A DNA stretch of 41,935 bases. Source: Christiangramia sp. (GTDB lineage: Bacteria > Bacteroidota > Bacteroidia > Flavobacteriales > Flavobacteriaceae). The notes beneath the pieces were generated by a model, which made no database searches, was not told the origin of the DNA, and saw nothing but the letters and a program-made list of their open reading frames with translations. This document shows positions 1-41,935 of this stretch, piece after piece. The translations under genes and the position numbers were made by a program. Where the stretch lies: the NCBI RefSeq assembly GCF_029937855.1, contig NZ_JAPYPC010000033.1, forward strand, positions 1-41,935, in the 5' to 3' direction. The stretch's first letter is position 1, and each line of letters starts with the position of its first letter.

Positions 1-1
1 A

Positions 2-529
2 GTAACTCATATTGGAGACTGGGCGTTTGACGGAAACCAATTGACTAGTGTAGAATTGAAGGGGAAGGTTTATGAAGCAAGAATAGTGGACGGTTCATTA
101 TTCGTAGTTGGATCTAAAAGAGCTTCCAAAGGAATTCAAATTTATTGTGGTTTCAATTTCCATGGCTTTGATGATCGCTTCAGGTTCAAGAAATCGGAAT
201 GTTTTGTCGCTGAAAAAGATGGATTCTTTGCTCATGGTGGATCGGTCAAGAAAGCTATTTCAGATGTTCAATTCAAAATAGTAGCTGAGAAACTTCAGAA
301 TGAACCTATATATGAAGATACTGAGCTAACGGTGAAATACTATAGAACGGTAACCGGTGCCTGTGATTTTGGATGCAGGGAGTTTATGGATAAACACAAT
401 ATCGCTTACACTGTACAAGACGGTGAAACAGTGGAAGAAAATCCTATCAAAGCTAAAGACCTACTTCCTATTCTCGAAAAAAGCCATGCTTACGGGGTGG
501 AACGTTTCAAAGACCTTATTCAATTTTAA
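2..529 (+). CDS. Leucine-rich-repeat (BspA-type) phage protein, 5'-truncated by the window edge
   Basis: The reading frame is open from base 2, so the gene probably begins upstream of the window; the first usable start inside is a TTG at 41. The residues before that TTG (IGDWAFDGNQLTSVEL) match the end of a BspA-type LRR_5 repeat, so only the last repeat is seen here. The remaining ~160 residues are a C-terminal domain I do not recognise, ending KDLIQF. Joining the window's end to its start gives no ATG in this frame before a stop, so a simple circular join does not supply a conventional start. Function unknown; LRR proteins often mediate binding, but that is inference. Confidence 0.7.
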   Translation, partial: VTHIGDWAFDGNQLTSVELKGKVYEARIVDGSLFVVGSKRASKGIQIYCGFNFHGFDDRFRFKKSECFVAEKDGFFAHGGSVKKAISDVQFKIVAEKLQNEPIYEDTELTVKYYRTVTGACDFGCREFMDKHNIAYTVQDGETVEENPIKAKDLLPILEKSHAYGVERFKDLIQF

Positions 530-557
530 ATAATTATCAAACCTGAAATAAAATAAA

Positions 558-944
558 ATGGGAAACATCAGCATCAAACTGAATTTAAAACAACTGAAGC
601 ACGTAGAGCGTGAAATGACCAAAAAGAACGGTAAAAAAACACGCTGTATCGTAATACCGGTAGATGAAAATAACCTGTATGAAGGTGACAAGGGAACGTA
701 CCTGGATATCACCGCTATCGAGCTTAAGAATAAAACCGGGGACAGTAAAGATACCCACCTGTTAAAGCAGAACATCCCAAAGGAACTTTATGAAATCATG
801 AGTGAGGAAGAGCGAAAGTCTATGCCAATTTTGGGAAATGCTATCCAGTGGGGCCGCAGGGAACCAGATACTAACACTTCAGATCAGTTTTCAGATTCTG
901 CAGTAGATAACTATGAAGAAGATCAGGACGATCTGCCATTTTAA
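558..944 (+). CDS. SSB-like protein with acidic DDLPF tail (putative)
   Basis: 128 aa. The N-terminal ~85 residues are basic and strand-rich (NISIKLNLKQLKHVEREM), followed by a low-complexity acidic stretch ending EDQDDLPF at the C-terminus. That acidic tail closing in an L/I-P-F tip is the signature by which bacterial single-stranded DNA-binding proteins recruit partners. No clear OB-fold sequence match is evident, so the call rests on the tail plus its place beside an HNH/NinG-like nuclease gene. If correct it would coat ssDNA during replication or recombination. The next gene starts 3 nt after the stop (TAAGTTATG junction). It could instead be a recombination mediator or an unrelated acidic-tail protein. 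Confidence 0.5.
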   Translation: MGNISIKLNLKQLKHVEREMTKKNGKKTRCIVIPVDENNLYEGDKGTYLDITAIELKNKTGDSKDTHLLKQNIPKELYEIMSEEERKSMPILGNAIQWGRREPDTNTSDQFSDSAVDNYEEDQDDLPF

Positions 945-950
945 GTTATG
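942..950. promoter_or_regulatory. TAAGTTATG half-site joining stop and start
   Basis: TAAGTTATG: the TAA is the stop of the SSB-like gene, GTT the spacer and ATG the start of the HNH-like gene. It equals the left arm of the start-associated palindrome plus ATG. Confidence 0.45.
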
Positions 951-1253
951 GGAGTTTACAGGTGTTCAGACGGATCCAAAGTTACCCAGTCTCAAATTGA
1001 CCGAAGGGTAAGACAGGCAAAAGCAAAAAAGCTTCAGCATTGTTTGGATAAATACGGCTATATATTCTGCCAGGACTGTAAAAGAAATGATTGCAAACCG
1101 GTGGATTGTTCTCATGATGTTTCAGTTAAGGAATGTAAAGAATCAGGTAAAACTGAATTAGCCTGGGATGTTGATAATATCACCCTTAGAGGGCGTTCAT
1201 GCCACGCCCGTAAAGATAAAAACGATGTACAATGGAACAGCAACTTGAATTAG
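948..1253 (+). CDS. HNH / NinG-like nuclease (putative)
   Basis: 101 aa. A basic helical N-terminus (residues 12-30) precedes a zinc/HNH-like core: CQDC at 41-44, C54-S-H56-D, N77 in DVDNITLRG, and CH at 85-86. The H...N...CH spacing and the Cys pair resemble HNH endonucleases and the lambda NinG/Rap recombination nuclease group, which act on branched DNA. It lies directly after the SSB-like gene, consistent with a recombination function. The start overlaps nothing upstream; the stop lies 22 nt inside the next gene. Weak points are its small size and the non-canonical H-D (rather than D-H) order at 56-57. Confidence 0.6.
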   Translation: MGVYRCSDGSKVTQSQIDRRVRQAKAKKLQHCLDKYGYIFCQDCKRNDCKPVDCSHDVSVKECKESGKTELAWDVDNITLRGRSCHARKDKNDVQWNSNLN

Positions 1254-1477
1254 AAGTAAAGACAGCTACCGTTAGAAAAGCGGCACTGGAAGCTTTCAGG
1301 CAAATGCCGGTAAAGTTCAATTCCCTCACTTACTGTTTAACGGTGCGAAACATCTTGAATAAAATGACCATGGACGGCACCATTTTAAGAAGGCTCAGGG
1401 AACAGCTAGAAGATGAGGTTATCAATTATCGAACAATCAACAGCAATAAAGGAATTTACGAAAAACTAAAAACATGA
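1232..1477 (+). CDS. Small phage protein, possibly winged-helix
   Basis: 81 aa, ATG start overlapping the end of the HNH-like gene by 22 nt, which implies translational coupling. The sequence is mostly helical (AALEAFRQMPVKFNSLTYC...TILRRLREQLEDEVINY), a pattern compatible with a small winged-helix or helix-turn-helix fold. I cannot assign a family. It ends in a 4-nt overlap (ATGA) with the next gene, so it belongs to the early operon. No catalytic motif is visible. Confidence 0.6.
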   Translation: MEQQLELEVKTATVRKAALEAFRQMPVKFNSLTYCLTVRNILNKMTMDGTILRRLREQLEDEVINYRTINSNKGIYEKLKT

Positions 1478-1746
1478 AAAACATATTTGATACAGGTTCT
1501 AAAGCATGCCAATTGCTTTTATGGCCTACCAACCCAAAAGAGCGTAAGGGTGAATTTGAAATAGCTCTGTACCTGGATAAAAACAAACCTCTTAATGTAG
1601 GGGACGAGATCAAGGGCGGTGGTAATAAAGATGAGGTTTCGGTATATACCATTAAAACTATCACAGAGAACCGCCCAGGTACTGTTAAGAACATGAACTA
1701 CATCAGGGGAACTGCAACCTGGAAAATGCGGCCCATAGGACATTAG
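1474..1746 (+). CDS. Hypothetical phage protein
   Basis: 90 aa, starting in an ATGA overlap with the preceding gene. It looks like a small mixed alpha/beta protein with a glycine/lysine loop (GDEIKGGGNKDE) and no transmembrane segment or metal-binding cluster. No family recognised. Its position in an unbroken series of tightly packed early genes is the main support for it being real. Confidence 0.6.
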   Translation: MKNIFDTGSKACQLLLWPTNPKERKGEFEIALYLDKNKPLNVGDEIKGGGNKDEVSVYTIKTITENRPGTVKNMNYIRGTATWKMRPIGH

Positions 1747-1749
1747 GTT

Positions 1750-2016
1750 TTGGCATCCTTCAAATCTAAATATAAAAGACTGGTAAGACAGCGGGATTTG
1801 TATATGGGATTTATGCAGGATATACCTTCTAAAAATACAAATTTTGATGGCCCGCCAACCATGGGAAATCTTTTAAAACTTGTAAATGAAATTCACCGGC
1901 TTAATATGGCTATAAAAGCGATAGAAAATATGAATATGAAAGAGATTCAGCAGGATGCAGGTGATTATGAGATTAAGAAAGGAAGTATGTTCAATATAAA
2001 ATTAGAAATAGGGTGA
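1750..2016 (+). CDS. Hypothetical basic helical protein, TTG start
   Basis: 88 aa if it begins at the TTG 3 nt after the previous stop; the first ATG in frame is 54 nt further on (1804). The TTG version is preferred because it leaves no gap and adds a basic helix (FKSKYKRLVRQRDLYM) typical of small phage proteins. The rest is helical with a segment LLKLVNEIHRLNMAIKAIENM suggestive of a short coiled coil. No family recognised. A long-range inverted repeat follows immediately (2019-2071). Confidence 0.55.
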   Translation: MASFKSKYKRLVRQRDLYMGFMQDIPSKNTNFDGPPTMGNLLKLVNEIHRLNMAIKAIENMNMKEIQQDAGDYEIKKGSMFNIKLEIG

Positions 2017-2018
2017 AT

Positions 2019-2071
2019 GCCCCGGTGGTTAGGTTGTTTAGAATGGTTAAAACTCAATTGGTAACCGGGGC
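2019..2071 (+). other. Intergenic inverted repeat (RNA structure, possible terminator)
   Basis: GCCCCGGT at 2019-2026 pairs perfectly with ACCGGGGC at 2064-2071, enclosing 37 nt, and is followed by TTCTTT. The GC-rich stem in an AT-rich gap is clearly non-random. The long loop and weak T-tract make it a poor textbook terminator; it may be a transcription-attenuating or mRNA-stabilising structure before the outer-membrane protein gene. Confidence 0.5.
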
Positions 2072-2089
2072 TTCTTTAAAAAATTACAA

Positions 2090-2560
2090 ATGAAATATTT
2101 ATTAATACTCTTACTAAGCTTTTCAGGATACGGACAGATAAATGATGATTTCATCTTTGTTCGTGCGGAGGTGGATCCTAAAAACGCAGTATTTGGAAGT
2201 GATGTTAATGATCCTGCACTGGATTTCACACTGACCATAGGCAGAAGATCTGCAGGTTTTAATTTAAGCTTCACCTATGAACAGTTTAAGGCTATCCAGT
2301 ACCAAAGCAGCTATTTTGAAGCCGGGAAGTTCTGGAATACTGAAAAGCATTTCCAATTTGGAATACTGGCAGGTGCCGGTCTGGTATGGCGGCGTAACGA
2401 CTGGGCCAAGTTCTTAACTCCTACTGTAAACCTTAGCGGTGTGGTGGAATATCATTTAAACAATCTGTTGTTTGCATCTGCCAGGCTGGAACCTCGCTAC
2501 AGGGGTGATTTAAAAAAGGTGATTGCTTCCGGGTATATAGGAATAGGAATAAAATTATAA
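2090..2560 (+). CDS. Small outer-membrane beta-barrel protein (putative)
   Basis: 156 aa. A Bacteroidota-style signal peptide (MKYLLILLLSFSGYGQ, cleavage expected near residue 15-16) leads into alternating polar/hydrophobic strands with aromatic residues: LDFTLTIGRRSAGFNLSFTY, KHFQFGILAGAGLVWRR, LLFASARLEPRY, ending SGYIGIGIKL. This is the pattern of a small 8-strand-type outer-membrane barrel facing the cell surface or periplasm. It stands alone between an upstream hairpin and unknown genes, as expected for a moron-like cargo gene. A phage-made outer-membrane protein could alter receptors or exclude other phages; that role is inference. Confidence 0.6.
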   Translation: MKYLLILLLSFSGYGQINDDFIFVRAEVDPKNAVFGSDVNDPALDFTLTIGRRSAGFNLSFTYEQFKAIQYQSSYFEAGKFWNTEKHFQFGILAGAGLVWRRNDWAKFLTPTVNLSGVVEYHLNNLLFASARLEPRYRGDLKKVIASGYIGIGIKL

Positions 2561-2563
2561 AAA

Positions 2564-2893
2564 ATGAAAGGTAAATATTTAATAACTACAGATAGTTGGT
2601 TTACGGCTCCAGATGGAAAAGACTATAGAGCAATATGGGGAGATGTTGAAATTGTTAGTGATGAAATTTTAGGAGTAAAGACCAATGCCAGATCAGCCAA
2701 TTGGTATGCTAAGGTAGGTTCAGAAGATACTCATGTGATCATTGCGGGTTGCCAGATACATTATGCTATTAAATCGGAAAAAAGACCAAATACAGATGGA
2801 GTAACGGCTGTTGATTATGAAAATCAAAAGTTTGCCGATCATTTAGCTCCTAATAAAATTTATATAGCGGAAGCCGAAAAGCTCACAGAGTAG
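2564..2893 (+). CDS. Hypothetical phage protein
   Basis: 109 aa, starting 3 nt after the barrel gene, so probably co-transcribed with it. The sequence is beta-rich and soluble (YLITTDSWFTAPDGKDYRAIWGDVEIV), with no signal peptide or metal site. The pattern TDSWFTAPDGK...RAIWG is reminiscent of small conserved phage proteins, but I cannot name the family. Function unknown. Confidence 0.6.
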   Translation: MKGKYLITTDSWFTAPDGKDYRAIWGDVEIVSDEILGVKTNARSANWYAKVGSEDTHVIIAGCQIHYAIKSEKRPNTDGVTAVDYENQKFADHLAPNKIYIAEAEKLTE

Positions 2894-2916
2894 GCGATAT
2901 ATTAATACATACAGAT

Positions 2917-3183
2917 ATGTTTATTTTAAGAAGAATTACAAGTAGAGGTCAGGAATCAAATGAGGTTTTAGGTAAAAGTTATGATAAGATTTTCAGTTGG
3001 CAAACTGAGGAAGAAAACGCCAAAGAATTTAAGGCTTTATTGGAGCCTATGGCTCATCCTGATGATATTTATGGATTTGTAATCTTTGAAAAAGGTTCAA
3101 ATTACAGGCCATTATATAAGAAATCAGATTATTTCATCATGTGTAGCGATGGTAAAACATTCGAAAGAATAAATTTCAAATAA
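2917..3183 (+). CDS. Hypothetical phage protein
   Basis: 88 aa with an A/T-rich leader. It reads as a compact alpha/beta protein (MFILRRITSRGQESNEVLGKSYDKIF...IYGFVIFEKGSNYRPLY). No family, domain or membrane segment identified. The downstream 46-aa zinc-ribbon gene begins 2 nt after its stop. Confidence 0.6.
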   Translation: MFILRRITSRGQESNEVLGKSYDKIFSWQTEEENAKEFKALLEPMAHPDDIYGFVIFEKGSNYRPLYKKSDYFIMCSDGKTFERINFK

Positions 3184-3184
3184 T

Positions 3185-3325
3185 ATGAGTTTATATTTTG
3201 AAGAAATGGAAATGCCAACTCCCTGCAAAAATTGTGGGGAGTGGTTTGACCTTAACGATGGAGGGCCAAGCAAAGATGGTAAATATCAAATATGTAAAGA
3301 GTGTTCCGATACTGAAAACCGTTGA
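3185..3325 (+). CDS. 46-aa zinc-ribbon miniprotein
   Basis: An ATG at 3185 opens a 46-codon frame encoding two Cys pairs, CKNC (residues 14-17) and CKEC (37-40), separated by 19 residues: a compact zinc-ribbon or treble-clef knuckle. Such miniproteins are common in phage early regions and usually bind nucleic acid or a host protein, but the target here is unknown. The preserved Cys pairs and tight spacing to the upstream stop support it as a real gene. Confidence 0.65.
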   Translation: MSLYFEEMEMPTPCKNCGEWFDLNDGGPSKDGKYQICKECSDTENR

Positions 3326-3381
3326 GGATTCCCATAATAATTAAGAGTCCATTAAAAATATATTTAAACAAAATTATAATC

Positions 3382-3579
3382 ATGAAACTAACTAAAGTAA
3401 AAGTATCATTTATAAAAGAAGGTCATAATGGAGGTGAATTTGCAAAGTTTAAAATGCTTGCAATAGAATTACCACCAGAAGGAAGAACTATAAAAATAAA
3501 TGATGTTTCTGGTGATGTAATTCATGTAGAACATGATTTAAGTAATAACAAAGCTGAGGTTTGGATTTCAGAAGAATAA
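3382..3579 (+). CDS. Small hypothetical protein
   Basis: 65 aa from the ATG at 3382. A longer frame starting at a TTG (3322) overlaps the previous gene's stop, but its extra residues are an AT-rich, isoleucine/lysine translation of what looks like a leader, so the ATG is preferred. The product (MKLTKVKVSFIKEGHNGGEF...VEHDLSNNKAEVWISEE) is a small beta-rich protein of unknown function. The A/T-rich leader may carry a weak promoter. Confidence 0.6.
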   Translation: MKLTKVKVSFIKEGHNGGEFAKFKMLAIELPPEGRTIKINDVSGDVIHVEHDLSNNKAEVWISEE

Positions 3580-3582
3580 ATT

Positions 3583-3870
3583 ATGATCCATCAAAACGTA
3601 CAATTTGGAGATATAAAAACCAACGTCATAGACTTTGGAAATATCAAGCTGGAGATGTTGGTTGCTGAATGTGAAGATTACAAAAGCCTCATGTTAAAGA
3701 AGGTTCCAAAGAATAAAACCGGTGAGGTTGAATATAAGACTTCAGATGATTTCAATCCTGAACTTGTTATGGTATTCAGGAACCGGAAATCGATTGAAAA
3801 TTTAATAGAAACCCTGTACGAATGCAGGAACTTATTTGAACTACCAAAAGGAAAAATAACGATAAAATAA
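3583..3870 (+). CDS. Hypothetical phage protein
   Basis: 95 aa, 3 nt after the preceding gene and overlapping the next start by one base (TAATG). Mixed alpha/beta sequence with a basic C-terminal end; no motif recognised. It belongs to the early operon leading to the YopX-like and HD-domain genes. Confidence 0.6.
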   Translation: MIHQNVQFGDIKTNVIDFGNIKLEMLVAECEDYKSLMLKKVPKNKTGEVEYKTSDDFNPELVMVFRNRKSIENLIETLYECRNLFELPKGKITIK

Positions 3871-4250
3871 TGAATACAATAACATTTCGAGTTTTTGATC
3901 ATAAGAATAAAAAGTACACTAAAGATTTCTTTGAATCTGATATAGATGAAGAAATAGTTTCAAGTACAGAAACTTATTCCTTGGTAAATACAATATGGGT
4001 TAATGGTGAAAAAGGTTTACAGTTCTCCTTTGAATTATTCGCTTGGGAATATGACAGTGATGGAGTTGCAATATTTGCAGGGGACATCATAAAATGCCCT
4101 AAAGGCCGTAACGATGTGATAGAATTCAAAAACGGAGGTTTCTGGTTAAAACATCGTAGCTGCACCTTCCATCACTTTGTATATGTGCTGAAAAATCCCA
4201 TAGAAGTAATTGGAAACATCCACATGAACCCAGAATTAGCTGAGATATGA
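3870..4250 (+). CDS. YopX-family phage protein
   Basis: 126 aa. The N-terminus FRVFDHKNKKYTKDF, the central IFAGDIIKC, and the C-terminal EVIGNIHMNPELAEI follow the YopX family pattern (F-R..D...K.......GDI.......EVIGNI.ENPEL), known from Bacillus SPbeta YopX and many phages. The family forms oligomeric assemblies but its biological role is unsettled. It overlaps the HD-domain gene by 4 nt (ATGA), implying coupled translation. Confidence 0.8.
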   Translation: MNTITFRVFDHKNKKYTKDFFESDIDEEIVSSTETYSLVNTIWVNGEKGLQFSFELFAWEYDSDGVAIFAGDIIKCPKGRNDVIEFKNGGFWLKHRSCTFHHFVYVLKNPIEVIGNIHMNPELAEI

Positions 4251-4744
4251 CAGACAACAACATTTACACCGAAAACTCCATACGCACCTTTACCGGGAAA
4301 GTATTTGATTTGAAGATACTGGACCCTGAATCTATCTGTATAGAAGATATCGCTCATTCGCTTTCACTTACCCCAAGGTTCGGCGGTCATTTGGAAAAGA
4401 TGTACAGTGTGGCCCAGCATTCTGTTATGGTGTCTATAAACTGTATAGAAAATCAACTTGCAGGTTTACTTCATGATGCTTCTGAAGCCTATATAGGCGA
4501 TATGCCGTCTCCCTTTAAGAGAATGATGCCGGAATACAAGATCATTGAAAACCGGTTAATGGAAGTGATTGCTAAAAAGTATGGCTTTTCAATCCCCTTA
4601 CCAGCTGAGGTGAAAGCAGCAGACAGGATGTTGCTGGATATGGAATGGGAAGCTTTTGTTAATAAAGGTTTTAATATGGAATACTGGACACCTGAAGAAG
4701 CTGAAAATGAATTTTTAAGAATGTTTCATTCACTTACAGATTAA
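4247..4744 (+). CDS. HD-domain phosphohydrolase (YfbR-like)
   Basis: 165 aa. All metal ligands of an HD hydrolase are visible: H58 (VAQHSV), H76-D77 (LAGLLHDASEAYIGD) and D126 (VKAADRML), with E80 in the active-site helix, as in YfbR-type 5'-deoxyribonucleotidases. The N-terminal DIAHSLSLTPRFGGHL segment is typical of the phage branch. Expected activity is dephosphorylation of deoxynucleoside monophosphates in the cytoplasm, altering nucleotide pools during infection; the exact substrate is not shown by sequence. Its stop merges with the next start as TAAGTTATG. Confidence 0.8.
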   Translation: MTDNNIYTENSIRTFTGKVFDLKILDPESICIEDIAHSLSLTPRFGGHLEKMYSVAQHSVMVSINCIENQLAGLLHDASEAYIGDMPSPFKRMMPEYKIIENRLMEVIAKKYGFSIPLPAEVKAADRMLLDMEWEAFVNKGFNMEYWTPEEAENEFLRMFHSLTD

Positions 4745-4750
4745 GTTATG
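4742..4750. promoter_or_regulatory. TAAGTTATG half-site joining stop and start (second)
   Basis: The same TAAGTTATG junction links the HD-domain stop to the zinc-knuckle gene's start. Two identical junctions suggest the left arm has a function of its own at starts. Confidence 0.45.
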
Positions 4751-5086
4751 CCAGATATTATAACACAAGGTAAGCGTAAAGCCAGAAAAGAACATATTTG
4801 TGATTGGTGCAATTCAAAGATTCTTATAGGTGAATTATATAATCATGCAGTATTAAAGTATGATGATATATACACTTGGAAAAATCATATTGAATGTATG
4901 AAAATAGCTCAAGAATTGGATATGTTTTCTGAGACTGGTTCTGAAGGTCTTGATGCTGATTCTTTTAATGATTTTGTTAATTATGAATTTAGCAATCATA
5001 TAGATTCAATACCAGATGCAGTAGATAGAAAATATTCTTTAAAGGAAAAAGTAGATTTTTTACTTGACAACATTTTAAGTTATTAA
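4748..5086 (+). CDS. Conserved phage zinc-knuckle protein
   Basis: 112 aa. The N-terminal half holds a CxxC...HxxC cluster (C18, C21, H47, C50) following a basic segment (GKRKARKEHICDWC), a likely single zinc site; the rest is acidic and helical. It appears to belong to a small phage family that begins with a 'KARKxHxCxxC' element, though I cannot give a family name. Likely a nucleic-acid or protein adaptor. A 15-bp palindrome spans its stop region and the next gene's start. Confidence 0.6.
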   Translation: MPDIITQGKRKARKEHICDWCNSKILIGELYNHAVLKYDDIYTWKNHIECMKIAQELDMFSETGSEGLDADSFNDFVNYEFSNHIDSIPDAVDRKYSLKEKVDFLLDNILSY

Positions 5087-5090
5087 CTTA
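5076..5090. promoter_or_regulatory. Start-associated palindrome copy 1
   Basis: TAAGTTATTAACTTA: two 6-bp arms around a 3-bp centre. Its last A is the A of the helicase-methyltransferase ATG. One of eight copies in the window; the repeated placement at starts suggests an operator or translation-control element. Confidence 0.7.
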
Positions 5091-7828
5091 TGGATTACAC
5101 CGAATTTCTAAAGAATAAAGTGATCATTTCCGAAAAGTACGGATTTGAACCTGCAGCTCCTATTGGTAATTTGTTACCGCATGCCGAGTCTATCACCCAA
5201 TGGGCGTTAAAAGGAGGTAGAAGGGCTATATTTGCCAGTTTCGGACTTACCAAAACAGCCATGCAGTTAGAACTGGCTTACCAGGTAATTGAAAAGACCG
5301 GAAAACCTTTCCTTATCTGTATGCCACTTAATGTGATGCGGGAATTCAAAAAGGACAATAAAGAGTTCTTCCAGGATAAATATGAAACACTGTATATTAC
5401 CGATACAGACGATATGCCGGTGCAAATCGCAGAATCCAATGCGGTAGATCGTTTATCTAAAGGGAATCCTGAAGCATACGAAAAAGCTATTGAAAAGTAT
5501 CACACCGAACTTGACAAACAGGAACCCCGGAATTTTGATTATAAGCCTAAAGTCTATTTGACCAATTACGAAAGGGTTCGGAAAGGTGATATAGATCCGC
5601 TGAAGTTTGGAGGTGTTTCCATGGATGAGGCTTCCATATTACGAAACCTAAAGACCGAAACCACCAATTATGTACTAACCCACTTTAAAAAGGTACCGTA
5701 CCGCTTTGTGGCGACTGCAACCCCCTCACCTAACGAATGGATTGAGATATTGAACTATGCGGAATACCTTGGAATAGCAGACCGCGGACATATACTAACC
5801 AGGTTCTTTAAAAGAAACCCCACAAAGGCTGGTGACCTTACACTATTGGAAAATAAGAAAAAGGAATTCTGGCAATGGGTATCTACCTGGGCGGTTTTTA
5901 TTACCAAACCTTCAGATTTAGGATTTTCAGATGAAGGCTATGACCTTCCGGAACTTAAAATAGTGGAACACCGCATAGAGAATATTTCAGATGAGGTTAT
6001 AGTCAATAAACGTGGTGAGATCGTACTGGTAAAAGAGCAGAAAGGCGATCTTCAGGAATCTGCCAAAGAAAAACGCGAAACCATAGACCTACGGGTGCAA
6101 AAAGCGGTAGAATTAATCAAATCTGAAGAAAACCGGTATTCTACATGGATATTATGGCACCACCTGGAACCGGAACGTGTGGCCATAGAAAAATCTTTTG
6201 AAAATGATGAGTTTATCGATATAAGATCGGTATTTGGAAGTCAGAGCAATAAGGAAAAAGAAAGGCTGCTTTCCGATTTTTCAGATGGTTGTTACCAGAT
6301 CCTATCCACAAAACCATGTATAGCCGGTTCAGGAAGTAACTTTCAGCACGTATGTCATAAAATGGCCTATGTAGGAATAGATGATAAGTTCAATGACTTT
6401 ATACAGTCGGTACACCGTGTTTTCCGCTTCAGGCAGAAACATCAGTGTGAGCTTCACATCTTCTATACCAGCAATGAAGATAAGCGTTTCCAGAACCTGA
6501 TGCGTAAATGGGAACAGCATAAGGAACTGCAGCGCGAAATGATCAAGCTGGTTAAAAAATACGGACTAAACGATGATTTAATAAGGGACCAAATGGAAAG
6601 ACAATTATTTAAAAACGGTGATAAGACGTATATAGGGGAAGCTACCCTGTACAATAACGATAATGTGATCGCTATGGATGATATAGCGAAAGATTCGGTA
6701 GATCTTATTGTGACCTCTATCCCGTTCGGTGATCATTATGAGTATAGCAGCAACTATAATGATTTTGGCCATAATAACGGCAATGCTGAATTCTTTAAGC
6801 AAATGGAGTATCTAACTCCAAAGTTGTTAAGATCGTTAAAACCGGGACACGTGGCAGCTATACATGTAAAAGACAGGATCCGTTACTCTTACCAGAACGG
6901 TACCAGCTTTACTACCATAGAAGATTTTAGCGGGGAAACCGTACAGCATTTTGTAAAGCATGGCTTTTACCTTATGGGAAAGATAACCGTTACCACCGAT
7001 GTTGTTGCCGAAAATAACCAAACCTATCGCTTAGGACATTCACAGCAATGCCGCGATGCTAATAAAATGGGTGTTGGATTGCCTGAATATGTGTTGTTGT
7101 TCAGAAAAGCCCCTACGCATAGCAATAACAGCTATAGTGATGAACCGGTAAAGAAAGCCCGCAACCATGCCGATATGTGGTGCAATGACTGTAAAGATGT
7201 GGTATTTGTGGAAGAAGGAGCCTGCGCCACCTGTAACGGGGTGAATTTAGAACCACATGAGATCTATCCTGTTGATCTTTGGCAGTTAGATGCTCATGCG
7301 TATTGGAGAAGTTCCGGAAACAGGATTATCCCTGCTGAGGTCGCCAAAAAAAGAATGAAAGAAGTAGTACGGCAATGGAACAAATACCAGAAAGACGGTC
7401 TATATGATTTTGAAACCCATAAAGATCTAAGCAGTGAACTGGATAAGGCCGGGAAACTAAGCCGAAAGTTTATGACGATCCCGCCCCGCTCCAATAATGA
7501 ATTTGTTTGGGATGATATTTCCCGTACCAAAACACTCAATGCCAAGCAGGTTTCCAGCAAAAAAGAGAAACATATCTGTCCGTTACAATTAGATATTATC
7601 GACAGGCTTATAAACAGGTTCACCAATACCGGTGATATGGTACTGGATCCTTTTGGCGGTTTGATGAGTGTTCCCTACCAGGCATTAAGAATGGGAAGAA
7701 AAGCCATAGGGATAGAGCTGAACAGCGAATATTACAAAGACGGCTTGTTCTATGTAACATTGATTAATGAGAAAATAAACGCTCCTACATTGTTTGATAT
7801 GTTTGAGCCTGAACAAAAAGTAAGTTAA
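5090..7828 (+). CDS. SNF2-type helicase / DNA methyltransferase fusion
   Basis: 912 aa. Residues ~20-520 form a superfamily-2 helicase: degenerate Walker A FGLTKT (51-56, a T where G is usual), motif II DEAS (from 179), motif III TATPSP, and a C-terminal lobe with CIAGSGSNFQHV and the motif VI-like QSVHRVFR. Residues ~530-900 form a beta-class amino-methyltransferase: motif IV TSIPFGDHYEY (from 542), a CxxC/CxxC zinc insert (C698/C701, C712/C715), then the SAM-binding DPFGG (from 853). Motif IV before motif I is the permuted N4-C/N6-A order. It probably translocates on DNA and methylates it, protecting phage DNA from restriction; specificity is not visible. SIPF instead of the usual xPPY is noted. 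Confidence 0.85.
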   Translation: MDYTEFLKNKVIISEKYGFEPAAPIGNLLPHAESITQWALKGGRRAIFASFGLTKTAMQLELAYQVIEKTGKPFLICMPLNVMREFKKDNKEFFQDKYETLYITDTDDMPVQIAESNAVDRLSKGNPEAYEKAIEKYHTELDKQEPRNFDYKPKVYLTNYERVRKGDIDPLKFGGVSMDEASILRNLKTETTNYVLTHFKKVPYRFVATATPSPNEWIEILNYAEYLGIADRGHILTRFFKRNPTKAGDLTLLENKKKEFWQWVSTWAVFITKPSDLGFSDEGYDLPELKIVEHRIENISDEVIVNKRGEIVLVKEQKGDLQESAKEKRETIDLRVQKAVELIKSEENRYSTWILWHHLEPERVAIEKSFENDEFIDIRSVFGSQSNKEKERLLSDFSDGCYQILSTKPCIAGSGSNFQHVCHKMAYVGIDDKFNDFIQSVHRVFRFRQKHQCELHIFYTSNEDKRFQNLMRKWEQHKELQREMIKLVKKYGLNDDLIRDQMERQLFKNGDKTYIGEATLYNNDNVIAMDDIAKDSVDLIVTSIPFGDHYEYSSNYNDFGHNNGNAEFFKQMEYLTPKLLRSLKPGHVAAIHVKDRIRYSYQNGTSFTTIEDFSGETVQHFVKHGFYLMGKITVTTDVVAENNQTYRLGHSQQCRDANKMGVGLPEYVLLFRKAPTHSNNSYSDEPVKKARNHADMWCNDCKDVVFVEEGACATCNGVNLEPHEIYPVDLWQLDAHAYWRSSGNRIIPAEVAKKRMKEVVRQWNKYQKDGLYDFETHKDLSSELDKAGKLSRKFMTIPPRSNNEFVWDDISRTKTLNAKQVSSKKEKHICPLQLDIIDRLINRFTNTGDMVLDPFGGLMSVPYQALRMGRKAIGIELNSEYYKDGLFYVTLINEKINAPTLFDMFEPEQKVS

Positions 7829-7835
7829 TAACTTA
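7821..7835. promoter_or_regulatory. Start-associated palindrome copy 2
   Basis: TAAGTTAATAACTTA, beginning inside the last codons of the methyltransferase gene and ending 5 nt before the ATG at 7841. Centre is AAT rather than ATT. Confidence 0.7.
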
Positions 7836-7840
7836 AAATT

Positions 7841-8014
7841 ATGATAACAATACAAGCTAAGCTAATAAAGGAATACGCATCATCCTATTATTTGGATTGT
7901 GAAGGGGATAAAGTATGGTTTCCCAGATCACAGGTTGAATTTAATAAGGAAAAGGAAGAATTAACCGCTCCTGAGTGGTTGTTGAGACAGAAATTCCCTA
8001 ACGAAAACTTTTAA
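7841..8014 (+). CDS. 57-aa conserved-looking phage miniprotein
   Basis: A 57-codon frame from the ATG at 7841, placed right after a start-associated palindrome and ending 2 nt before the next gene. The product has a beta-strand/WFP core (YYLDCEGDKVWFPRSQVEF) followed by a helical basic tail ending in RQKFPNENF. The pattern 'xxVWxPKSQ' resembles small phage proteins often found beside nucleases or helicases, but no function is known. Confidence 0.65.
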   Translation: MITIQAKLIKEYASSYYLDCEGDKVWFPRSQVEFNKEKEELTAPEWLLRQKFPNENF

Positions 8015-8016
8015 TC

Positions 8017-8274
8017 ATGGAAATAGGACACGATTTCAATTTTGTAAACGGAGCCTTTGATACTAAACAAGGTGAATTGGTTGCCGTTCAAAAGAACAAG
8101 TATAAAGAAGTTCATTTATGCTTTAAAGCTAATATGAATATCCCTTTTGCTAAAATAAAACTTCATTCTGCAGATAGGTTTGAAAGTGCAGATAAAGTAA
8201 TGAATGATGCTTATCAATTAGCTACTGAAATAGCAAGAAGATTTAACGAATTCCCAAAAGAGAAAAAACTATGA
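8017..8274 (+). CDS. Hypothetical phage protein
   Basis: 85 aa, beta-rich N-terminal half and a helical C-terminal half (ADKVMNDAYQLATEIARRFNEF). No family recognised. It overlaps the next gene by 4 nt (ATGA), so the two are probably translationally coupled. Confidence 0.6.
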   Translation: MEIGHDFNFVNGAFDTKQGELVAVQKNKYKEVHLCFKANMNIPFAKIKLHSADRFESADKVMNDAYQLATEIARRFNEFPKEKKL

Positions 8275-8462
8275 TAGTTAGAAAACTAATAGAGAAGCTT
8301 CAAGAATATCCAAGCCACATGGAAGTATTCCTGGCAGAACGTAAAAGTGATTTTGCTTATGGATTGTTGAACTCAGTACATAGCCGTGAAATACCTTTTA
8401 TGGAAGATCCAGACGGACCGGAATTAAACAGAGATACAGTAATCATTTTAGATGAAGAATGA
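8271..8462 (+). CDS. Small phage protein
   Basis: 63 aa. The pattern KLIEKLQEYPSHMEVFLAE...RDTVIILDEE resembles a short phage family with a 'L.k.P.dmeV' N-terminus and a terminal hydrophobic strand plus acidic tail. Function unknown. It overlaps the next start by 4 nt (ATGA). Confidence 0.6.
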   Translation: MIVRKLIEKLQEYPSHMEVFLAERKSDFAYGLLNSVHSREIPFMEDPDGPELNRDTVIILDEE

Positions 8463-8659
8463 GCCTATCAGATCAAGAACAAACCGATATCAAAGCCATG
8501 CTTTTATTTCTAATAGAAAAGAAAGCTGAGGTTTCAGGAGGTCACTGCGGCTTTCATTTAAACGAACTCAATCCGTTCTTACAGGAACTGGAAGAAGAAG
8601 GGAAAATCAAATCCCGAGATACCATACATGCTAAACGATATTTTTTAAAAAATGGATAA
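8459..8659 (+). CDS. Small helical protein, possibly winged-helix
   Basis: 66 aa, wholly helical apart from a terminal hairpin (AKRYFLKNG), as in a minimal winged-helix fold. It overlaps both neighbours (4 nt upstream, 8 nt downstream). No family or DNA-recognition residues can be assigned with confidence. Confidence 0.55.
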   Translation: MSLSDQEQTDIKAMLLFLIEKKAEVSGGHCGFHLNELNPFLQELEEEGKIKSRDTIHAKRYFLKNG

Positions 8660-9128
8660 ATCAGCAATAATTTCAGAATGTAGAAAATACAGGTATTTAC
8701 TCAGAAGAATATGGGACGATAAAAAGCCTATGGTATGTTTTATCATGTTAAATCCATCTACAGCTGATAGTTTCGAAGATGATCCAACCATTAGGAGATG
8801 TATTGGATTTGCGAAATCTTGGGAATATGGAGGTATTTATGTGGTTAATTTGTTTGCTTACCGAGCTACAAACCCTAAAGATCTATTGAATGCTCCGGAC
8901 CCAATCGGTCAAAATAATTGGAGATACATACAGCAATACACTTCTGTATCTGAAAAAATTATTTGCGCCTGGGGAAATCACTCTATTGTAAAGAAAATTT
9001 CCAAGAAGTTCCCTAATTACAACCCACCTGTATCAAAAACTCTTTTTTGTTTAGGAAAGAATTCCAAAGGTGATCCTAAACATCCACTTTATTTAAAGAA
9101 AAATCTAAAACCAATTTTATTTAATTAA
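8652..9128 (+). CDS. DUF1643 family protein
   Basis: 158 aa. The sequence matches the DUF1643 pattern throughout: RYLLRRIWDDKKPMVCFIMLNPSTAD, DDPTIRRCIGFAKSWEYGG, VVNLFAYRATNPKDL, and later CAWGNHS and LGKNSKGDPKHPLYL. The family is widespread in bacteria and phages and has a conserved polar core, but its biochemical activity is not established. The start lies 8 nt inside the previous gene. It sits last in the early small-gene cluster, just before the replication module. Confidence 0.85.
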   Translation: MDKSAIISECRKYRYLLRRIWDDKKPMVCFIMLNPSTADSFEDDPTIRRCIGFAKSWEYGGIYVVNLFAYRATNPKDLLNAPDPIGQNNWRYIQQYTSVSEKIICAWGNHSIVKKISKKFPNYNPPVSKTLFCLGKNSKGDPKHPLYLKKNLKPILFN

Positions 9129-9141
9129 ATATTCATTCATT

Positions 9142-10200
9142 ATGCTAAACCTATTTGGTACCACAATCGAAAACCTATTCATTCACAGGGTAGGAAACGC
9201 CTCCAGGGGAGAAGGTAAATTCCTGGCAAAAGAAGAAACTATTTTAGACGATGAGGTGCAGCCGCTCATCAAAGAATATTTCCTAAAGCCTTTCAGGCAA
9301 AAAGAAGCCAGTTTCTTAAGATTTCACCATGAAGTCGACCTGGAATATAATTACCTATACAATTTATCACGAAAATTTTTAGGACGCCCGGAAGATGTTT
9401 TTAATCAGTTTTCAGAATTAATTGCAACTCATCTTTATTCGCAATCCTCACATCCACATATCAAAGCCGGTGAGGTGTATATCTGTTATCTCAAGGATCT
9501 TGTTATAGATAACGAGCGTGTGGACGGCATTGGCATCTTCAAATCTGAGATCAAACAGGATTTCCTTCAGTTCGTAAAAGAAGATCGTAAGCTAGCTCCA
9601 AAATTAGAACAGGGTGTTAACCTTGGGAAACTGGATAAGGGAGCGATCATCTTTAACACCGCCGCCAGTGAAGGTTATAAGATCCTGTCTATAGACAATA
9701 ACCGCTATGATACTAAATACTGGCTGGATAACTTCCTGGGTGTGGTGGAATTCGAAGATGAGACTTACTTCACTAAGAAGTACCTGAAATTTACACAGGC
9801 ATTCGCTAAGGATGTTGTAGAACCTGCAGAAGATAAGAAAGAATCTATCCTGTTTGCCAACCGGGCCATAAACTACTTCGGAAAGAATGATGAGTTCCAG
9901 GAAAACAATTTCTTAGATGAGGTTATAAGGAATCCAGATCTTAAACCGGAATTCCAGAACTATAAGCAAACCAACGGACCAAAATACGGTGTAGAAGATC
10001 TATCTACTTTCGGTATAAACAATACTGCAGTAAAAGACAGCCAGAAGAAATTTAAGAGCCTTATAGAGCTTGATACGAATATCACTATCAAAATGGACTT
10101 TATCAACCCTGAAAGTGCCGACAGGTTTATAGAAAAAGGCTGGGATGAAGATAAACAGATGTACTACTACCTGTGTTATTTTAATTCGGAAAAGAAGTAA
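9142..10200 (+). CDS. NdpA/YejK-like nucleoid-associated protein
   Basis: 352 aa, the usual length of Bacteroidota NA37-family (PF04245) proteins. Diagnostic stretches: IHRVGNASRGEGKFLAKEE, the motif SQSSHPHIKAGEVYICYL, GIGIFKSEIK, GVNLGKLDKGAIIFN, and YWLDNFLGVVEFED. Cellular homologues associate with the nucleoid. A phage copy next to the clamp-like protein and helicase loader may organise replicating phage DNA or displace host nucleoid proteins; that is inference. It is followed by a structured 100-nt gap. Confidence 0.85.
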   Translation: MLNLFGTTIENLFIHRVGNASRGEGKFLAKEETILDDEVQPLIKEYFLKPFRQKEASFLRFHHEVDLEYNYLYNLSRKFLGRPEDVFNQFSELIATHLYSQSSHPHIKAGEVYICYLKDLVIDNERVDGIGIFKSEIKQDFLQFVKEDRKLAPKLEQGVNLGKLDKGAIIFNTAASEGYKILSIDNNRYDTKYWLDNFLGVVEFEDETYFTKKYLKFTQAFAKDVVEPAEDKKESILFANRAINYFGKNDEFQENNFLDEVIRNPDLKPEFQNYKQTNGPKYGVEDLSTFGINNTAVKDSQKKFKSLIELDTNITIKMDFINPESADRFIEKGWDEDKQMYYYLCYFNSEKK

Positions 10201-10202
10201 AA

Positions 10203-10269
10203 AAGCAGCTGTTATTTGGGTACGGATTACGCATCTTACCCCGGTGAATTAGTACCCAAATATCTGCTT
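10203..10269 (+). ncRNA. Intergenic stem-loop after the NdpA-like gene
   Basis: An 11-bp perfect stem (TATTTGGGTAC 10213-10223 with GTACCCAAATA 10252-10262) is extended after a small internal loop by AAGCAG (10203-10208) with CTGCTT (10264-10269). The 28-nt loop holds TTACGCATC and TACCCCGGTG. There is no T-tract, so it is not a classical terminator; it may be an RNA-processing site, a small RNA or an attenuator ahead of the clamp-like gene. Confidence 0.5.
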
Positions 10270-10275
10270 CCAAAA

Positions 10276-10290
10276 TAAGTTATAAACTTA
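10276..10290. promoter_or_regulatory. Start-associated palindrome copy 3
   Basis: TAAGTTATAAACTTA, 13 nt before the clamp-like ATG and 6 nt after the stem-loop. Centre ATA. Confidence 0.7.
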
Positions 10291-10303
10291 AAAACTAAAC
10301 CAC

Positions 10304-10864
10304 ATGAGTAAAGAAAAGTTTAATTTCAAAACAAATCTGCACATGATTGCCGGAACAAATGATTTAAGACCAATCATGCATTATATATATTTTAAAGATG
10401 GTTATGCATGGGTAACAGATGCACATGTTCTTATAAAGCAGCATTTAGATCATCATAAGGTATTGAATCCCGAAAACTTAAACGGGAAAGCCATTCATAG
10501 GAGAGTATTTCAAATGGTAAAACAAAAATTTGAGGTCGTCACTGCTACAGAGGAAGGTTTAAGATGTGCTGATTCTTTTGGGAATAAAGTATTATTTAAT
10601 TATGCCAATACTGAATCTGGAGATGCTGATTTTAATTTTGTCCATAATATGGAAACTATATTTCCTAAAACAGAACCTGCTGAGGTTTCCCAAATTGGTA
10701 TGAATTTGAATATACTTAATCGACTTAGAAAGGGAATGGTATTATCTGATATCGGCTGCAAATTTCAATTTTATGGTAAGAATAGAGCTATTCTAATAAC
10801 CTCAATGGGAATAGACAAGCAAACTGGAATTATAATGCCTGTAATGATATCTGGTGATGAGTAA
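10304..10864 (+). CDS. Sliding-clamp-like (DnaN-fold) protein, putative
   Basis: 186 aa. Residues 24-45 (IMHYIYFKDGYAWVTDAHVL) resemble the 'R..L..v.f...g..l.aTDg.rL' repeat of DNA polymerase III beta-clamp domains, and the C-terminus (GIIMPVMISGDE, 175-186) resembles the clamp's terminal MPMRL strand. At 186 aa it could hold one to two clamp domains rather than the usual three (~366 aa), so it would need to oligomerise to encircle DNA or act as a decoy. It sits immediately before the replication initiator, fitting a replication role. The 3' end overlaps the next gene by 8 nt. Confidence 0.55.
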   Translation: MSKEKFNFKTNLHMIAGTNDLRPIMHYIYFKDGYAWVTDAHVLIKQHLDHHKVLNPENLNGKAIHRRVFQMVKQKFEVVTATEEGLRCADSFGNKVLFNYANTESGDADFNFVHNMETIFPKTEPAEVSQIGMNLNILNRLRKGMVLSDIGCKFQFYGKNRAILITSMGIDKQTGIIMPVMISGDE

Positions 10865-11660
10865 AGACCCCGCAGCATTAGTTTATATGGATAAATGGAT
10901 AGCAGCTACCAATGGAATGAAGTCTGCTTTCCGTGCCTGGTATTTCGATTTGATACTGTATCAATTCGATAATGGGCCGATTCCAAATGATATTGATACC
11001 ATGGCAGGAATTTGCCGAGTATTACCATCTGAATATGATTTGTTTAACCAAATGGTTAAACAAGTGGTAAAGCAAAAGTTTAACCAAAAGGAAGACGGTA
11101 GTTGGTATAATGAGTTTGCAGAACAGGTTATCAGCAAGCGAAAGTCCTTTAAAGAAAAACGCACAAAAAGCAGTAATATCGGAGTAGTTGTCAAAATGGC
11201 GAAAAAGCTTCCAGCCTGCACAGATAAAGTGATTGAGCTTTTAAAATCCAAACTTTATAATCTATCTATTGAAGAAATTGAAAAATTTAAAAATAACCAT
11301 GTGTTAAACCAAACGGTTAACCAAATGGTTAACCTATATATAGATGAAGATGTAAATGTAAATAAAGATATATATAGTGAAGAAGGGGGTGTGGGGGAAG
11401 AAACAATTTCAGATAAAGCTTACAATGTTTTAAAAAAACAATCTCCTGCCTGGATCGAATCTTTTGAAATGCGGGTGAAAAAGCAAATTCAGGATTACGA
11501 GGTATTTAAAACAAATTTCGAATATGCCGTGGCGAAAGAAGATATAACGCACGATAATTTAAAATTGCTCAAGATGAGGTTGGAAAAGCTATATACCAAC
11601 TGGGATAAGACCAAAAAAATAAACGGAAAACCTAAAAAACAATTATCTAATCAGCGATGA
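10857..11660 (+). CDS. DUF1376-type replication protein
   Basis: 267 aa from the ATG at 10857; a GTG one codon earlier is an alternative. Residues 1-100 match the DUF1376 pattern (WIAATNGMKSAFRAWYFDLILYQFDNGPIP...DGSWYNEFAEQVISKRKSF), found in phage primosomal/replication proteins just upstream of helicase loaders, as here. The middle is low-complexity and encodes the repeated peptide NQMVK / NQTVNQMVN; in DNA these are iteron-like repeats. The C-terminal ~85 residues are helical (KQSPAWIESFEMRVKKQI) and likely form the partner-binding domain. It probably recognises the origin inside its own gene and hands it to the DnaC-like protein (4-nt ATGA overlap). Confidence 0.7.
   Translation: MSKDPAALVYMDKWIAATNGMKSAFRAWYFDLILYQFDNGPIPNDIDTMAGICRVLPSEYDLFNQMVKQVVKQKFNQKEDGSWYNEFAEQVISKRKSFKEKRTKSSNIGVVVKMAKKLPACTDKVIELLKSKLYNLSIEEIEKFKNNHVLNQTVNQMVNLYIDEDVNVNKDIYSEEGGVGEETISDKAYNVLKKQSPAWIESFEMRVKKQIQDYEVFKTNFEYAVAKEDITHDNLKLLKMRLEKLYTNWDKTKKINGKPKKQLSNQR
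11042..11340. repeat. Iteron-like repeats and AT-rich tract: candidate replication origin
   Basis: GTTTAACCA-AA-TGGTTAAAC (11042-11061) is a perfect inverted repeat; GTTTAACCAAA recurs at 11078. At 11304 a tandem of three 12-bp units follows (TTAAACCAAACG, GTTAACCAAATG, GTTAACCTATAT), within which GGTTAACCA-AA-TGGTTAACC (11315-11334) is again an inverted repeat. Immediately downstream (11335-11385) is an AT-rich stretch. Repeats plus AT-rich tract inside an initiator gene is the lambda-O/ori layout. Confidence 0.6.
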
Positions 11661-12460
11661 GAGAACGAAAAACAGTACAGGCGGGTGAAATCACTCAAAA
11701 GGAATACGGCTGGTTGCTAAAGCAGCCTTACATGACCACAGATCAGGAAAAAGTGATGAAAAACTTTGAAAAAGAGAATCCTGCTGAGGTAATAGATGAA
11801 AAACCGGTATTGATAACTAAACCGCTGGTTTGGAGGTATTTTAAACTGGCTTACAAGATCGAAACAGGAGAGGAATTTAAAGAAACAGATGATTCCCTTG
11901 CGAATATTGGAGTAATTATTAATTACTTTGTAAAAAATCCTGATTTCTTCAAAAGTTCTAATTTAGTCAATCAGGTAGGCAGGAGCAGGCTAAAGCCTTC
12001 TTTCAGCAAAGGTCTTTTGGTTATTGGCACGTATGGCAATGGTAAGACAACGATTATGAGAGCTTTGAGCCGGTTATTTAATCACTTTGAGCTTCCAATG
12101 CGGTATAAGAGCGTAAATGCGCATGATGTGGTGACTGAGTATGAAACCCTTGAAACACCAGGTGATAAATTCCTGTTCTATGAGCGGTATAAGTGCAAAG
12201 GGCTGTATATCGATGATGTTAAGAAAGAAGCCACCGCTTCCAATTACGGCAAGAAAGAGATATTACGGGCCATACTGGAAAAGCGATATGATAATGGGCT
12301 AAAAACCTATATCACCTGTAATTTCAGGGAAGGGGATGCGAGTGAGGACGTACCAGATGCAATGTCTGAGTTTGGTGAGCGGTATGGTGAGCATATCTAT
12401 GACAGGTTATTCAAGATGTTTAATATAATTCAGTTCAAAGGCGGTTCATTCCGTAATTAA
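11657..12460 (+). CDS. DnaC-like AAA+ helicase loader
   Basis: 267 aa. Walker A GTYGNGKT at 124-131, Walker B LYIDD at 183-187, a sensor-1 asparagine in TYITCNF (N222), and the arginine-finger region RYGEHIYDRLFKMF (R250). The ~110-residue N-terminal region, helical and variable, would contact the replicative helicase. By family precedent it loads the host (or phage) DnaB-type helicase onto ssDNA opened by the initiator. It overlaps the initiator gene by 4 nt. No phage DnaB or primase is seen in the window, so host helicase is the likely client. Confidence 0.85.
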   Translation: MRERKTVQAGEITQKEYGWLLKQPYMTTDQEKVMKNFEKENPAEVIDEKPVLITKPLVWRYFKLAYKIETGEEFKETDDSLANIGVIINYFVKNPDFFKSSNLVNQVGRSRLKPSFSKGLLVIGTYGNGKTTIMRALSRLFNHFELPMRYKSVNAHDVVTEYETLETPGDKFLFYERYKCKGLYIDDVKKEATASNYGKKEILRAILEKRYDNGLKTYITCNFREGDASEDVPDAMSEFGERYGEHIYDRLFKMFNIIQFKGGSFRN

Positions 12461-12464
12461 CAAT

Positions 12465-12479
12465 TAAGTTATTAACTTA
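12465..12479. promoter_or_regulatory. Start-associated palindrome copy 4
   Basis: TAAGTTATTAACTTA lying between the helicase-loader stop and the ATG at 12490 (10-nt gap). Identical to copies 1 and 7. Confidence 0.7.
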
Positions 12480-12489
12480 AAAATCCAAT

Positions 12490-12768
12490 ATGCCACTAAT
12501 CATATTAAATATTACAAATTGCATTGTGATAGGCGATGCCAGAAGATTGAAGGCCGGTAAGCAGCCAGTACGAAACATCAGGGGACTGAGCAGAGAGTTG
12601 GAATGTATCAATGAAAAAAAATATGATGCCGATAGGATATGCCACTTTCTATACCGAACCAGAAGCAACAAGCCTGGAATGATTGAGATAGATGAGACCC
12701 TGCTGAAAGACCTGCAGTCAATACTCATGGTCAAGGAAGAAGAGCTTGTGAGATACCAAGGATATTAA
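12490..12768 (+). CDS. Hypothetical phage protein
   Basis: 92 aa. It starts with a hydrophobic strand (MPLIILNITNCIVIGD) not long or clean enough for a signal peptide, followed by a basic helical region (ARRLKAGKQPVRNIRGLSRELE) and an acidic C-terminal helix. No family recognised. It is the last gene before the packaging region and has its own start-associated palindrome. Confidence 0.6.
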   Translation: MPLIILNITNCIVIGDARRLKAGKQPVRNIRGLSRELECINEKKYDADRICHFLYRTRSNKPGMIEIDETLLKDLQSILMVKEEELVRYQGY

Positions 12769-12847
12769 GGTACTGTAAGACCTAAAACACTGTAATGCAA
12801 TACGTTGCGCACCCCGTTTTTTTTACGCTTAACACTGATTTAAAAAC

Positions 12848-12966
12848 TGCAACACAAACTGCAACACAGTGCAACAGAATTTTGCAACAATTGATTAAAA
12901 AATGTTGATTCACAGCCGATTATTGAGACACGAATGAGTTTTTATTCCCCAAAAGATTTTGCAACA
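12848..12966. repeat. TGCAACA direct-repeat array before terS: candidate pac/cos or operator
   Basis: TGCAACA occurs at 12848, 12860, 12870 and 12883 (start-to-start 12, 10 and 13 bp, about one helical turn each) and again at 12960 inside the small-terminase gene; TGTTGCAAC, holding an inverted copy, lies at 13107-13115. Helical-turn-spaced repeats beside a small-terminase gene are expected of a packaging recognition site. An operator is the alternative. Confidence 0.6.
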
Positions 12967-13572
12967 AATTTCAATCTGAAGTATTCGACAGTTCGAAGTC
13001 ATATTTCCAGGAAGAAACTGATAAAAAACAAAGAGGGGTATATTGACATGTCTCACCCAACTAACCAGATGTACGTGACGGAAAACCGTTTATCATCTGA
13101 AGGGAATGTTGCAACGGCTCCCCCGCCGCCCAGGGTAAGGAAATCTGAAATTGAGCATAAATCAGATATTCCGCGTAGAAGTGCCGAGGCAGAATCAGAT
13201 CCCGGTAGCATTACCGGCCTGGCTCTTCGGGAAAAGAAAGCCAAAACGCTCAAGGTGGAACGTGAAGCGGAGCTGCACCGGTTGAAAATTCAGAAAATGC
13301 AGGGGGAACTGATGCCGATAGATCTTGTGGAACGTACCCAGACGATAAACATACAGAGTATTTTCCGCTCGTTCGAATCTGCTTCAGAGAATATCGCTTC
13401 CATCTACAATGAACGCTTGGGAGGTGACCGGGCTTCCCTGGCAGAAATGATCACCCGTATGCGTAAGGAACTGGAACGGGCCATAAGGGCAGCTGAAGAA
13501 AAATCTAAAGAAGAAATTAAAGGTTTAATGGCTGAATATGCCGCGACACGCAGACGTGGCGAAAAGAAATAA
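12934..13572 (+). CDS. terS: Terminase small subunit (Nu1/gp1-like)
   Basis: 212 aa. The N-terminal ~35 residues (SPKDFATNFNLKYSTVRSHISRKKLIKNKEGYID) read as a helix-turn-helix for DNA recognition. A proline-rich, charged linker (~60-95) leads to a long basic helical region (REKKAKTLKVEREAELHRLK...MQGELMP) resembling the Nu1/phage small-terminase oligomerisation segment, and an R/K/E-rich C-terminus. It should bind the packaging site and feed DNA to the large subunit 0.8 kb downstream. The TGCAACA array just upstream is its likely target. Confidence 0.75.
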   Translation: MSFYSPKDFATNFNLKYSTVRSHISRKKLIKNKEGYIDMSHPTNQMYVTENRLSSEGNVATAPPPPRVRKSEIEHKSDIPRRSAEAESDPGSITGLALREKKAKTLKVEREAELHRLKIQKMQGELMPIDLVERTQTINIQSIFRSFESASENIASIYNERLGGDRASLAEMITRMRKELERAIRAAEEKSKEEIKGLMAEYAATRRRGEKK

Positions 13573-13576
13573 TTTT

Positions 13577-13708
13577 ATGAAAGACAAAACAAAATGTACT
13601 CACAACAATCAAACTACAATTGTTTTAAATGCTATTTGTGGTGTAGAAATTGTTGCTGAAAAATGCCAGGATTGCGGAGAGTTAATTAAAAAAAGATTCG
13701 AAAATTAA
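13577..13708 (+). CDS. 43-aa zinc-knuckle miniprotein
   Basis: A 43-codon frame 4 nt after terS. It contains C7-x-H9 and C30-x-x-C33 (plus C21), a likely single zinc site, and a basic tail (GELIKKRFEN). Its stop TAA is also the first three bases of a start-associated palindrome. Function unknown. Confidence 0.55.
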   Translation: MKDKTKCTHNNQTTIVLNAICGVEIVAEKCQDCGELIKKRFEN

Positions 13709-13720
13709 GTTATAAACTTA
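13706..13720. promoter_or_regulatory. Start-associated palindrome copy 5
   Basis: TAAGTTATAAACTTA, overlapping the previous stop codon and ending 2 nt before the ATG at 13723. Centre ATA, as in copy 3. Confidence 0.7.
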
Positions 13721-13722
13721 TT

Positions 13723-13875
13723 ATGCCAGATTTTAGATTCACTTATAAAAACCCGAAAAGCGATAAACCCTGCAGGGATAATATCCTTTTTGAAGCCGAT
13801 AACAGGGAAGATGCTATCGCATTATTTGAATCGGATTTCCCGGAATTGAAATGGTATATAATCACAGAATTATGA
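13723..13875 (+). CDS. 50-aa phage miniprotein
   Basis: Fifty codons from an ATG that follows a start-associated palindrome by 2 nt. The product is alpha/beta (MPDFRFTYKNPKSDKPC...EDAIALFESDFPELKWYIITEL), resembling a small ferredoxin-like half-domain, but no family is recognised. It overlaps the next gene by 4 nt (ATGA), which fixes that gene's start. Confidence 0.6.
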   Translation: MPDFRFTYKNPKSDKPCRDNILFEADNREDAIALFESDFPELKWYIITEL

Positions 13876-14381
13876 AAAATACATCTAAGCAACAAATAAA
13901 AGATTTTCCGGTTTCACCAAGTAGAATGATTCCGGTATTAGATTTCATAAACCATTTACGAAATTCAGATAAATACATTGAGCATATATTCTTGAAAGGT
14001 AGTTGCTATAAGTTCCATTTATTATTAAAAAAATTATGGCCTGAAGCAGTTCCTTTTATTCATGAGAATAAAGATCATGTTGTTAGCAAGATTGGAGAGT
14101 TTTTGTATGATATCAAAGGCAGGATCCCGGTGAAATATGAAATTCTTTACGATGAACTTCAGGATGAGGAATTAGAAATGGTTCAGAATTGGAGTTTTTA
14201 TAGAAACAATCTTTTAAAGCTTACTGATTGCCCTGTTTGTGATGAACCTTTAACAGATATGCACATTGAAGGAATTAACAAAATTAAATACTGTCAGTGT
14301 AATTTTGCCATGGTTAATAGAAACCAAAAGACTCAAAAAGCCTATTGTTTTGGTTGCGGAAAAGAAATAAAAGAATTTTAA
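13872..14381 (+). CDS. Conserved phage zinc-binding protein near terminase
   Basis: 169 aa from the ATG at 13872 (an in-frame ATG at 13851 is less likely because the later one forms an ATGA overlap). The N-terminal ~90 residues contain IFLKGSCYKFHLLLKKLWPEA and VVSKIGEFLYDI, a pattern seen in phage proteins encoded near packaging genes. The C-terminal ~50 residues hold CPVC (120-123), CQC (141-143) and CFGC (159-162), likely one or two zinc knuckles. Function unknown; the terminase gene starts 3 nt later. Confidence 0.6.
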   Translation: MKNTSKQQIKDFPVSPSRMIPVLDFINHLRNSDKYIEHIFLKGSCYKFHLLLKKLWPEAVPFIHENKDHVVSKIGEFLYDIKGRIPVKYEILYDELQDEELEMVQNWSFYRNNLLKLTDCPVCDEPLTDMHIEGINKIKYCQCNFAMVNRNQKTQKAYCFGCGKEIKEF

Positions 14382-14384
14382 AAA

Positions 14385-16427
14385 ATGACCGAAACCGATA
14401 ACATCCTGGAAGAAACCTACTTCGATATCCATGAAAAGATATTCCAGTTTAAAACAGTTAAGCAGGTCCCTTCCCACTGGGTAGAAGATAATATCTATCT
14501 AACTTCAGATATGTCCCGGTACCAGGGGCCGTTCGATTATGGGGTTTCCCCGTACAGCCGGGAAATTATAGATTGTCTTTCGCCAGATTCACCGGTTCAG
14601 ATGGTTTCGGTGATGAAATGTGCGCAAAGCGGTTTGACCATGGGGGTTATCCTGCCTTCCCTTTGCTATATTATTTCAGAAGCTCCAAATAACGTGCTGT
14701 TTATGGCCGGGGATAAGGAACTGGCAAAGAATTCTGTAAGGACCAGGCTGGATCCTATGATTCAGAATGCGGGAATGTCACACCTGTTAAGGCCAAATGT
14801 GGTAAGAAAAAAGAATCAGCGGACGGGAAATACCGATTTCTCTAAAGAATTTGCCGGTGGACAGCTCATTGTGGAAGGTACCCAGAATGCCGATAAGATG
14901 CGGCAGTTTTCGGTTAAGTATATTTTTGCAGATGATTGGGAAGCCGCCCCTACCAAAGATAAAGATGAGGGTTCTATTCGTAAACTGGTGGAAGGCCGTG
15001 CCACTTCCTTTGGGAACATGGCCAAGATATTCTATATCTCCACCCCTGCGGTAAAACAGACTTCCAACATAGAACCGGTGTACGATCTGGGCGATCAGCG
15101 TAAATGGCACTGGGAATGTCCTAATTGTGAAACCTATATCCCGGTAGAATGGCGAATAGAAGTAGGTAAGAATGAATTTGCAGGGATAAAATATAAGCTT
15201 TTCGAAGATGGAAAGTTAGATGAAACTTCCGTTCACTATCAGTGCCAGAAGTGCGGCGGTAAGATCATGGAGACTGATAAGCACAAGCTGAATTTAAATG
15301 GCCAATGGATTCCAACAGCCACACCCGCACGGCCATACTACCGCAGTTATTACCTGAATGCGCTTATTATCCCACCGGGATTTACCTCATGGATAGATCT
15401 TGTGTACGAATGGCTGGAAGCCAATCCTTCCAACGGGCAAAAGGATATTGAAAAGCTCAAAACCTTTATGAACATCCGCTTGGGCCAGACGTGGATGGAG
15501 ACCGGGGAAAGCCCCCGCGTAAATGAACTTATGAAGAATACCAGGTCTTATCTTCCCGGTGTGGTGCCAGATATTACCTGTGATGAAGATGGCAACGGAC
15601 AAATAGAACTTCTTACACTGGCCTGTGACCTTAACGGGATCATGGAACCTGGCAATGAAGATGTGCGTATGGATTGGGAAGTGGTCGCGCATACTACTTC
15701 AGGGGTTACCTATTCCGTAGATCAGGGAAGTATAGGGACTTTCAAACGGGATCGTGATAAGACCCGAAGGGAAAAAGAGCAGGATATGTCCCGGGAACGA
15801 TGGACGGCCAGCCACGGGATGCCAAACAGCATTTGGCCCGAACTTCGTTTTTTGATGGAAAAAGAATGGCCCGGTGAAAGTGGCGAACTAAAAACCATTA
15901 TGATCTCAGGTGTAGATACGGGGTTTTGCACGAATCTGTGTAACGATTTCATTATGAACAATGATGATTTGTTAATTGTGGGAATTAAAGGCCAGGCTGA
16001 AAAGGATTACAGAACCATGCAGAAAGATTCTCCACGCATAAGACAGTCCAGGCAGGAAAACTTCTTGTACATTCTTGAATCGAATGTGTTGAAAGATGAG
16101 ATCGCTTCTTTTATGAAACTTCAGAAAGGGAATGATGATCACATGCCGTTTGGTTTTATGAATTTCCCGCAACCACAGGACGGGAAATATACCATGGCCG
16201 GTTATTTCTCACAGTTTGAAAGTGAACACCGTATAGAAGATATCAAGAACGATCAGGTAATAGGGTTTAAATGGGAAAAAAGGAACTCCCAGGTGCAAAA
16301 CCACTTTTGGGATGTCAAGATATACAACCATGCGTTAACATATATTTTGATGGATATGTTCAAAAAGAGCGATAAAAACATCAAACACAACCTTACCTGG
16401 ACGGAATTTGTTGAATTAATTGCTTAA
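14385..16427 (+). CDS. terL: Terminase large subunit, GpA family
   Basis: 680 aa, the size of lambda gpA-type terminases. ATPase region: Walker-A-like KCAQSGLT (78-85), Walker-B-like KYIFADD (178-184). Two Cys pairs, CPNC (245-248) and CQKC (287-290), form the family's zinc insert, followed by YYRSYYLNALIIPPGFTSW. The C-terminal half carries the nuclease domain with acidic clusters (LACDLNG, ISGVDTG). It packages DNA into proheads by ATP-driven translocation through the portal and cuts the concatemer. A promoter-like block follows its stop. The portal gene, normally next, is 17.8 kb away. Confidence 0.9.
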   Translation: MTETDNILEETYFDIHEKIFQFKTVKQVPSHWVEDNIYLTSDMSRYQGPFDYGVSPYSREIIDCLSPDSPVQMVSVMKCAQSGLTMGVILPSLCYIISEAPNNVLFMAGDKELAKNSVRTRLDPMIQNAGMSHLLRPNVVRKKNQRTGNTDFSKEFAGGQLIVEGTQNADKMRQFSVKYIFADDWEAAPTKDKDEGSIRKLVEGRATSFGNMAKIFYISTPAVKQTSNIEPVYDLGDQRKWHWECPNCETYIPVEWRIEVGKNEFAGIKYKLFEDGKLDETSVHYQCQKCGGKIMETDKHKLNLNGQWIPTATPARPYYRSYYLNALIIPPGFTSWIDLVYEWLEANPSNGQKDIEKLKTFMNIRLGQTWMETGESPRVNELMKNTRSYLPGVVPDITCDEDGNGQIELLTLACDLNGIMEPGNEDVRMDWEVVAHTTSGVTYSVDQGSIGTFKRDRDKTRREKEQDMSRERWTASHGMPNSIWPELRFLMEKEWPGESGELKTIMISGVDTGFCTNLCNDFIMNNDDLLIVGIKGQAEKDYRTMQKDSPRIRQSRQENFLYILESNVLKDEIASFMKLQKGNDDHMPFGFMNFPQPQDGKYTMAGYFSQFESEHRIEDIKNDQVIGFKWEKRNSQVQNHFWDVKIYNHALTYILMDMFKKSDKNIKHNLTWTEFVELIA

Positions 16428-16440
16428 TCTTCTCTAAAAT

Positions 16441-16455
16441 TAAGTTAATAACTTA
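16441..16455. promoter_or_regulatory. Start-associated palindrome copy 6, within promoter block P1
   Basis: TAAGTTAATAACTTA, 14 nt after the terL stop and 92 nt before the protease ATG. It begins the 69-nt block shared with 33821-33889. Confidence 0.7.
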
Positions 16456-16528
16456 TTAAATATTTGTAATTATTTGATTTTAAATAAAATAGGTTAGAAA
16501 AAAATTACAAATAAGCCCTTTACTTTTG
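16441..16528 (+). promoter_or_regulatory. Promoter block P1 for the head/tail operon
   Basis: 88 nt with the same architecture as 33821-33908. Bases 16441-16460 are identical to 33821-33840; 16485-16509 are identical over 25 bp to 33865-33889 (core AGGTTAGAAAAAAATTACA); the 24 nt between differ. After exactly 11 nt comes TACTTTTG (16521-16528), a perfect Bacteroidota -7 box (TAnnTTTG). TTAG at 16494 lies 23 nt upstream in the -33 position. The start should fall near 16532, giving a short leader to the ATG at 16548. Confidence 0.75.
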
Positions 16529-16547
16529 ATTCAAAGGTTTTTCATAA

Positions 16548-17786
16548 ATGAATTTTGGTTTAGCAAGAGAGATTTACGGGGTGTCACCATGGCATGTGGA
16601 TGTGGAGACGCTCCCTTCTCTGTTGTCTATCGTAGAGAATCACCCCACCATGGAAATTCCGGAGGTTCAGTATAACACCCCGGCATATCTCGTTTTTAAC
16701 GATTCCAAACTTATTTCCCGCCCTTACCAGTTAAGGAACACAGATAATTTTACCGGCATTGGCTTAATTAACATTAACGGGCCTATAACCGTTTCAGGAG
16801 GTGCTTCCAGCATGGGAATGAGACAGGTGAGATCGATGATGCTGGAAATGAGCAATGATAACAGGATTAAATCCTTTTTGGTTGTTGGTGACAGCGGTGG
16901 AGGATCATCTGCAGGCGTAGAGATCATGACAGATACTATCTCGCTGGTTAGCAAATCTAAATCTGTTTATGGGATCATTGAAAAAGGCGGTATGGCATGT
17001 TCTGCCATGTACGGTATCATGTCTGCCTGTAAAGCCATTTATGCGGAATCTGAAATGAGCCTTGTGGGATCGTGCGGAACCATGATGCAGTTTGAAGGCC
17101 GTGCGGCCAATTCAGAGCATGAAGGTAAAAAACACATCAGGCTATATGCTTCCAGATCTACCGAAAAGAATAAAGAGATTGAAGATGCGCTGAATGAGGA
17201 CAATTACAAATTGCTATACGACAATCTTCTAAATCCTATCAACGAACGTTTTTTAAACCTTATAGAATCTAACCGCCCGGCTTTAAAGGCTTCCGGTTTC
17301 GATACCGGTAAGGCCCTTTTCGCTAAAGATGCGGTTGGGACTTTCATAGACGGTATCAAATCTATGGGCGAAGTGGTTCAAATGATAGAACAGGAAATAA
17401 AAATGCCTACCCCGGCAGGAAGGGGAATTAATTCAATAAATAATCATGTTATGACAGTAGATCAGTTAAAACAGGATCACCCCGAAACTTATAATTCAAT
17501 TTTTAAGGCTGGGGTTAAATCCGAAGCAGGCAGGACAAAAGCCTGGATGGTACACGCTGAATCCGATCTTGAGAAAGTCAAGAGCGGTATTGAAAGCGGT
17601 GAAGAGATCTCTTCTGCAGATACGCAGGAGCTGATCCTTAAAAGTTTTTCACGTCAACACGTGAAAGACATGGAAACAGAATCAGTAACAGATGTGAAAA
17701 CCGAAGAATCTAAAGGTTCTGAAGGTGAGAAGTCTGAGCTTGATCAGTTTAATTCGAAGTTGGACGAAATGCTTAAAAACGCGTAA
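16548..17786 (+). CDS. Head maturation protease (S49/SppA-type) with C-terminal scaffold
   Basis: 412 aa. The S49 fold is visible from ~70 to 280: IGLININGPI, the oxyanion loop DSGGGSSAG (115-123), and the nucleophile S152 in GGMACSAMYG, then SLVGSCGTMMQF. The last ~100 residues are charged and helical (ETESVTDVKTEESKGSEGEK), as in lambda gpC/Nu3, where the protease gene ends in a scaffold domain. It should cleave scaffold and portal/capsid proteins within the prohead. It is the first gene under promoter block P1 and is followed 2 nt later by the decoration protein. Confidence 0.85.
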   Translation: MNFGLAREIYGVSPWHVDVETLPSLLSIVENHPTMEIPEVQYNTPAYLVFNDSKLISRPYQLRNTDNFTGIGLININGPITVSGGASSMGMRQVRSMMLEMSNDNRIKSFLVVGDSGGGSSAGVEIMTDTISLVSKSKSVYGIIEKGGMACSAMYGIMSACKAIYAESEMSLVGSCGTMMQFEGRAANSEHEGKKHIRLYASRSTEKNKEIEDALNEDNYKLLYDNLLNPINERFLNLIESNRPALKASGFDTGKALFAKDAVGTFIDGIKSMGEVVQMIEQEIKMPTPAGRGINSINNHVMTVDQLKQDHPETYNSIFKAGVKSEAGRTKAWMVHAESDLEKVKSGIESGEEISSADTQELILKSFSRQHVKDMETESVTDVKTEESKGSEGEKSELDQFNSKLDEMLKNA

Positions 17787-17788
17787 TA

Positions 17789-18244
17789 ATGGCTAAGATC
17801 ACACAAAGAGACGCGACAAGAAACCAAAGCGCTGCAGATTTTCTAAGGTGCGAACATATTTTCTTGTTCGACAATCACTACCAGGCAGGTGTTTTTAAGA
17901 ATACCACCGGTGCTGAATTGACATTAAAGGCAGGTTCGCTGGTTAAAAGGGGGACTACTGCAAACGAACTTGTACCGGTAGGGGCAGATCTTACTTTGGT
18001 AGATACCATAGGGATCGTTTTTATCGAAGAAGATATCGTATTGGCTGCTAATGAAACGGCAGATATCCATTATGGTATAGACGGAGCTATAGATGAGACG
18101 AAACTGGAACTTCCGGGAGCGACTACTATAGATACTTTCCCTACTGATGGTACTACAACATCAGGTAAAACAGTAAAAGATTTTCTACATGCCCTTGGCT
18201 TCCAGCTTGAAGGTTCTGTAGATAACACTAAATACGACAACTAA
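17789..18244 (+). CDS. Head decoration protein (lambda gpD-like)
   Basis: 151 aa. Features of the HDPD family: an N-terminal arm (MAKITQRDATRNQSAADFLR), a beta-rich core with AGVFKNTTGAELTLKAGSLVKRG and IGIVFIEEDIVLAANETADIHYGIDG. Its position between the protease and the gpE-type capsid matches lambda C-D-E order. It likely trimerises on the capsid surface to stabilise the expanded head. Longer than lambda gpD (110 aa). Confidence 0.7.
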   Translation: MAKITQRDATRNQSAADFLRCEHIFLFDNHYQAGVFKNTTGAELTLKAGSLVKRGTTANELVPVGADLTLVDTIGIVFIEEDIVLAANETADIHYGIDGAIDETKLELPGATTIDTFPTDGTTTSGKTVKDFLHALGFQLEGSVDNTKYDN

Positions 18245-18245
18245 G

Positions 18246-19322
18246 ATGGCTATTACACTTAATCAACACAAGGAGAATATAACCAAAAGGATCATTGGAA
18301 GATTCTCAGATAGCGTTGCGCCAAAGTTGGGGCTTTCAGCCTGGTTTCCTTCTACAACTACTACCTCTAAACAGGTAAGTATTGAGGTTCAGAGAAACAG
18401 GGCTTTAATTGCCGCTGATGTGAAGCGCGGAACTTCCGGAAACCTGAACACCTTCGGAAAAGACACCGAAAAGATTTACGTTCCTCCATTCTTTAAGGAG
18501 AAATTTGACCTTGCTGCACTGGATGTGTATGAAAGGACTTTCGGACAGGGAATGAATCCGGGTATGAACGAATACCGTAGCATGCTGGATACTGCCAATG
18601 AGAAATTGGAATCCTTGAGGTACAAGATAGATCGTTCTAAAGAATTGCAGCGTTCCCAGGTACTTCAAACCGGTATTGTAACCATGAAGAATGGGGATGC
18701 AATAGATTTCAAGCGTAAAGCTTCTTCTATTGTAGATCTTGGAGTGGGTAATTACTGGGCAGATGCTGGTACCGATCCTTTTGCAGATCTTGCTGAAGGG
18801 GTGAAGTTCATTCGCCAGGAAGGGAAGTCCGGTTCACGTAGCTACGATTGTATTATGGGAGCTTCTGTAGTGGCAGCCTTCCTGAACAATGCCAAAGTAA
18901 AGGAATCTGCAGATTTCCGTCACATAAAGGTGTTGGAAATTGGTACTACCATGTTCGAAGAGGTAACAGGACTTAATTTCCATGGCCGTATTTCCCTTAA
19001 GAACGGTAATATCGATATCTGGACCTATGATGATTACTACGAGAATGCAGACGGTAGCAATTCAGAATATATCGATGAAAAGAACGTGGTTCTTTTACCA
19101 CGTGACTTTAAAGGAAAACAGGCTCATGCCGGTGTACCTGCAATCATTAGAGATACTCAGAACGCTGAGTTCCCTGAATGGATCAGGACGGTAGCTACTG
19201 AGTATTACATTCACAATTATGTAGATCCTGAAGCTGCGGCTCACATGTTCGCAATCCTTTCTGCTTCACTTGCGGTACCGTTTAGTGTGGACAGGGTTTG
19301 GACAGCGAAAGTATTGGCGTAA
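18246..19322 (+). CDS. Major capsid protein, lambda gpE family
   Basis: 358 aa, close to lambda gpE (341). Typical stretches: ITKRIIGRFSDSVAPKLGLSAWFPS, TSKQVSIEVQRNRALIAADVKRGT, YVPPFFKEKFDLAALDVYERTFG, and the C-terminal VRTVATEYYIHNYVDPEAAAH. It forms the icosahedral shell (HK97 fold). Placed 1 nt after the decoration gene, so probably the same transcript. Confidence 0.9.
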   Translation: MAITLNQHKENITKRIIGRFSDSVAPKLGLSAWFPSTTTTSKQVSIEVQRNRALIAADVKRGTSGNLNTFGKDTEKIYVPPFFKEKFDLAALDVYERTFGQGMNPGMNEYRSMLDTANEKLESLRYKIDRSKELQRSQVLQTGIVTMKNGDAIDFKRKASSIVDLGVGNYWADAGTDPFADLAEGVKFIRQEGKSGSRSYDCIMGASVVAAFLNNAKVKESADFRHIKVLEIGTTMFEEVTGLNFHGRISLKNGNIDIWTYDDYYENADGSNSEYIDEKNVVLLPRDFKGKQAHAGVPAIIRDTQNAEFPEWIRTVATEYYIHNYVDPEAAAHMFAILSASLAVPFSVDRVWTAKVLA

Positions 19323-19338
19323 CCTAAAAAACTAAATC

Positions 19339-19695
19339 ATGTCACAGAAAAAATACAAGGTAAAAGTTATACAGATTCTTCTTAAGAACAACAAACTGGC
19401 TAATTCCGGTGAGGTTGTTAGCGAATCTCAGTTAAACGGGAACGCTGAAGAGCTGGTAAAAGGAGGTTACATCAAACCTGTGGACGGTAAAAAGTCTGCT
19501 AAAGATGATAAGAAAGCCGAAAAAGAAGCTTTTGACAAAGCTTTTGAAGCCGGTGAACTGGATGCAGATCAGTTGGATGAGATCACTATAAAAGAGATCA
19601 AAACTTATGCTGATAAGCACAACCTTAAATATGACGATCAGGCTGTAAAGGCTGATTTGATTAAGGATGTTCTGAAAGGAGAAAAATCCGAATAG
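19339..19695 (+). CDS. Small head protein with HeH/SAP-like C-terminus
   Basis: 118 aa, highly charged. The C-terminal 45 residues (LDEITIKEIKTYADKHNLKY...KADLIKDVLKGE) fit a helix-extension-helix (SAP/HeH) motif seen in phage head-associated proteins; the N-terminal part resembles a small beta domain (KVKVIQILLKNNKLANSGEVV). Located after the capsid gene, in the place of lambda FI, suggesting a role in DNA packaging or head completion. Confidence 0.55.
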   Translation: MSQKKYKVKVIQILLKNNKLANSGEVVSESQLNGNAEELVKGGYIKPVDGKKSAKDDKKAEKEAFDKAFEAGELDADQLDEITIKEIKTYADKHNLKYDDQAVKADLIKDVLKGEKSE

Positions 19696-19698
19696 TAA

Positions 19699-20085
19699 AT
19701 GTCAGGCAGCATCTTACAGGCCGCAAAGGCTGATGCAAAAAAAATTATCACTTCAGGCGGGTTTGAAGTGGACATAACACTCTCAACCCCGTCTGGTGAT
19801 AAGACATTTTTAACTACTGGATTAGGCTCCAAACACCATTTAAGTTTTGATACAGATGGCATGCCAATGAGTTCTAAACAGGCGCATGTGTGTGTAGATG
19901 AACAGGTTCTTTTAGATAATGATTACCCGGTAAGGAACGCCAACGGTGAAATAGATCTTTACAAGCATAAGGTTTCTTTTAAAGACAGTTCGGGTATAGT
20001 GAAATCATACGTAGTCAGGGAGCAGTTCCCTAACGAAACATTGGGACTTATCACTTTAATTCTTGGAGATTGGCAGCAATCATAG
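19699..20085 (+). CDS. Head-tail connector / head-closure protein (putative)
   Basis: 128 aa. Characteristic segments: AKADAKKIITSGGFEVDITLSTPSG, GLGSKHHLSFDTDGMPMSSKQAHVCV, VVREQFPNETLGLITLILGDW. By position (capsid, small protein, this gene, terminator-like gene, sheath) it corresponds to the head-completion proteins of myoviruses. The sequence is beta-rich. Assignment rests mainly on gene order. The next gene starts at a TTG inside its last codons. Confidence 0.6.
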   Translation: MSGSILQAAKADAKKIITSGGFEVDITLSTPSGDKTFLTTGLGSKHHLSFDTDGMPMSSKQAHVCVDEQVLLDNDYPVRNANGEIDLYKHKVSFKDSSGIVKSYVVREQFPNETLGLITLILGDWQQS

Positions 20086-20672
20086 AAAATATCATACCGG
20101 AACAAAACTTTGAAAAAGTAGGTCAGCAGATTGGGGCAATCCTTCAACTGGAATTGAGCAATCAAAAGACCTTACAGAATTTCACTGAGCCGGTAGATGT
20201 TTACCTGGAAAGGATGGACCCGCCTAACGATCATGAAAAGATATTTGTGAATGTTTTATACAGCGGTACCAATAATAATGAGGACAACCAGAAAAGATCT
20301 CAGGGGAACGTTAACTATTATGTAGATGTGTATTCTACAGGTAAATCTTCAGAAAATAGGTCGGGCGATCTTGATTCTAACGTACGCTGCAATAAGTTCC
20401 TTGGGATGATACGCTATATACTTTCATATACGGGATATAAAACACTTGGATTCGCTCCTGGTTTTATCGGTAACGTATCTGTGGAAAGTATAGAAAAAGG
20501 CTCCCCGGAAAATGTAGATACTAATTACACTACCATGGGACGCATTACATTATCTGTAAGAATGATTGAAGATCAGGAACTGGAAACAGGACCTGTTTTA
20601 TCTGAAGCTTTAACCGGTGTGAAACTGGATTTAACTGAAAAAGGTTACCAATACAAAACAATTAAATTATGA
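20070..20672 (+). CDS. Tail terminator / completion protein (putative), TTG start
   Basis: 200 aa from a TTG overlapping the previous gene by 16 nt; no ATG occurs before residue ~48, so the TTG is favoured. The beta-rich sequence (DVYLERMDPPNDHEKIFVNVLYSG...NYYVDVYSTG) and its position immediately before the sheath gene match myovirus tail-terminator proteins, which cap the tail and dock it to the head. The last codons overlap the sheath start by 4 nt. Confidence 0.55.
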   Translation: MAAIIENIIPEQNFEKVGQQIGAILQLELSNQKTLQNFTEPVDVYLERMDPPNDHEKIFVNVLYSGTNNNEDNQKRSQGNVNYYVDVYSTGKSSENRSGDLDSNVRCNKFLGMIRYILSYTGYKTLGFAPGFIGNVSVESIEKGSPENVDTNYTTMGRITLSVRMIEDQELETGPVLSEALTGVKLDLTEKGYQYKTIKL

Positions 20673-22195
20673 CAGCAATTTCAACCGCCGTTGGACTGGA
20701 AAGAAGATCTCGAACCAGCGGTTATAAGATAAAGAAAGGTTTCTTTGAGCCTAATACACCAAACCTGGCGCAGATAGTAGCTGTGTTGGGCGAGGCTAAC
20801 ACCGCAAATCAAGCTAATCTGGACACCGATCCTTTTGAATTTACATCTGCCCAGGAAGTAGGTGAAAGATATGGATATGGTTCCCCACTTCACCAGGTAG
20901 CCCGTATTTTAAGGCCTTCAAATTCTGAAGGTATTGCCGGGATTCCCACAGTGATCATTCCGCAGGTTTCAGATGTAGCTGCAAGTGCCACTTCACATGA
21001 CTGGACCGTAACAGGGGCTGCTACAGAGAACGCCACACATTCTTTAGTGATATCGGGCCGTAGAAATGTAGATTTTCAGGAATACTCTTTTACAGTAGTA
21101 AAAGGTGATAGTGCTGAAACCATTGCACAAAAAATGGCAGATGCGGTGAATTCCGTATTATCCAGCCCGGCAACTGCTACGGTAGATCCTTTAACTCCAA
21201 CCATTGTAACCCTTACAACCAAATGGAGCGGAGCTACCAGTTCAGAACTTAAAACAAGAATTTCCATAGGCAGCAAGCCAGCAGGAATAACTTATAGCCA
21301 GTCTAGTATCACCGCCGGTGCAGGAGCGGTAGATCTTGCAGGTGCTTTAGGGCATTTTAATAATGTGTGGTACACCTCTGTAATTAATCCTTATACCGCT
21401 CACCTGGATACGTTGGAACAATACAATGGCATTCCGGATCCTGAAAATCCTACAGGTCGATATGAAGGCACCACCTTTATGCCCTTTATGGCTTATTTCG
21501 GTTCCACTTTAGACGATAAAGATGCTTTGGCAGCGATCACAGATGCGGCTGCAAGGGTAGATCAGGTAACCAACGTTCTTTGCCCCGCCCCAAAATCTGA
21601 AGCTTTCCCATGGGAAGCAGCGGCCAATGCGGTACGTGTTTTCGCCCGTATTATGCAGGATAACCCTCATTTGGATATCAATAACAAATCCTATCCCGAT
21701 ATGCCGGTACCGGACAATGGGAACATAGGCGATATGTCTGTGTACAATAACCGGGACTTTCTCGTAAAGAAAGGATGTTCCACTGTTATATTGGACAACG
21801 GGGCCTATAAGGTACAGGATTTCGTTACTACTTACCACCCTGCAGGGGAAAGCCCTTTACAGTATGCGTATGCCCGTAATTTGAACTTAGACTGGAATGT
21901 TTCCTTCACTTACAGGGTGATCGAGAATGTTTCTGTAAAAGATCATGTACTGGTTGCAGACGGACAGGTAACAGGTGTGGATAAGGCCATTAAACCTGCA
22001 GAATGGAAAGCAGTTCTTTCCACGCTATTTGAAGACCTTGCAAACAGGGCATTATTGAATGATCCTGAATTTAGCAAGACCAGTCTTCAGGTACAAAGAA
22101 GCACGGCAAACCCGGACAGGTTTGAAACTTCTTTCAGGTATCGCAGAACAGGTATCGCACGAATTGAAAGCACGGATGTTGAAGCCGGATTTTAA
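20669..22195 (+). CDS. Contractile tail sheath protein (Mu gpL-like)
   Basis: 508 aa. Typical sheath landmarks: N-terminal extended arm, LAQIVAVLGEANTANQANL, SAQEVGERYGYGSPLHQVARIL, a domain with VISGRRNVDFQEYSFTVVKGDSAETIAQ, and a C-terminal region with QVQRSTANPDRFETSFRYRRTG. Sheath subunits encase the tail tube and contract to drive it through the envelope. This gene is the main proof of a myovirus. Tail tube follows 19 nt downstream. Confidence 0.9.
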   Translation: MTAISTAVGLERRSRTSGYKIKKGFFEPNTPNLAQIVAVLGEANTANQANLDTDPFEFTSAQEVGERYGYGSPLHQVARILRPSNSEGIAGIPTVIIPQVSDVAASATSHDWTVTGAATENATHSLVISGRRNVDFQEYSFTVVKGDSAETIAQKMADAVNSVLSSPATATVDPLTPTIVTLTTKWSGATSSELKTRISIGSKPAGITYSQSSITAGAGAVDLAGALGHFNNVWYTSVINPYTAHLDTLEQYNGIPDPENPTGRYEGTTFMPFMAYFGSTLDDKDALAAITDAAARVDQVTNVLCPAPKSEAFPWEAAANAVRVFARIMQDNPHLDINNKSYPDMPVPDNGNIGDMSVYNNRDFLVKKGCSTVILDNGAYKVQDFVTTYHPAGESPLQYAYARNLNLDWNVSFTYRVIENVSVKDHVLVADGQVTGVDKAIKPAEWKAVLSTLFEDLANRALLNDPEFSKTSLQVQRSTANPDRFETSFRYRRTGIARIESTDVEAGF

Positions 22196-22214
22196 ACTTT
22201 AAAAACAGATAATT

Positions 22215-22619
22215 ATGAAATTTTTAGGTGGAGATATAACCGAAATAGTTTGCAAGCACCCCTCGCTTGGAGACTTTAGATTCCAGACTAAATCCAACGA
22301 ATCCTATACCATGGATAAAGGCGGCTATCGTAATAACGATGATGCTAACCAGGTAACGGGCGGTGGTCAGGCAATCTGGCAAAAGAACCGTGTACGTTGG
22401 AGCCTGGAAGGCCCCATATTAGAAGATCTTACCCAGAACGAAAAGAACATTGAGGTTCTGGCAGAATCTTCTGAAGAAGGTACCTGGATCATTTCCCATA
22501 TTAGCGGTGCTATATGGCAGGGAAAAGGCAATGTGGTTGGTGACCTTCAAACAGATACCAACAACGTGCAAAAAGCAATGAAAATTGCAGGTGGAGGTAA
22601 ACTTGAACCTGTAAATTAA
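22215..22619 (+). CDS. Tail tube protein
   Basis: 134 aa directly after the sheath gene, the standard place of the tube subunit. The product is beta-rich (MKFLGGDITEIVCKHPSLGDFRFQTKSNESYTMDKGGYR...RWSLEGPILEDLTQNEKN...ISHISGAIWQGKGNVVGDL), consistent with the tube/Hcp-like beta barrel that stacks into hexameric rings. It is followed by a strong intrinsic terminator. Confidence 0.8.
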   Translation: MKFLGGDITEIVCKHPSLGDFRFQTKSNESYTMDKGGYRNNDDANQVTGGGQAIWQKNRVRWSLEGPILEDLTQNEKNIEVLAESSEEGTWIISHISGAIWQGKGNVVGDLQTDTNNVQKAMKIAGGGKLEPVN

Positions 22620-22642
22620 AATTACTCCAATATCTATTAATT

Positions 22643-22678
22643 AAAAGCCTTAGCGCATAGTATGGCTAAGGCTTTTTT
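22643..22678 (+). terminator. Intrinsic terminator after the tail tube gene
   Basis: AAAAGCCTTAGC (22643-22654) pairs perfectly over 12 bp with GCTAAGGCTTTT (22665-22676), loop GCATAGTATG, running into a T-tract. It would limit readthrough from the abundant capsid-sheath-tube genes into the chaperone and tape-measure genes. Confidence 0.85.
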
Positions 22679-22690
22679 AAAAACAAAAAA

Positions 22691-23152
22691 ATGAGCAAAG
22701 TAGATTCAAAAAAACAGGAAGATCAAAAATCAGTTTCTTCGGAAATGGCATTAAAAGAACTGAAGAACTTCCTTAAAAAACATAAGTCAAAGGAATTCAG
22801 AAGAGGTCAGTTGACAGATGATAAAATTAGAGAAGATTACGTTGATGTTCTGGAAGCCATAGAAGACGGTTTACTCGTTTTCGACGATAAATTACACCCA
22901 ACATATACACTGGAACATCCTCTGTATGAAAATTCAGATAATCCTGATTTGGTTGTAAAACAGGTTAATTTCAGGTCCCGTGTAAAGGCCGCTGATAAAA
23001 CCCTTATCATGGACGGCCTTGATTTCGAAAAACAGCGAGGTACTTATGTAGTTAAATTACTTTCCTACATCACCAAATTGAGCATTACCGATATCAAACA
23101 ATTGGAAAATGAAGATTTTGTTATACTTAATCAGCTTTGCTCGGTTTTTTAA
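22691..23152 (+). CDS. Tail assembly chaperone, short form (gpG-like)
   Basis: 153 aa, between the tube and tape-measure genes, the invariant site of tail chaperones. It is helical and charged, ending ENEDFVILNQLCSVF. The stop TAA (23150-23152) falls within the slippery run TTTTTTAA, and an open -1 frame continues for 59 codons, giving a predicted 212-aa long form. Such gpG/gpGT-type pairs coat the tape measure during tail assembly and are absent from virions. The tail-tube terminator upstream would keep its level low. Confidence 0.75.
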   Translation: MSKVDSKKQEDQKSVSSEMALKELKNFLKKHKSKEFRRGQLTDDKIREDYVDVLEAIEDGLLVFDDKLHPTYTLEHPLYENSDNPDLVVKQVNFRSRVKAADKTLIMDGLDFEKQRGTYVVKLLSYITKLSITDIKQLENEDFVILNQLCSVF

Positions 23153-23328
23153 GTAGGTGTCTATTTGATGTTCCTATAGATGCCGCTATAAAAAGTATCG
23201 TACAGGAATATCATTGGGCACCGTCAACAATAGATGAGATGTATCTGGACGATGCAGATCATCATGGAATTTACTACTGGTATTACCATCTTGAAAAGGT
23301 AATCGAGGAAATGAAGAATAAAAAATAA
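23137..23328 (+). CDS. Tail chaperone -1 frame extension (gpT-like)
   Basis: The frame can be opened at a TTG (23137), but has no ATG near its 5' end and is best read as the -1 extension of the preceding gene. After a slip at the T run, translation continues L-S-R-C-L-F-D-V-P...EEMKNKK (59 residues to 23325). The extension is acidic/aromatic in the middle (TIDEMYLDDADHHGIYYWYYHLEKVIEEM), much like the GpE+E'-type extension in myoviruses. It ends 9 nt before the tape-measure ATG. Confidence 0.7.
   Translation: MLGFLSRCLFDVPIDAAIKSIVQEYHWAPSTIDEMYLDDADHHGIYYWYYHLEKVIEEMKNKK
23145..23184 (+). promoter_or_regulatory. Predicted -1 ribosomal frameshift site
   Basis: Six T's (23145-23150) followed by AA put Phe TTT in the P site and stop TAA in the A site; a -1 slip re-pairs TTT and reads TTA. 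Four nt after the six-T run's A (23151), GGTGTCTAT (23156-23164) pairs with ATAGATGCC (23176-23184), 9 bp with two G-U pairs and an 11-nt loop: a stimulatory hairpin at the normal spacing. Confidence 0.7.
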
Positions 23329-23337
23329 AATCTATCA

Positions 23338-25290
23338 ATGGCCGCTGAAATTAAAGTCCCCACGGTTTTTACAGCTCGCGATAAGTTCTCGGCTGTTATG
23401 AAGCAAATGACATCTGGAGTTTCCAGGTTTGCCAAGAATTCCGGTGCGGACATTGACAGGTTTGATCATAAAGTATCCCGTTCGTTTAGAAAATTAGGAA
23501 GTTTAGGTGCATTGGCATTAGGTCTCACATTGGGAACGATGTTCACCAATGCTTTTAACGATGTCACAGATTATGAGACGGGACTGGTAGGAGTTTCTAA
23601 AACTACCGGTATTGTAGGTAAAGACCTGGATACATTAAGTGATGACATTCTGGATCTATCCAAAGAAATGCGGGGAATTTCCGCTTCTAGTCTTACCGAT
23701 GTTGCACAGGCCGCAGGTCAGTTAGGAGTTACAGGATCTAAGAATATCCTGATATTTTCAGAGACTATGGCCAAGCTTGAAAAATCTTCAGATATCGCAG
23801 GTGAAGAAGGTGCCGCTTCCATAGCCAGGTTATTAAATATAACCGGTGAAGGTGTAGGGGTAATAGATCAGTTTGGGGCTTCTATTGTTGGTTTAGGTAA
23901 CTCTTCAGCCGCTACCGAAAGTGAAATTTTATCTGTAGCAAGTGAAGTAGGCCGTGCCACCGCTGCATACAAACTTCAGGCAAAAGAAATACTTGGAATT
24001 TCCACTACTTTAAAATCTTTGGATGTTAGACCTGAAGCAGCCGGTACCGCTGTTGGTAAAGTATTTCGTGGAATTGAAATGGCTACCATACAGGGCGGTA
24101 AAACCTTACGTAATTACGGTAAGGTAATGGGAATGACTTCCAGCGAAGTTCAGAAAGCATTTGCAGAAGATCCTCAGAAAGCATTTACCATGTTCATCAA
24201 AGGATTGAACAGGATAAGCAATGAAGGTGGTAGTGTAGCAAAGGCACTTAGTGATGTTGGATTAAGCGGGGAGACTGTTTCAAAAGGTATTGTCCCATTA
24301 GCTACCAATTTCGATTTACTGAATGATAAGCTGAAGCAATCCAGTGACGAATGGAATAAAAACACCGCTTTAAATAAAGAATTTGATGCAGCCAGTAAAA
24401 CGGTTAAAACGGGTCTGGCAGATATTAAAGATGAGTTTACCAATGTTATTTTAAAACAGGCTACCGCAGGTTCCGGTCTGGATTACCTTCAAAAAACACT
24501 ATTCTTTGTTGCAGATAATATGGATATGGTAGTTGTTTCCGGGGTTGCTTTGGTGGGGATGTATGTAGCTTTGAAAGCTATTGTCTGGGGAACTAAAATA
24601 GCGACTGCAGCCTATAATGTGGTATTAGGTATAAATACCGCAATAACTCAAAAGAACAAACGTGCCTTAATAGGAAATACCGTAGCTCAGGGAGCTTATA
24701 AAGTTGCTATGGCCGCCGGTGCTGCATGGACCTGGATCGCTACAGCCGCCACTACCGCTTTTGGTGTGGCAATGAATTTAAGTTTATGGCCTATTCTGGC
24801 TATTGTAGCGGGAATTGTAGGGCTTATTCTAATAATTAAAAACTGGTCCACAATTACAGACTGGTTTGGTAAGAAATGGGAGCAGTTCACTAAATGGATT
24901 TCAAAACTTTGGGGCGGTGTTACAGATTTCTTTAGCGAGTTCGATTTCAAAGCTTTCTTTATGGATATAGGGCAAAGTGTTTTGAAATATTTATTGATGC
25001 CCATTACCGGCTTATTAAAACTGCTGTCCATGCTTCCGGGGAAAGTTGGGAAACTGGCTTCCATGGGACTTGAAGAAATTGGAAATATAACCGGCGACTT
25101 GAATGTTAATAATAATGGAAACGGAGTACTTCCAAGTACTACACAAACAAGTTCAGAGATCACCAGGGAAACCGTACAACGTGGCAGGCTGGATGTAAAC
25201 CTTAATGACCCCGGCAATAATGTAAAAGATGTGGAACAATCCGGGAACTTTGATTTTCCACTGGTAACAACAACACAGGGACGTAGATAA
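23338..25290 (+). CDS. Tail tape measure protein (TP901-like)
   Basis: 650 aa. The TP901 core is clear: TTGIVGKDLDTLSDDILDLSKEMRGI, TDVAQAAGQLGV, IARLLNITGEG, SEILSVASEVGRATAAYKLQAKEILGIS, and a leader of charged helix. Two hydrophobic stretches lie around 395-420 and 455-500 (MVVVSGVALVGMYVALKAIV, WPILAIVAGIVGLILIIKNW), usual for tape measures that insert into the inner membrane. At roughly 1.5 angstrom per residue, 650 aa implies a tail near 100 nm. The next gene overlaps its last base. Confidence 0.9.
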   Translation: MAAEIKVPTVFTARDKFSAVMKQMTSGVSRFAKNSGADIDRFDHKVSRSFRKLGSLGALALGLTLGTMFTNAFNDVTDYETGLVGVSKTTGIVGKDLDTLSDDILDLSKEMRGISASSLTDVAQAAGQLGVTGSKNILIFSETMAKLEKSSDIAGEEGAASIARLLNITGEGVGVIDQFGASIVGLGNSSAATESEILSVASEVGRATAAYKLQAKEILGISTTLKSLDVRPEAAGTAVGKVFRGIEMATIQGGKTLRNYGKVMGMTSSEVQKAFAEDPQKAFTMFIKGLNRISNEGGSVAKALSDVGLSGETVSKGIVPLATNFDLLNDKLKQSSDEWNKNTALNKEFDAASKTVKTGLADIKDEFTNVILKQATAGSGLDYLQKTLFFVADNMDMVVVSGVALVGMYVALKAIVWGTKIATAAYNVVLGINTAITQKNKRALIGNTVAQGAYKVAMAAGAAWTWIATAATTAFGVAMNLSLWPILAIVAGIVGLILIIKNWSTITDWFGKKWEQFTKWISKLWGGVTDFFSEFDFKAFFMDIGQSVLKYLLMPITGLLKLLSMLPGKVGKLASMGLEEIGNITGDLNVNNNGNGVLPSTTQTSSEITRETVQRGRLDVNLNDPGNNVKDVEQSGNFDFPLVTTTQGRR

Positions 25291-25766
25291 TGAGCAAGGA
25301 TATCCTACTATACGAAAACGGTACCGGCGGGGAAATGAAAATCATTTCCGGGGACCTTGTGTTAACTGAAATACTTTTTAACCAGGTGTACCTTGCTTTT
25401 TTCGGTGGTAACCTGCAAGCCAATACCAAAGGCAATGAATTACCAGATCAGCAGCGTTTTGATTATTGGGCAAATTCCCTGCTGTTTAACGGTCAACCGG
25501 CAAAGCAGTTTAACAGCAATCTGGAAAGAGCGTTGGGAGAAACCGTTTATAATAGTTCCGGGCGTATTGAAATTGAGAACGCCGCGAAAAAAGACCTGGA
25601 AGTTTTAAACGGTATAGTAAATACGGATGTTGAGGTTTTCATCCTTTCGGAAAGCAGGCTGAAAGTCACCGTTTACCTTTCAGGATTAAATAATAATGAG
25701 CAGGGGGAACTTCAGTTTATCTGGAATAATGCAAAGCAGGAAATAGTAATTGAAGAACAAATATGA
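25290..25766 (+). CDS. Baseplate wedge protein, Mu gp46-like
   Basis: 158 aa. N-terminal DILLYENGTGGEMKIISGDLVLTE and the LGETVYNSSGRIEIENAAKKDLEVL segment fit the Mu gp46 / gp25-like baseplate pattern, and gene order (46-47-48) supports this. It forms part of the baseplate ring that holds the contracted trigger. It overlaps the gp47-like gene by 4 nt and starts on the last base of the tape-measure gene. Confidence 0.65.
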   Translation: MSKDILLYENGTGGEMKIISGDLVLTEILFNQVYLAFFGGNLQANTKGNELPDQQRFDYWANSLLFNGQPAKQFNSNLERALGETVYNSSGRIEIENAAKKDLEVLNGIVNTDVEVFILSESRLKVTVYLSGLNNNEQGELQFIWNNAKQEIVIEEQI

Positions 25767-26938
25767 ACCCAACACCTACCATACAACAGTTAAACGATCA
25801 GATTTCAAAAGATTTAAAATCTAAATTAAATCTTTCAGACGATCAGTTACGGAAAGTATTAGCTGCTTTTTCCGCGGTTTCTGCTGCCCAGTTCAAACTG
25901 GCATATTTATACCTGGCAGATATTCAGAATAACCTTTTCCCAGATACGGCAGATCTGGCCGTAAACGGTGGGGAACTGGAAAGGTTTGGCCGTATCTATT
26001 TAAACCGGGATCCTAACCCGGCAGCCGCGGGGGTATTTAATATTTCGCTTACCGGTGTGAATGGTTCGGTGATCCGTTCCGGCCTGACTTTTAAATCAAA
26101 TGATGATGCAAAGAATCCCGGCCAGTTATTTGTTACCGATGCGGAATATATCATGACCGGTACCAATGATATTATTGAAATACGTTCCCTTAAGGGAGGT
26201 GTGGAATATGACCTGGAGATAGGTAATGAGCTTACGATCACAGAGCCGGTAATTGGTGTGGAAAAGACCGTAACAGTTGCTGAGGTTGTTGCGCAGCCAA
26301 AAGCACCGGAATCTGTAGAAGATTACAGGCAGGCTATTCTGGATGCTATACAATTGGAACCACAGGGCGGGGCAAAGACAGATTATATGATTTGGGCCAA
26401 AGATGCTCAGGGAGTACGTAGGGTATATCCTTATGTAAAAAACACGAATGCAGGAACGGTACAGGTATTTGTAGAAGCCACTATAGAAGATTCTACAGAT
26501 ACACTAGGAACGCCTTCACAGGCTTTACTGGATGAGGTCGCTGCGGTTGTTGAACAGGACCCGGACGAAAGTAAACCGGTATTTGAACGGGGCCGCCGTC
26601 CTATACAGGCAGCACTTGAAGTTTTACCGATTGTTCTGAGACCGGTAGATGTGGACATAACCGGGCTTAATGAAAATACTACTTCTATACAGGATGGTAT
26701 TCAGACCAATATCAGGGAATATATCCGAACGGTACGCCCGTTTATAGACGGTGCCGACCTGTTAAGGAATAAGAATGATATTCTCTATGCGGCCAGGCTT
26801 CAGAGCGTGGTGACAGATGTTTTGGAAAGCTCCAATTTCTTTACAGATTTTGTGGTAAAAGTGGACGGTGTTCCAATGACTGCAAATCAGTTTTCAGGTG
26901 CTGACATTCCGTATTTAAGGGATATAAATTATTTGTAA
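25763..26938 (+). CDS. Baseplate J-like protein, Mu gp47-like
   Basis: 391 aa. Typical: AYLYLADIQNNLFPDTADLAVNGGELERFGRIYLN, PAAAGVFNISLTGVNGSVIRSG, DGGxxx region with AEYIMTG, PEGGAKTDYMIWAKDAQGVRRVYPYV, and the C-terminal NIREYIRTVRPFIDGADLLRN. The family corresponds to P2 gpJ and T4 gp6, the wedge scaffold of contractile baseplates. Close coupling to gp46- and gp48-like genes confirms it. Confidence 0.85.
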   Translation: MNPTPTIQQLNDQISKDLKSKLNLSDDQLRKVLAAFSAVSAAQFKLAYLYLADIQNNLFPDTADLAVNGGELERFGRIYLNRDPNPAAAGVFNISLTGVNGSVIRSGLTFKSNDDAKNPGQLFVTDAEYIMTGTNDIIEIRSLKGGVEYDLEIGNELTITEPVIGVEKTVTVAEVVAQPKAPESVEDYRQAILDAIQLEPQGGAKTDYMIWAKDAQGVRRVYPYVKNTNAGTVQVFVEATIEDSTDTLGTPSQALLDEVAAVVEQDPDESKPVFERGRRPIQAALEVLPIVLRPVDVDITGLNENTTSIQDGIQTNIREYIRTVRPFIDGADLLRNKNDILYAARLQSVVTDVLESSNFFTDFVVKVDGVPMTANQFSGADIPYLRDINYL

Positions 26939-27729
26939 TGTACGAAACAACGGCAAATAGTACGCAATTTGGATATAAGACCCCGCACGGGTCTAAAACC
27001 CCTCATAAATATCCGCAGACTGAAGAGTTCAGTTATACCGATATATTTATGAATTTAGTGGATGATCTATATCCCACTGGCCGTGCATTTGTACTTCCTG
27101 AAAATGGAGTTTTTGAAAGGCTGCATGAAGGATTGAATGTTTCATTTCTAAGGCTGGTAAATGAATCCCGGTTAACATTGGATTCCAATATACCGGATAA
27201 TGGCAATTTCACCGCACAGGATGCCGAACTATGGGAGTATAGATTAGGATTAACGGTAAACCCACCAATCCCGTTGGAAGCCCGGAAACAAGCTATAAAA
27301 AGAAAAATGGCCTATCCTTCCAACCAGAAGAACAGGCAGCATCCTTTATTTATACAGAACCAGTTACAAATTGCCGGTTTCCAGGTGTATATCCATGAGA
27401 ACGGATTTATGGAGAACGGGGAGCTTGTTTATAAACAACCGGACGATATTATAGATTTGGGATTTGAACCTACTCAGCACGGGGAAGAAACCCAACACGG
27501 GGAAGGTATTCAGCATGGTTCCGCAGGTTTTGAAGTGATCGCAAACAGGATAAGCAATGATAATTATGGCGTTGGGGATGCTAATCTTTGGGCCACTTTT
27601 TTTATCGGCGGGGAAACATTAGGGCAGATGGCCAGCATTCCGGAAAACAGGCAAAAAGAATTTAGGGAGTTGGTTTTAAAATTGAAACCGGCCCACACAG
27701 TTGCATTTTTATTTATCAATTACAACTAA
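26938..27729 (+). CDS. Baseplate/tail-fibre-proximal protein, Mu gp48 (DUF2313)-like
   Basis: 263 aa. DIFMNLVDDLYPTGRAFVLPENGVFERLHEGLNVSF and DAELWEYRLGLTVNPPIPLEARKQAIKRKMAYPS fit the gp48/YmfQ pattern, with a C-terminal VLKLKPAHTVAFLFINYN. Two short His-Gly repeat blocks are unusual: TPHGSKTPHKYPQ near the start and TQHGEETQHGEGIQHGS at ~180-196 (6-residue period). The protein connects wedges to fibres. It overlaps the next frame's alternative start, but that gene probably begins at 27731. Confidence 0.75.
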   Translation: MYETTANSTQFGYKTPHGSKTPHKYPQTEEFSYTDIFMNLVDDLYPTGRAFVLPENGVFERLHEGLNVSFLRLVNESRLTLDSNIPDNGNFTAQDAELWEYRLGLTVNPPIPLEARKQAIKRKMAYPSNQKNRQHPLFIQNQLQIAGFQVYIHENGFMENGELVYKQPDDIIDLGFEPTQHGEETQHGEGIQHGSAGFEVIANRISNDNYGVGDANLWATFFIGGETLGQMASIPENRQKEFRELVLKLKPAHTVAFLFINYN

Positions 27730-27730
27730 T

Positions 27731-28786
27731 ATGGCACGTACAAAAAAGGTTTTACAAAATATTGATCTTTCAGATCCCGGTTACCTGGAGGGCAGGATCA
27801 AAGATAATACAGGCGCAGGCGGAGGTACACCGGTAAGTGAGTTTGTGTATGGGGACATACATCAGACCCTGGCAAAACTGATGCACCTGTACGATATCAA
27901 ATACAACGGCTTACCGGATAATGAAACCAACGGTTACCAGTTAATTGATGCTTTAATGGCCCTGGCATCTAAGAATGACTTTATTCTGTCCCTTACTGCC
28001 ACAGGTGATGTATTGAATATCCCTATTAAAATAGGAAAATTAAAATCTGGGGAAAGCTTTATATGTAAAGCTGCTTTGAATAAACCTGCAACGGCCAGTA
28101 CGGTAAAAGGTACCTTGGATAACAGTACAAAAGCCGCTGTTTTTGAAGGGGATTTTAAGGCAGGGGAATATGTACGTGTAATTAATAATGCAGATAATAT
28201 TTCCTTTATCCGTTTAGCCGATTTTACCAGCTTTGATGCCATTGCAAAATTTTACAATTTTCTAAAGAAAGCAACCCAGGCAGAAGAGGATGCCGGGGAT
28301 ATAGAAACCGCAGGGACTACTCCAAAATCCAATAAAGCGGTTTTTTCGAAAAGGGTAAATGGAACTCAATCTATTAATTACCTGGCTTCAGGTACACAAA
28401 ACGGACTATTAAGTAAAGAAGATAAAGAAATACTGAATAATATCGGTAATTCCAGGTTAAGAAATATAGGTTCTTATTCGGGGGTTGAGGTCGATGGAAC
28501 TTCAGTAGGTCAAACTTTTGTGGTGAGTGGGGATATTACATCTGCCAGGGTTGTTGAAAGAACCAGTAACGGTGAAATTACAAGGGTACAATTTAAAAAT
28601 GCTATGGACTCCCTGGACTATAAACTGAACCTTTCAGTCCAATCCCAGGGGAATATTCAGATTGATAATGATATACATCCTGTTGTTTGGAAACCCTTCA
28701 GTAAAACGGAAGCAGATATATACACCGAAGAAACCGGTGCCGGTGCTCATAATTTAAAAATTCATATAGACGTAATACAGCTATGA
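27731..28786 (+). CDS. Tail fibre-type structural protein 1
   Basis: 351 aa from the ATG at 27731, one nt after the gp48-like stop; an in-frame ATG at 27701 would overlap that gene by 29 nt and is less likely. The N-terminal domain (GGTPVSEFVYGDIHQTLAKL, then GLPDNETNGYQLIDAL) is paralogous to that of the next gene. The middle and C-terminal parts are Thr/Asn-rich and beta-rich (GTLDNSTKAAVFEGDF, SQSINYLASGTQNGLLSK, VQSQGNIQIDNDIHPVVW), the make-up of trimeric fibres. Placed after gp48, as fibre genes usually are. Confidence 0.65.
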   Translation: MARTKKVLQNIDLSDPGYLEGRIKDNTGAGGGTPVSEFVYGDIHQTLAKLMHLYDIKYNGLPDNETNGYQLIDALMALASKNDFILSLTATGDVLNIPIKIGKLKSGESFICKAALNKPATASTVKGTLDNSTKAAVFEGDFKAGEYVRVINNADNISFIRLADFTSFDAIAKFYNFLKKATQAEEDAGDIETAGTTPKSNKAVFSKRVNGTQSINYLASGTQNGLLSKEDKEILNNIGNSRLRNIGSYSGVEVDGTSVGQTFVVSGDITSARVVERTSNGEITRVQFKNAMDSLDYKLNLSVQSQGNIQIDNDIHPVVWKPFSKTEADIYTEETGAGAHNLKIHIDVIQL

Positions 28787-29952
28787 AAACATTAAATCAA
28801 TTACCTGTTCCACAGGATACGGATAGTTCAAAATGGCCTTTTGGAAATATAAAGAATGAGACCGAAACGGAACCGGGAACTCCTGTAGTAAGGGAAATTT
28901 ACGGTGATGTTTTGGTGAACATGTATAAGATCCTTCAGGATTCCGGGATATCTCCCAGCGGTCAAGAAGATTCAGAGCAGGCCGGTTACCAGATCTTACA
29001 GGCTTTTAAAAATTTTGTGAATGATCTGAACGATATCGAGAAAGTAACCACTTTGACCGGTACCCAGTGGATCATAAACATGGATATCACTAATTTACCC
29101 GATAAGTACGTGGTATTCGCGCGAATGAGCGAGGCTTACGATAAAAATCAGACTTACACTTTTAAAGGTTCTACAGGAACGGAATATAGTTTTAAGTCCC
29201 CCACCGGTTTTAATGCTTCAGATGAAGCTTTGATCGTAATAGATCAGGCTGAGGTTAGGGCCTATTCTTTTTCAGCGGTTACAACGGCGGTTACTTCAGG
29301 TGGTGTATTTCCTGTTTTCGGAAATCCATTAGCTTTTAATAATACCGATACGCTCTATTATGAATCTGAAGGTTCTATTTTAACCGATACGCCAAGTATC
29401 AAGAACTTACAGCAGTCCATCAGGCTGTTAACAAGTGTAAGCACTCTATATGTGAATGAGATTCTTGTTTTAAAATCCCACGTGTTTTGTGTGGCATTTG
29501 ATACCGCTGCGGTAAAATACAGGTTCTTTCAATTCGCTTTGGCCGATCTTGATACCGCTGAAGAGATCACCGTTACCGGTGTTACCATGACTGAAGGCAC
29601 CGATAACAGCCCCTATATTTTTACGGACGGGGTATATATCTATATGACCAATTCCAGCAACCGATCTGCAAATGATTTTGAACTGGATAAGTTCGCGTAC
29701 GATCCAGCTACAGATTCGCTGACATTTTCACAGTCGGTAAGCCTGGAACCGGGTTATTTTAAGACCACAAATACAGTGATCTCGAACGGGAACCTGATAA
29801 CCTTTGCAGATGGAAGCCTGGTAAGGTATGCTTTAAGCAATGGAGCTTCCACTTCACTTGGACAATATAATGCTGTAGCGGGAATAATATTTAATTACAA
29901 CGGGCAGGTATTTTATACGAATGGGGAAGTTGCTAAAAATTGGAATGTTTAA
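28783..29952 (+). CDS. Tail fibre-type structural protein 2
   Basis: 389 aa, overlapping the previous gene by 4 nt. The N-terminal domain repeats the neighbour's attachment-like motif (PGTPVVREIYGDVLVNMYKIL, then SEQAGYQILQAF). The rest (from ~100) is beta-rich with repeating segments such as YRFFQFALADLDTAEEITVTG and NGNLITFADGSLVRYALSN, which look like propeller blades or a receptor-binding head. Probably binds the baseplate through the N-terminus and the cell surface through the C-terminus. A start-associated palindrome follows its stop. Confidence 0.6.
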   Translation: MKTLNQLPVPQDTDSSKWPFGNIKNETETEPGTPVVREIYGDVLVNMYKILQDSGISPSGQEDSEQAGYQILQAFKNFVNDLNDIEKVTTLTGTQWIINMDITNLPDKYVVFARMSEAYDKNQTYTFKGSTGTEYSFKSPTGFNASDEALIVIDQAEVRAYSFSAVTTAVTSGGVFPVFGNPLAFNNTDTLYYESEGSILTDTPSIKNLQQSIRLLTSVSTLYVNEILVLKSHVFCVAFDTAAVKYRFFQFALADLDTAEEITVTGVTMTEGTDNSPYIFTDGVYIYMTNSSNRSANDFELDKFAYDPATDSLTFSQSVSLEPGYFKTTNTVISNGNLITFADGSLVRYALSNGASTSLGQYNAVAGIIFNYNGQVFYTNGEVAKNWNV

Positions 29953-29953
29953 A

Positions 29954-29968
29954 TAAGTTATTAACTTA
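29954..29968. promoter_or_regulatory. Start-associated palindrome copy 7
   Basis: TAAGTTATTAACTTA, 1 nt after the fibre gene's stop and 11 nt before the ATG at 29980. Confidence 0.7.
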
Positions 29969-29979
29969 AATATATAATT

Positions 29980-30210
29980 ATGTCACAAAAAGTAAGAGCA
30001 AAATTCAATTGCCATTATATCCAGAAACATGAAGATGGATCTAAAACTGTTCACATGATGGCAGTTACATCAGGAAGTGAAGAAAACGAAAGTTTTTCTG
30101 AATACACACCTTCAGGAAATTTAGATATAAAAATTGATAAAGGTGAAGCTAAAAATGCTTTCAAAGAAGGGAAGGATTATTATTTAGATTTCACTGAAGC
30201 TCCAGAATAA
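29980..30210 (+). CDS. Conserved small phage protein
   Basis: 76 aa. The pattern KVRAKFNCHYIQKHEDGSKTVHMMAVTSGSEENESFSEYTPSGNL...KDYYLDFTEA resembles a small beta-sandwich-like family common in Bacteroidota phages. No function is known. It sits between a start-associated palindrome and a structured 160-nt gap, and interrupts the tail module, which suggests a cargo gene or a small structural partner. Confidence 0.6.
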   Translation: MSQKVRAKFNCHYIQKHEDGSKTVHMMAVTSGSEENESFSEYTPSGNLDIKIDKGEAKNAFKEGKDYYLDFTEAPE

Positions 30211-30300
30211 AAACCTTACGAGATAAAGATCCTTAGTTGTCGCTAATGTAGGCCACTGTGATGCGTAAGTTAGTTCAGGTCGTAAGGGGGTTTATTTTTT
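30211..30300 (+). terminator. Structured leader/terminator with alternative pairing
   Basis: CTTACG (from 30215) can pair with CGTAAG at 30264-30269 or with CGTAAGG at 30281-30287; the second forms an outer stem CCTTACGA/TCGTAAGG followed by GGGTTTATTTTTTT, a terminator-like T-tract. The two pairings exclude each other. This gap (30211-30371) holds no ORF of note. Downstream, AAGACTGG is repeated at 30330 and 30346 before the next ATG at 30372. Confidence 0.55.
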
Positions 30301-30371
30301 TAACCTAATCATTGCCTGTAAATCATGGTAAGACTGGCACCGGGAAAGACTGGATTTTTTAAATAAAAAAC

Positions 30372-31115
30372 ATGGCAAATTTTGATGTAAATACTGATGG
30401 TGCAATTAAACTCACCGCGAAACTGGAAAAGCTCCACAGGTCGGCTTTCCCGGTGGCAGTTCGCGGCACGTTGAACGATACTGCTTTTAAAACAAAGTCG
30501 CTGGTACCTAAAGTGGCAAAGTCAAAATTTACCACACGTCAAAAGAGTTTCTTTAGGGCATTTTCCACGGTAGATAAAGCCAAAGGTTTTGACCTTCGAA
30601 GCATGAAAGCCACTACCGGTATAAATTCCCGAAAAGGAAGTAAGGTTGCTGAAGGACTGGAAAAGCAGGAATTCGGCGGTAATATTCAGGGGCGTAAGCT
30701 TATCCCCATGGACACGTCCAGAACTTCAAATAGCCATGATAAAAAGGTACGCAGGAAACACCGTTTTGACAGGTTAGGGAAAACAATCAGGATCCGTGGA
30801 CGTGGAAACCGCGGTACCCGAAAAAGTAGACTGGTTGCAAGGGTAATGGTTGCTAACCGTTTAGGAGCTTCACATTTTATAACCAACCGGGGCGGAAAGG
30901 GAACTTTATTTGAAATTGATAGTGTAAGGCAGAATATCAGGACAAAAAAGATTAAGTTCAAATTGACCCCGCTTTACAGGTATAGAAAGTCAAGAATATC
31001 TTCTGTAACCAAAAAACCTTTTATGCAGCCTTCAGCGAAATTAGCCAGTAAACAGATGCTTAATTTCTACAAGAAGAACGCTGAAAAACAATTTCACAGA
31101 TTACTACGTAAATGA
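30372..31115 (+). CDS. Minor tail protein, lambda gpZ-like (putative)
   Basis: 247 aa, strongly basic. The N-terminal helix (TDGAIKLTAKLEKLHRSAFPVAVRGTLNDTAFKTKSLV) has the 'alpha helix before a joining domain' pattern of gpZ/tail-completion proteins. The middle is very R/K-rich (RRKHRFDRLGKTIRIRGRGNRGTRKSR), unusual for tail proteins and suggestive of nucleic-acid contact. It overlaps the next gene by 4 nt. Assignment is tentative; the placement among baseplate hub genes supports a tail role. Confidence 0.5.
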   Translation: MANFDVNTDGAIKLTAKLEKLHRSAFPVAVRGTLNDTAFKTKSLVPKVAKSKFTTRQKSFFRAFSTVDKAKGFDLRSMKATTGINSRKGSKVAEGLEKQEFGGNIQGRKLIPMDTSRTSNSHDKKVRRKHRFDRLGKTIRIRGRGNRGTRKSRLVARVMVANRLGASHFITNRGGKGTLFEIDSVRQNIRTKKIKFKLTPLYRYRKSRISSVTKKPFMQPSAKLASKQMLNFYKKNAEKQFHRLLRK

Positions 31116-32323
31116 GTTGGAAAGATAAAATAGAAAACGGGATATTTAAGATCACCACCGGGGACGGTAAAACTTTCAGGCCGCTATGGAAGCCGGGCGA
31201 ATCTTCTATAGAATTCAATACGTCTGCGTATAGTTTTATAAATCTGGAAGGCACTTTGGTAGATCGAAAGAAACCACAATCCAGTAAATATCCTTTGGTA
31301 TTCTGGTTCCAGGGTGAAGATCATCTGGATGAGGTGAAGACGTTCTTAAATGCTTCCAAAGATTCGCGCGCATGGGAAATAGAACATCCTATATATGGAA
31401 TTATAAACGGCCAGCCTATCAGCATAAAGCGCAATGATGTAAATTATAACATTACTGAAATAAGTGTTGAATTCTGGGAAAGCATTTCCGTAGATTATCC
31501 CGATGATGATATTTCAGTTTCCGACAGGATCCAGGCTAAATCTGTTTTGGTCCGTTCAGAAGCTGTTAAGACCTATCTTGGATTTCAGCCAGCCACTTCA
31601 GATATCGCTACCACCAAAAGGACCACTGTCCAGATCGCAGCAGATCTTATCAAACTGGCCGGTGACAAAAAGGTAGATTACGAGAATACGGCCAACACTG
31701 CGGTAAAATCTGTAGATAAACTTATAAGTTCCCAGGAAGCTACCATTAGGGAACAGCAGGGCATATTTACCAGTTTTGTAGGTTTTGATGCTTCGGTAAA
31801 AAGGAAAGTGAACTTTATAAAGAACAGCATCCAGACACTTTTCGAAAATACCGAAAAAAGAAGTGATAAGTTCCTGTACGAGAGTCAGGCTGCAACGGCT
31901 ATTTCCTGTTTATGTGAAGCGGCGGTAAATCCGGTAGCTTTAGATTATATAAGCCGTGCAGACATAGATGAGGTGGTAAATGCTATTATTGAGGTCCACG
32001 GGAACTACTTACAGACTTTAGATGCCGCCCAGGTGAGCCGGTATGATATTGAAAACACCTGGAACCCCGATGTTAATTTACAATTATCACTGAATGACCT
32101 GGTAGTAGATACCATAGGAAGCCTTCAAACCTTAGCCTTTGAAGCCAAACAGGAACGTATTGTTTATACTGAAAAAGCTACCAATCTCATCATTCTAACG
32201 CACCGGTACCTGGGGCTGGATATTAACGATGAAAACCTTGAGCGTTTCCGAAAGATCAATAATATTAAAAATGAAGAGCTGTTTTCAGTAAAGAAGGGAA
32301 GACAGATAAAATATTTTGCATAG
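31112..32323 (+). CDS. Mu gpN-like DNA circulation / baseplate hub protein
   Basis: 403 aa. The N-terminal ~170 residues (GTLVDRKKPQSSKYPLVFWFQGEDHLDEVKTFL) fit the DNA-circularisation N domain, and the C-terminal ILTHRYLGLDINDENLERFRKINNIKN followed by FSVKKGRQIKYFA is the family's typical end. In Mu, gpN contributes to the baseplate; the family name comes from a proposed circularisation role. It precedes the gpP-like gene by 3 nt, in the Mu order N-P-45. Confidence 0.75.
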   Translation: MSWKDKIENGIFKITTGDGKTFRPLWKPGESSIEFNTSAYSFINLEGTLVDRKKPQSSKYPLVFWFQGEDHLDEVKTFLNASKDSRAWEIEHPIYGIINGQPISIKRNDVNYNITEISVEFWESISVDYPDDDISVSDRIQAKSVLVRSEAVKTYLGFQPATSDIATTKRTTVQIAADLIKLAGDKKVDYENTANTAVKSVDKLISSQEATIREQQGIFTSFVGFDASVKRKVNFIKNSIQTLFENTEKRSDKFLYESQAATAISCLCEAAVNPVALDYISRADIDEVVNAIIEVHGNYLQTLDAAQVSRYDIENTWNPDVNLQLSLNDLVVDTIGSLQTLAFEAKQERIVYTEKATNLIILTHRYLGLDINDENLERFRKINNIKNEELFSVKKGRQIKYFA

Positions 32324-32326
32324 TAG

Positions 32327-33343
32327 ATGAAAATTAAGATCAACGGTACTTTTATAAAATTCTTTGATGAGGTAAGCTATGCGTTAAATCTTGATAGCGT
32401 AGCATCGGTATTTTCATTTGTTGGAAGGTACAACCCGGAAAACCCCCTGCATAGAAAAGTATTCAAACCTTTGTCTTATGCGCGGGTGGAAATATTCACC
32501 AATGAATATAAGTTACTGCTAACAGGTACCATTGTAAACCATACGTTCAATTCTAAGGACCGCCCGGAGCTGTGGAAGCTTTCCGGTTATTCTCTGCCCG
32601 GTGTGCTGGAGGATTCTAATATAGCCTATGATCAGTACCCGCTGGAATCGCTTAACCGAAACTTACAGGATATTACAGAAAGGCTTATATCTCCTTTCCA
32701 GTTAAAATTAGTGATAGATTCTGCGGTCTCCAAAGATGCCGGTTTGATCTTTGAAAAATCGGTTGCAAGCCCTTCAGAAAAAATAAAGGATTATCTGGCT
32801 AAGATTGCCAGTCAGCGAAACATCGTTCTATCTCATACGCCAAAAGGGGAATTATTGTATTTCAGGCCAAACACAAAGTCAGCCCCAAAGCATCGGTTTA
32901 AAAAGGAAACCGGCATTGAAATGAACCTTGGAGTTCAGGGCCAGGGATTGCATGATAAGATCACCGTATTAAGGCAGCCTTCAGATGATTCCGGGAATAT
33001 TTCCCCGGTAGATAGTACCCGTAACCCCTTGGTAAATGATTACCGCCCTTCGGTACAGGTTTTAAGTTCAGGAACTGAGACCGCGACAAAACTTGCAGCG
33101 GAAAACGAACTTGCCGCAGAGTTAAAGAATATCACCGTATCGATCAGCTCCAACAAAGTTTTAGAGCTGGTACCTGGTGACATTGTTGAGGTTAAGAATG
33201 ATGAAATATTCCTATTTGAATATACCCGTTTTATGATAAGTTCGGTAGTCGTAAAAGAAACGAATAATAGTGATGAGATGGTTCTTTCCCTAATGTTACC
33301 AGAAGCTTTCACCGGGGAACAGCCTAAAAACATATTTTCATGA
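32327..33343 (+). CDS. Baseplate hub protein, Mu gpP (gp44)-like
   Basis: 338 aa. The sequence YALNLDSVASVFSFVGRYNPENPLHRKVFKPLSYARVEIFTNEYKLLLTGTI and VSPxxK..DYLAKIASQRNIVLSHTPKGELLYFRPNT follow the gp44/late-control-D hub pattern, a trimer at the base of the tube. It overlaps the spike gene by 4 nt. Mu order N-P-45 is preserved locally. Confidence 0.8.
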   Translation: MKIKINGTFIKFFDEVSYALNLDSVASVFSFVGRYNPENPLHRKVFKPLSYARVEIFTNEYKLLLTGTIVNHTFNSKDRPELWKLSGYSLPGVLEDSNIAYDQYPLESLNRNLQDITERLISPFQLKLVIDSAVSKDAGLIFEKSVASPSEKIKDYLAKIASQRNIVLSHTPKGELLYFRPNTKSAPKHRFKKETGIEMNLGVQGQGLHDKITVLRQPSDDSGNISPVDSTRNPLVNDYRPSVQVLSSGTETATKLAAENELAAELKNITVSISSNKVLELVPGDIVEVKNDEIFLFEYTRFMISSVVVKETNNSDEMVLSLMLPEAFTGEQPKNIFS

Positions 33344-33828
33344 TAAGCCTTGCGAAAGTTAAAGAATGGACACTGGAAAATGGGAAAAGGATCCTGAAGG
33401 TGTTGCAGTATGGCCCGAAAACATCTAAGGTATCGGCTCCCTTTGGTGATGATTCTAATCCTATTAAGGATATGACCGCGATACTTGCCGAAACCGGTGT
33501 AAATGGAGAGCCTATCATTTTGGGGTATATCAATAAATCCCAAATCGCTAAAGTTGGGGAAAAAAGGATTTTCAGCTTAAAGGAAAACGGGGAGCTGTCT
33601 TCTTTTATCTGGCTTAAGAATGATGAGACCATTGAGATAGGTGGAAATTTAGATTTTGCGGTGCGTTTCAACAAGCTTAAAGAGGCACTTGATGTAAGGG
33701 ATCAGGATATAAATGCAGAACTTACCAAGATCGCAACCGGGATAACTGCAGCGGGTGGTACTTATACACCCACACCCATAAGTACCGATATAAGTGCAGC
33801 CAAAAATGATAAGATAAAATTAAGTTAA
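33340..33828 (+). CDS. Baseplate spike, Mu gp45-like
   Basis: 162 aa. An N-terminal OB-like part (GKRILKVLQYGPKTSKVSAPFGDDSNPIKDMTAILAETGVNGEPIILGYIN) leads to a beta-helix stalk (RIFSLKENGELSSFIWLKNDETIEIGGNLDFAVRF) and a Pro/Thr-rich tail (GGTYTPTPISTD). This is the gp45/gpV membrane-piercing spike. The classic HxH iron tip is not visible at the C-terminus. The stop lies inside the palindrome that starts promoter block P2. Confidence 0.8.
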   Translation: MISLAKVKEWTLENGKRILKVLQYGPKTSKVSAPFGDDSNPIKDMTAILAETGVNGEPIILGYINKSQIAKVGEKRIFSLKENGELSSFIWLKNDETIEIGGNLDFAVRFNKLKEALDVRDQDINAELTKIATGITAAGGTYTPTPISTDISAAKNDKIKLS

Positions 33829-33835
33829 TAACTTA
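33821..33835. promoter_or_regulatory. Start-associated palindrome copy 8, within promoter block P2
   Basis: TAAGTTAATAACTTA overlapping the stop of the spike gene, 77 nt before the gpW-like ATG. Identical to copies 2 and 6. Confidence 0.7.
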
Positions 33836-33908
33836 TTAAAATATTATAACATACTGTTTTATAGTAAAATAGGTTAGAAAAAAATTACAGCCATTCCCGG
33901 TAAATTTG
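33821..33908 (+). promoter_or_regulatory. Promoter block P2 for the connector/portal operon
   Basis: Same 88-nt architecture as P1 (16441-16528): palindrome, a 24-nt divergent middle, the 25-bp core at 33865-33889, an 11-nt gap and TAAATTTG (33901-33908), a perfect TAnnTTTG -7 box; TTAG at 33874 is 23 nt upstream. The expected start is about 33912, so the gpW-like mRNA may be nearly leaderless (ATG at 33913). Confidence 0.75.
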
Positions 33909-33912
33909 AAGT

Positions 33913-34212
33913 ATGGAATGCACAGCCCGTCAATACATTGAATCCAAGAAAAGCTTAGAGGCAAGGATCATTGCTATTGATGCTTTGATAGATGCCATGA
34001 TCCTGAGCCTGGCAGATTACGCAGCCGGACAGAATACTGCTATTGAAGAGTACCAGATGGACGATGGGCAGATGAAGATCAGGACCCGGTACAGGACACC
34101 TGGAGATGTGGATTCCGGTATAAAAGCACTGGAAAGAATGAAGCAGATGTATGTGAATCGCTATAACGGCAGAACATTCCTGTTAAGGGATAACCGGTCA
34201 TTTAGAAGGTAA
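33913..34212 (+). CDS. Head-tail connector, gpW-like (putative)
   Basis: 99 aa. N-terminal helices (ARQYIESKKSLEARIIAIDALIDAM), a beta-hairpin (EYQMDDGQMKIRTRYRTPGD) and a C-terminal helix (DSGIKALERMKQMYVNRYNG) reproduce the alpha-hairpin-alpha layout of lambda gpW (68 aa), though longer. Location immediately before the portal gene is where lambda places W. It probably joins the portal/adaptor to the tail. The start is close to the predicted transcription start of P2. Confidence 0.6.
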   Translation: MECTARQYIESKKSLEARIIAIDALIDAMILSLADYAAGQNTAIEEYQMDDGQMKIRTRYRTPGDVDSGIKALERMKQMYVNRYNGRTFLLRDNRSFRR

Positions 34213-34214
34213 GT

Positions 34215-35816
34215 ATGGGTTTTTTACAAACAGTATCAGATTTCTTATTAGGGCCGCCCAAAGCCAAACAAATGACCTGGGAAAGCCGGGATTATTCCAA
34301 TATGTACCCGGTAAGAACCACAGTTTTTGATGGTGAAAAAACCCCTTACGAACTTGGTGAGGTTCAAAATGTAATTCCTAACTATCACAGTTTGAGGCTG
34401 AGGTCTCATGAAGCCGATCTTAAAAGCGATGTGGTAAAGATCATTACCAATAAATTCTTTAAGTGGGTAATTGGTACCGGCCTGAAGCTTCAATCGGAAC
34501 CGGTACTGAAGGTTTTGGAGAGTGAAAAAATTATTCGGGCTAATAATGACCTTGAAGATTTTAAGGCGAATGTAGAGGCACGTTTTAATCTTTGGGCCAA
34601 ATCTAAGCGCGTTTGTTATAAAGGGGAAAAGAATCTGCATGAACTGGGGAATGACACCCTTAAAAGTTCATTTATAGGCGGTGATGTGCTGGTAATTATC
34701 AGGGTTGAAAATTCAGAATTGAATGTACAGCTTATAGATGGCCAGCAGGTACAAACCCCAATCCTGGAAGATGAGCATCATAAGCAGGCTAAATCCCGTG
34801 GTAATAGTATAAATAACGGGATTGAAAAAGATGATCGTGGACGGCATGTAGCTTATTTCGTAAAGGTATATACTGAAAAAAGCCTGTTAGGCGAATATGT
34901 CAGGATCCCGGCTTATGGGGAAAAGACAAAACGCAAAATGGCCTGGCTGGTTTATTTTGATAAGCACCGCATAGATCATGACCGGGGCATAGGTGCCTTA
35001 GCCCCTATTTTAGAGAAAATAGATAAGCTGGACCGTTATACCGAAGCTACGGTAGGTTCTGCTGAAGAACGGGCGAAAATCCCGTATGCTATTGAACATA
35101 CCAGGGACAGCTCAGGCGAAAATCCAATGGCACAAAGACTGGCCAAATCCCTTGGCAGGAATAACGGAGGTGAACTTGATCCTTATTCTGAAGGGGATAA
35201 AAAAGCAGATCACATAACCCGTACTACCGGGAAGATGGCCGTGAACCTTCCTATAGGCTCTAAGTTAACAAGTCCGTCCTCATCTTCCGGGGAAATCAAT
35301 TATCCGGAATTCTGGAAAGCGGTATTTCAGTCACTGGCCGCAGCGGTAGATATCCCGCCGGAAGTGGCACTTCAAATGTATAATTCTAATTATTCAGCCA
35401 GTAGGGCTGCTATAAGTGCGTGGGAGCATCTTATGTTCTTTTACCGCAATAAATACACACAGGATTTCTACCAGATCATTTATCAGGAATGGCTGCATCT
35501 GGAAATTATCAAATCCAAGATCGATGCCCCCGGTTATTTACAGGCGGTAAAATCTAAGAAGTATTTGGGAGTGGAGGCGTATGCTTCCTCAAGGTTCTTA
35601 GGCTCCAGAATGCCACATATAGATCCTAAAAAGGAAATAGATGCTGCAAGGGCCATGCTGGGTGAAGCCGGTAAGAATATTCCACTGGCCAGCTTTGAAC
35701 AGGTCGCGGAAAGAATGAACCTGGGAGACTGGAGCGAGAACTATAAAAAATATTTAAAAGAAACGGAATCAATTAAACCTGAAGATGGCACAGATCAAAA
35801 ACAAAATTCAGAATAA
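34215..35816 (+). CDS. Portal protein, lambda gpB family
   Basis: 533 aa, the size of lambda gpB (533). Landmarks: SLRLRSHEADLKSDVVKIITNKFFKWVIGTGLKLQ, HELGNDTLKSSFIGGDVLVIIRV, GIEKDDRGRHVAYFVKVY, RIDHDRGIGALAPILEKIDKLDRYTEA, and the C-terminal SRAAISAWEHLMFFYRNKYTQDFYQ. It forms the dodecameric portal used by the terminase and later as tail dock. Its location after the tail-baseplate genes instead of next to terL is atypical. It overlaps the next gene by 32 nt. Confidence 0.9.
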   Translation: MGFLQTVSDFLLGPPKAKQMTWESRDYSNMYPVRTTVFDGEKTPYELGEVQNVIPNYHSLRLRSHEADLKSDVVKIITNKFFKWVIGTGLKLQSEPVLKVLESEKIIRANNDLEDFKANVEARFNLWAKSKRVCYKGEKNLHELGNDTLKSSFIGGDVLVIIRVENSELNVQLIDGQQVQTPILEDEHHKQAKSRGNSINNGIEKDDRGRHVAYFVKVYTEKSLLGEYVRIPAYGEKTKRKMAWLVYFDKHRIDHDRGIGALAPILEKIDKLDRYTEATVGSAEERAKIPYAIEHTRDSSGENPMAQRLAKSLGRNNGGELDPYSEGDKKADHITRTTGKMAVNLPIGSKLTSPSSSSGEINYPEFWKAVFQSLAAAVDIPPEVALQMYNSNYSASRAAISAWEHLMFFYRNKYTQDFYQIIYQEWLHLEIIKSKIDAPGYLQAVKSKKYLGVEAYASSRFLGSRMPHIDPKKEIDAARAMLGEAGKNIPLASFEQVAERMNLGDWSENYKKYLKETESIKPEDGTDQKQNSE

Positions 35817-36900
35817 AAACATTCTTTGGTCTTCCAGGAAACGTTTTAGAATTGGAGATGCGTGTTCATATAATGATGTGAATTACGTAAATGTAACCGG
35901 AAGAAATACCGAACCCGGTACAGGATCTGATTGGGTTAAAACTTCAACTCTTATTGAGGTAATAGATAATCTTGTTTCCATCGAAATAGGTAAAGCATTA
36001 TCTGCAAATCAGGGACGTGTTTTGAAAGATCTTATAGACGGTAACACCTCCAAATTTGGGGATTATATCCTCTTAACTGAAAAAGGAGCTGCCAACGGAG
36101 TTGCGATACTTGATTCCAACGGGAAAATAGTTTCAAGCCAATATGGAGATTTAGCTGTTACCGATACAATTCAGGCTACTGAGAATGCTTTATCTGCTTT
36201 TACAACCAATAATGCCAATTACACTTTTCAACAAGGTGATATTATTGTACTTGCAGCGGATGCAGACGGGAATATAGCACACTATCTGTTCAAAGGTGGG
36301 GACAAGTCTTTAGAGGCGAGCTATTCAAAATTAAACGCTACTAAAATACCGATTAGCTCTGTTATTGGATTGCAGGCAGCATTGGATGCGAGGTATAGAA
36401 AAGAAGGGGAAGTAGAGTTGTTGGTTAAAGATTTTGGAAACGCTGCGAACACACATATGCAGCTTGTGTATAGATCAGATTTAGCCAGCTTTAGATTAGT
36501 ACCTACAGTAAGTGGTATTACGGGTAATCAAAATTTTGATTTCTCACTTTTTAGGGATGGGGTTTACAAAAAAGTTCTTTTAGAAGGTGATGTTTCGGGC
36601 GAAAAACCTCCAAAAGTAATTACAAATACTACTCAATATACTGCAATAGCAGAAGATAAGGATAAGTTTCTTGTATTTAATAATGCGATAAACTTCTTAA
36701 TCCCGGCTAATTTATTTGCAGCCGACGATGTAATCGATGCTAAGAGCAAGGCTGATTTTGTAACGGTTGTTGGTGATACTGGAATGACAGTAAATGTGGT
36801 TTCGTCTCAAACAAAGCAAATCCCCCAACATGGATTTTTTGGGATGAGGTTTGAATCTCCAACAGTAGCTGGGTTATACGGACAAACGAAACCTATATAA
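35785..36900 (+). CDS. Tail fibre protein with carbohydrate-binding-like N-terminus
   Basis: 371 aa, starting 32 nt before the portal stop. Residues ~14-50 (ILWSSRKRFRIGDACSYNDVNYVNVTGRNTEPGTGSDWVK) resemble family 5/12 carbohydrate-binding modules (W...Y..GD...Y....Y......P....W). GKALSANQGRVLKDLID at ~70-86 is a common phage fibre linker motif. The remainder is beta-rich and Ser/Thr/Asn-rich. Likely part of the receptor-binding fibre; the next gene, its neighbour by one base, carries the distal adhesin. Confidence 0.7.
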   Translation: MAQIKNKIQNKNILWSSRKRFRIGDACSYNDVNYVNVTGRNTEPGTGSDWVKTSTLIEVIDNLVSIEIGKALSANQGRVLKDLIDGNTSKFGDYILLTEKGAANGVAILDSNGKIVSSQYGDLAVTDTIQATENALSAFTTNNANYTFQQGDIIVLAADADGNIAHYLFKGGDKSLEASYSKLNATKIPISSVIGLQAALDARYRKEGEVELLVKDFGNAANTHMQLVYRSDLASFRLVPTVSGITGNQNFDFSLFRDGVYKKVLLEGDVSGEKPPKVITNTTQYTAIAEDKDKFLVFNNAINFLIPANLFAADDVIDAKSKADFVTVVGDTGMTVNVVSSQTKQIPQHGFFGMRFESPTVAGLYGQTKPI

Positions 36901-38297
36901 TGAATATTGGAATTGTAGATAGCGAATTAGGGTTTAGGTATAGGCTGTTTTGTAAAACAAACAGTTCGTCTGCAGATTGGGGTTTCGACAGGTTTCGGCT
37001 TTTTTATCCAAAATGGCATACGAAGGTTCAGGTAAGAAGACCTGATGGTTCTATACTTGGAACTAAACTTTTTAATACTCAAGATTCTTTTGAGCATGAT
37101 TTTTCTTTTAACCTTTCTGAAAACACGGGTAATGAAGAATATTCTGTATATATAGCCGGGGTTCCTGAAGGACAAGATTTTAATCAGCTATACGCTTGGC
37201 CGTCTGGTTTTTCAGCAAGTTTTGGGAGGGATGCCGACCTAACTTATTTAGACTTGACCTATGTTAATATAAAATTTAGTACTACTACAGGACGTATAAG
37301 AGCGCAAAATCAACCTTTAACTAAGTTAATAACACCTAGCTTGCTAGATTGCGCTGAGGTTCGTTTCCCTAATTGCCAGCTAGGAGCTGAGGATTTAGCC
37401 GACTTAATTATAGCTATTCACGCTTCGGGTATAAATGGAGGAATACTGGATTACTCCAATAATCTGGCTGCACCTGCAGGTAGGTGTTTGACACAGTTTA
37501 ATGATCTAAAGGATGTAAATACTAGAAATTGGGCGGTAACTGGGGCTACCCCTTCAGCATACGATGCCGACTATCAGGCTGTATTAGATTATGCTTCCGC
37601 GAATGCAATTCCATTGCCTTCGACCGCAGAAAGTGATGCTAATAATCAAAAAGTACTTGACTTAAAAGCAAATGGAGCATGGGCAAAAATGGACTGTTTC
37701 TTCAAATTTAAAGGAAGTGCTGATCCTTCATTCAAATTAATTGATTGGAAAAGAGTATCACAAGTATCTGGATTTGGAAGCCTTACATGGAATACAACAG
37801 GAGTGAAAGGTAATGGTACGAATGCTTATATCAATTCAGCTTATAACCCATCTGTAGGAACTTGGAATTACCAATTGAACAATGCAGGTATTTATTGTCT
37901 TCCTACTACTAATAATCAAGAGACAACCACTTTTTTTGGTGCTTTTGATGGCATCAACAGGACTAACGTTATAGCGAACCGGGGGAACACTGTTTTTATA
38001 AGATTAAATGTTAATACAGCGGATGGACAAGGACCAAATGCCAACCAACAACTCGTCAATACTATCAATGGTATGGATCGAGCAGTGTCTACTGAATACA
38101 CGTGGAGATATGGCGGATCTACGCAACTTCAAAGTTATGCCTCATCAGCAATACCTAATGCAGAATTAGGAATATTAGCAGAAATCAATAGTTCAGATAG
38201 TTCGGTTAGTTTGTATTCCACAAATGAACTCGCTTATTGGTTTGCTGGATCAAGTATGTCGGGAGAATTCGCTGGACTTAGAACAATACTAGAATAA
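36900..38297 (+). CDS. Fibre adhesin: LRR-like N-part and lectin-like C-part
   Basis: 465 aa. Residues ~110-200 show leucine-rich-repeat-like periodicity (LTYLDLTYVNIKF, LTKLITPSLLDCAEVRFPNC, NGGILDYSNNLAAPAG), followed by an Ala/Asp-rich linker and from ~255 a region with AWAKMDCFFKFKG, SFKLIDWKRVSQ and GVKGNGTNAYINSAYNPS that resembles concanavalin/LamG-type modules of Bacteroidota phage adhesins. Probably the receptor-binding tip. The start overlaps the fibre stop by one base. Family details cannot be confirmed from sequence alone. Confidence 0.6.
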   Translation: MNIGIVDSELGFRYRLFCKTNSSSADWGFDRFRLFYPKWHTKVQVRRPDGSILGTKLFNTQDSFEHDFSFNLSENTGNEEYSVYIAGVPEGQDFNQLYAWPSGFSASFGRDADLTYLDLTYVNIKFSTTTGRIRAQNQPLTKLITPSLLDCAEVRFPNCQLGAEDLADLIIAIHASGINGGILDYSNNLAAPAGRCLTQFNDLKDVNTRNWAVTGATPSAYDADYQAVLDYASANAIPLPSTAESDANNQKVLDLKANGAWAKMDCFFKFKGSADPSFKLIDWKRVSQVSGFGSLTWNTTGVKGNGTNAYINSAYNPSVGTWNYQLNNAGIYCLPTTNNQETTTFFGAFDGINRTNVIANRGNTVFIRLNVNTADGQGPNANQQLVNTINGMDRAVSTEYTWRYGGSTQLQSYASSAIPNAELGILAEINSSDSSVSLYSTNELAYWFAGSSMSGEFAGLRTILE

Positions 38298-38500
38298 TGA
38301 AAGGGTATAAATTAACATTAGGGCAGAAGCAGGCTATTGGAAATACAACATTTGGTAAAAATCAATATTTCAACCCTGTACAAGATATCAAAGGGGACTG
38401 GTTCATTTTTGAAAAAGAGATGAAGCATATCATTATAAACGGAGCATTTAAAAATGCCGTTGAGGCTGAATTTATTTCTCCAATAGTAGAAACTTTATAA
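38297..38500 (+). CDS. Small protein, possible fibre chaperone or tip accessory
   Basis: 67 aa overlapping the adhesin by one base. The sequence (MKGYKLTLGQKQAIGNTTFGKNQYFNPVQDIKGDWFIFEKEM) contains PVQDIKGDWFIFEKEM, similar to small genes placed after phage adhesins in many genomes. Its role is unknown; a fibre-assembly or capping role is suggested by position only. Confidence 0.5.
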   Translation: MKGYKLTLGQKQAIGNTTFGKNQYFNPVQDIKGDWFIFEKEMKHIIINGAFKNAVEAEFISPIVETL

Positions 38501-38510
38501 ATCATACATA

Positions 38511-39950
38511 ATGAAAACAATTTTAATTATAATAGGGATAGTTCTAGCGATATGTATAATCGCATATTTTGTATTTCCAAGATTTAAATCTACCATAAAA
38601 AAAATATTTACAGGACTATTTGTGGTTATTGCAGGTTGGTTTGGAATTAATCAGTTTGATGAAATACCTAATCCTATTCCAGCAGATGATGGTATTGAAA
38701 TACCAGCTGATACCATACCTGAAAACCCAAAGGATACTTTAATAATTCCTGAAGTTCCCGATATACCAAAAGATTCTATTGGCGAAGTTTATCATATTAC
38801 GCTTAATTCCGATGTGAATGAAGATCAGACAATATCACTTCAAAATCAAATTGATGCGGTTCCTGATGGAAGCCCGGGATATTATAATGTGATACAAATG
38901 CCAGAGGGTAGATTCTGGACAGAAGGGGAGAATATTTCAAGGCTCAATAAAGGGATTGTAAAATTCCATGACAGGCATTATTTAGAAATAAGGGGCGGTT
39001 CTTTTTATACTAAAAGACCATGGATAGACCATGTTGGAAATGTTGGTAAAAACGACCTTTCATTACGTAGGCACATCTATATAACCAACTCGTCTCACCT
39101 GAAATTCATCAAAACAAAGATTGAAGGTTCTAATAAAGTAATAGGTGACAAGGTAGGCTTAGACCCTGACTTCACGCCTGATTGGTGGGTTTATGGAAGG
39201 GATAGCGGTGCGTTTGGTCCTGCCCCTGCTTACCTATCCTATGCAGAACAGGAACACGCTTTTGCAGTTGAGAGCTCCAATCACATCACTTTTGAAGATG
39301 TAGAGGTAGATGGTGTTTTTGGTGATGGTATTTATCTAGGAGGTGATTACTTGAACCCTAGTACCGACATCCTTATAAAAGGGGGACATTTAAAGCGGTT
39401 AGGTAGACAAGGGATAGCGGGAAAGAACATCAAGAACGTAGTTGTTGATGGTGTTGTTATCGAATTAGGAAGGAGAGCAGGGATCGATTGGGAAAACGAC
39501 AGGGAGTTTGATTCGATTGTAAATGTAACCGTCAGGAATTGCGTTATAGAAACCATGCAGACAGTATTCGCAATGGTGGGTAGGGGCTACATGGAGAACA
39601 TCGTGTTTGAGGACAATAGATATCAAACGGGAGGTGCTACCCTAACTAGTTACGATTCCCTTTTAAAAACAAGGAGAAAGGGATTGGTTTTTAGAAATAA
39701 TGTGAGAATACACCCTTGGAGCTTTGGAAGCCCTATCGCATCTATTACTATGATGGCTTGGGATGACGTGCTAATTGAAAACAACATAGAGCTAATATCG
39801 GGAAGCCAAAGTAAAACATCATGTTATTTCAAGGATTGCACGAATGTAAAGGTGATAGAAAATGACTTTGGCCGTGGGGATAATATTATAAGCGTATCAT
39901 CTGAAATAGAAGCAAATAATAATACTCCATCTCAAAAATTAATACAATGA
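38511..39950 (+). CDS. Membrane-anchored right-handed beta-helix protein
   Basis: 479 aa. Two N-terminal transmembrane segments (ILIIIGIVLAICIIAYFVF, 4-22; IFTGLFVVIAGWFGI, ~32-46), a Pro/Asp-rich linker (IPADDGIEIPADTIPENPKD, ~57-95) and from ~110 a right-handed beta-helix: repeats such as HYLEIRGGSFY, HIYITNSSHLKFIKTKIEG, HITFEDVEVDGVFGDGIYLG, DILIKGGHLKRLG, NVVVDGVVIELGRRAG. The fold is that of pectate-lyase-like phage tailspikes, but tailspikes lack N-terminal membrane helices. It could be a periplasmic or surface-anchored enzyme. Activity is unknown. Confidence 0.65.
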   Translation: MKTILIIIGIVLAICIIAYFVFPRFKSTIKKIFTGLFVVIAGWFGINQFDEIPNPIPADDGIEIPADTIPENPKDTLIIPEVPDIPKDSIGEVYHITLNSDVNEDQTISLQNQIDAVPDGSPGYYNVIQMPEGRFWTEGENISRLNKGIVKFHDRHYLEIRGGSFYTKRPWIDHVGNVGKNDLSLRRHIYITNSSHLKFIKTKIEGSNKVIGDKVGLDPDFTPDWWVYGRDSGAFGPAPAYLSYAEQEHAFAVESSNHITFEDVEVDGVFGDGIYLGGDYLNPSTDILIKGGHLKRLGRQGIAGKNIKNVVVDGVVIELGRRAGIDWENDREFDSIVNVTVRNCVIETMQTVFAMVGRGYMENIVFEDNRYQTGGATLTSYDSLLKTRRKGLVFRNNVRIHPWSFGSPIASITMMAWDDVLIENNIELISGSQSKTSCYFKDCTNVKVIENDFGRGDNIISVSSEIEANNNTPSQKLIQ

Positions 39951-40105
39951 GCAAAGAAATTAAAATAGGCTTATTAATCGCTTATGTGGTAGTCGGTTTG
40001 TTCTTTGTCTATATAGATAAAGTAACACTAACTGAATTTACCGCAGGATTAGGAATATATCTCACAGGGATTATTTCCTATAAAGAAGCCTTTGAAGAAA
40101 AATGA
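39947..40105 (+). CDS. Small two-TM membrane protein, holin candidate
   Basis: 52 aa starting in an ATGA overlap with the beta-helix gene. Two hydrophobic segments (IGLLIAYVVVGLFFVYI and FTAGLGIYLTGIISYKE) are joined by a short Asp/Lys turn, a class-II-like holin layout. It lies at the start of the lysis cluster upstream of the endolysin, so it could form the inner-membrane lesion. No function is demonstrated by sequence. Confidence 0.55.
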   Translation: MSKEIKIGLLIAYVVVGLFFVYIDKVTLTEFTAGLGIYLTGIISYKEAFEEK

Positions 40106-40111
40106 ACCTTA

Positions 40112-40124
40112 ACGCTATAAGCGT
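40112..40124 (+). other. Small hairpin between lysis genes
   Basis: ACGCT (40112-40116) and AGCGT (40120-40124) with loop ATA form a 5-bp stem in the only gap of the lysis cluster. Too weak for a terminator; it may modulate mRNA stability. Confidence 0.3.
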
Positions 40125-40139
40125 GTAAAATGCCCCCGA

Positions 40140-40511
40140 ATGAACAAGCAAGATATATGGATAACCGTAATTACTTATGCAGGTGGAATATTGACTGCTT
40201 TGGGTTTTGGTAAAATAATACCAGCTCTAATTGAATGGTGGAAAGAGAATAGATCTGCCACAACAAAAAAAATAGAAGCTCTTTCTGAACGTCTGGAAAG
40301 AGTGGAAGGCGAACTAAAAGTAGTAGAAGAAGAACTTCAAAAAGAAAAGAGTATTAATCAGAATACCCAAGCTACCATTAAGTCCATGATACCGCTGATG
40401 AAAAGTATGATGAAAGATGTTCCTGCACACGTAGAGCTTTTAGATCAGCTTTATAATAACATTTTTGGGCACTTGTATTCATCAGATGGTAAAAATGAAA
40501 ATATAGATTAG
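40140..40511 (+). CDS. Membrane protein with coiled coil (holin/lysis accessory candidate)
   Basis: 123 aa. One N-terminal transmembrane segment (ITVITYAGGILTALGFGKIIPALIEWW) is followed by a long heptad-like coiled coil (KKIEALSERLERVEGELKVVEEELQKEK, ~45-80). A single-TM protein with a cytoplasmic or periplasmic coiled coil next to an endolysin is a typical holin/antiholin or spanin-partner arrangement. It cannot be decided which. Confidence 0.5.
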   Translation: MNKQDIWITVITYAGGILTALGFGKIIPALIEWWKENRSATTKKIEALSERLERVEGELKVVEEELQKEKSINQNTQATIKSMIPLMKSMMKDVPAHVELLDQLYNNIFGHLYSSDGKNENID

Positions 40512-40522
40512 AAAAATAAGCC

Positions 40523-41062
40523 ATGGTAACAGCAAATGAAATATTATTCGGTCACAAATTAAAAGCTGACGTTATTAAATGTTCAGTCCAGGACTTTGTA
40601 GATAAGGTCCAAAAGGTTTCTCAGAATCTTCTCATTGTTCCAGACTGGCTTATGTTGGTTATGGAACTGGAAACCGCAGGAACATTTAGTCCATCTATAA
40701 CTAATAGCCTTGGATATACTGGTTTGATTCAATTTGGTAGAGATCGAGCAAAAGAAGCTGGAACTACAAGAGCCGCACTTAGACGAATGGACGGTATTGA
40801 ACAGCTTGATTATGTATATAAGGCCCTACTGCCATTTATAGGCAAAATGAACACTATTCAGGATGTTTATTTGGCTGTATTCTTCCCAGCTGCTATTGGA
40901 AAGCCTTTAGGCTGGACATTACACGCTAGAAACCTACCAGCTGAAAAAGTTGGTAAATGGAATCCCTTATTTGATATCGACAAAGACGGTGTTATTCAAG
41001 TATGGGAAATAAAGAAAAAATTACTTAACCGCATTCCTACGAAATACCGTTGGATTGCATAA
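40523..41062 (+). CDS. Endolysin, lytic transglycosylase (SLT)-like with EF-hand loop
   Basis: 179 aa. VPDWLMLVMELETAG carries the likely catalytic Glu (E50; E48 is the alternative), followed by the SLT signature TNSLGYTGLIQFG (60-72) and FFPAAIGKPLGW. Near the C-terminus, a complete 12-residue EF-hand loop runs from D151 to E162 (DIDKDGVIQVWE), suggesting Ca2+ binding. No signal peptide is visible, so export should depend on a holin. It cleaves peptidoglycan during lysis. Next gene starts 10 nt later. Confidence 0.85.
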   Translation: MVTANEILFGHKLKADVIKCSVQDFVDKVQKVSQNLLIVPDWLMLVMELETAGTFSPSITNSLGYTGLIQFGRDRAKEAGTTRAALRRMDGIEQLDYVYKALLPFIGKMNTIQDVYLAVFFPAAIGKPLGWTLHARNLPAEKVGKWNPLFDIDKDGVIQVWEIKKKLLNRIPTKYRWIA

Positions 41063-41072
41063 TAAATAAATT

Positions 41073-41408
41073 ATGGAGTGGTACTGGATCGTATTAATAG
41101 TAACTGGAGCAATGTTATTAGGAGGATATCTAATTATTAGCTGGTATTTCTCGGGAATTTTAGATGTAATTATTCCAAGAAAAAATAATATTAATAATAA
41201 AAAACTAGAAACCATGAGTAAAAACACAATTGTAATTATCGCATTCCTTATTTTTTTAGCAGCTGGGATTGCTGTCATATCCTTCTTTGGATTAGGATTT
41301 ATGACTTTTGAAGGTGGATATAGTACCTGGAAGATTATCGGAACTATATTAACCTTTTTAATTGCTGCAGGATTAGCTTATTATCTGTATAGAAAAGTAA
41401 GGCTATGA
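41073..41408 (+). CDS. Three-TM membrane protein, possible dual start
   Basis: 111 aa with three hydrophobic segments (IVLIVTGAMLLGGYLIISWYF ~5-27, TIVIIAFLIFLAAGIAVISFF ~52-72, WKIIGTILTFLIAAGLAYYLY ~86-106). An in-frame ATG at 41215 (residue 48) follows an A-rich leader and would give a 64-aa, two-TM product. Lysis clusters often use such nested starts (holin/antiholin), so this may encode two proteins. It overlaps the next gene by 4 nt. Confidence 0.55.
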   Translation: MEWYWIVLIVTGAMLLGGYLIISWYFSGILDVIIPRKNNINNKKLETMSKNTIVIIAFLIFLAAGIAVISFFGLGFMTFEGGYSTWKIIGTILTFLIAAGLAYYLYRKVRL

Positions 41409-41893
41409 AATATATAGGCTACATCTTAATTTTATTTCTGATCATTAGCTGCAGATCTAAAAAAGAAGTTTCTGAAAAGCAGGAAACCCTACGAATTGAT
41501 ACTGTTGAAGTCTATAGAACACAGATCGATACGGTTTTCAAAGATCGAGTTATTGAAAAAACGAAACCAGTATATTTTGAAACTGAGATTCCCTGCGATT
41601 CTAACCAGACCGGAAAAGTAGGATCTGGAAACAACTATACAGAATATTCAATTAAAGACGGTAGGATATTACTAAGAACAAATATTGATTCTATATCTAA
41701 TAGCTGGCAATCCTATTACAGAACTCAATTCAAACAGGATAGTATTCAGGTTAGAAAAGAATTGAAAGAGGGATATAGTTCCACATCAGTTACAGTTAGA
41801 TATGTTTATCCCTGGTGGATTTGGTTGCTTGGAGGTGTAATAATTCTTTTTGCTGGTCTATGGATATACACTAAATTCTTCACTCCCTTATAA
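41405..41893 (+). CDS. Unimolecular spanin candidate (lipoprotein with C-terminal TM)
   Basis: 162 aa. The N-terminus MKYIGYILILFLIISC contains a lipobox ending at C16, so the mature protein should be an outer-membrane lipoprotein. The periplasmic part (~17-135) is charged with helix-forming segments. The C-terminal WWIWLLGGVIILFAGLWIYTKFF is a transmembrane helix followed by a short tail. This N-lipid plus C-TM layout is that of phage T1-type u-spanins, which fuse inner and outer membranes after endolysin action. Placement last in the lysis cluster fits. Confidence 0.7.
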   Translation: MKYIGYILILFLIISCRSKKEVSEKQETLRIDTVEVYRTQIDTVFKDRVIEKTKPVYFETEIPCDSNQTGKVGSGNNYTEYSIKDGRILLRTNIDSISNSWQSYYRTQFKQDSIQVRKELKEGYSSTSVTVRYVYPWWIWLLGGVIILFAGLWIYTKFFTPL

Positions 41894-41935
41894 ACGTCTA
41901 TAATAAGCTTAAAAGCTAATATCAAGGTTTTTAAT

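Follow-up and report, generated by a model that had tools for sequence, protein, structure and literature searches.

As described in the available excerpts of the original report (PMC4351075), Cluster O mycobacteriophages such as Corndog carry a 17-bp palindromic repeat, TGTTCGG-N3-CCGAACA, in 34 copies; 11 plainly fall within coding sequence, most have no promoter nearby, and the authors considered a role in transcriptional regulation unlikely. The stoperators of Cluster A mycobacteriophages, represented by L5, are asymmetric sites oriented with transcription; the immunity repressor binds them and the early promoter as well (excerpts of PMC6550527). The start-associated sequence (SAS) of Cluster K, represented by TM4, is a 13-bp asymmetric element containing AGGAG; it typically lies 3–7 bp before starts in a single orientation and is found only in the non-structural half of the genome (excerpts of PMC3203893).

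The window analysed here is a stretch of 41,935 nucleotides from Christiangramia sp., in which a sequence-only reading had reported eight copies of the dyad TAAGTT-N3-AACTTA, confined to gene junctions. Coordinates and sequences are exact for all eight, every copy sits at a gene junction, and the chance expectation of 0.01 was reproduced by 100 dinucleotide shuffles (at most one match per shuffle). The complete set in the genome of origin (G000; 3,906,436 bases in 80 contigs, 99.89% complete) is ten exact copies, the eight of the window contig (C3) and two near the end of contig C46 (positions 240361 and 241382; contig end 241918), with no further copy in the 3.9 Mb searched. Over 42 bases, the end of C46 and the start of the window agree at 37 positions without gaps, on which ground the two are very probably one prophage, with C46 holding its left end; because five of the 42 bases mismatch, the join is one that we infer.

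The dyad is a perfect 6-3-6 palindrome without AGGAG. Its arms are identical in all ten copies, its centre is always ATT, AAT or ATA, and eight of the ten prophage copies also fit a 7-1-7 dyad, TAAGTTA-N-TAACTTA. Among 24 genomes of the genus, its own included, only this one has more than two copies, and among 397 genomes covering part of the family, only this one has a longer class B pattern (see below) at more than one place; G265 in that survey gives two overlapping readings of a single place. With the Cluster O repeat the element shares an arm-3-arm dyad with invariant arms and a variable A/T-rich 3-nt centre, many copies, many of them in short gaps, and a host without copies, and that repeat was proposed as a site for dimeric proteins. 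It differs in having ten copies rather than 34, in sequence (the Cluster O arms are 7 bp), in host phylum, in the lack of a homologous phage and in the fixed promoter spacing of two copies. Judged by these features and by the excerpts available, the nearest published analogue found is the Cluster O repeat, not the Cluster K SAS.

We refer to the copies at two putative late promoters, P1 and P2, as class A, and to the other eight prophage copies, at in-operon junctions with no promoter box alongside, as class B. The features of the window are as follows.

942..950, + strand: half-site TAAGTTATG
4742..4750, + strand: half-site TAAGTTATG
5076..5090: class B palindrome (centre ATT), spanning the stop of 4748-5086; its last A is the A of ATG 5090
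5090-7828: methylase/helicase gene 3' of the 5076 copy
7821..7835: class B (AAT), overlapping the stop of 5090-7828, 5 nt before ATG 7841
10276..10290: class B (ATA), 75 nt past stop 10200, 13 nt before ATG 10304
12465..12479: class B (ATT), 4 nt past stop 12460, 10 nt before ATG 12490
13706..13720: class B (ATA), its TAA the stop of the ORF ending 13708, 2 nt before ATG 13723
16441..16455: class A (AAT) at putative late promoter P1, 13 nt past the terminase stop
16489..16508, + strand: P1 conserved box ATAGGTTAGAAAAAAATTAC, 48 bp from palindrome start
16521..16528, + strand: P1 -7 box TACTTTTG (TAnnTTTG), 80 bp from palindrome start; promoter predicted from sequence
16548..17786, + strand: P1 operon gene 1, S49-type protease
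18246-19322 and 20669-22195: P1 operon, major head protein and tail sheath
29954..29968: class B (ATT), 1 nt past stop 29952, 11 nt before ATG 29980
33821..33835: class A (AAT) at putative late promoter P2, overlapping stop 33828
33869..33888, + strand: P2 conserved box ATAGGTTAGAAAAAAATTAC, 48 bp from palindrome start
33901..33908, + strand: P2 -7 box TAAATTTG (TAnnTTTG), 80 bp from palindrome start; promoter likewise predicted
33913..34212, + strand: P2 operon gene 1, phrog_5196, then the portal protein (34215-35816)

The half-sites that had been added to the set exist, with the qualification that the + strand of the window has 27 TAAGTT hexamers, eight of them within palindromes. The placing of two copies at P1 and P2 is borne out, and these form a distinct promoter class. 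From palindrome start to the Bacteroidota-type -7 box TAnnTTTG, which occurs ten times on the + strand of the window, the distance is 80 bp at P1, P2 and an orthologous site in L010, and 81 bp at sites in L009 and L127. As TAnnTTTG lies further downstream at all five of these class A sites, ATAGGTTAG was dropped as the -7 box itself. No TAnnTTTG is found within 130 nt downstream of the nine class B copies checked (eight in the prophage, one in L127), and hidden internal promoters at class B sites were rejected on this ground.

Over four orthologous pairs the arms are identical at 47 of 48 positions; in the 33 nt next to them the figure is 59 of 132. Orthologues of the P1 palindrome are present in L010 and L009, the latter with one arm mismatch; that of P2 has an orthologue in L127, with the same sequence in L171 and L177. 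G229 is a collinear prophage in which the P1 and P2 positions are conserved, and another shared promoter element occurs there exactly twice in 75 kb, at the P1 and P2 junctions. The P1/P2 spacing might partly persist by descent. Among the matching loci listed (at least 228), L127, L206 and L331 have two copies, and L127, L171 and L177 are relatives of the window by several of its proteins. Another search gave ten loci, with L010 the only relative; L027, L028, L029, L031, L033 and L034 have one repeated element in common, and the matches in L026, L030 and L032 look like chance. A further 18 loci have one copy each, with no window homologue among the matches listed. For the terminase and the LuxR-type protein, the best matches found in the phage collection come from phages of Cellulophaga, Flavobacterium and Polaribacter.

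The palindrome is probably a DNA operator, as the sequence-only reading had suggested with a phage regulator in mind: the dyad is confined to the phage, its arms are nearly invariant, and at the two late promoters it stands 80–81 bp from TAnnTTTG. We give about an even chance to a fuller reading, in which a phage-encoded dimeric regulator would use it as an operator on the late promoters and as a stoperator-like roadblock inside operons. The protein bound at P1 and P2 would work together with the head/tail and portal promoters. The simplest form of this would be activation from about -85; the protein would also insulate the late operons from the upstream operon. A position near -85 is far for an activator site. 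In the early operon and at 29954 it would act as a transcription roadblock, a role for the class B sites that we hold tentatively, at less than even weight. One protein, activating at P1 and P2 and blocking in the early operon, could thereby raise late genes while lowering early genes. The regulator would most likely be the NarL/LuxR-type protein of locus L005, which has the following candidates.

L005:8758-9357: NarL/LuxR-type regulator, early operon gene 2, stop 4 nt before the first palindrome copy
L005:7060-7356: 98-aa product, small candidate, reading like an XRE-type helix-turn-helix (HTH) by eye
L005:8416-8700: 94-aa product, small candidate

The LuxR-type candidate has a GerE/NarL-type HTH. 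NarL-type sites are inverted heptamer repeats with 7-2-7 spacing; the putative site here would likewise offer inverted heptamers to a GerE-type dimer, but as 7-1-7. That this protein binds the palindrome is a serious possibility short of an even chance. A Pfam scan covered 30 proteins, so other DNA-binding proteins may exist.

It is possible, if somewhat unlikely, that the work is divided, with the LuxR-type protein on a TAGGTTA box at P1 and P2 and another small phage protein, such as the 98-aa or 94-aa product, on the palindrome. The LuxR-positive phages compared are the window, G419, 12 genomes with E below 1e-15 (sampled as 37.6–54 kb stretches including host DNA), Leef_1 and Ingeline_1, the last two being single representatives of Leef (2 records) and Ingeline (9 records). 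In favour of the LuxR-type protein as the regulator at the palindrome, such phages tend to repeat a motif at their junctions: TGTCC[AT]TT occurs in at least four junctions in 11 of these 16, versus none of eight LuxR-negative relatives (Fisher P = 0.002), which are G229 and seven of 12 viral records without a LuxR match, some of them incomplete, so that LuxR absence there is no proof. A twelfth LuxR-positive phage, G123, has the variant TGTCCTATT in seven junctions. Against that assignment, G285 and G096 have TGTCC[AT]TT in only two each, and the window and G419 have none. Exact 9-mers exceed all 60 shuffles in eight of the 16, the window not among them, and a de novo palindrome search in the compared phages gave no repeated dyad like that of the window. 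A search of viral contigs for the LuxR-type protein gave no relative, and one of genome contigs a single weak match.

In the LuxR-type phages a -7-like sequence lies 28 bp downstream of 27 of 92 TGTCC[AT]TTT boxes (relaxed pattern), and in the window phage the TAGGTTA box lies 31 bp upstream of the -7 box. Because it thus occupies the position of the TGTCC box, the LuxR-type protein may bind it and another protein the palindrome. The restriction of TAGGYTANANAAAA to P1 and P2 in the window and L005 fits such a division, as does the XRE-like look of the 98-aa sequence; against it, neither small protein has a Pfam match, and the 94-aa one has no PHROG match either. At the recognition helix, the proteins of the window and L358 carry Tyr and those of ten of 12 TGTCC phages His, but covariation of helix and motif is weak, since Leef_1 and G259 are TGTCC phages without the His, yet G285 and G096 also have it.

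Silencing by an immunity repressor bound at all ten sites, keeping early and late operons off in the lysogen as in Cluster A, is unlikely. The resemblance lies in many short repeated sites across the prophage, mostly off promoters, within short junctions close to stop and start codons and through early and late operons; the Cluster A repressor binds 20–30 sites and blocks elongation (excerpts of PMC6550527). Here, however, the sites are palindromic, and the operator that defines such a system is missing. The early promoter region, divergent with the XRE gene (L005:8287-8415), contains TATATTTG and palindromes such as ATTGCGCAAT, and no TAAGTT dyad. The XRE repressor therefore probably uses another site, and the palindrome was rejected as an immunity-repressor operator. 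Fixed spacing to the late -7 boxes would also be unexpected for pure roadblocks.

The sequence-only reading had favoured a start-associated element, analogous to the Cluster K SAS and perhaps acting on mRNA near the ribosome site; a small hairpin or leader tuning translation initiation of the downstream gene is, in our estimate, improbable. An ATG does follow the end of six of the eight window copies by -1 to 13 nt (the 5076 copy shares its last A) and that of eight of the ten prophage copies by -1 to 15 nt, and the LuxR-positive phage L358 has a start-associated sequence in one orientation. Proximity to starts nevertheless goes no further than placement at junctions: seven of ten copies lie within 13 nt of a start, against 5.75 for random placement within the same short junctions (P = 0.25), and start-associated is inseparable from junction-associated for this palindrome. 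Hairpin z-scores (-1.88 to 0.39) are near those of shuffles, so stability is not unusual; arm conservation is at the level of sequence, and ten copies and four orthologous sites show no compensatory pair change; and two copies, which stand 77 and 92 nt ahead of a start, have a likely promoter downstream of them and so fall outside the likely transcript. The 29954 orthologue in L127, TAAGTTTATAACTTA, is kept before a different gene. Like the SAS as excerpted, the element is phage-specific and adjoins start codons, sometimes with the upstream stop inside, but it is a palindrome without the AGGAG core, not an asymmetric one-orientation sequence tied to starts, and the analogy is not supported.

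That the palindrome is a boundary or recombination sequence marking sites of gene exchange is very improbable. In its favour, the 29954 site is kept where the small gene downstream differs between the window and L127, G229 lacks both site and gene, the terminase genes are separated by a segment, absent from G229, in which the 13706 copy sits, and recombination between repeats is described for Cluster O (excerpts of PMC4351075). Against it, the 12465, P1 and P2 copies are at junctions with gene order unchanged in G229, and the promoter spacing is fixed.

The operator reading could extend to a family of NarL/LuxR-type master regulators common to Bacteroidota temperate phages, with the site rewired per phage (mostly TGTCC, here the palindrome), though we regard this as doubtful. 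Here it would be a dual switch, in which a fixed upstream site drives two late promoters and in-operon sites halt the regulator's own early operon, so that early shut-off and late turn-on would be a single event. Little is known to have been published on how Bacteroidota phages control their late genes; no paper on the subject was among the matches listed, by title, and a literature search found nothing on stoperators in Bacteroidota or on LuxR and promoters in Polaribacter phage. The anatomy described here gives two putative late promoters, a specific 15-bp sequence and a candidate protein. If the class B sites block transcription, a Bacteroidota phage would have a stoperator-like system of its own, built on a palindrome.

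The palindrome TAAGTT-N3-AACTTA occurs in eight exact copies in the window against 0.01 expected, in agreement with the chance estimate of about 0.01 in the sequence-only reading, whose coordinates for all eight were exact. The window spans contig C3 from end to end (41,935 bases). The 3.9-Mb assembly to which it belongs contains ten exact copies, and the two outside the window sit no more than 1.6 kb from where contig C46 ends. The final 42 bases of C46 agree with the window's opening 42 at 37/42 positions, and phage-type genes lie at that end of C46: an XRE repressor gene on the minus strand and, divergent from it, an operon with a LuxR-type second gene. A single prophage thus very probably holds all ten. 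Detected genes for tail sheath, major head protein, portal and GpA-type terminase mark the phage, on gene content, as a myophage; its relatives are Cellulophaga, Flavobacterium and Polaribacter phages, which together with its TAnnTTTG promoters suggest a Flavobacteria-like host. At the left prophage edge, a reverse-strand stretch at 6960–7020 of L005, the region at the end of C46, resembles by eye the 3′ part of a tRNA and is possibly attL; ARAGORN found zero tRNAs in L005.

Palindromes, with distances to the downstream start and upstream stop (nt)
5076: start −1, stop −11
7821: start 5, stop −8
10276: start 13, stop 75
12465: start 10, stop 4
13706: start 2, stop −3
16441 (P1): start 92, stop 13
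29954: start 11, stop 1
33821 (P2): start 77, stop −8
First in L005: start 13, stop 4
Second in L005: start 15, stop −8

Every copy is confined to a gene junction, as had been claimed. The further claim of a tie to starts does not extend beyond this placement: 7/10 copies lie within 13 nt of a start, against 5.75/10 for random placement in the same junctions (P = 0.25; gene list chosen by hand, a few starts shifted). The position of the palindrome is thus linked to junctions, and a separate link to starts does not stand out. Cluster K start-associated sequences (SAS), of which it had been proposed as an analogue, share some features with it but have a defining feature that fails here (PMC3203893). 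In the 56.6-kb record G419 (locus L358), a phage with a LuxR homologue, non-palindromic CAACAATTAATA is present 12 times as an exact match, always on the same strand and mostly a few to ~20 nt before an ATG; of the two, this comes nearer to SAS than the palindrome of the window does.

L5 stoperators likewise share some features and differ in a defining one (PMC6550527); the early promoter region contains no palindrome copy, which disfavours immunity-repressor stoperators. RNA function, including the suggested action on mRNA near the ribosome site, is disfavoured by hairpins much like shuffles in stability (z −1.88 to 0.39 over ten palindromes) and by arms with no compensatory changes. Separately, a strong hairpin (z −3.57) occupies 10202–10274, between the stop at 10200 and the palindrome at 10276, and 2864–2896 matches the Rfam DUF805b cis-regulatory RNA (RF02914; 41.8 bits, gathering score 35.6). 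Since Cluster O mycobacteriophages, with their 17-bp repeat (PMC4351075), offer the nearest published anatomy found, while stoperators and SAS each fail a feature, we call the palindromes candidate distributed phage operators, a kind already known.

Two copies do open promoter blocks, as proposed, with the promoters themselves predicted from sequence: counting from the palindrome start, ATAGGTTAGAAAAAAATTAC comes 48 bp and TAnnTTTG 80 bp downstream at both P1 and P2. TAnnTTTG is the −7 consensus of Bacteroidota. Related contigs have comparable sites.

Promoter-type sites in related contigs
L010: box 48 bp, TAnnTTTG 80 bp
L127 (P2 sequence identical in L171 and L177): box 49 bp, TAnnTTTG 81 bp
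L009 (one arm mismatch): box 44 bp, TAnnTTTG 81 bp

The palindrome is absent from the collinear prophage of genome G229 (terminase 62 % identical). The 75 kb examined there contain exactly two copies of another element, AATTCTAGGAA...TTACGGGTAGTTTTGGTCA (~45 bp; C1:174998 and 192631), one at each of the P1- and P2-equivalent junctions, and a near-identical one lies at P1 of contig L013. Because different elements thus occupy the same junctions, the late promoters P1 and P2 look conserved in place, while the sequences that control them look exchangeable.

The in-operon copies form a second class: in the nine that were checked, the 130 nt alongside contain no TAnnTTTG. Over four orthologous pairs, 47/48 arm letters are kept, against 59/132 in the next 33 nt. 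The L127 orthologue of 29954 keeps the arms before a different downstream gene (79-aa product); at the matching G229 junction the flanking genes are ~20 nt apart, with no space for palindrome or small gene.

Two HTH regulators emerged from the scanned proteins: the XRE repressor and a GerE-domain protein of 199 aa, NarL-like by profile at its C terminus; no solved structure resembled its N-terminal part at the E 0.01 threshold. Full-length homologues (E < 1e-15) occur in 12 other genomes among 397 family genomes searched, in Polaribacter phage Leef_1 and Cellulophaga phage Ingeline, and in 1/13 viral records (G419; 42 % identical). Four or more junctions carry TGTCC[AT]TT in 11/16 LuxR-positive phages and 0/8 LuxR-negative relatives (Fisher P = 0.002, covering 11 versus 0; G123 is a twelfth LuxR-positive phage by variant TGTCCTATT). 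Carriers are loci L035 and L036 and the LuxR-type regions of G030, G273, G340, G100, G331, G259, G143, G266 and G405; several boxes directly follow a terminator-like hairpin. Downstream of TGTCC[AT]TTT, a −7-like sequence lies exactly 28 bp on in 27/92 (relaxed pattern; the next offset has 8), and this junction element of most LuxR-type phages looks like a late-promoter class. The recognition helix has His in 10/12 TGTCC phages and Tyr in the window and G419 proteins, whose phages have their own repeated sequences and zero TGTCC[AT]TT junctions. On these patterns the LuxR-type family is a fair candidate for controlling late genes, but in the window phage a TAGGTTA box holds the TGTCC position, and the palindrome may therefore be the site of a different protein.
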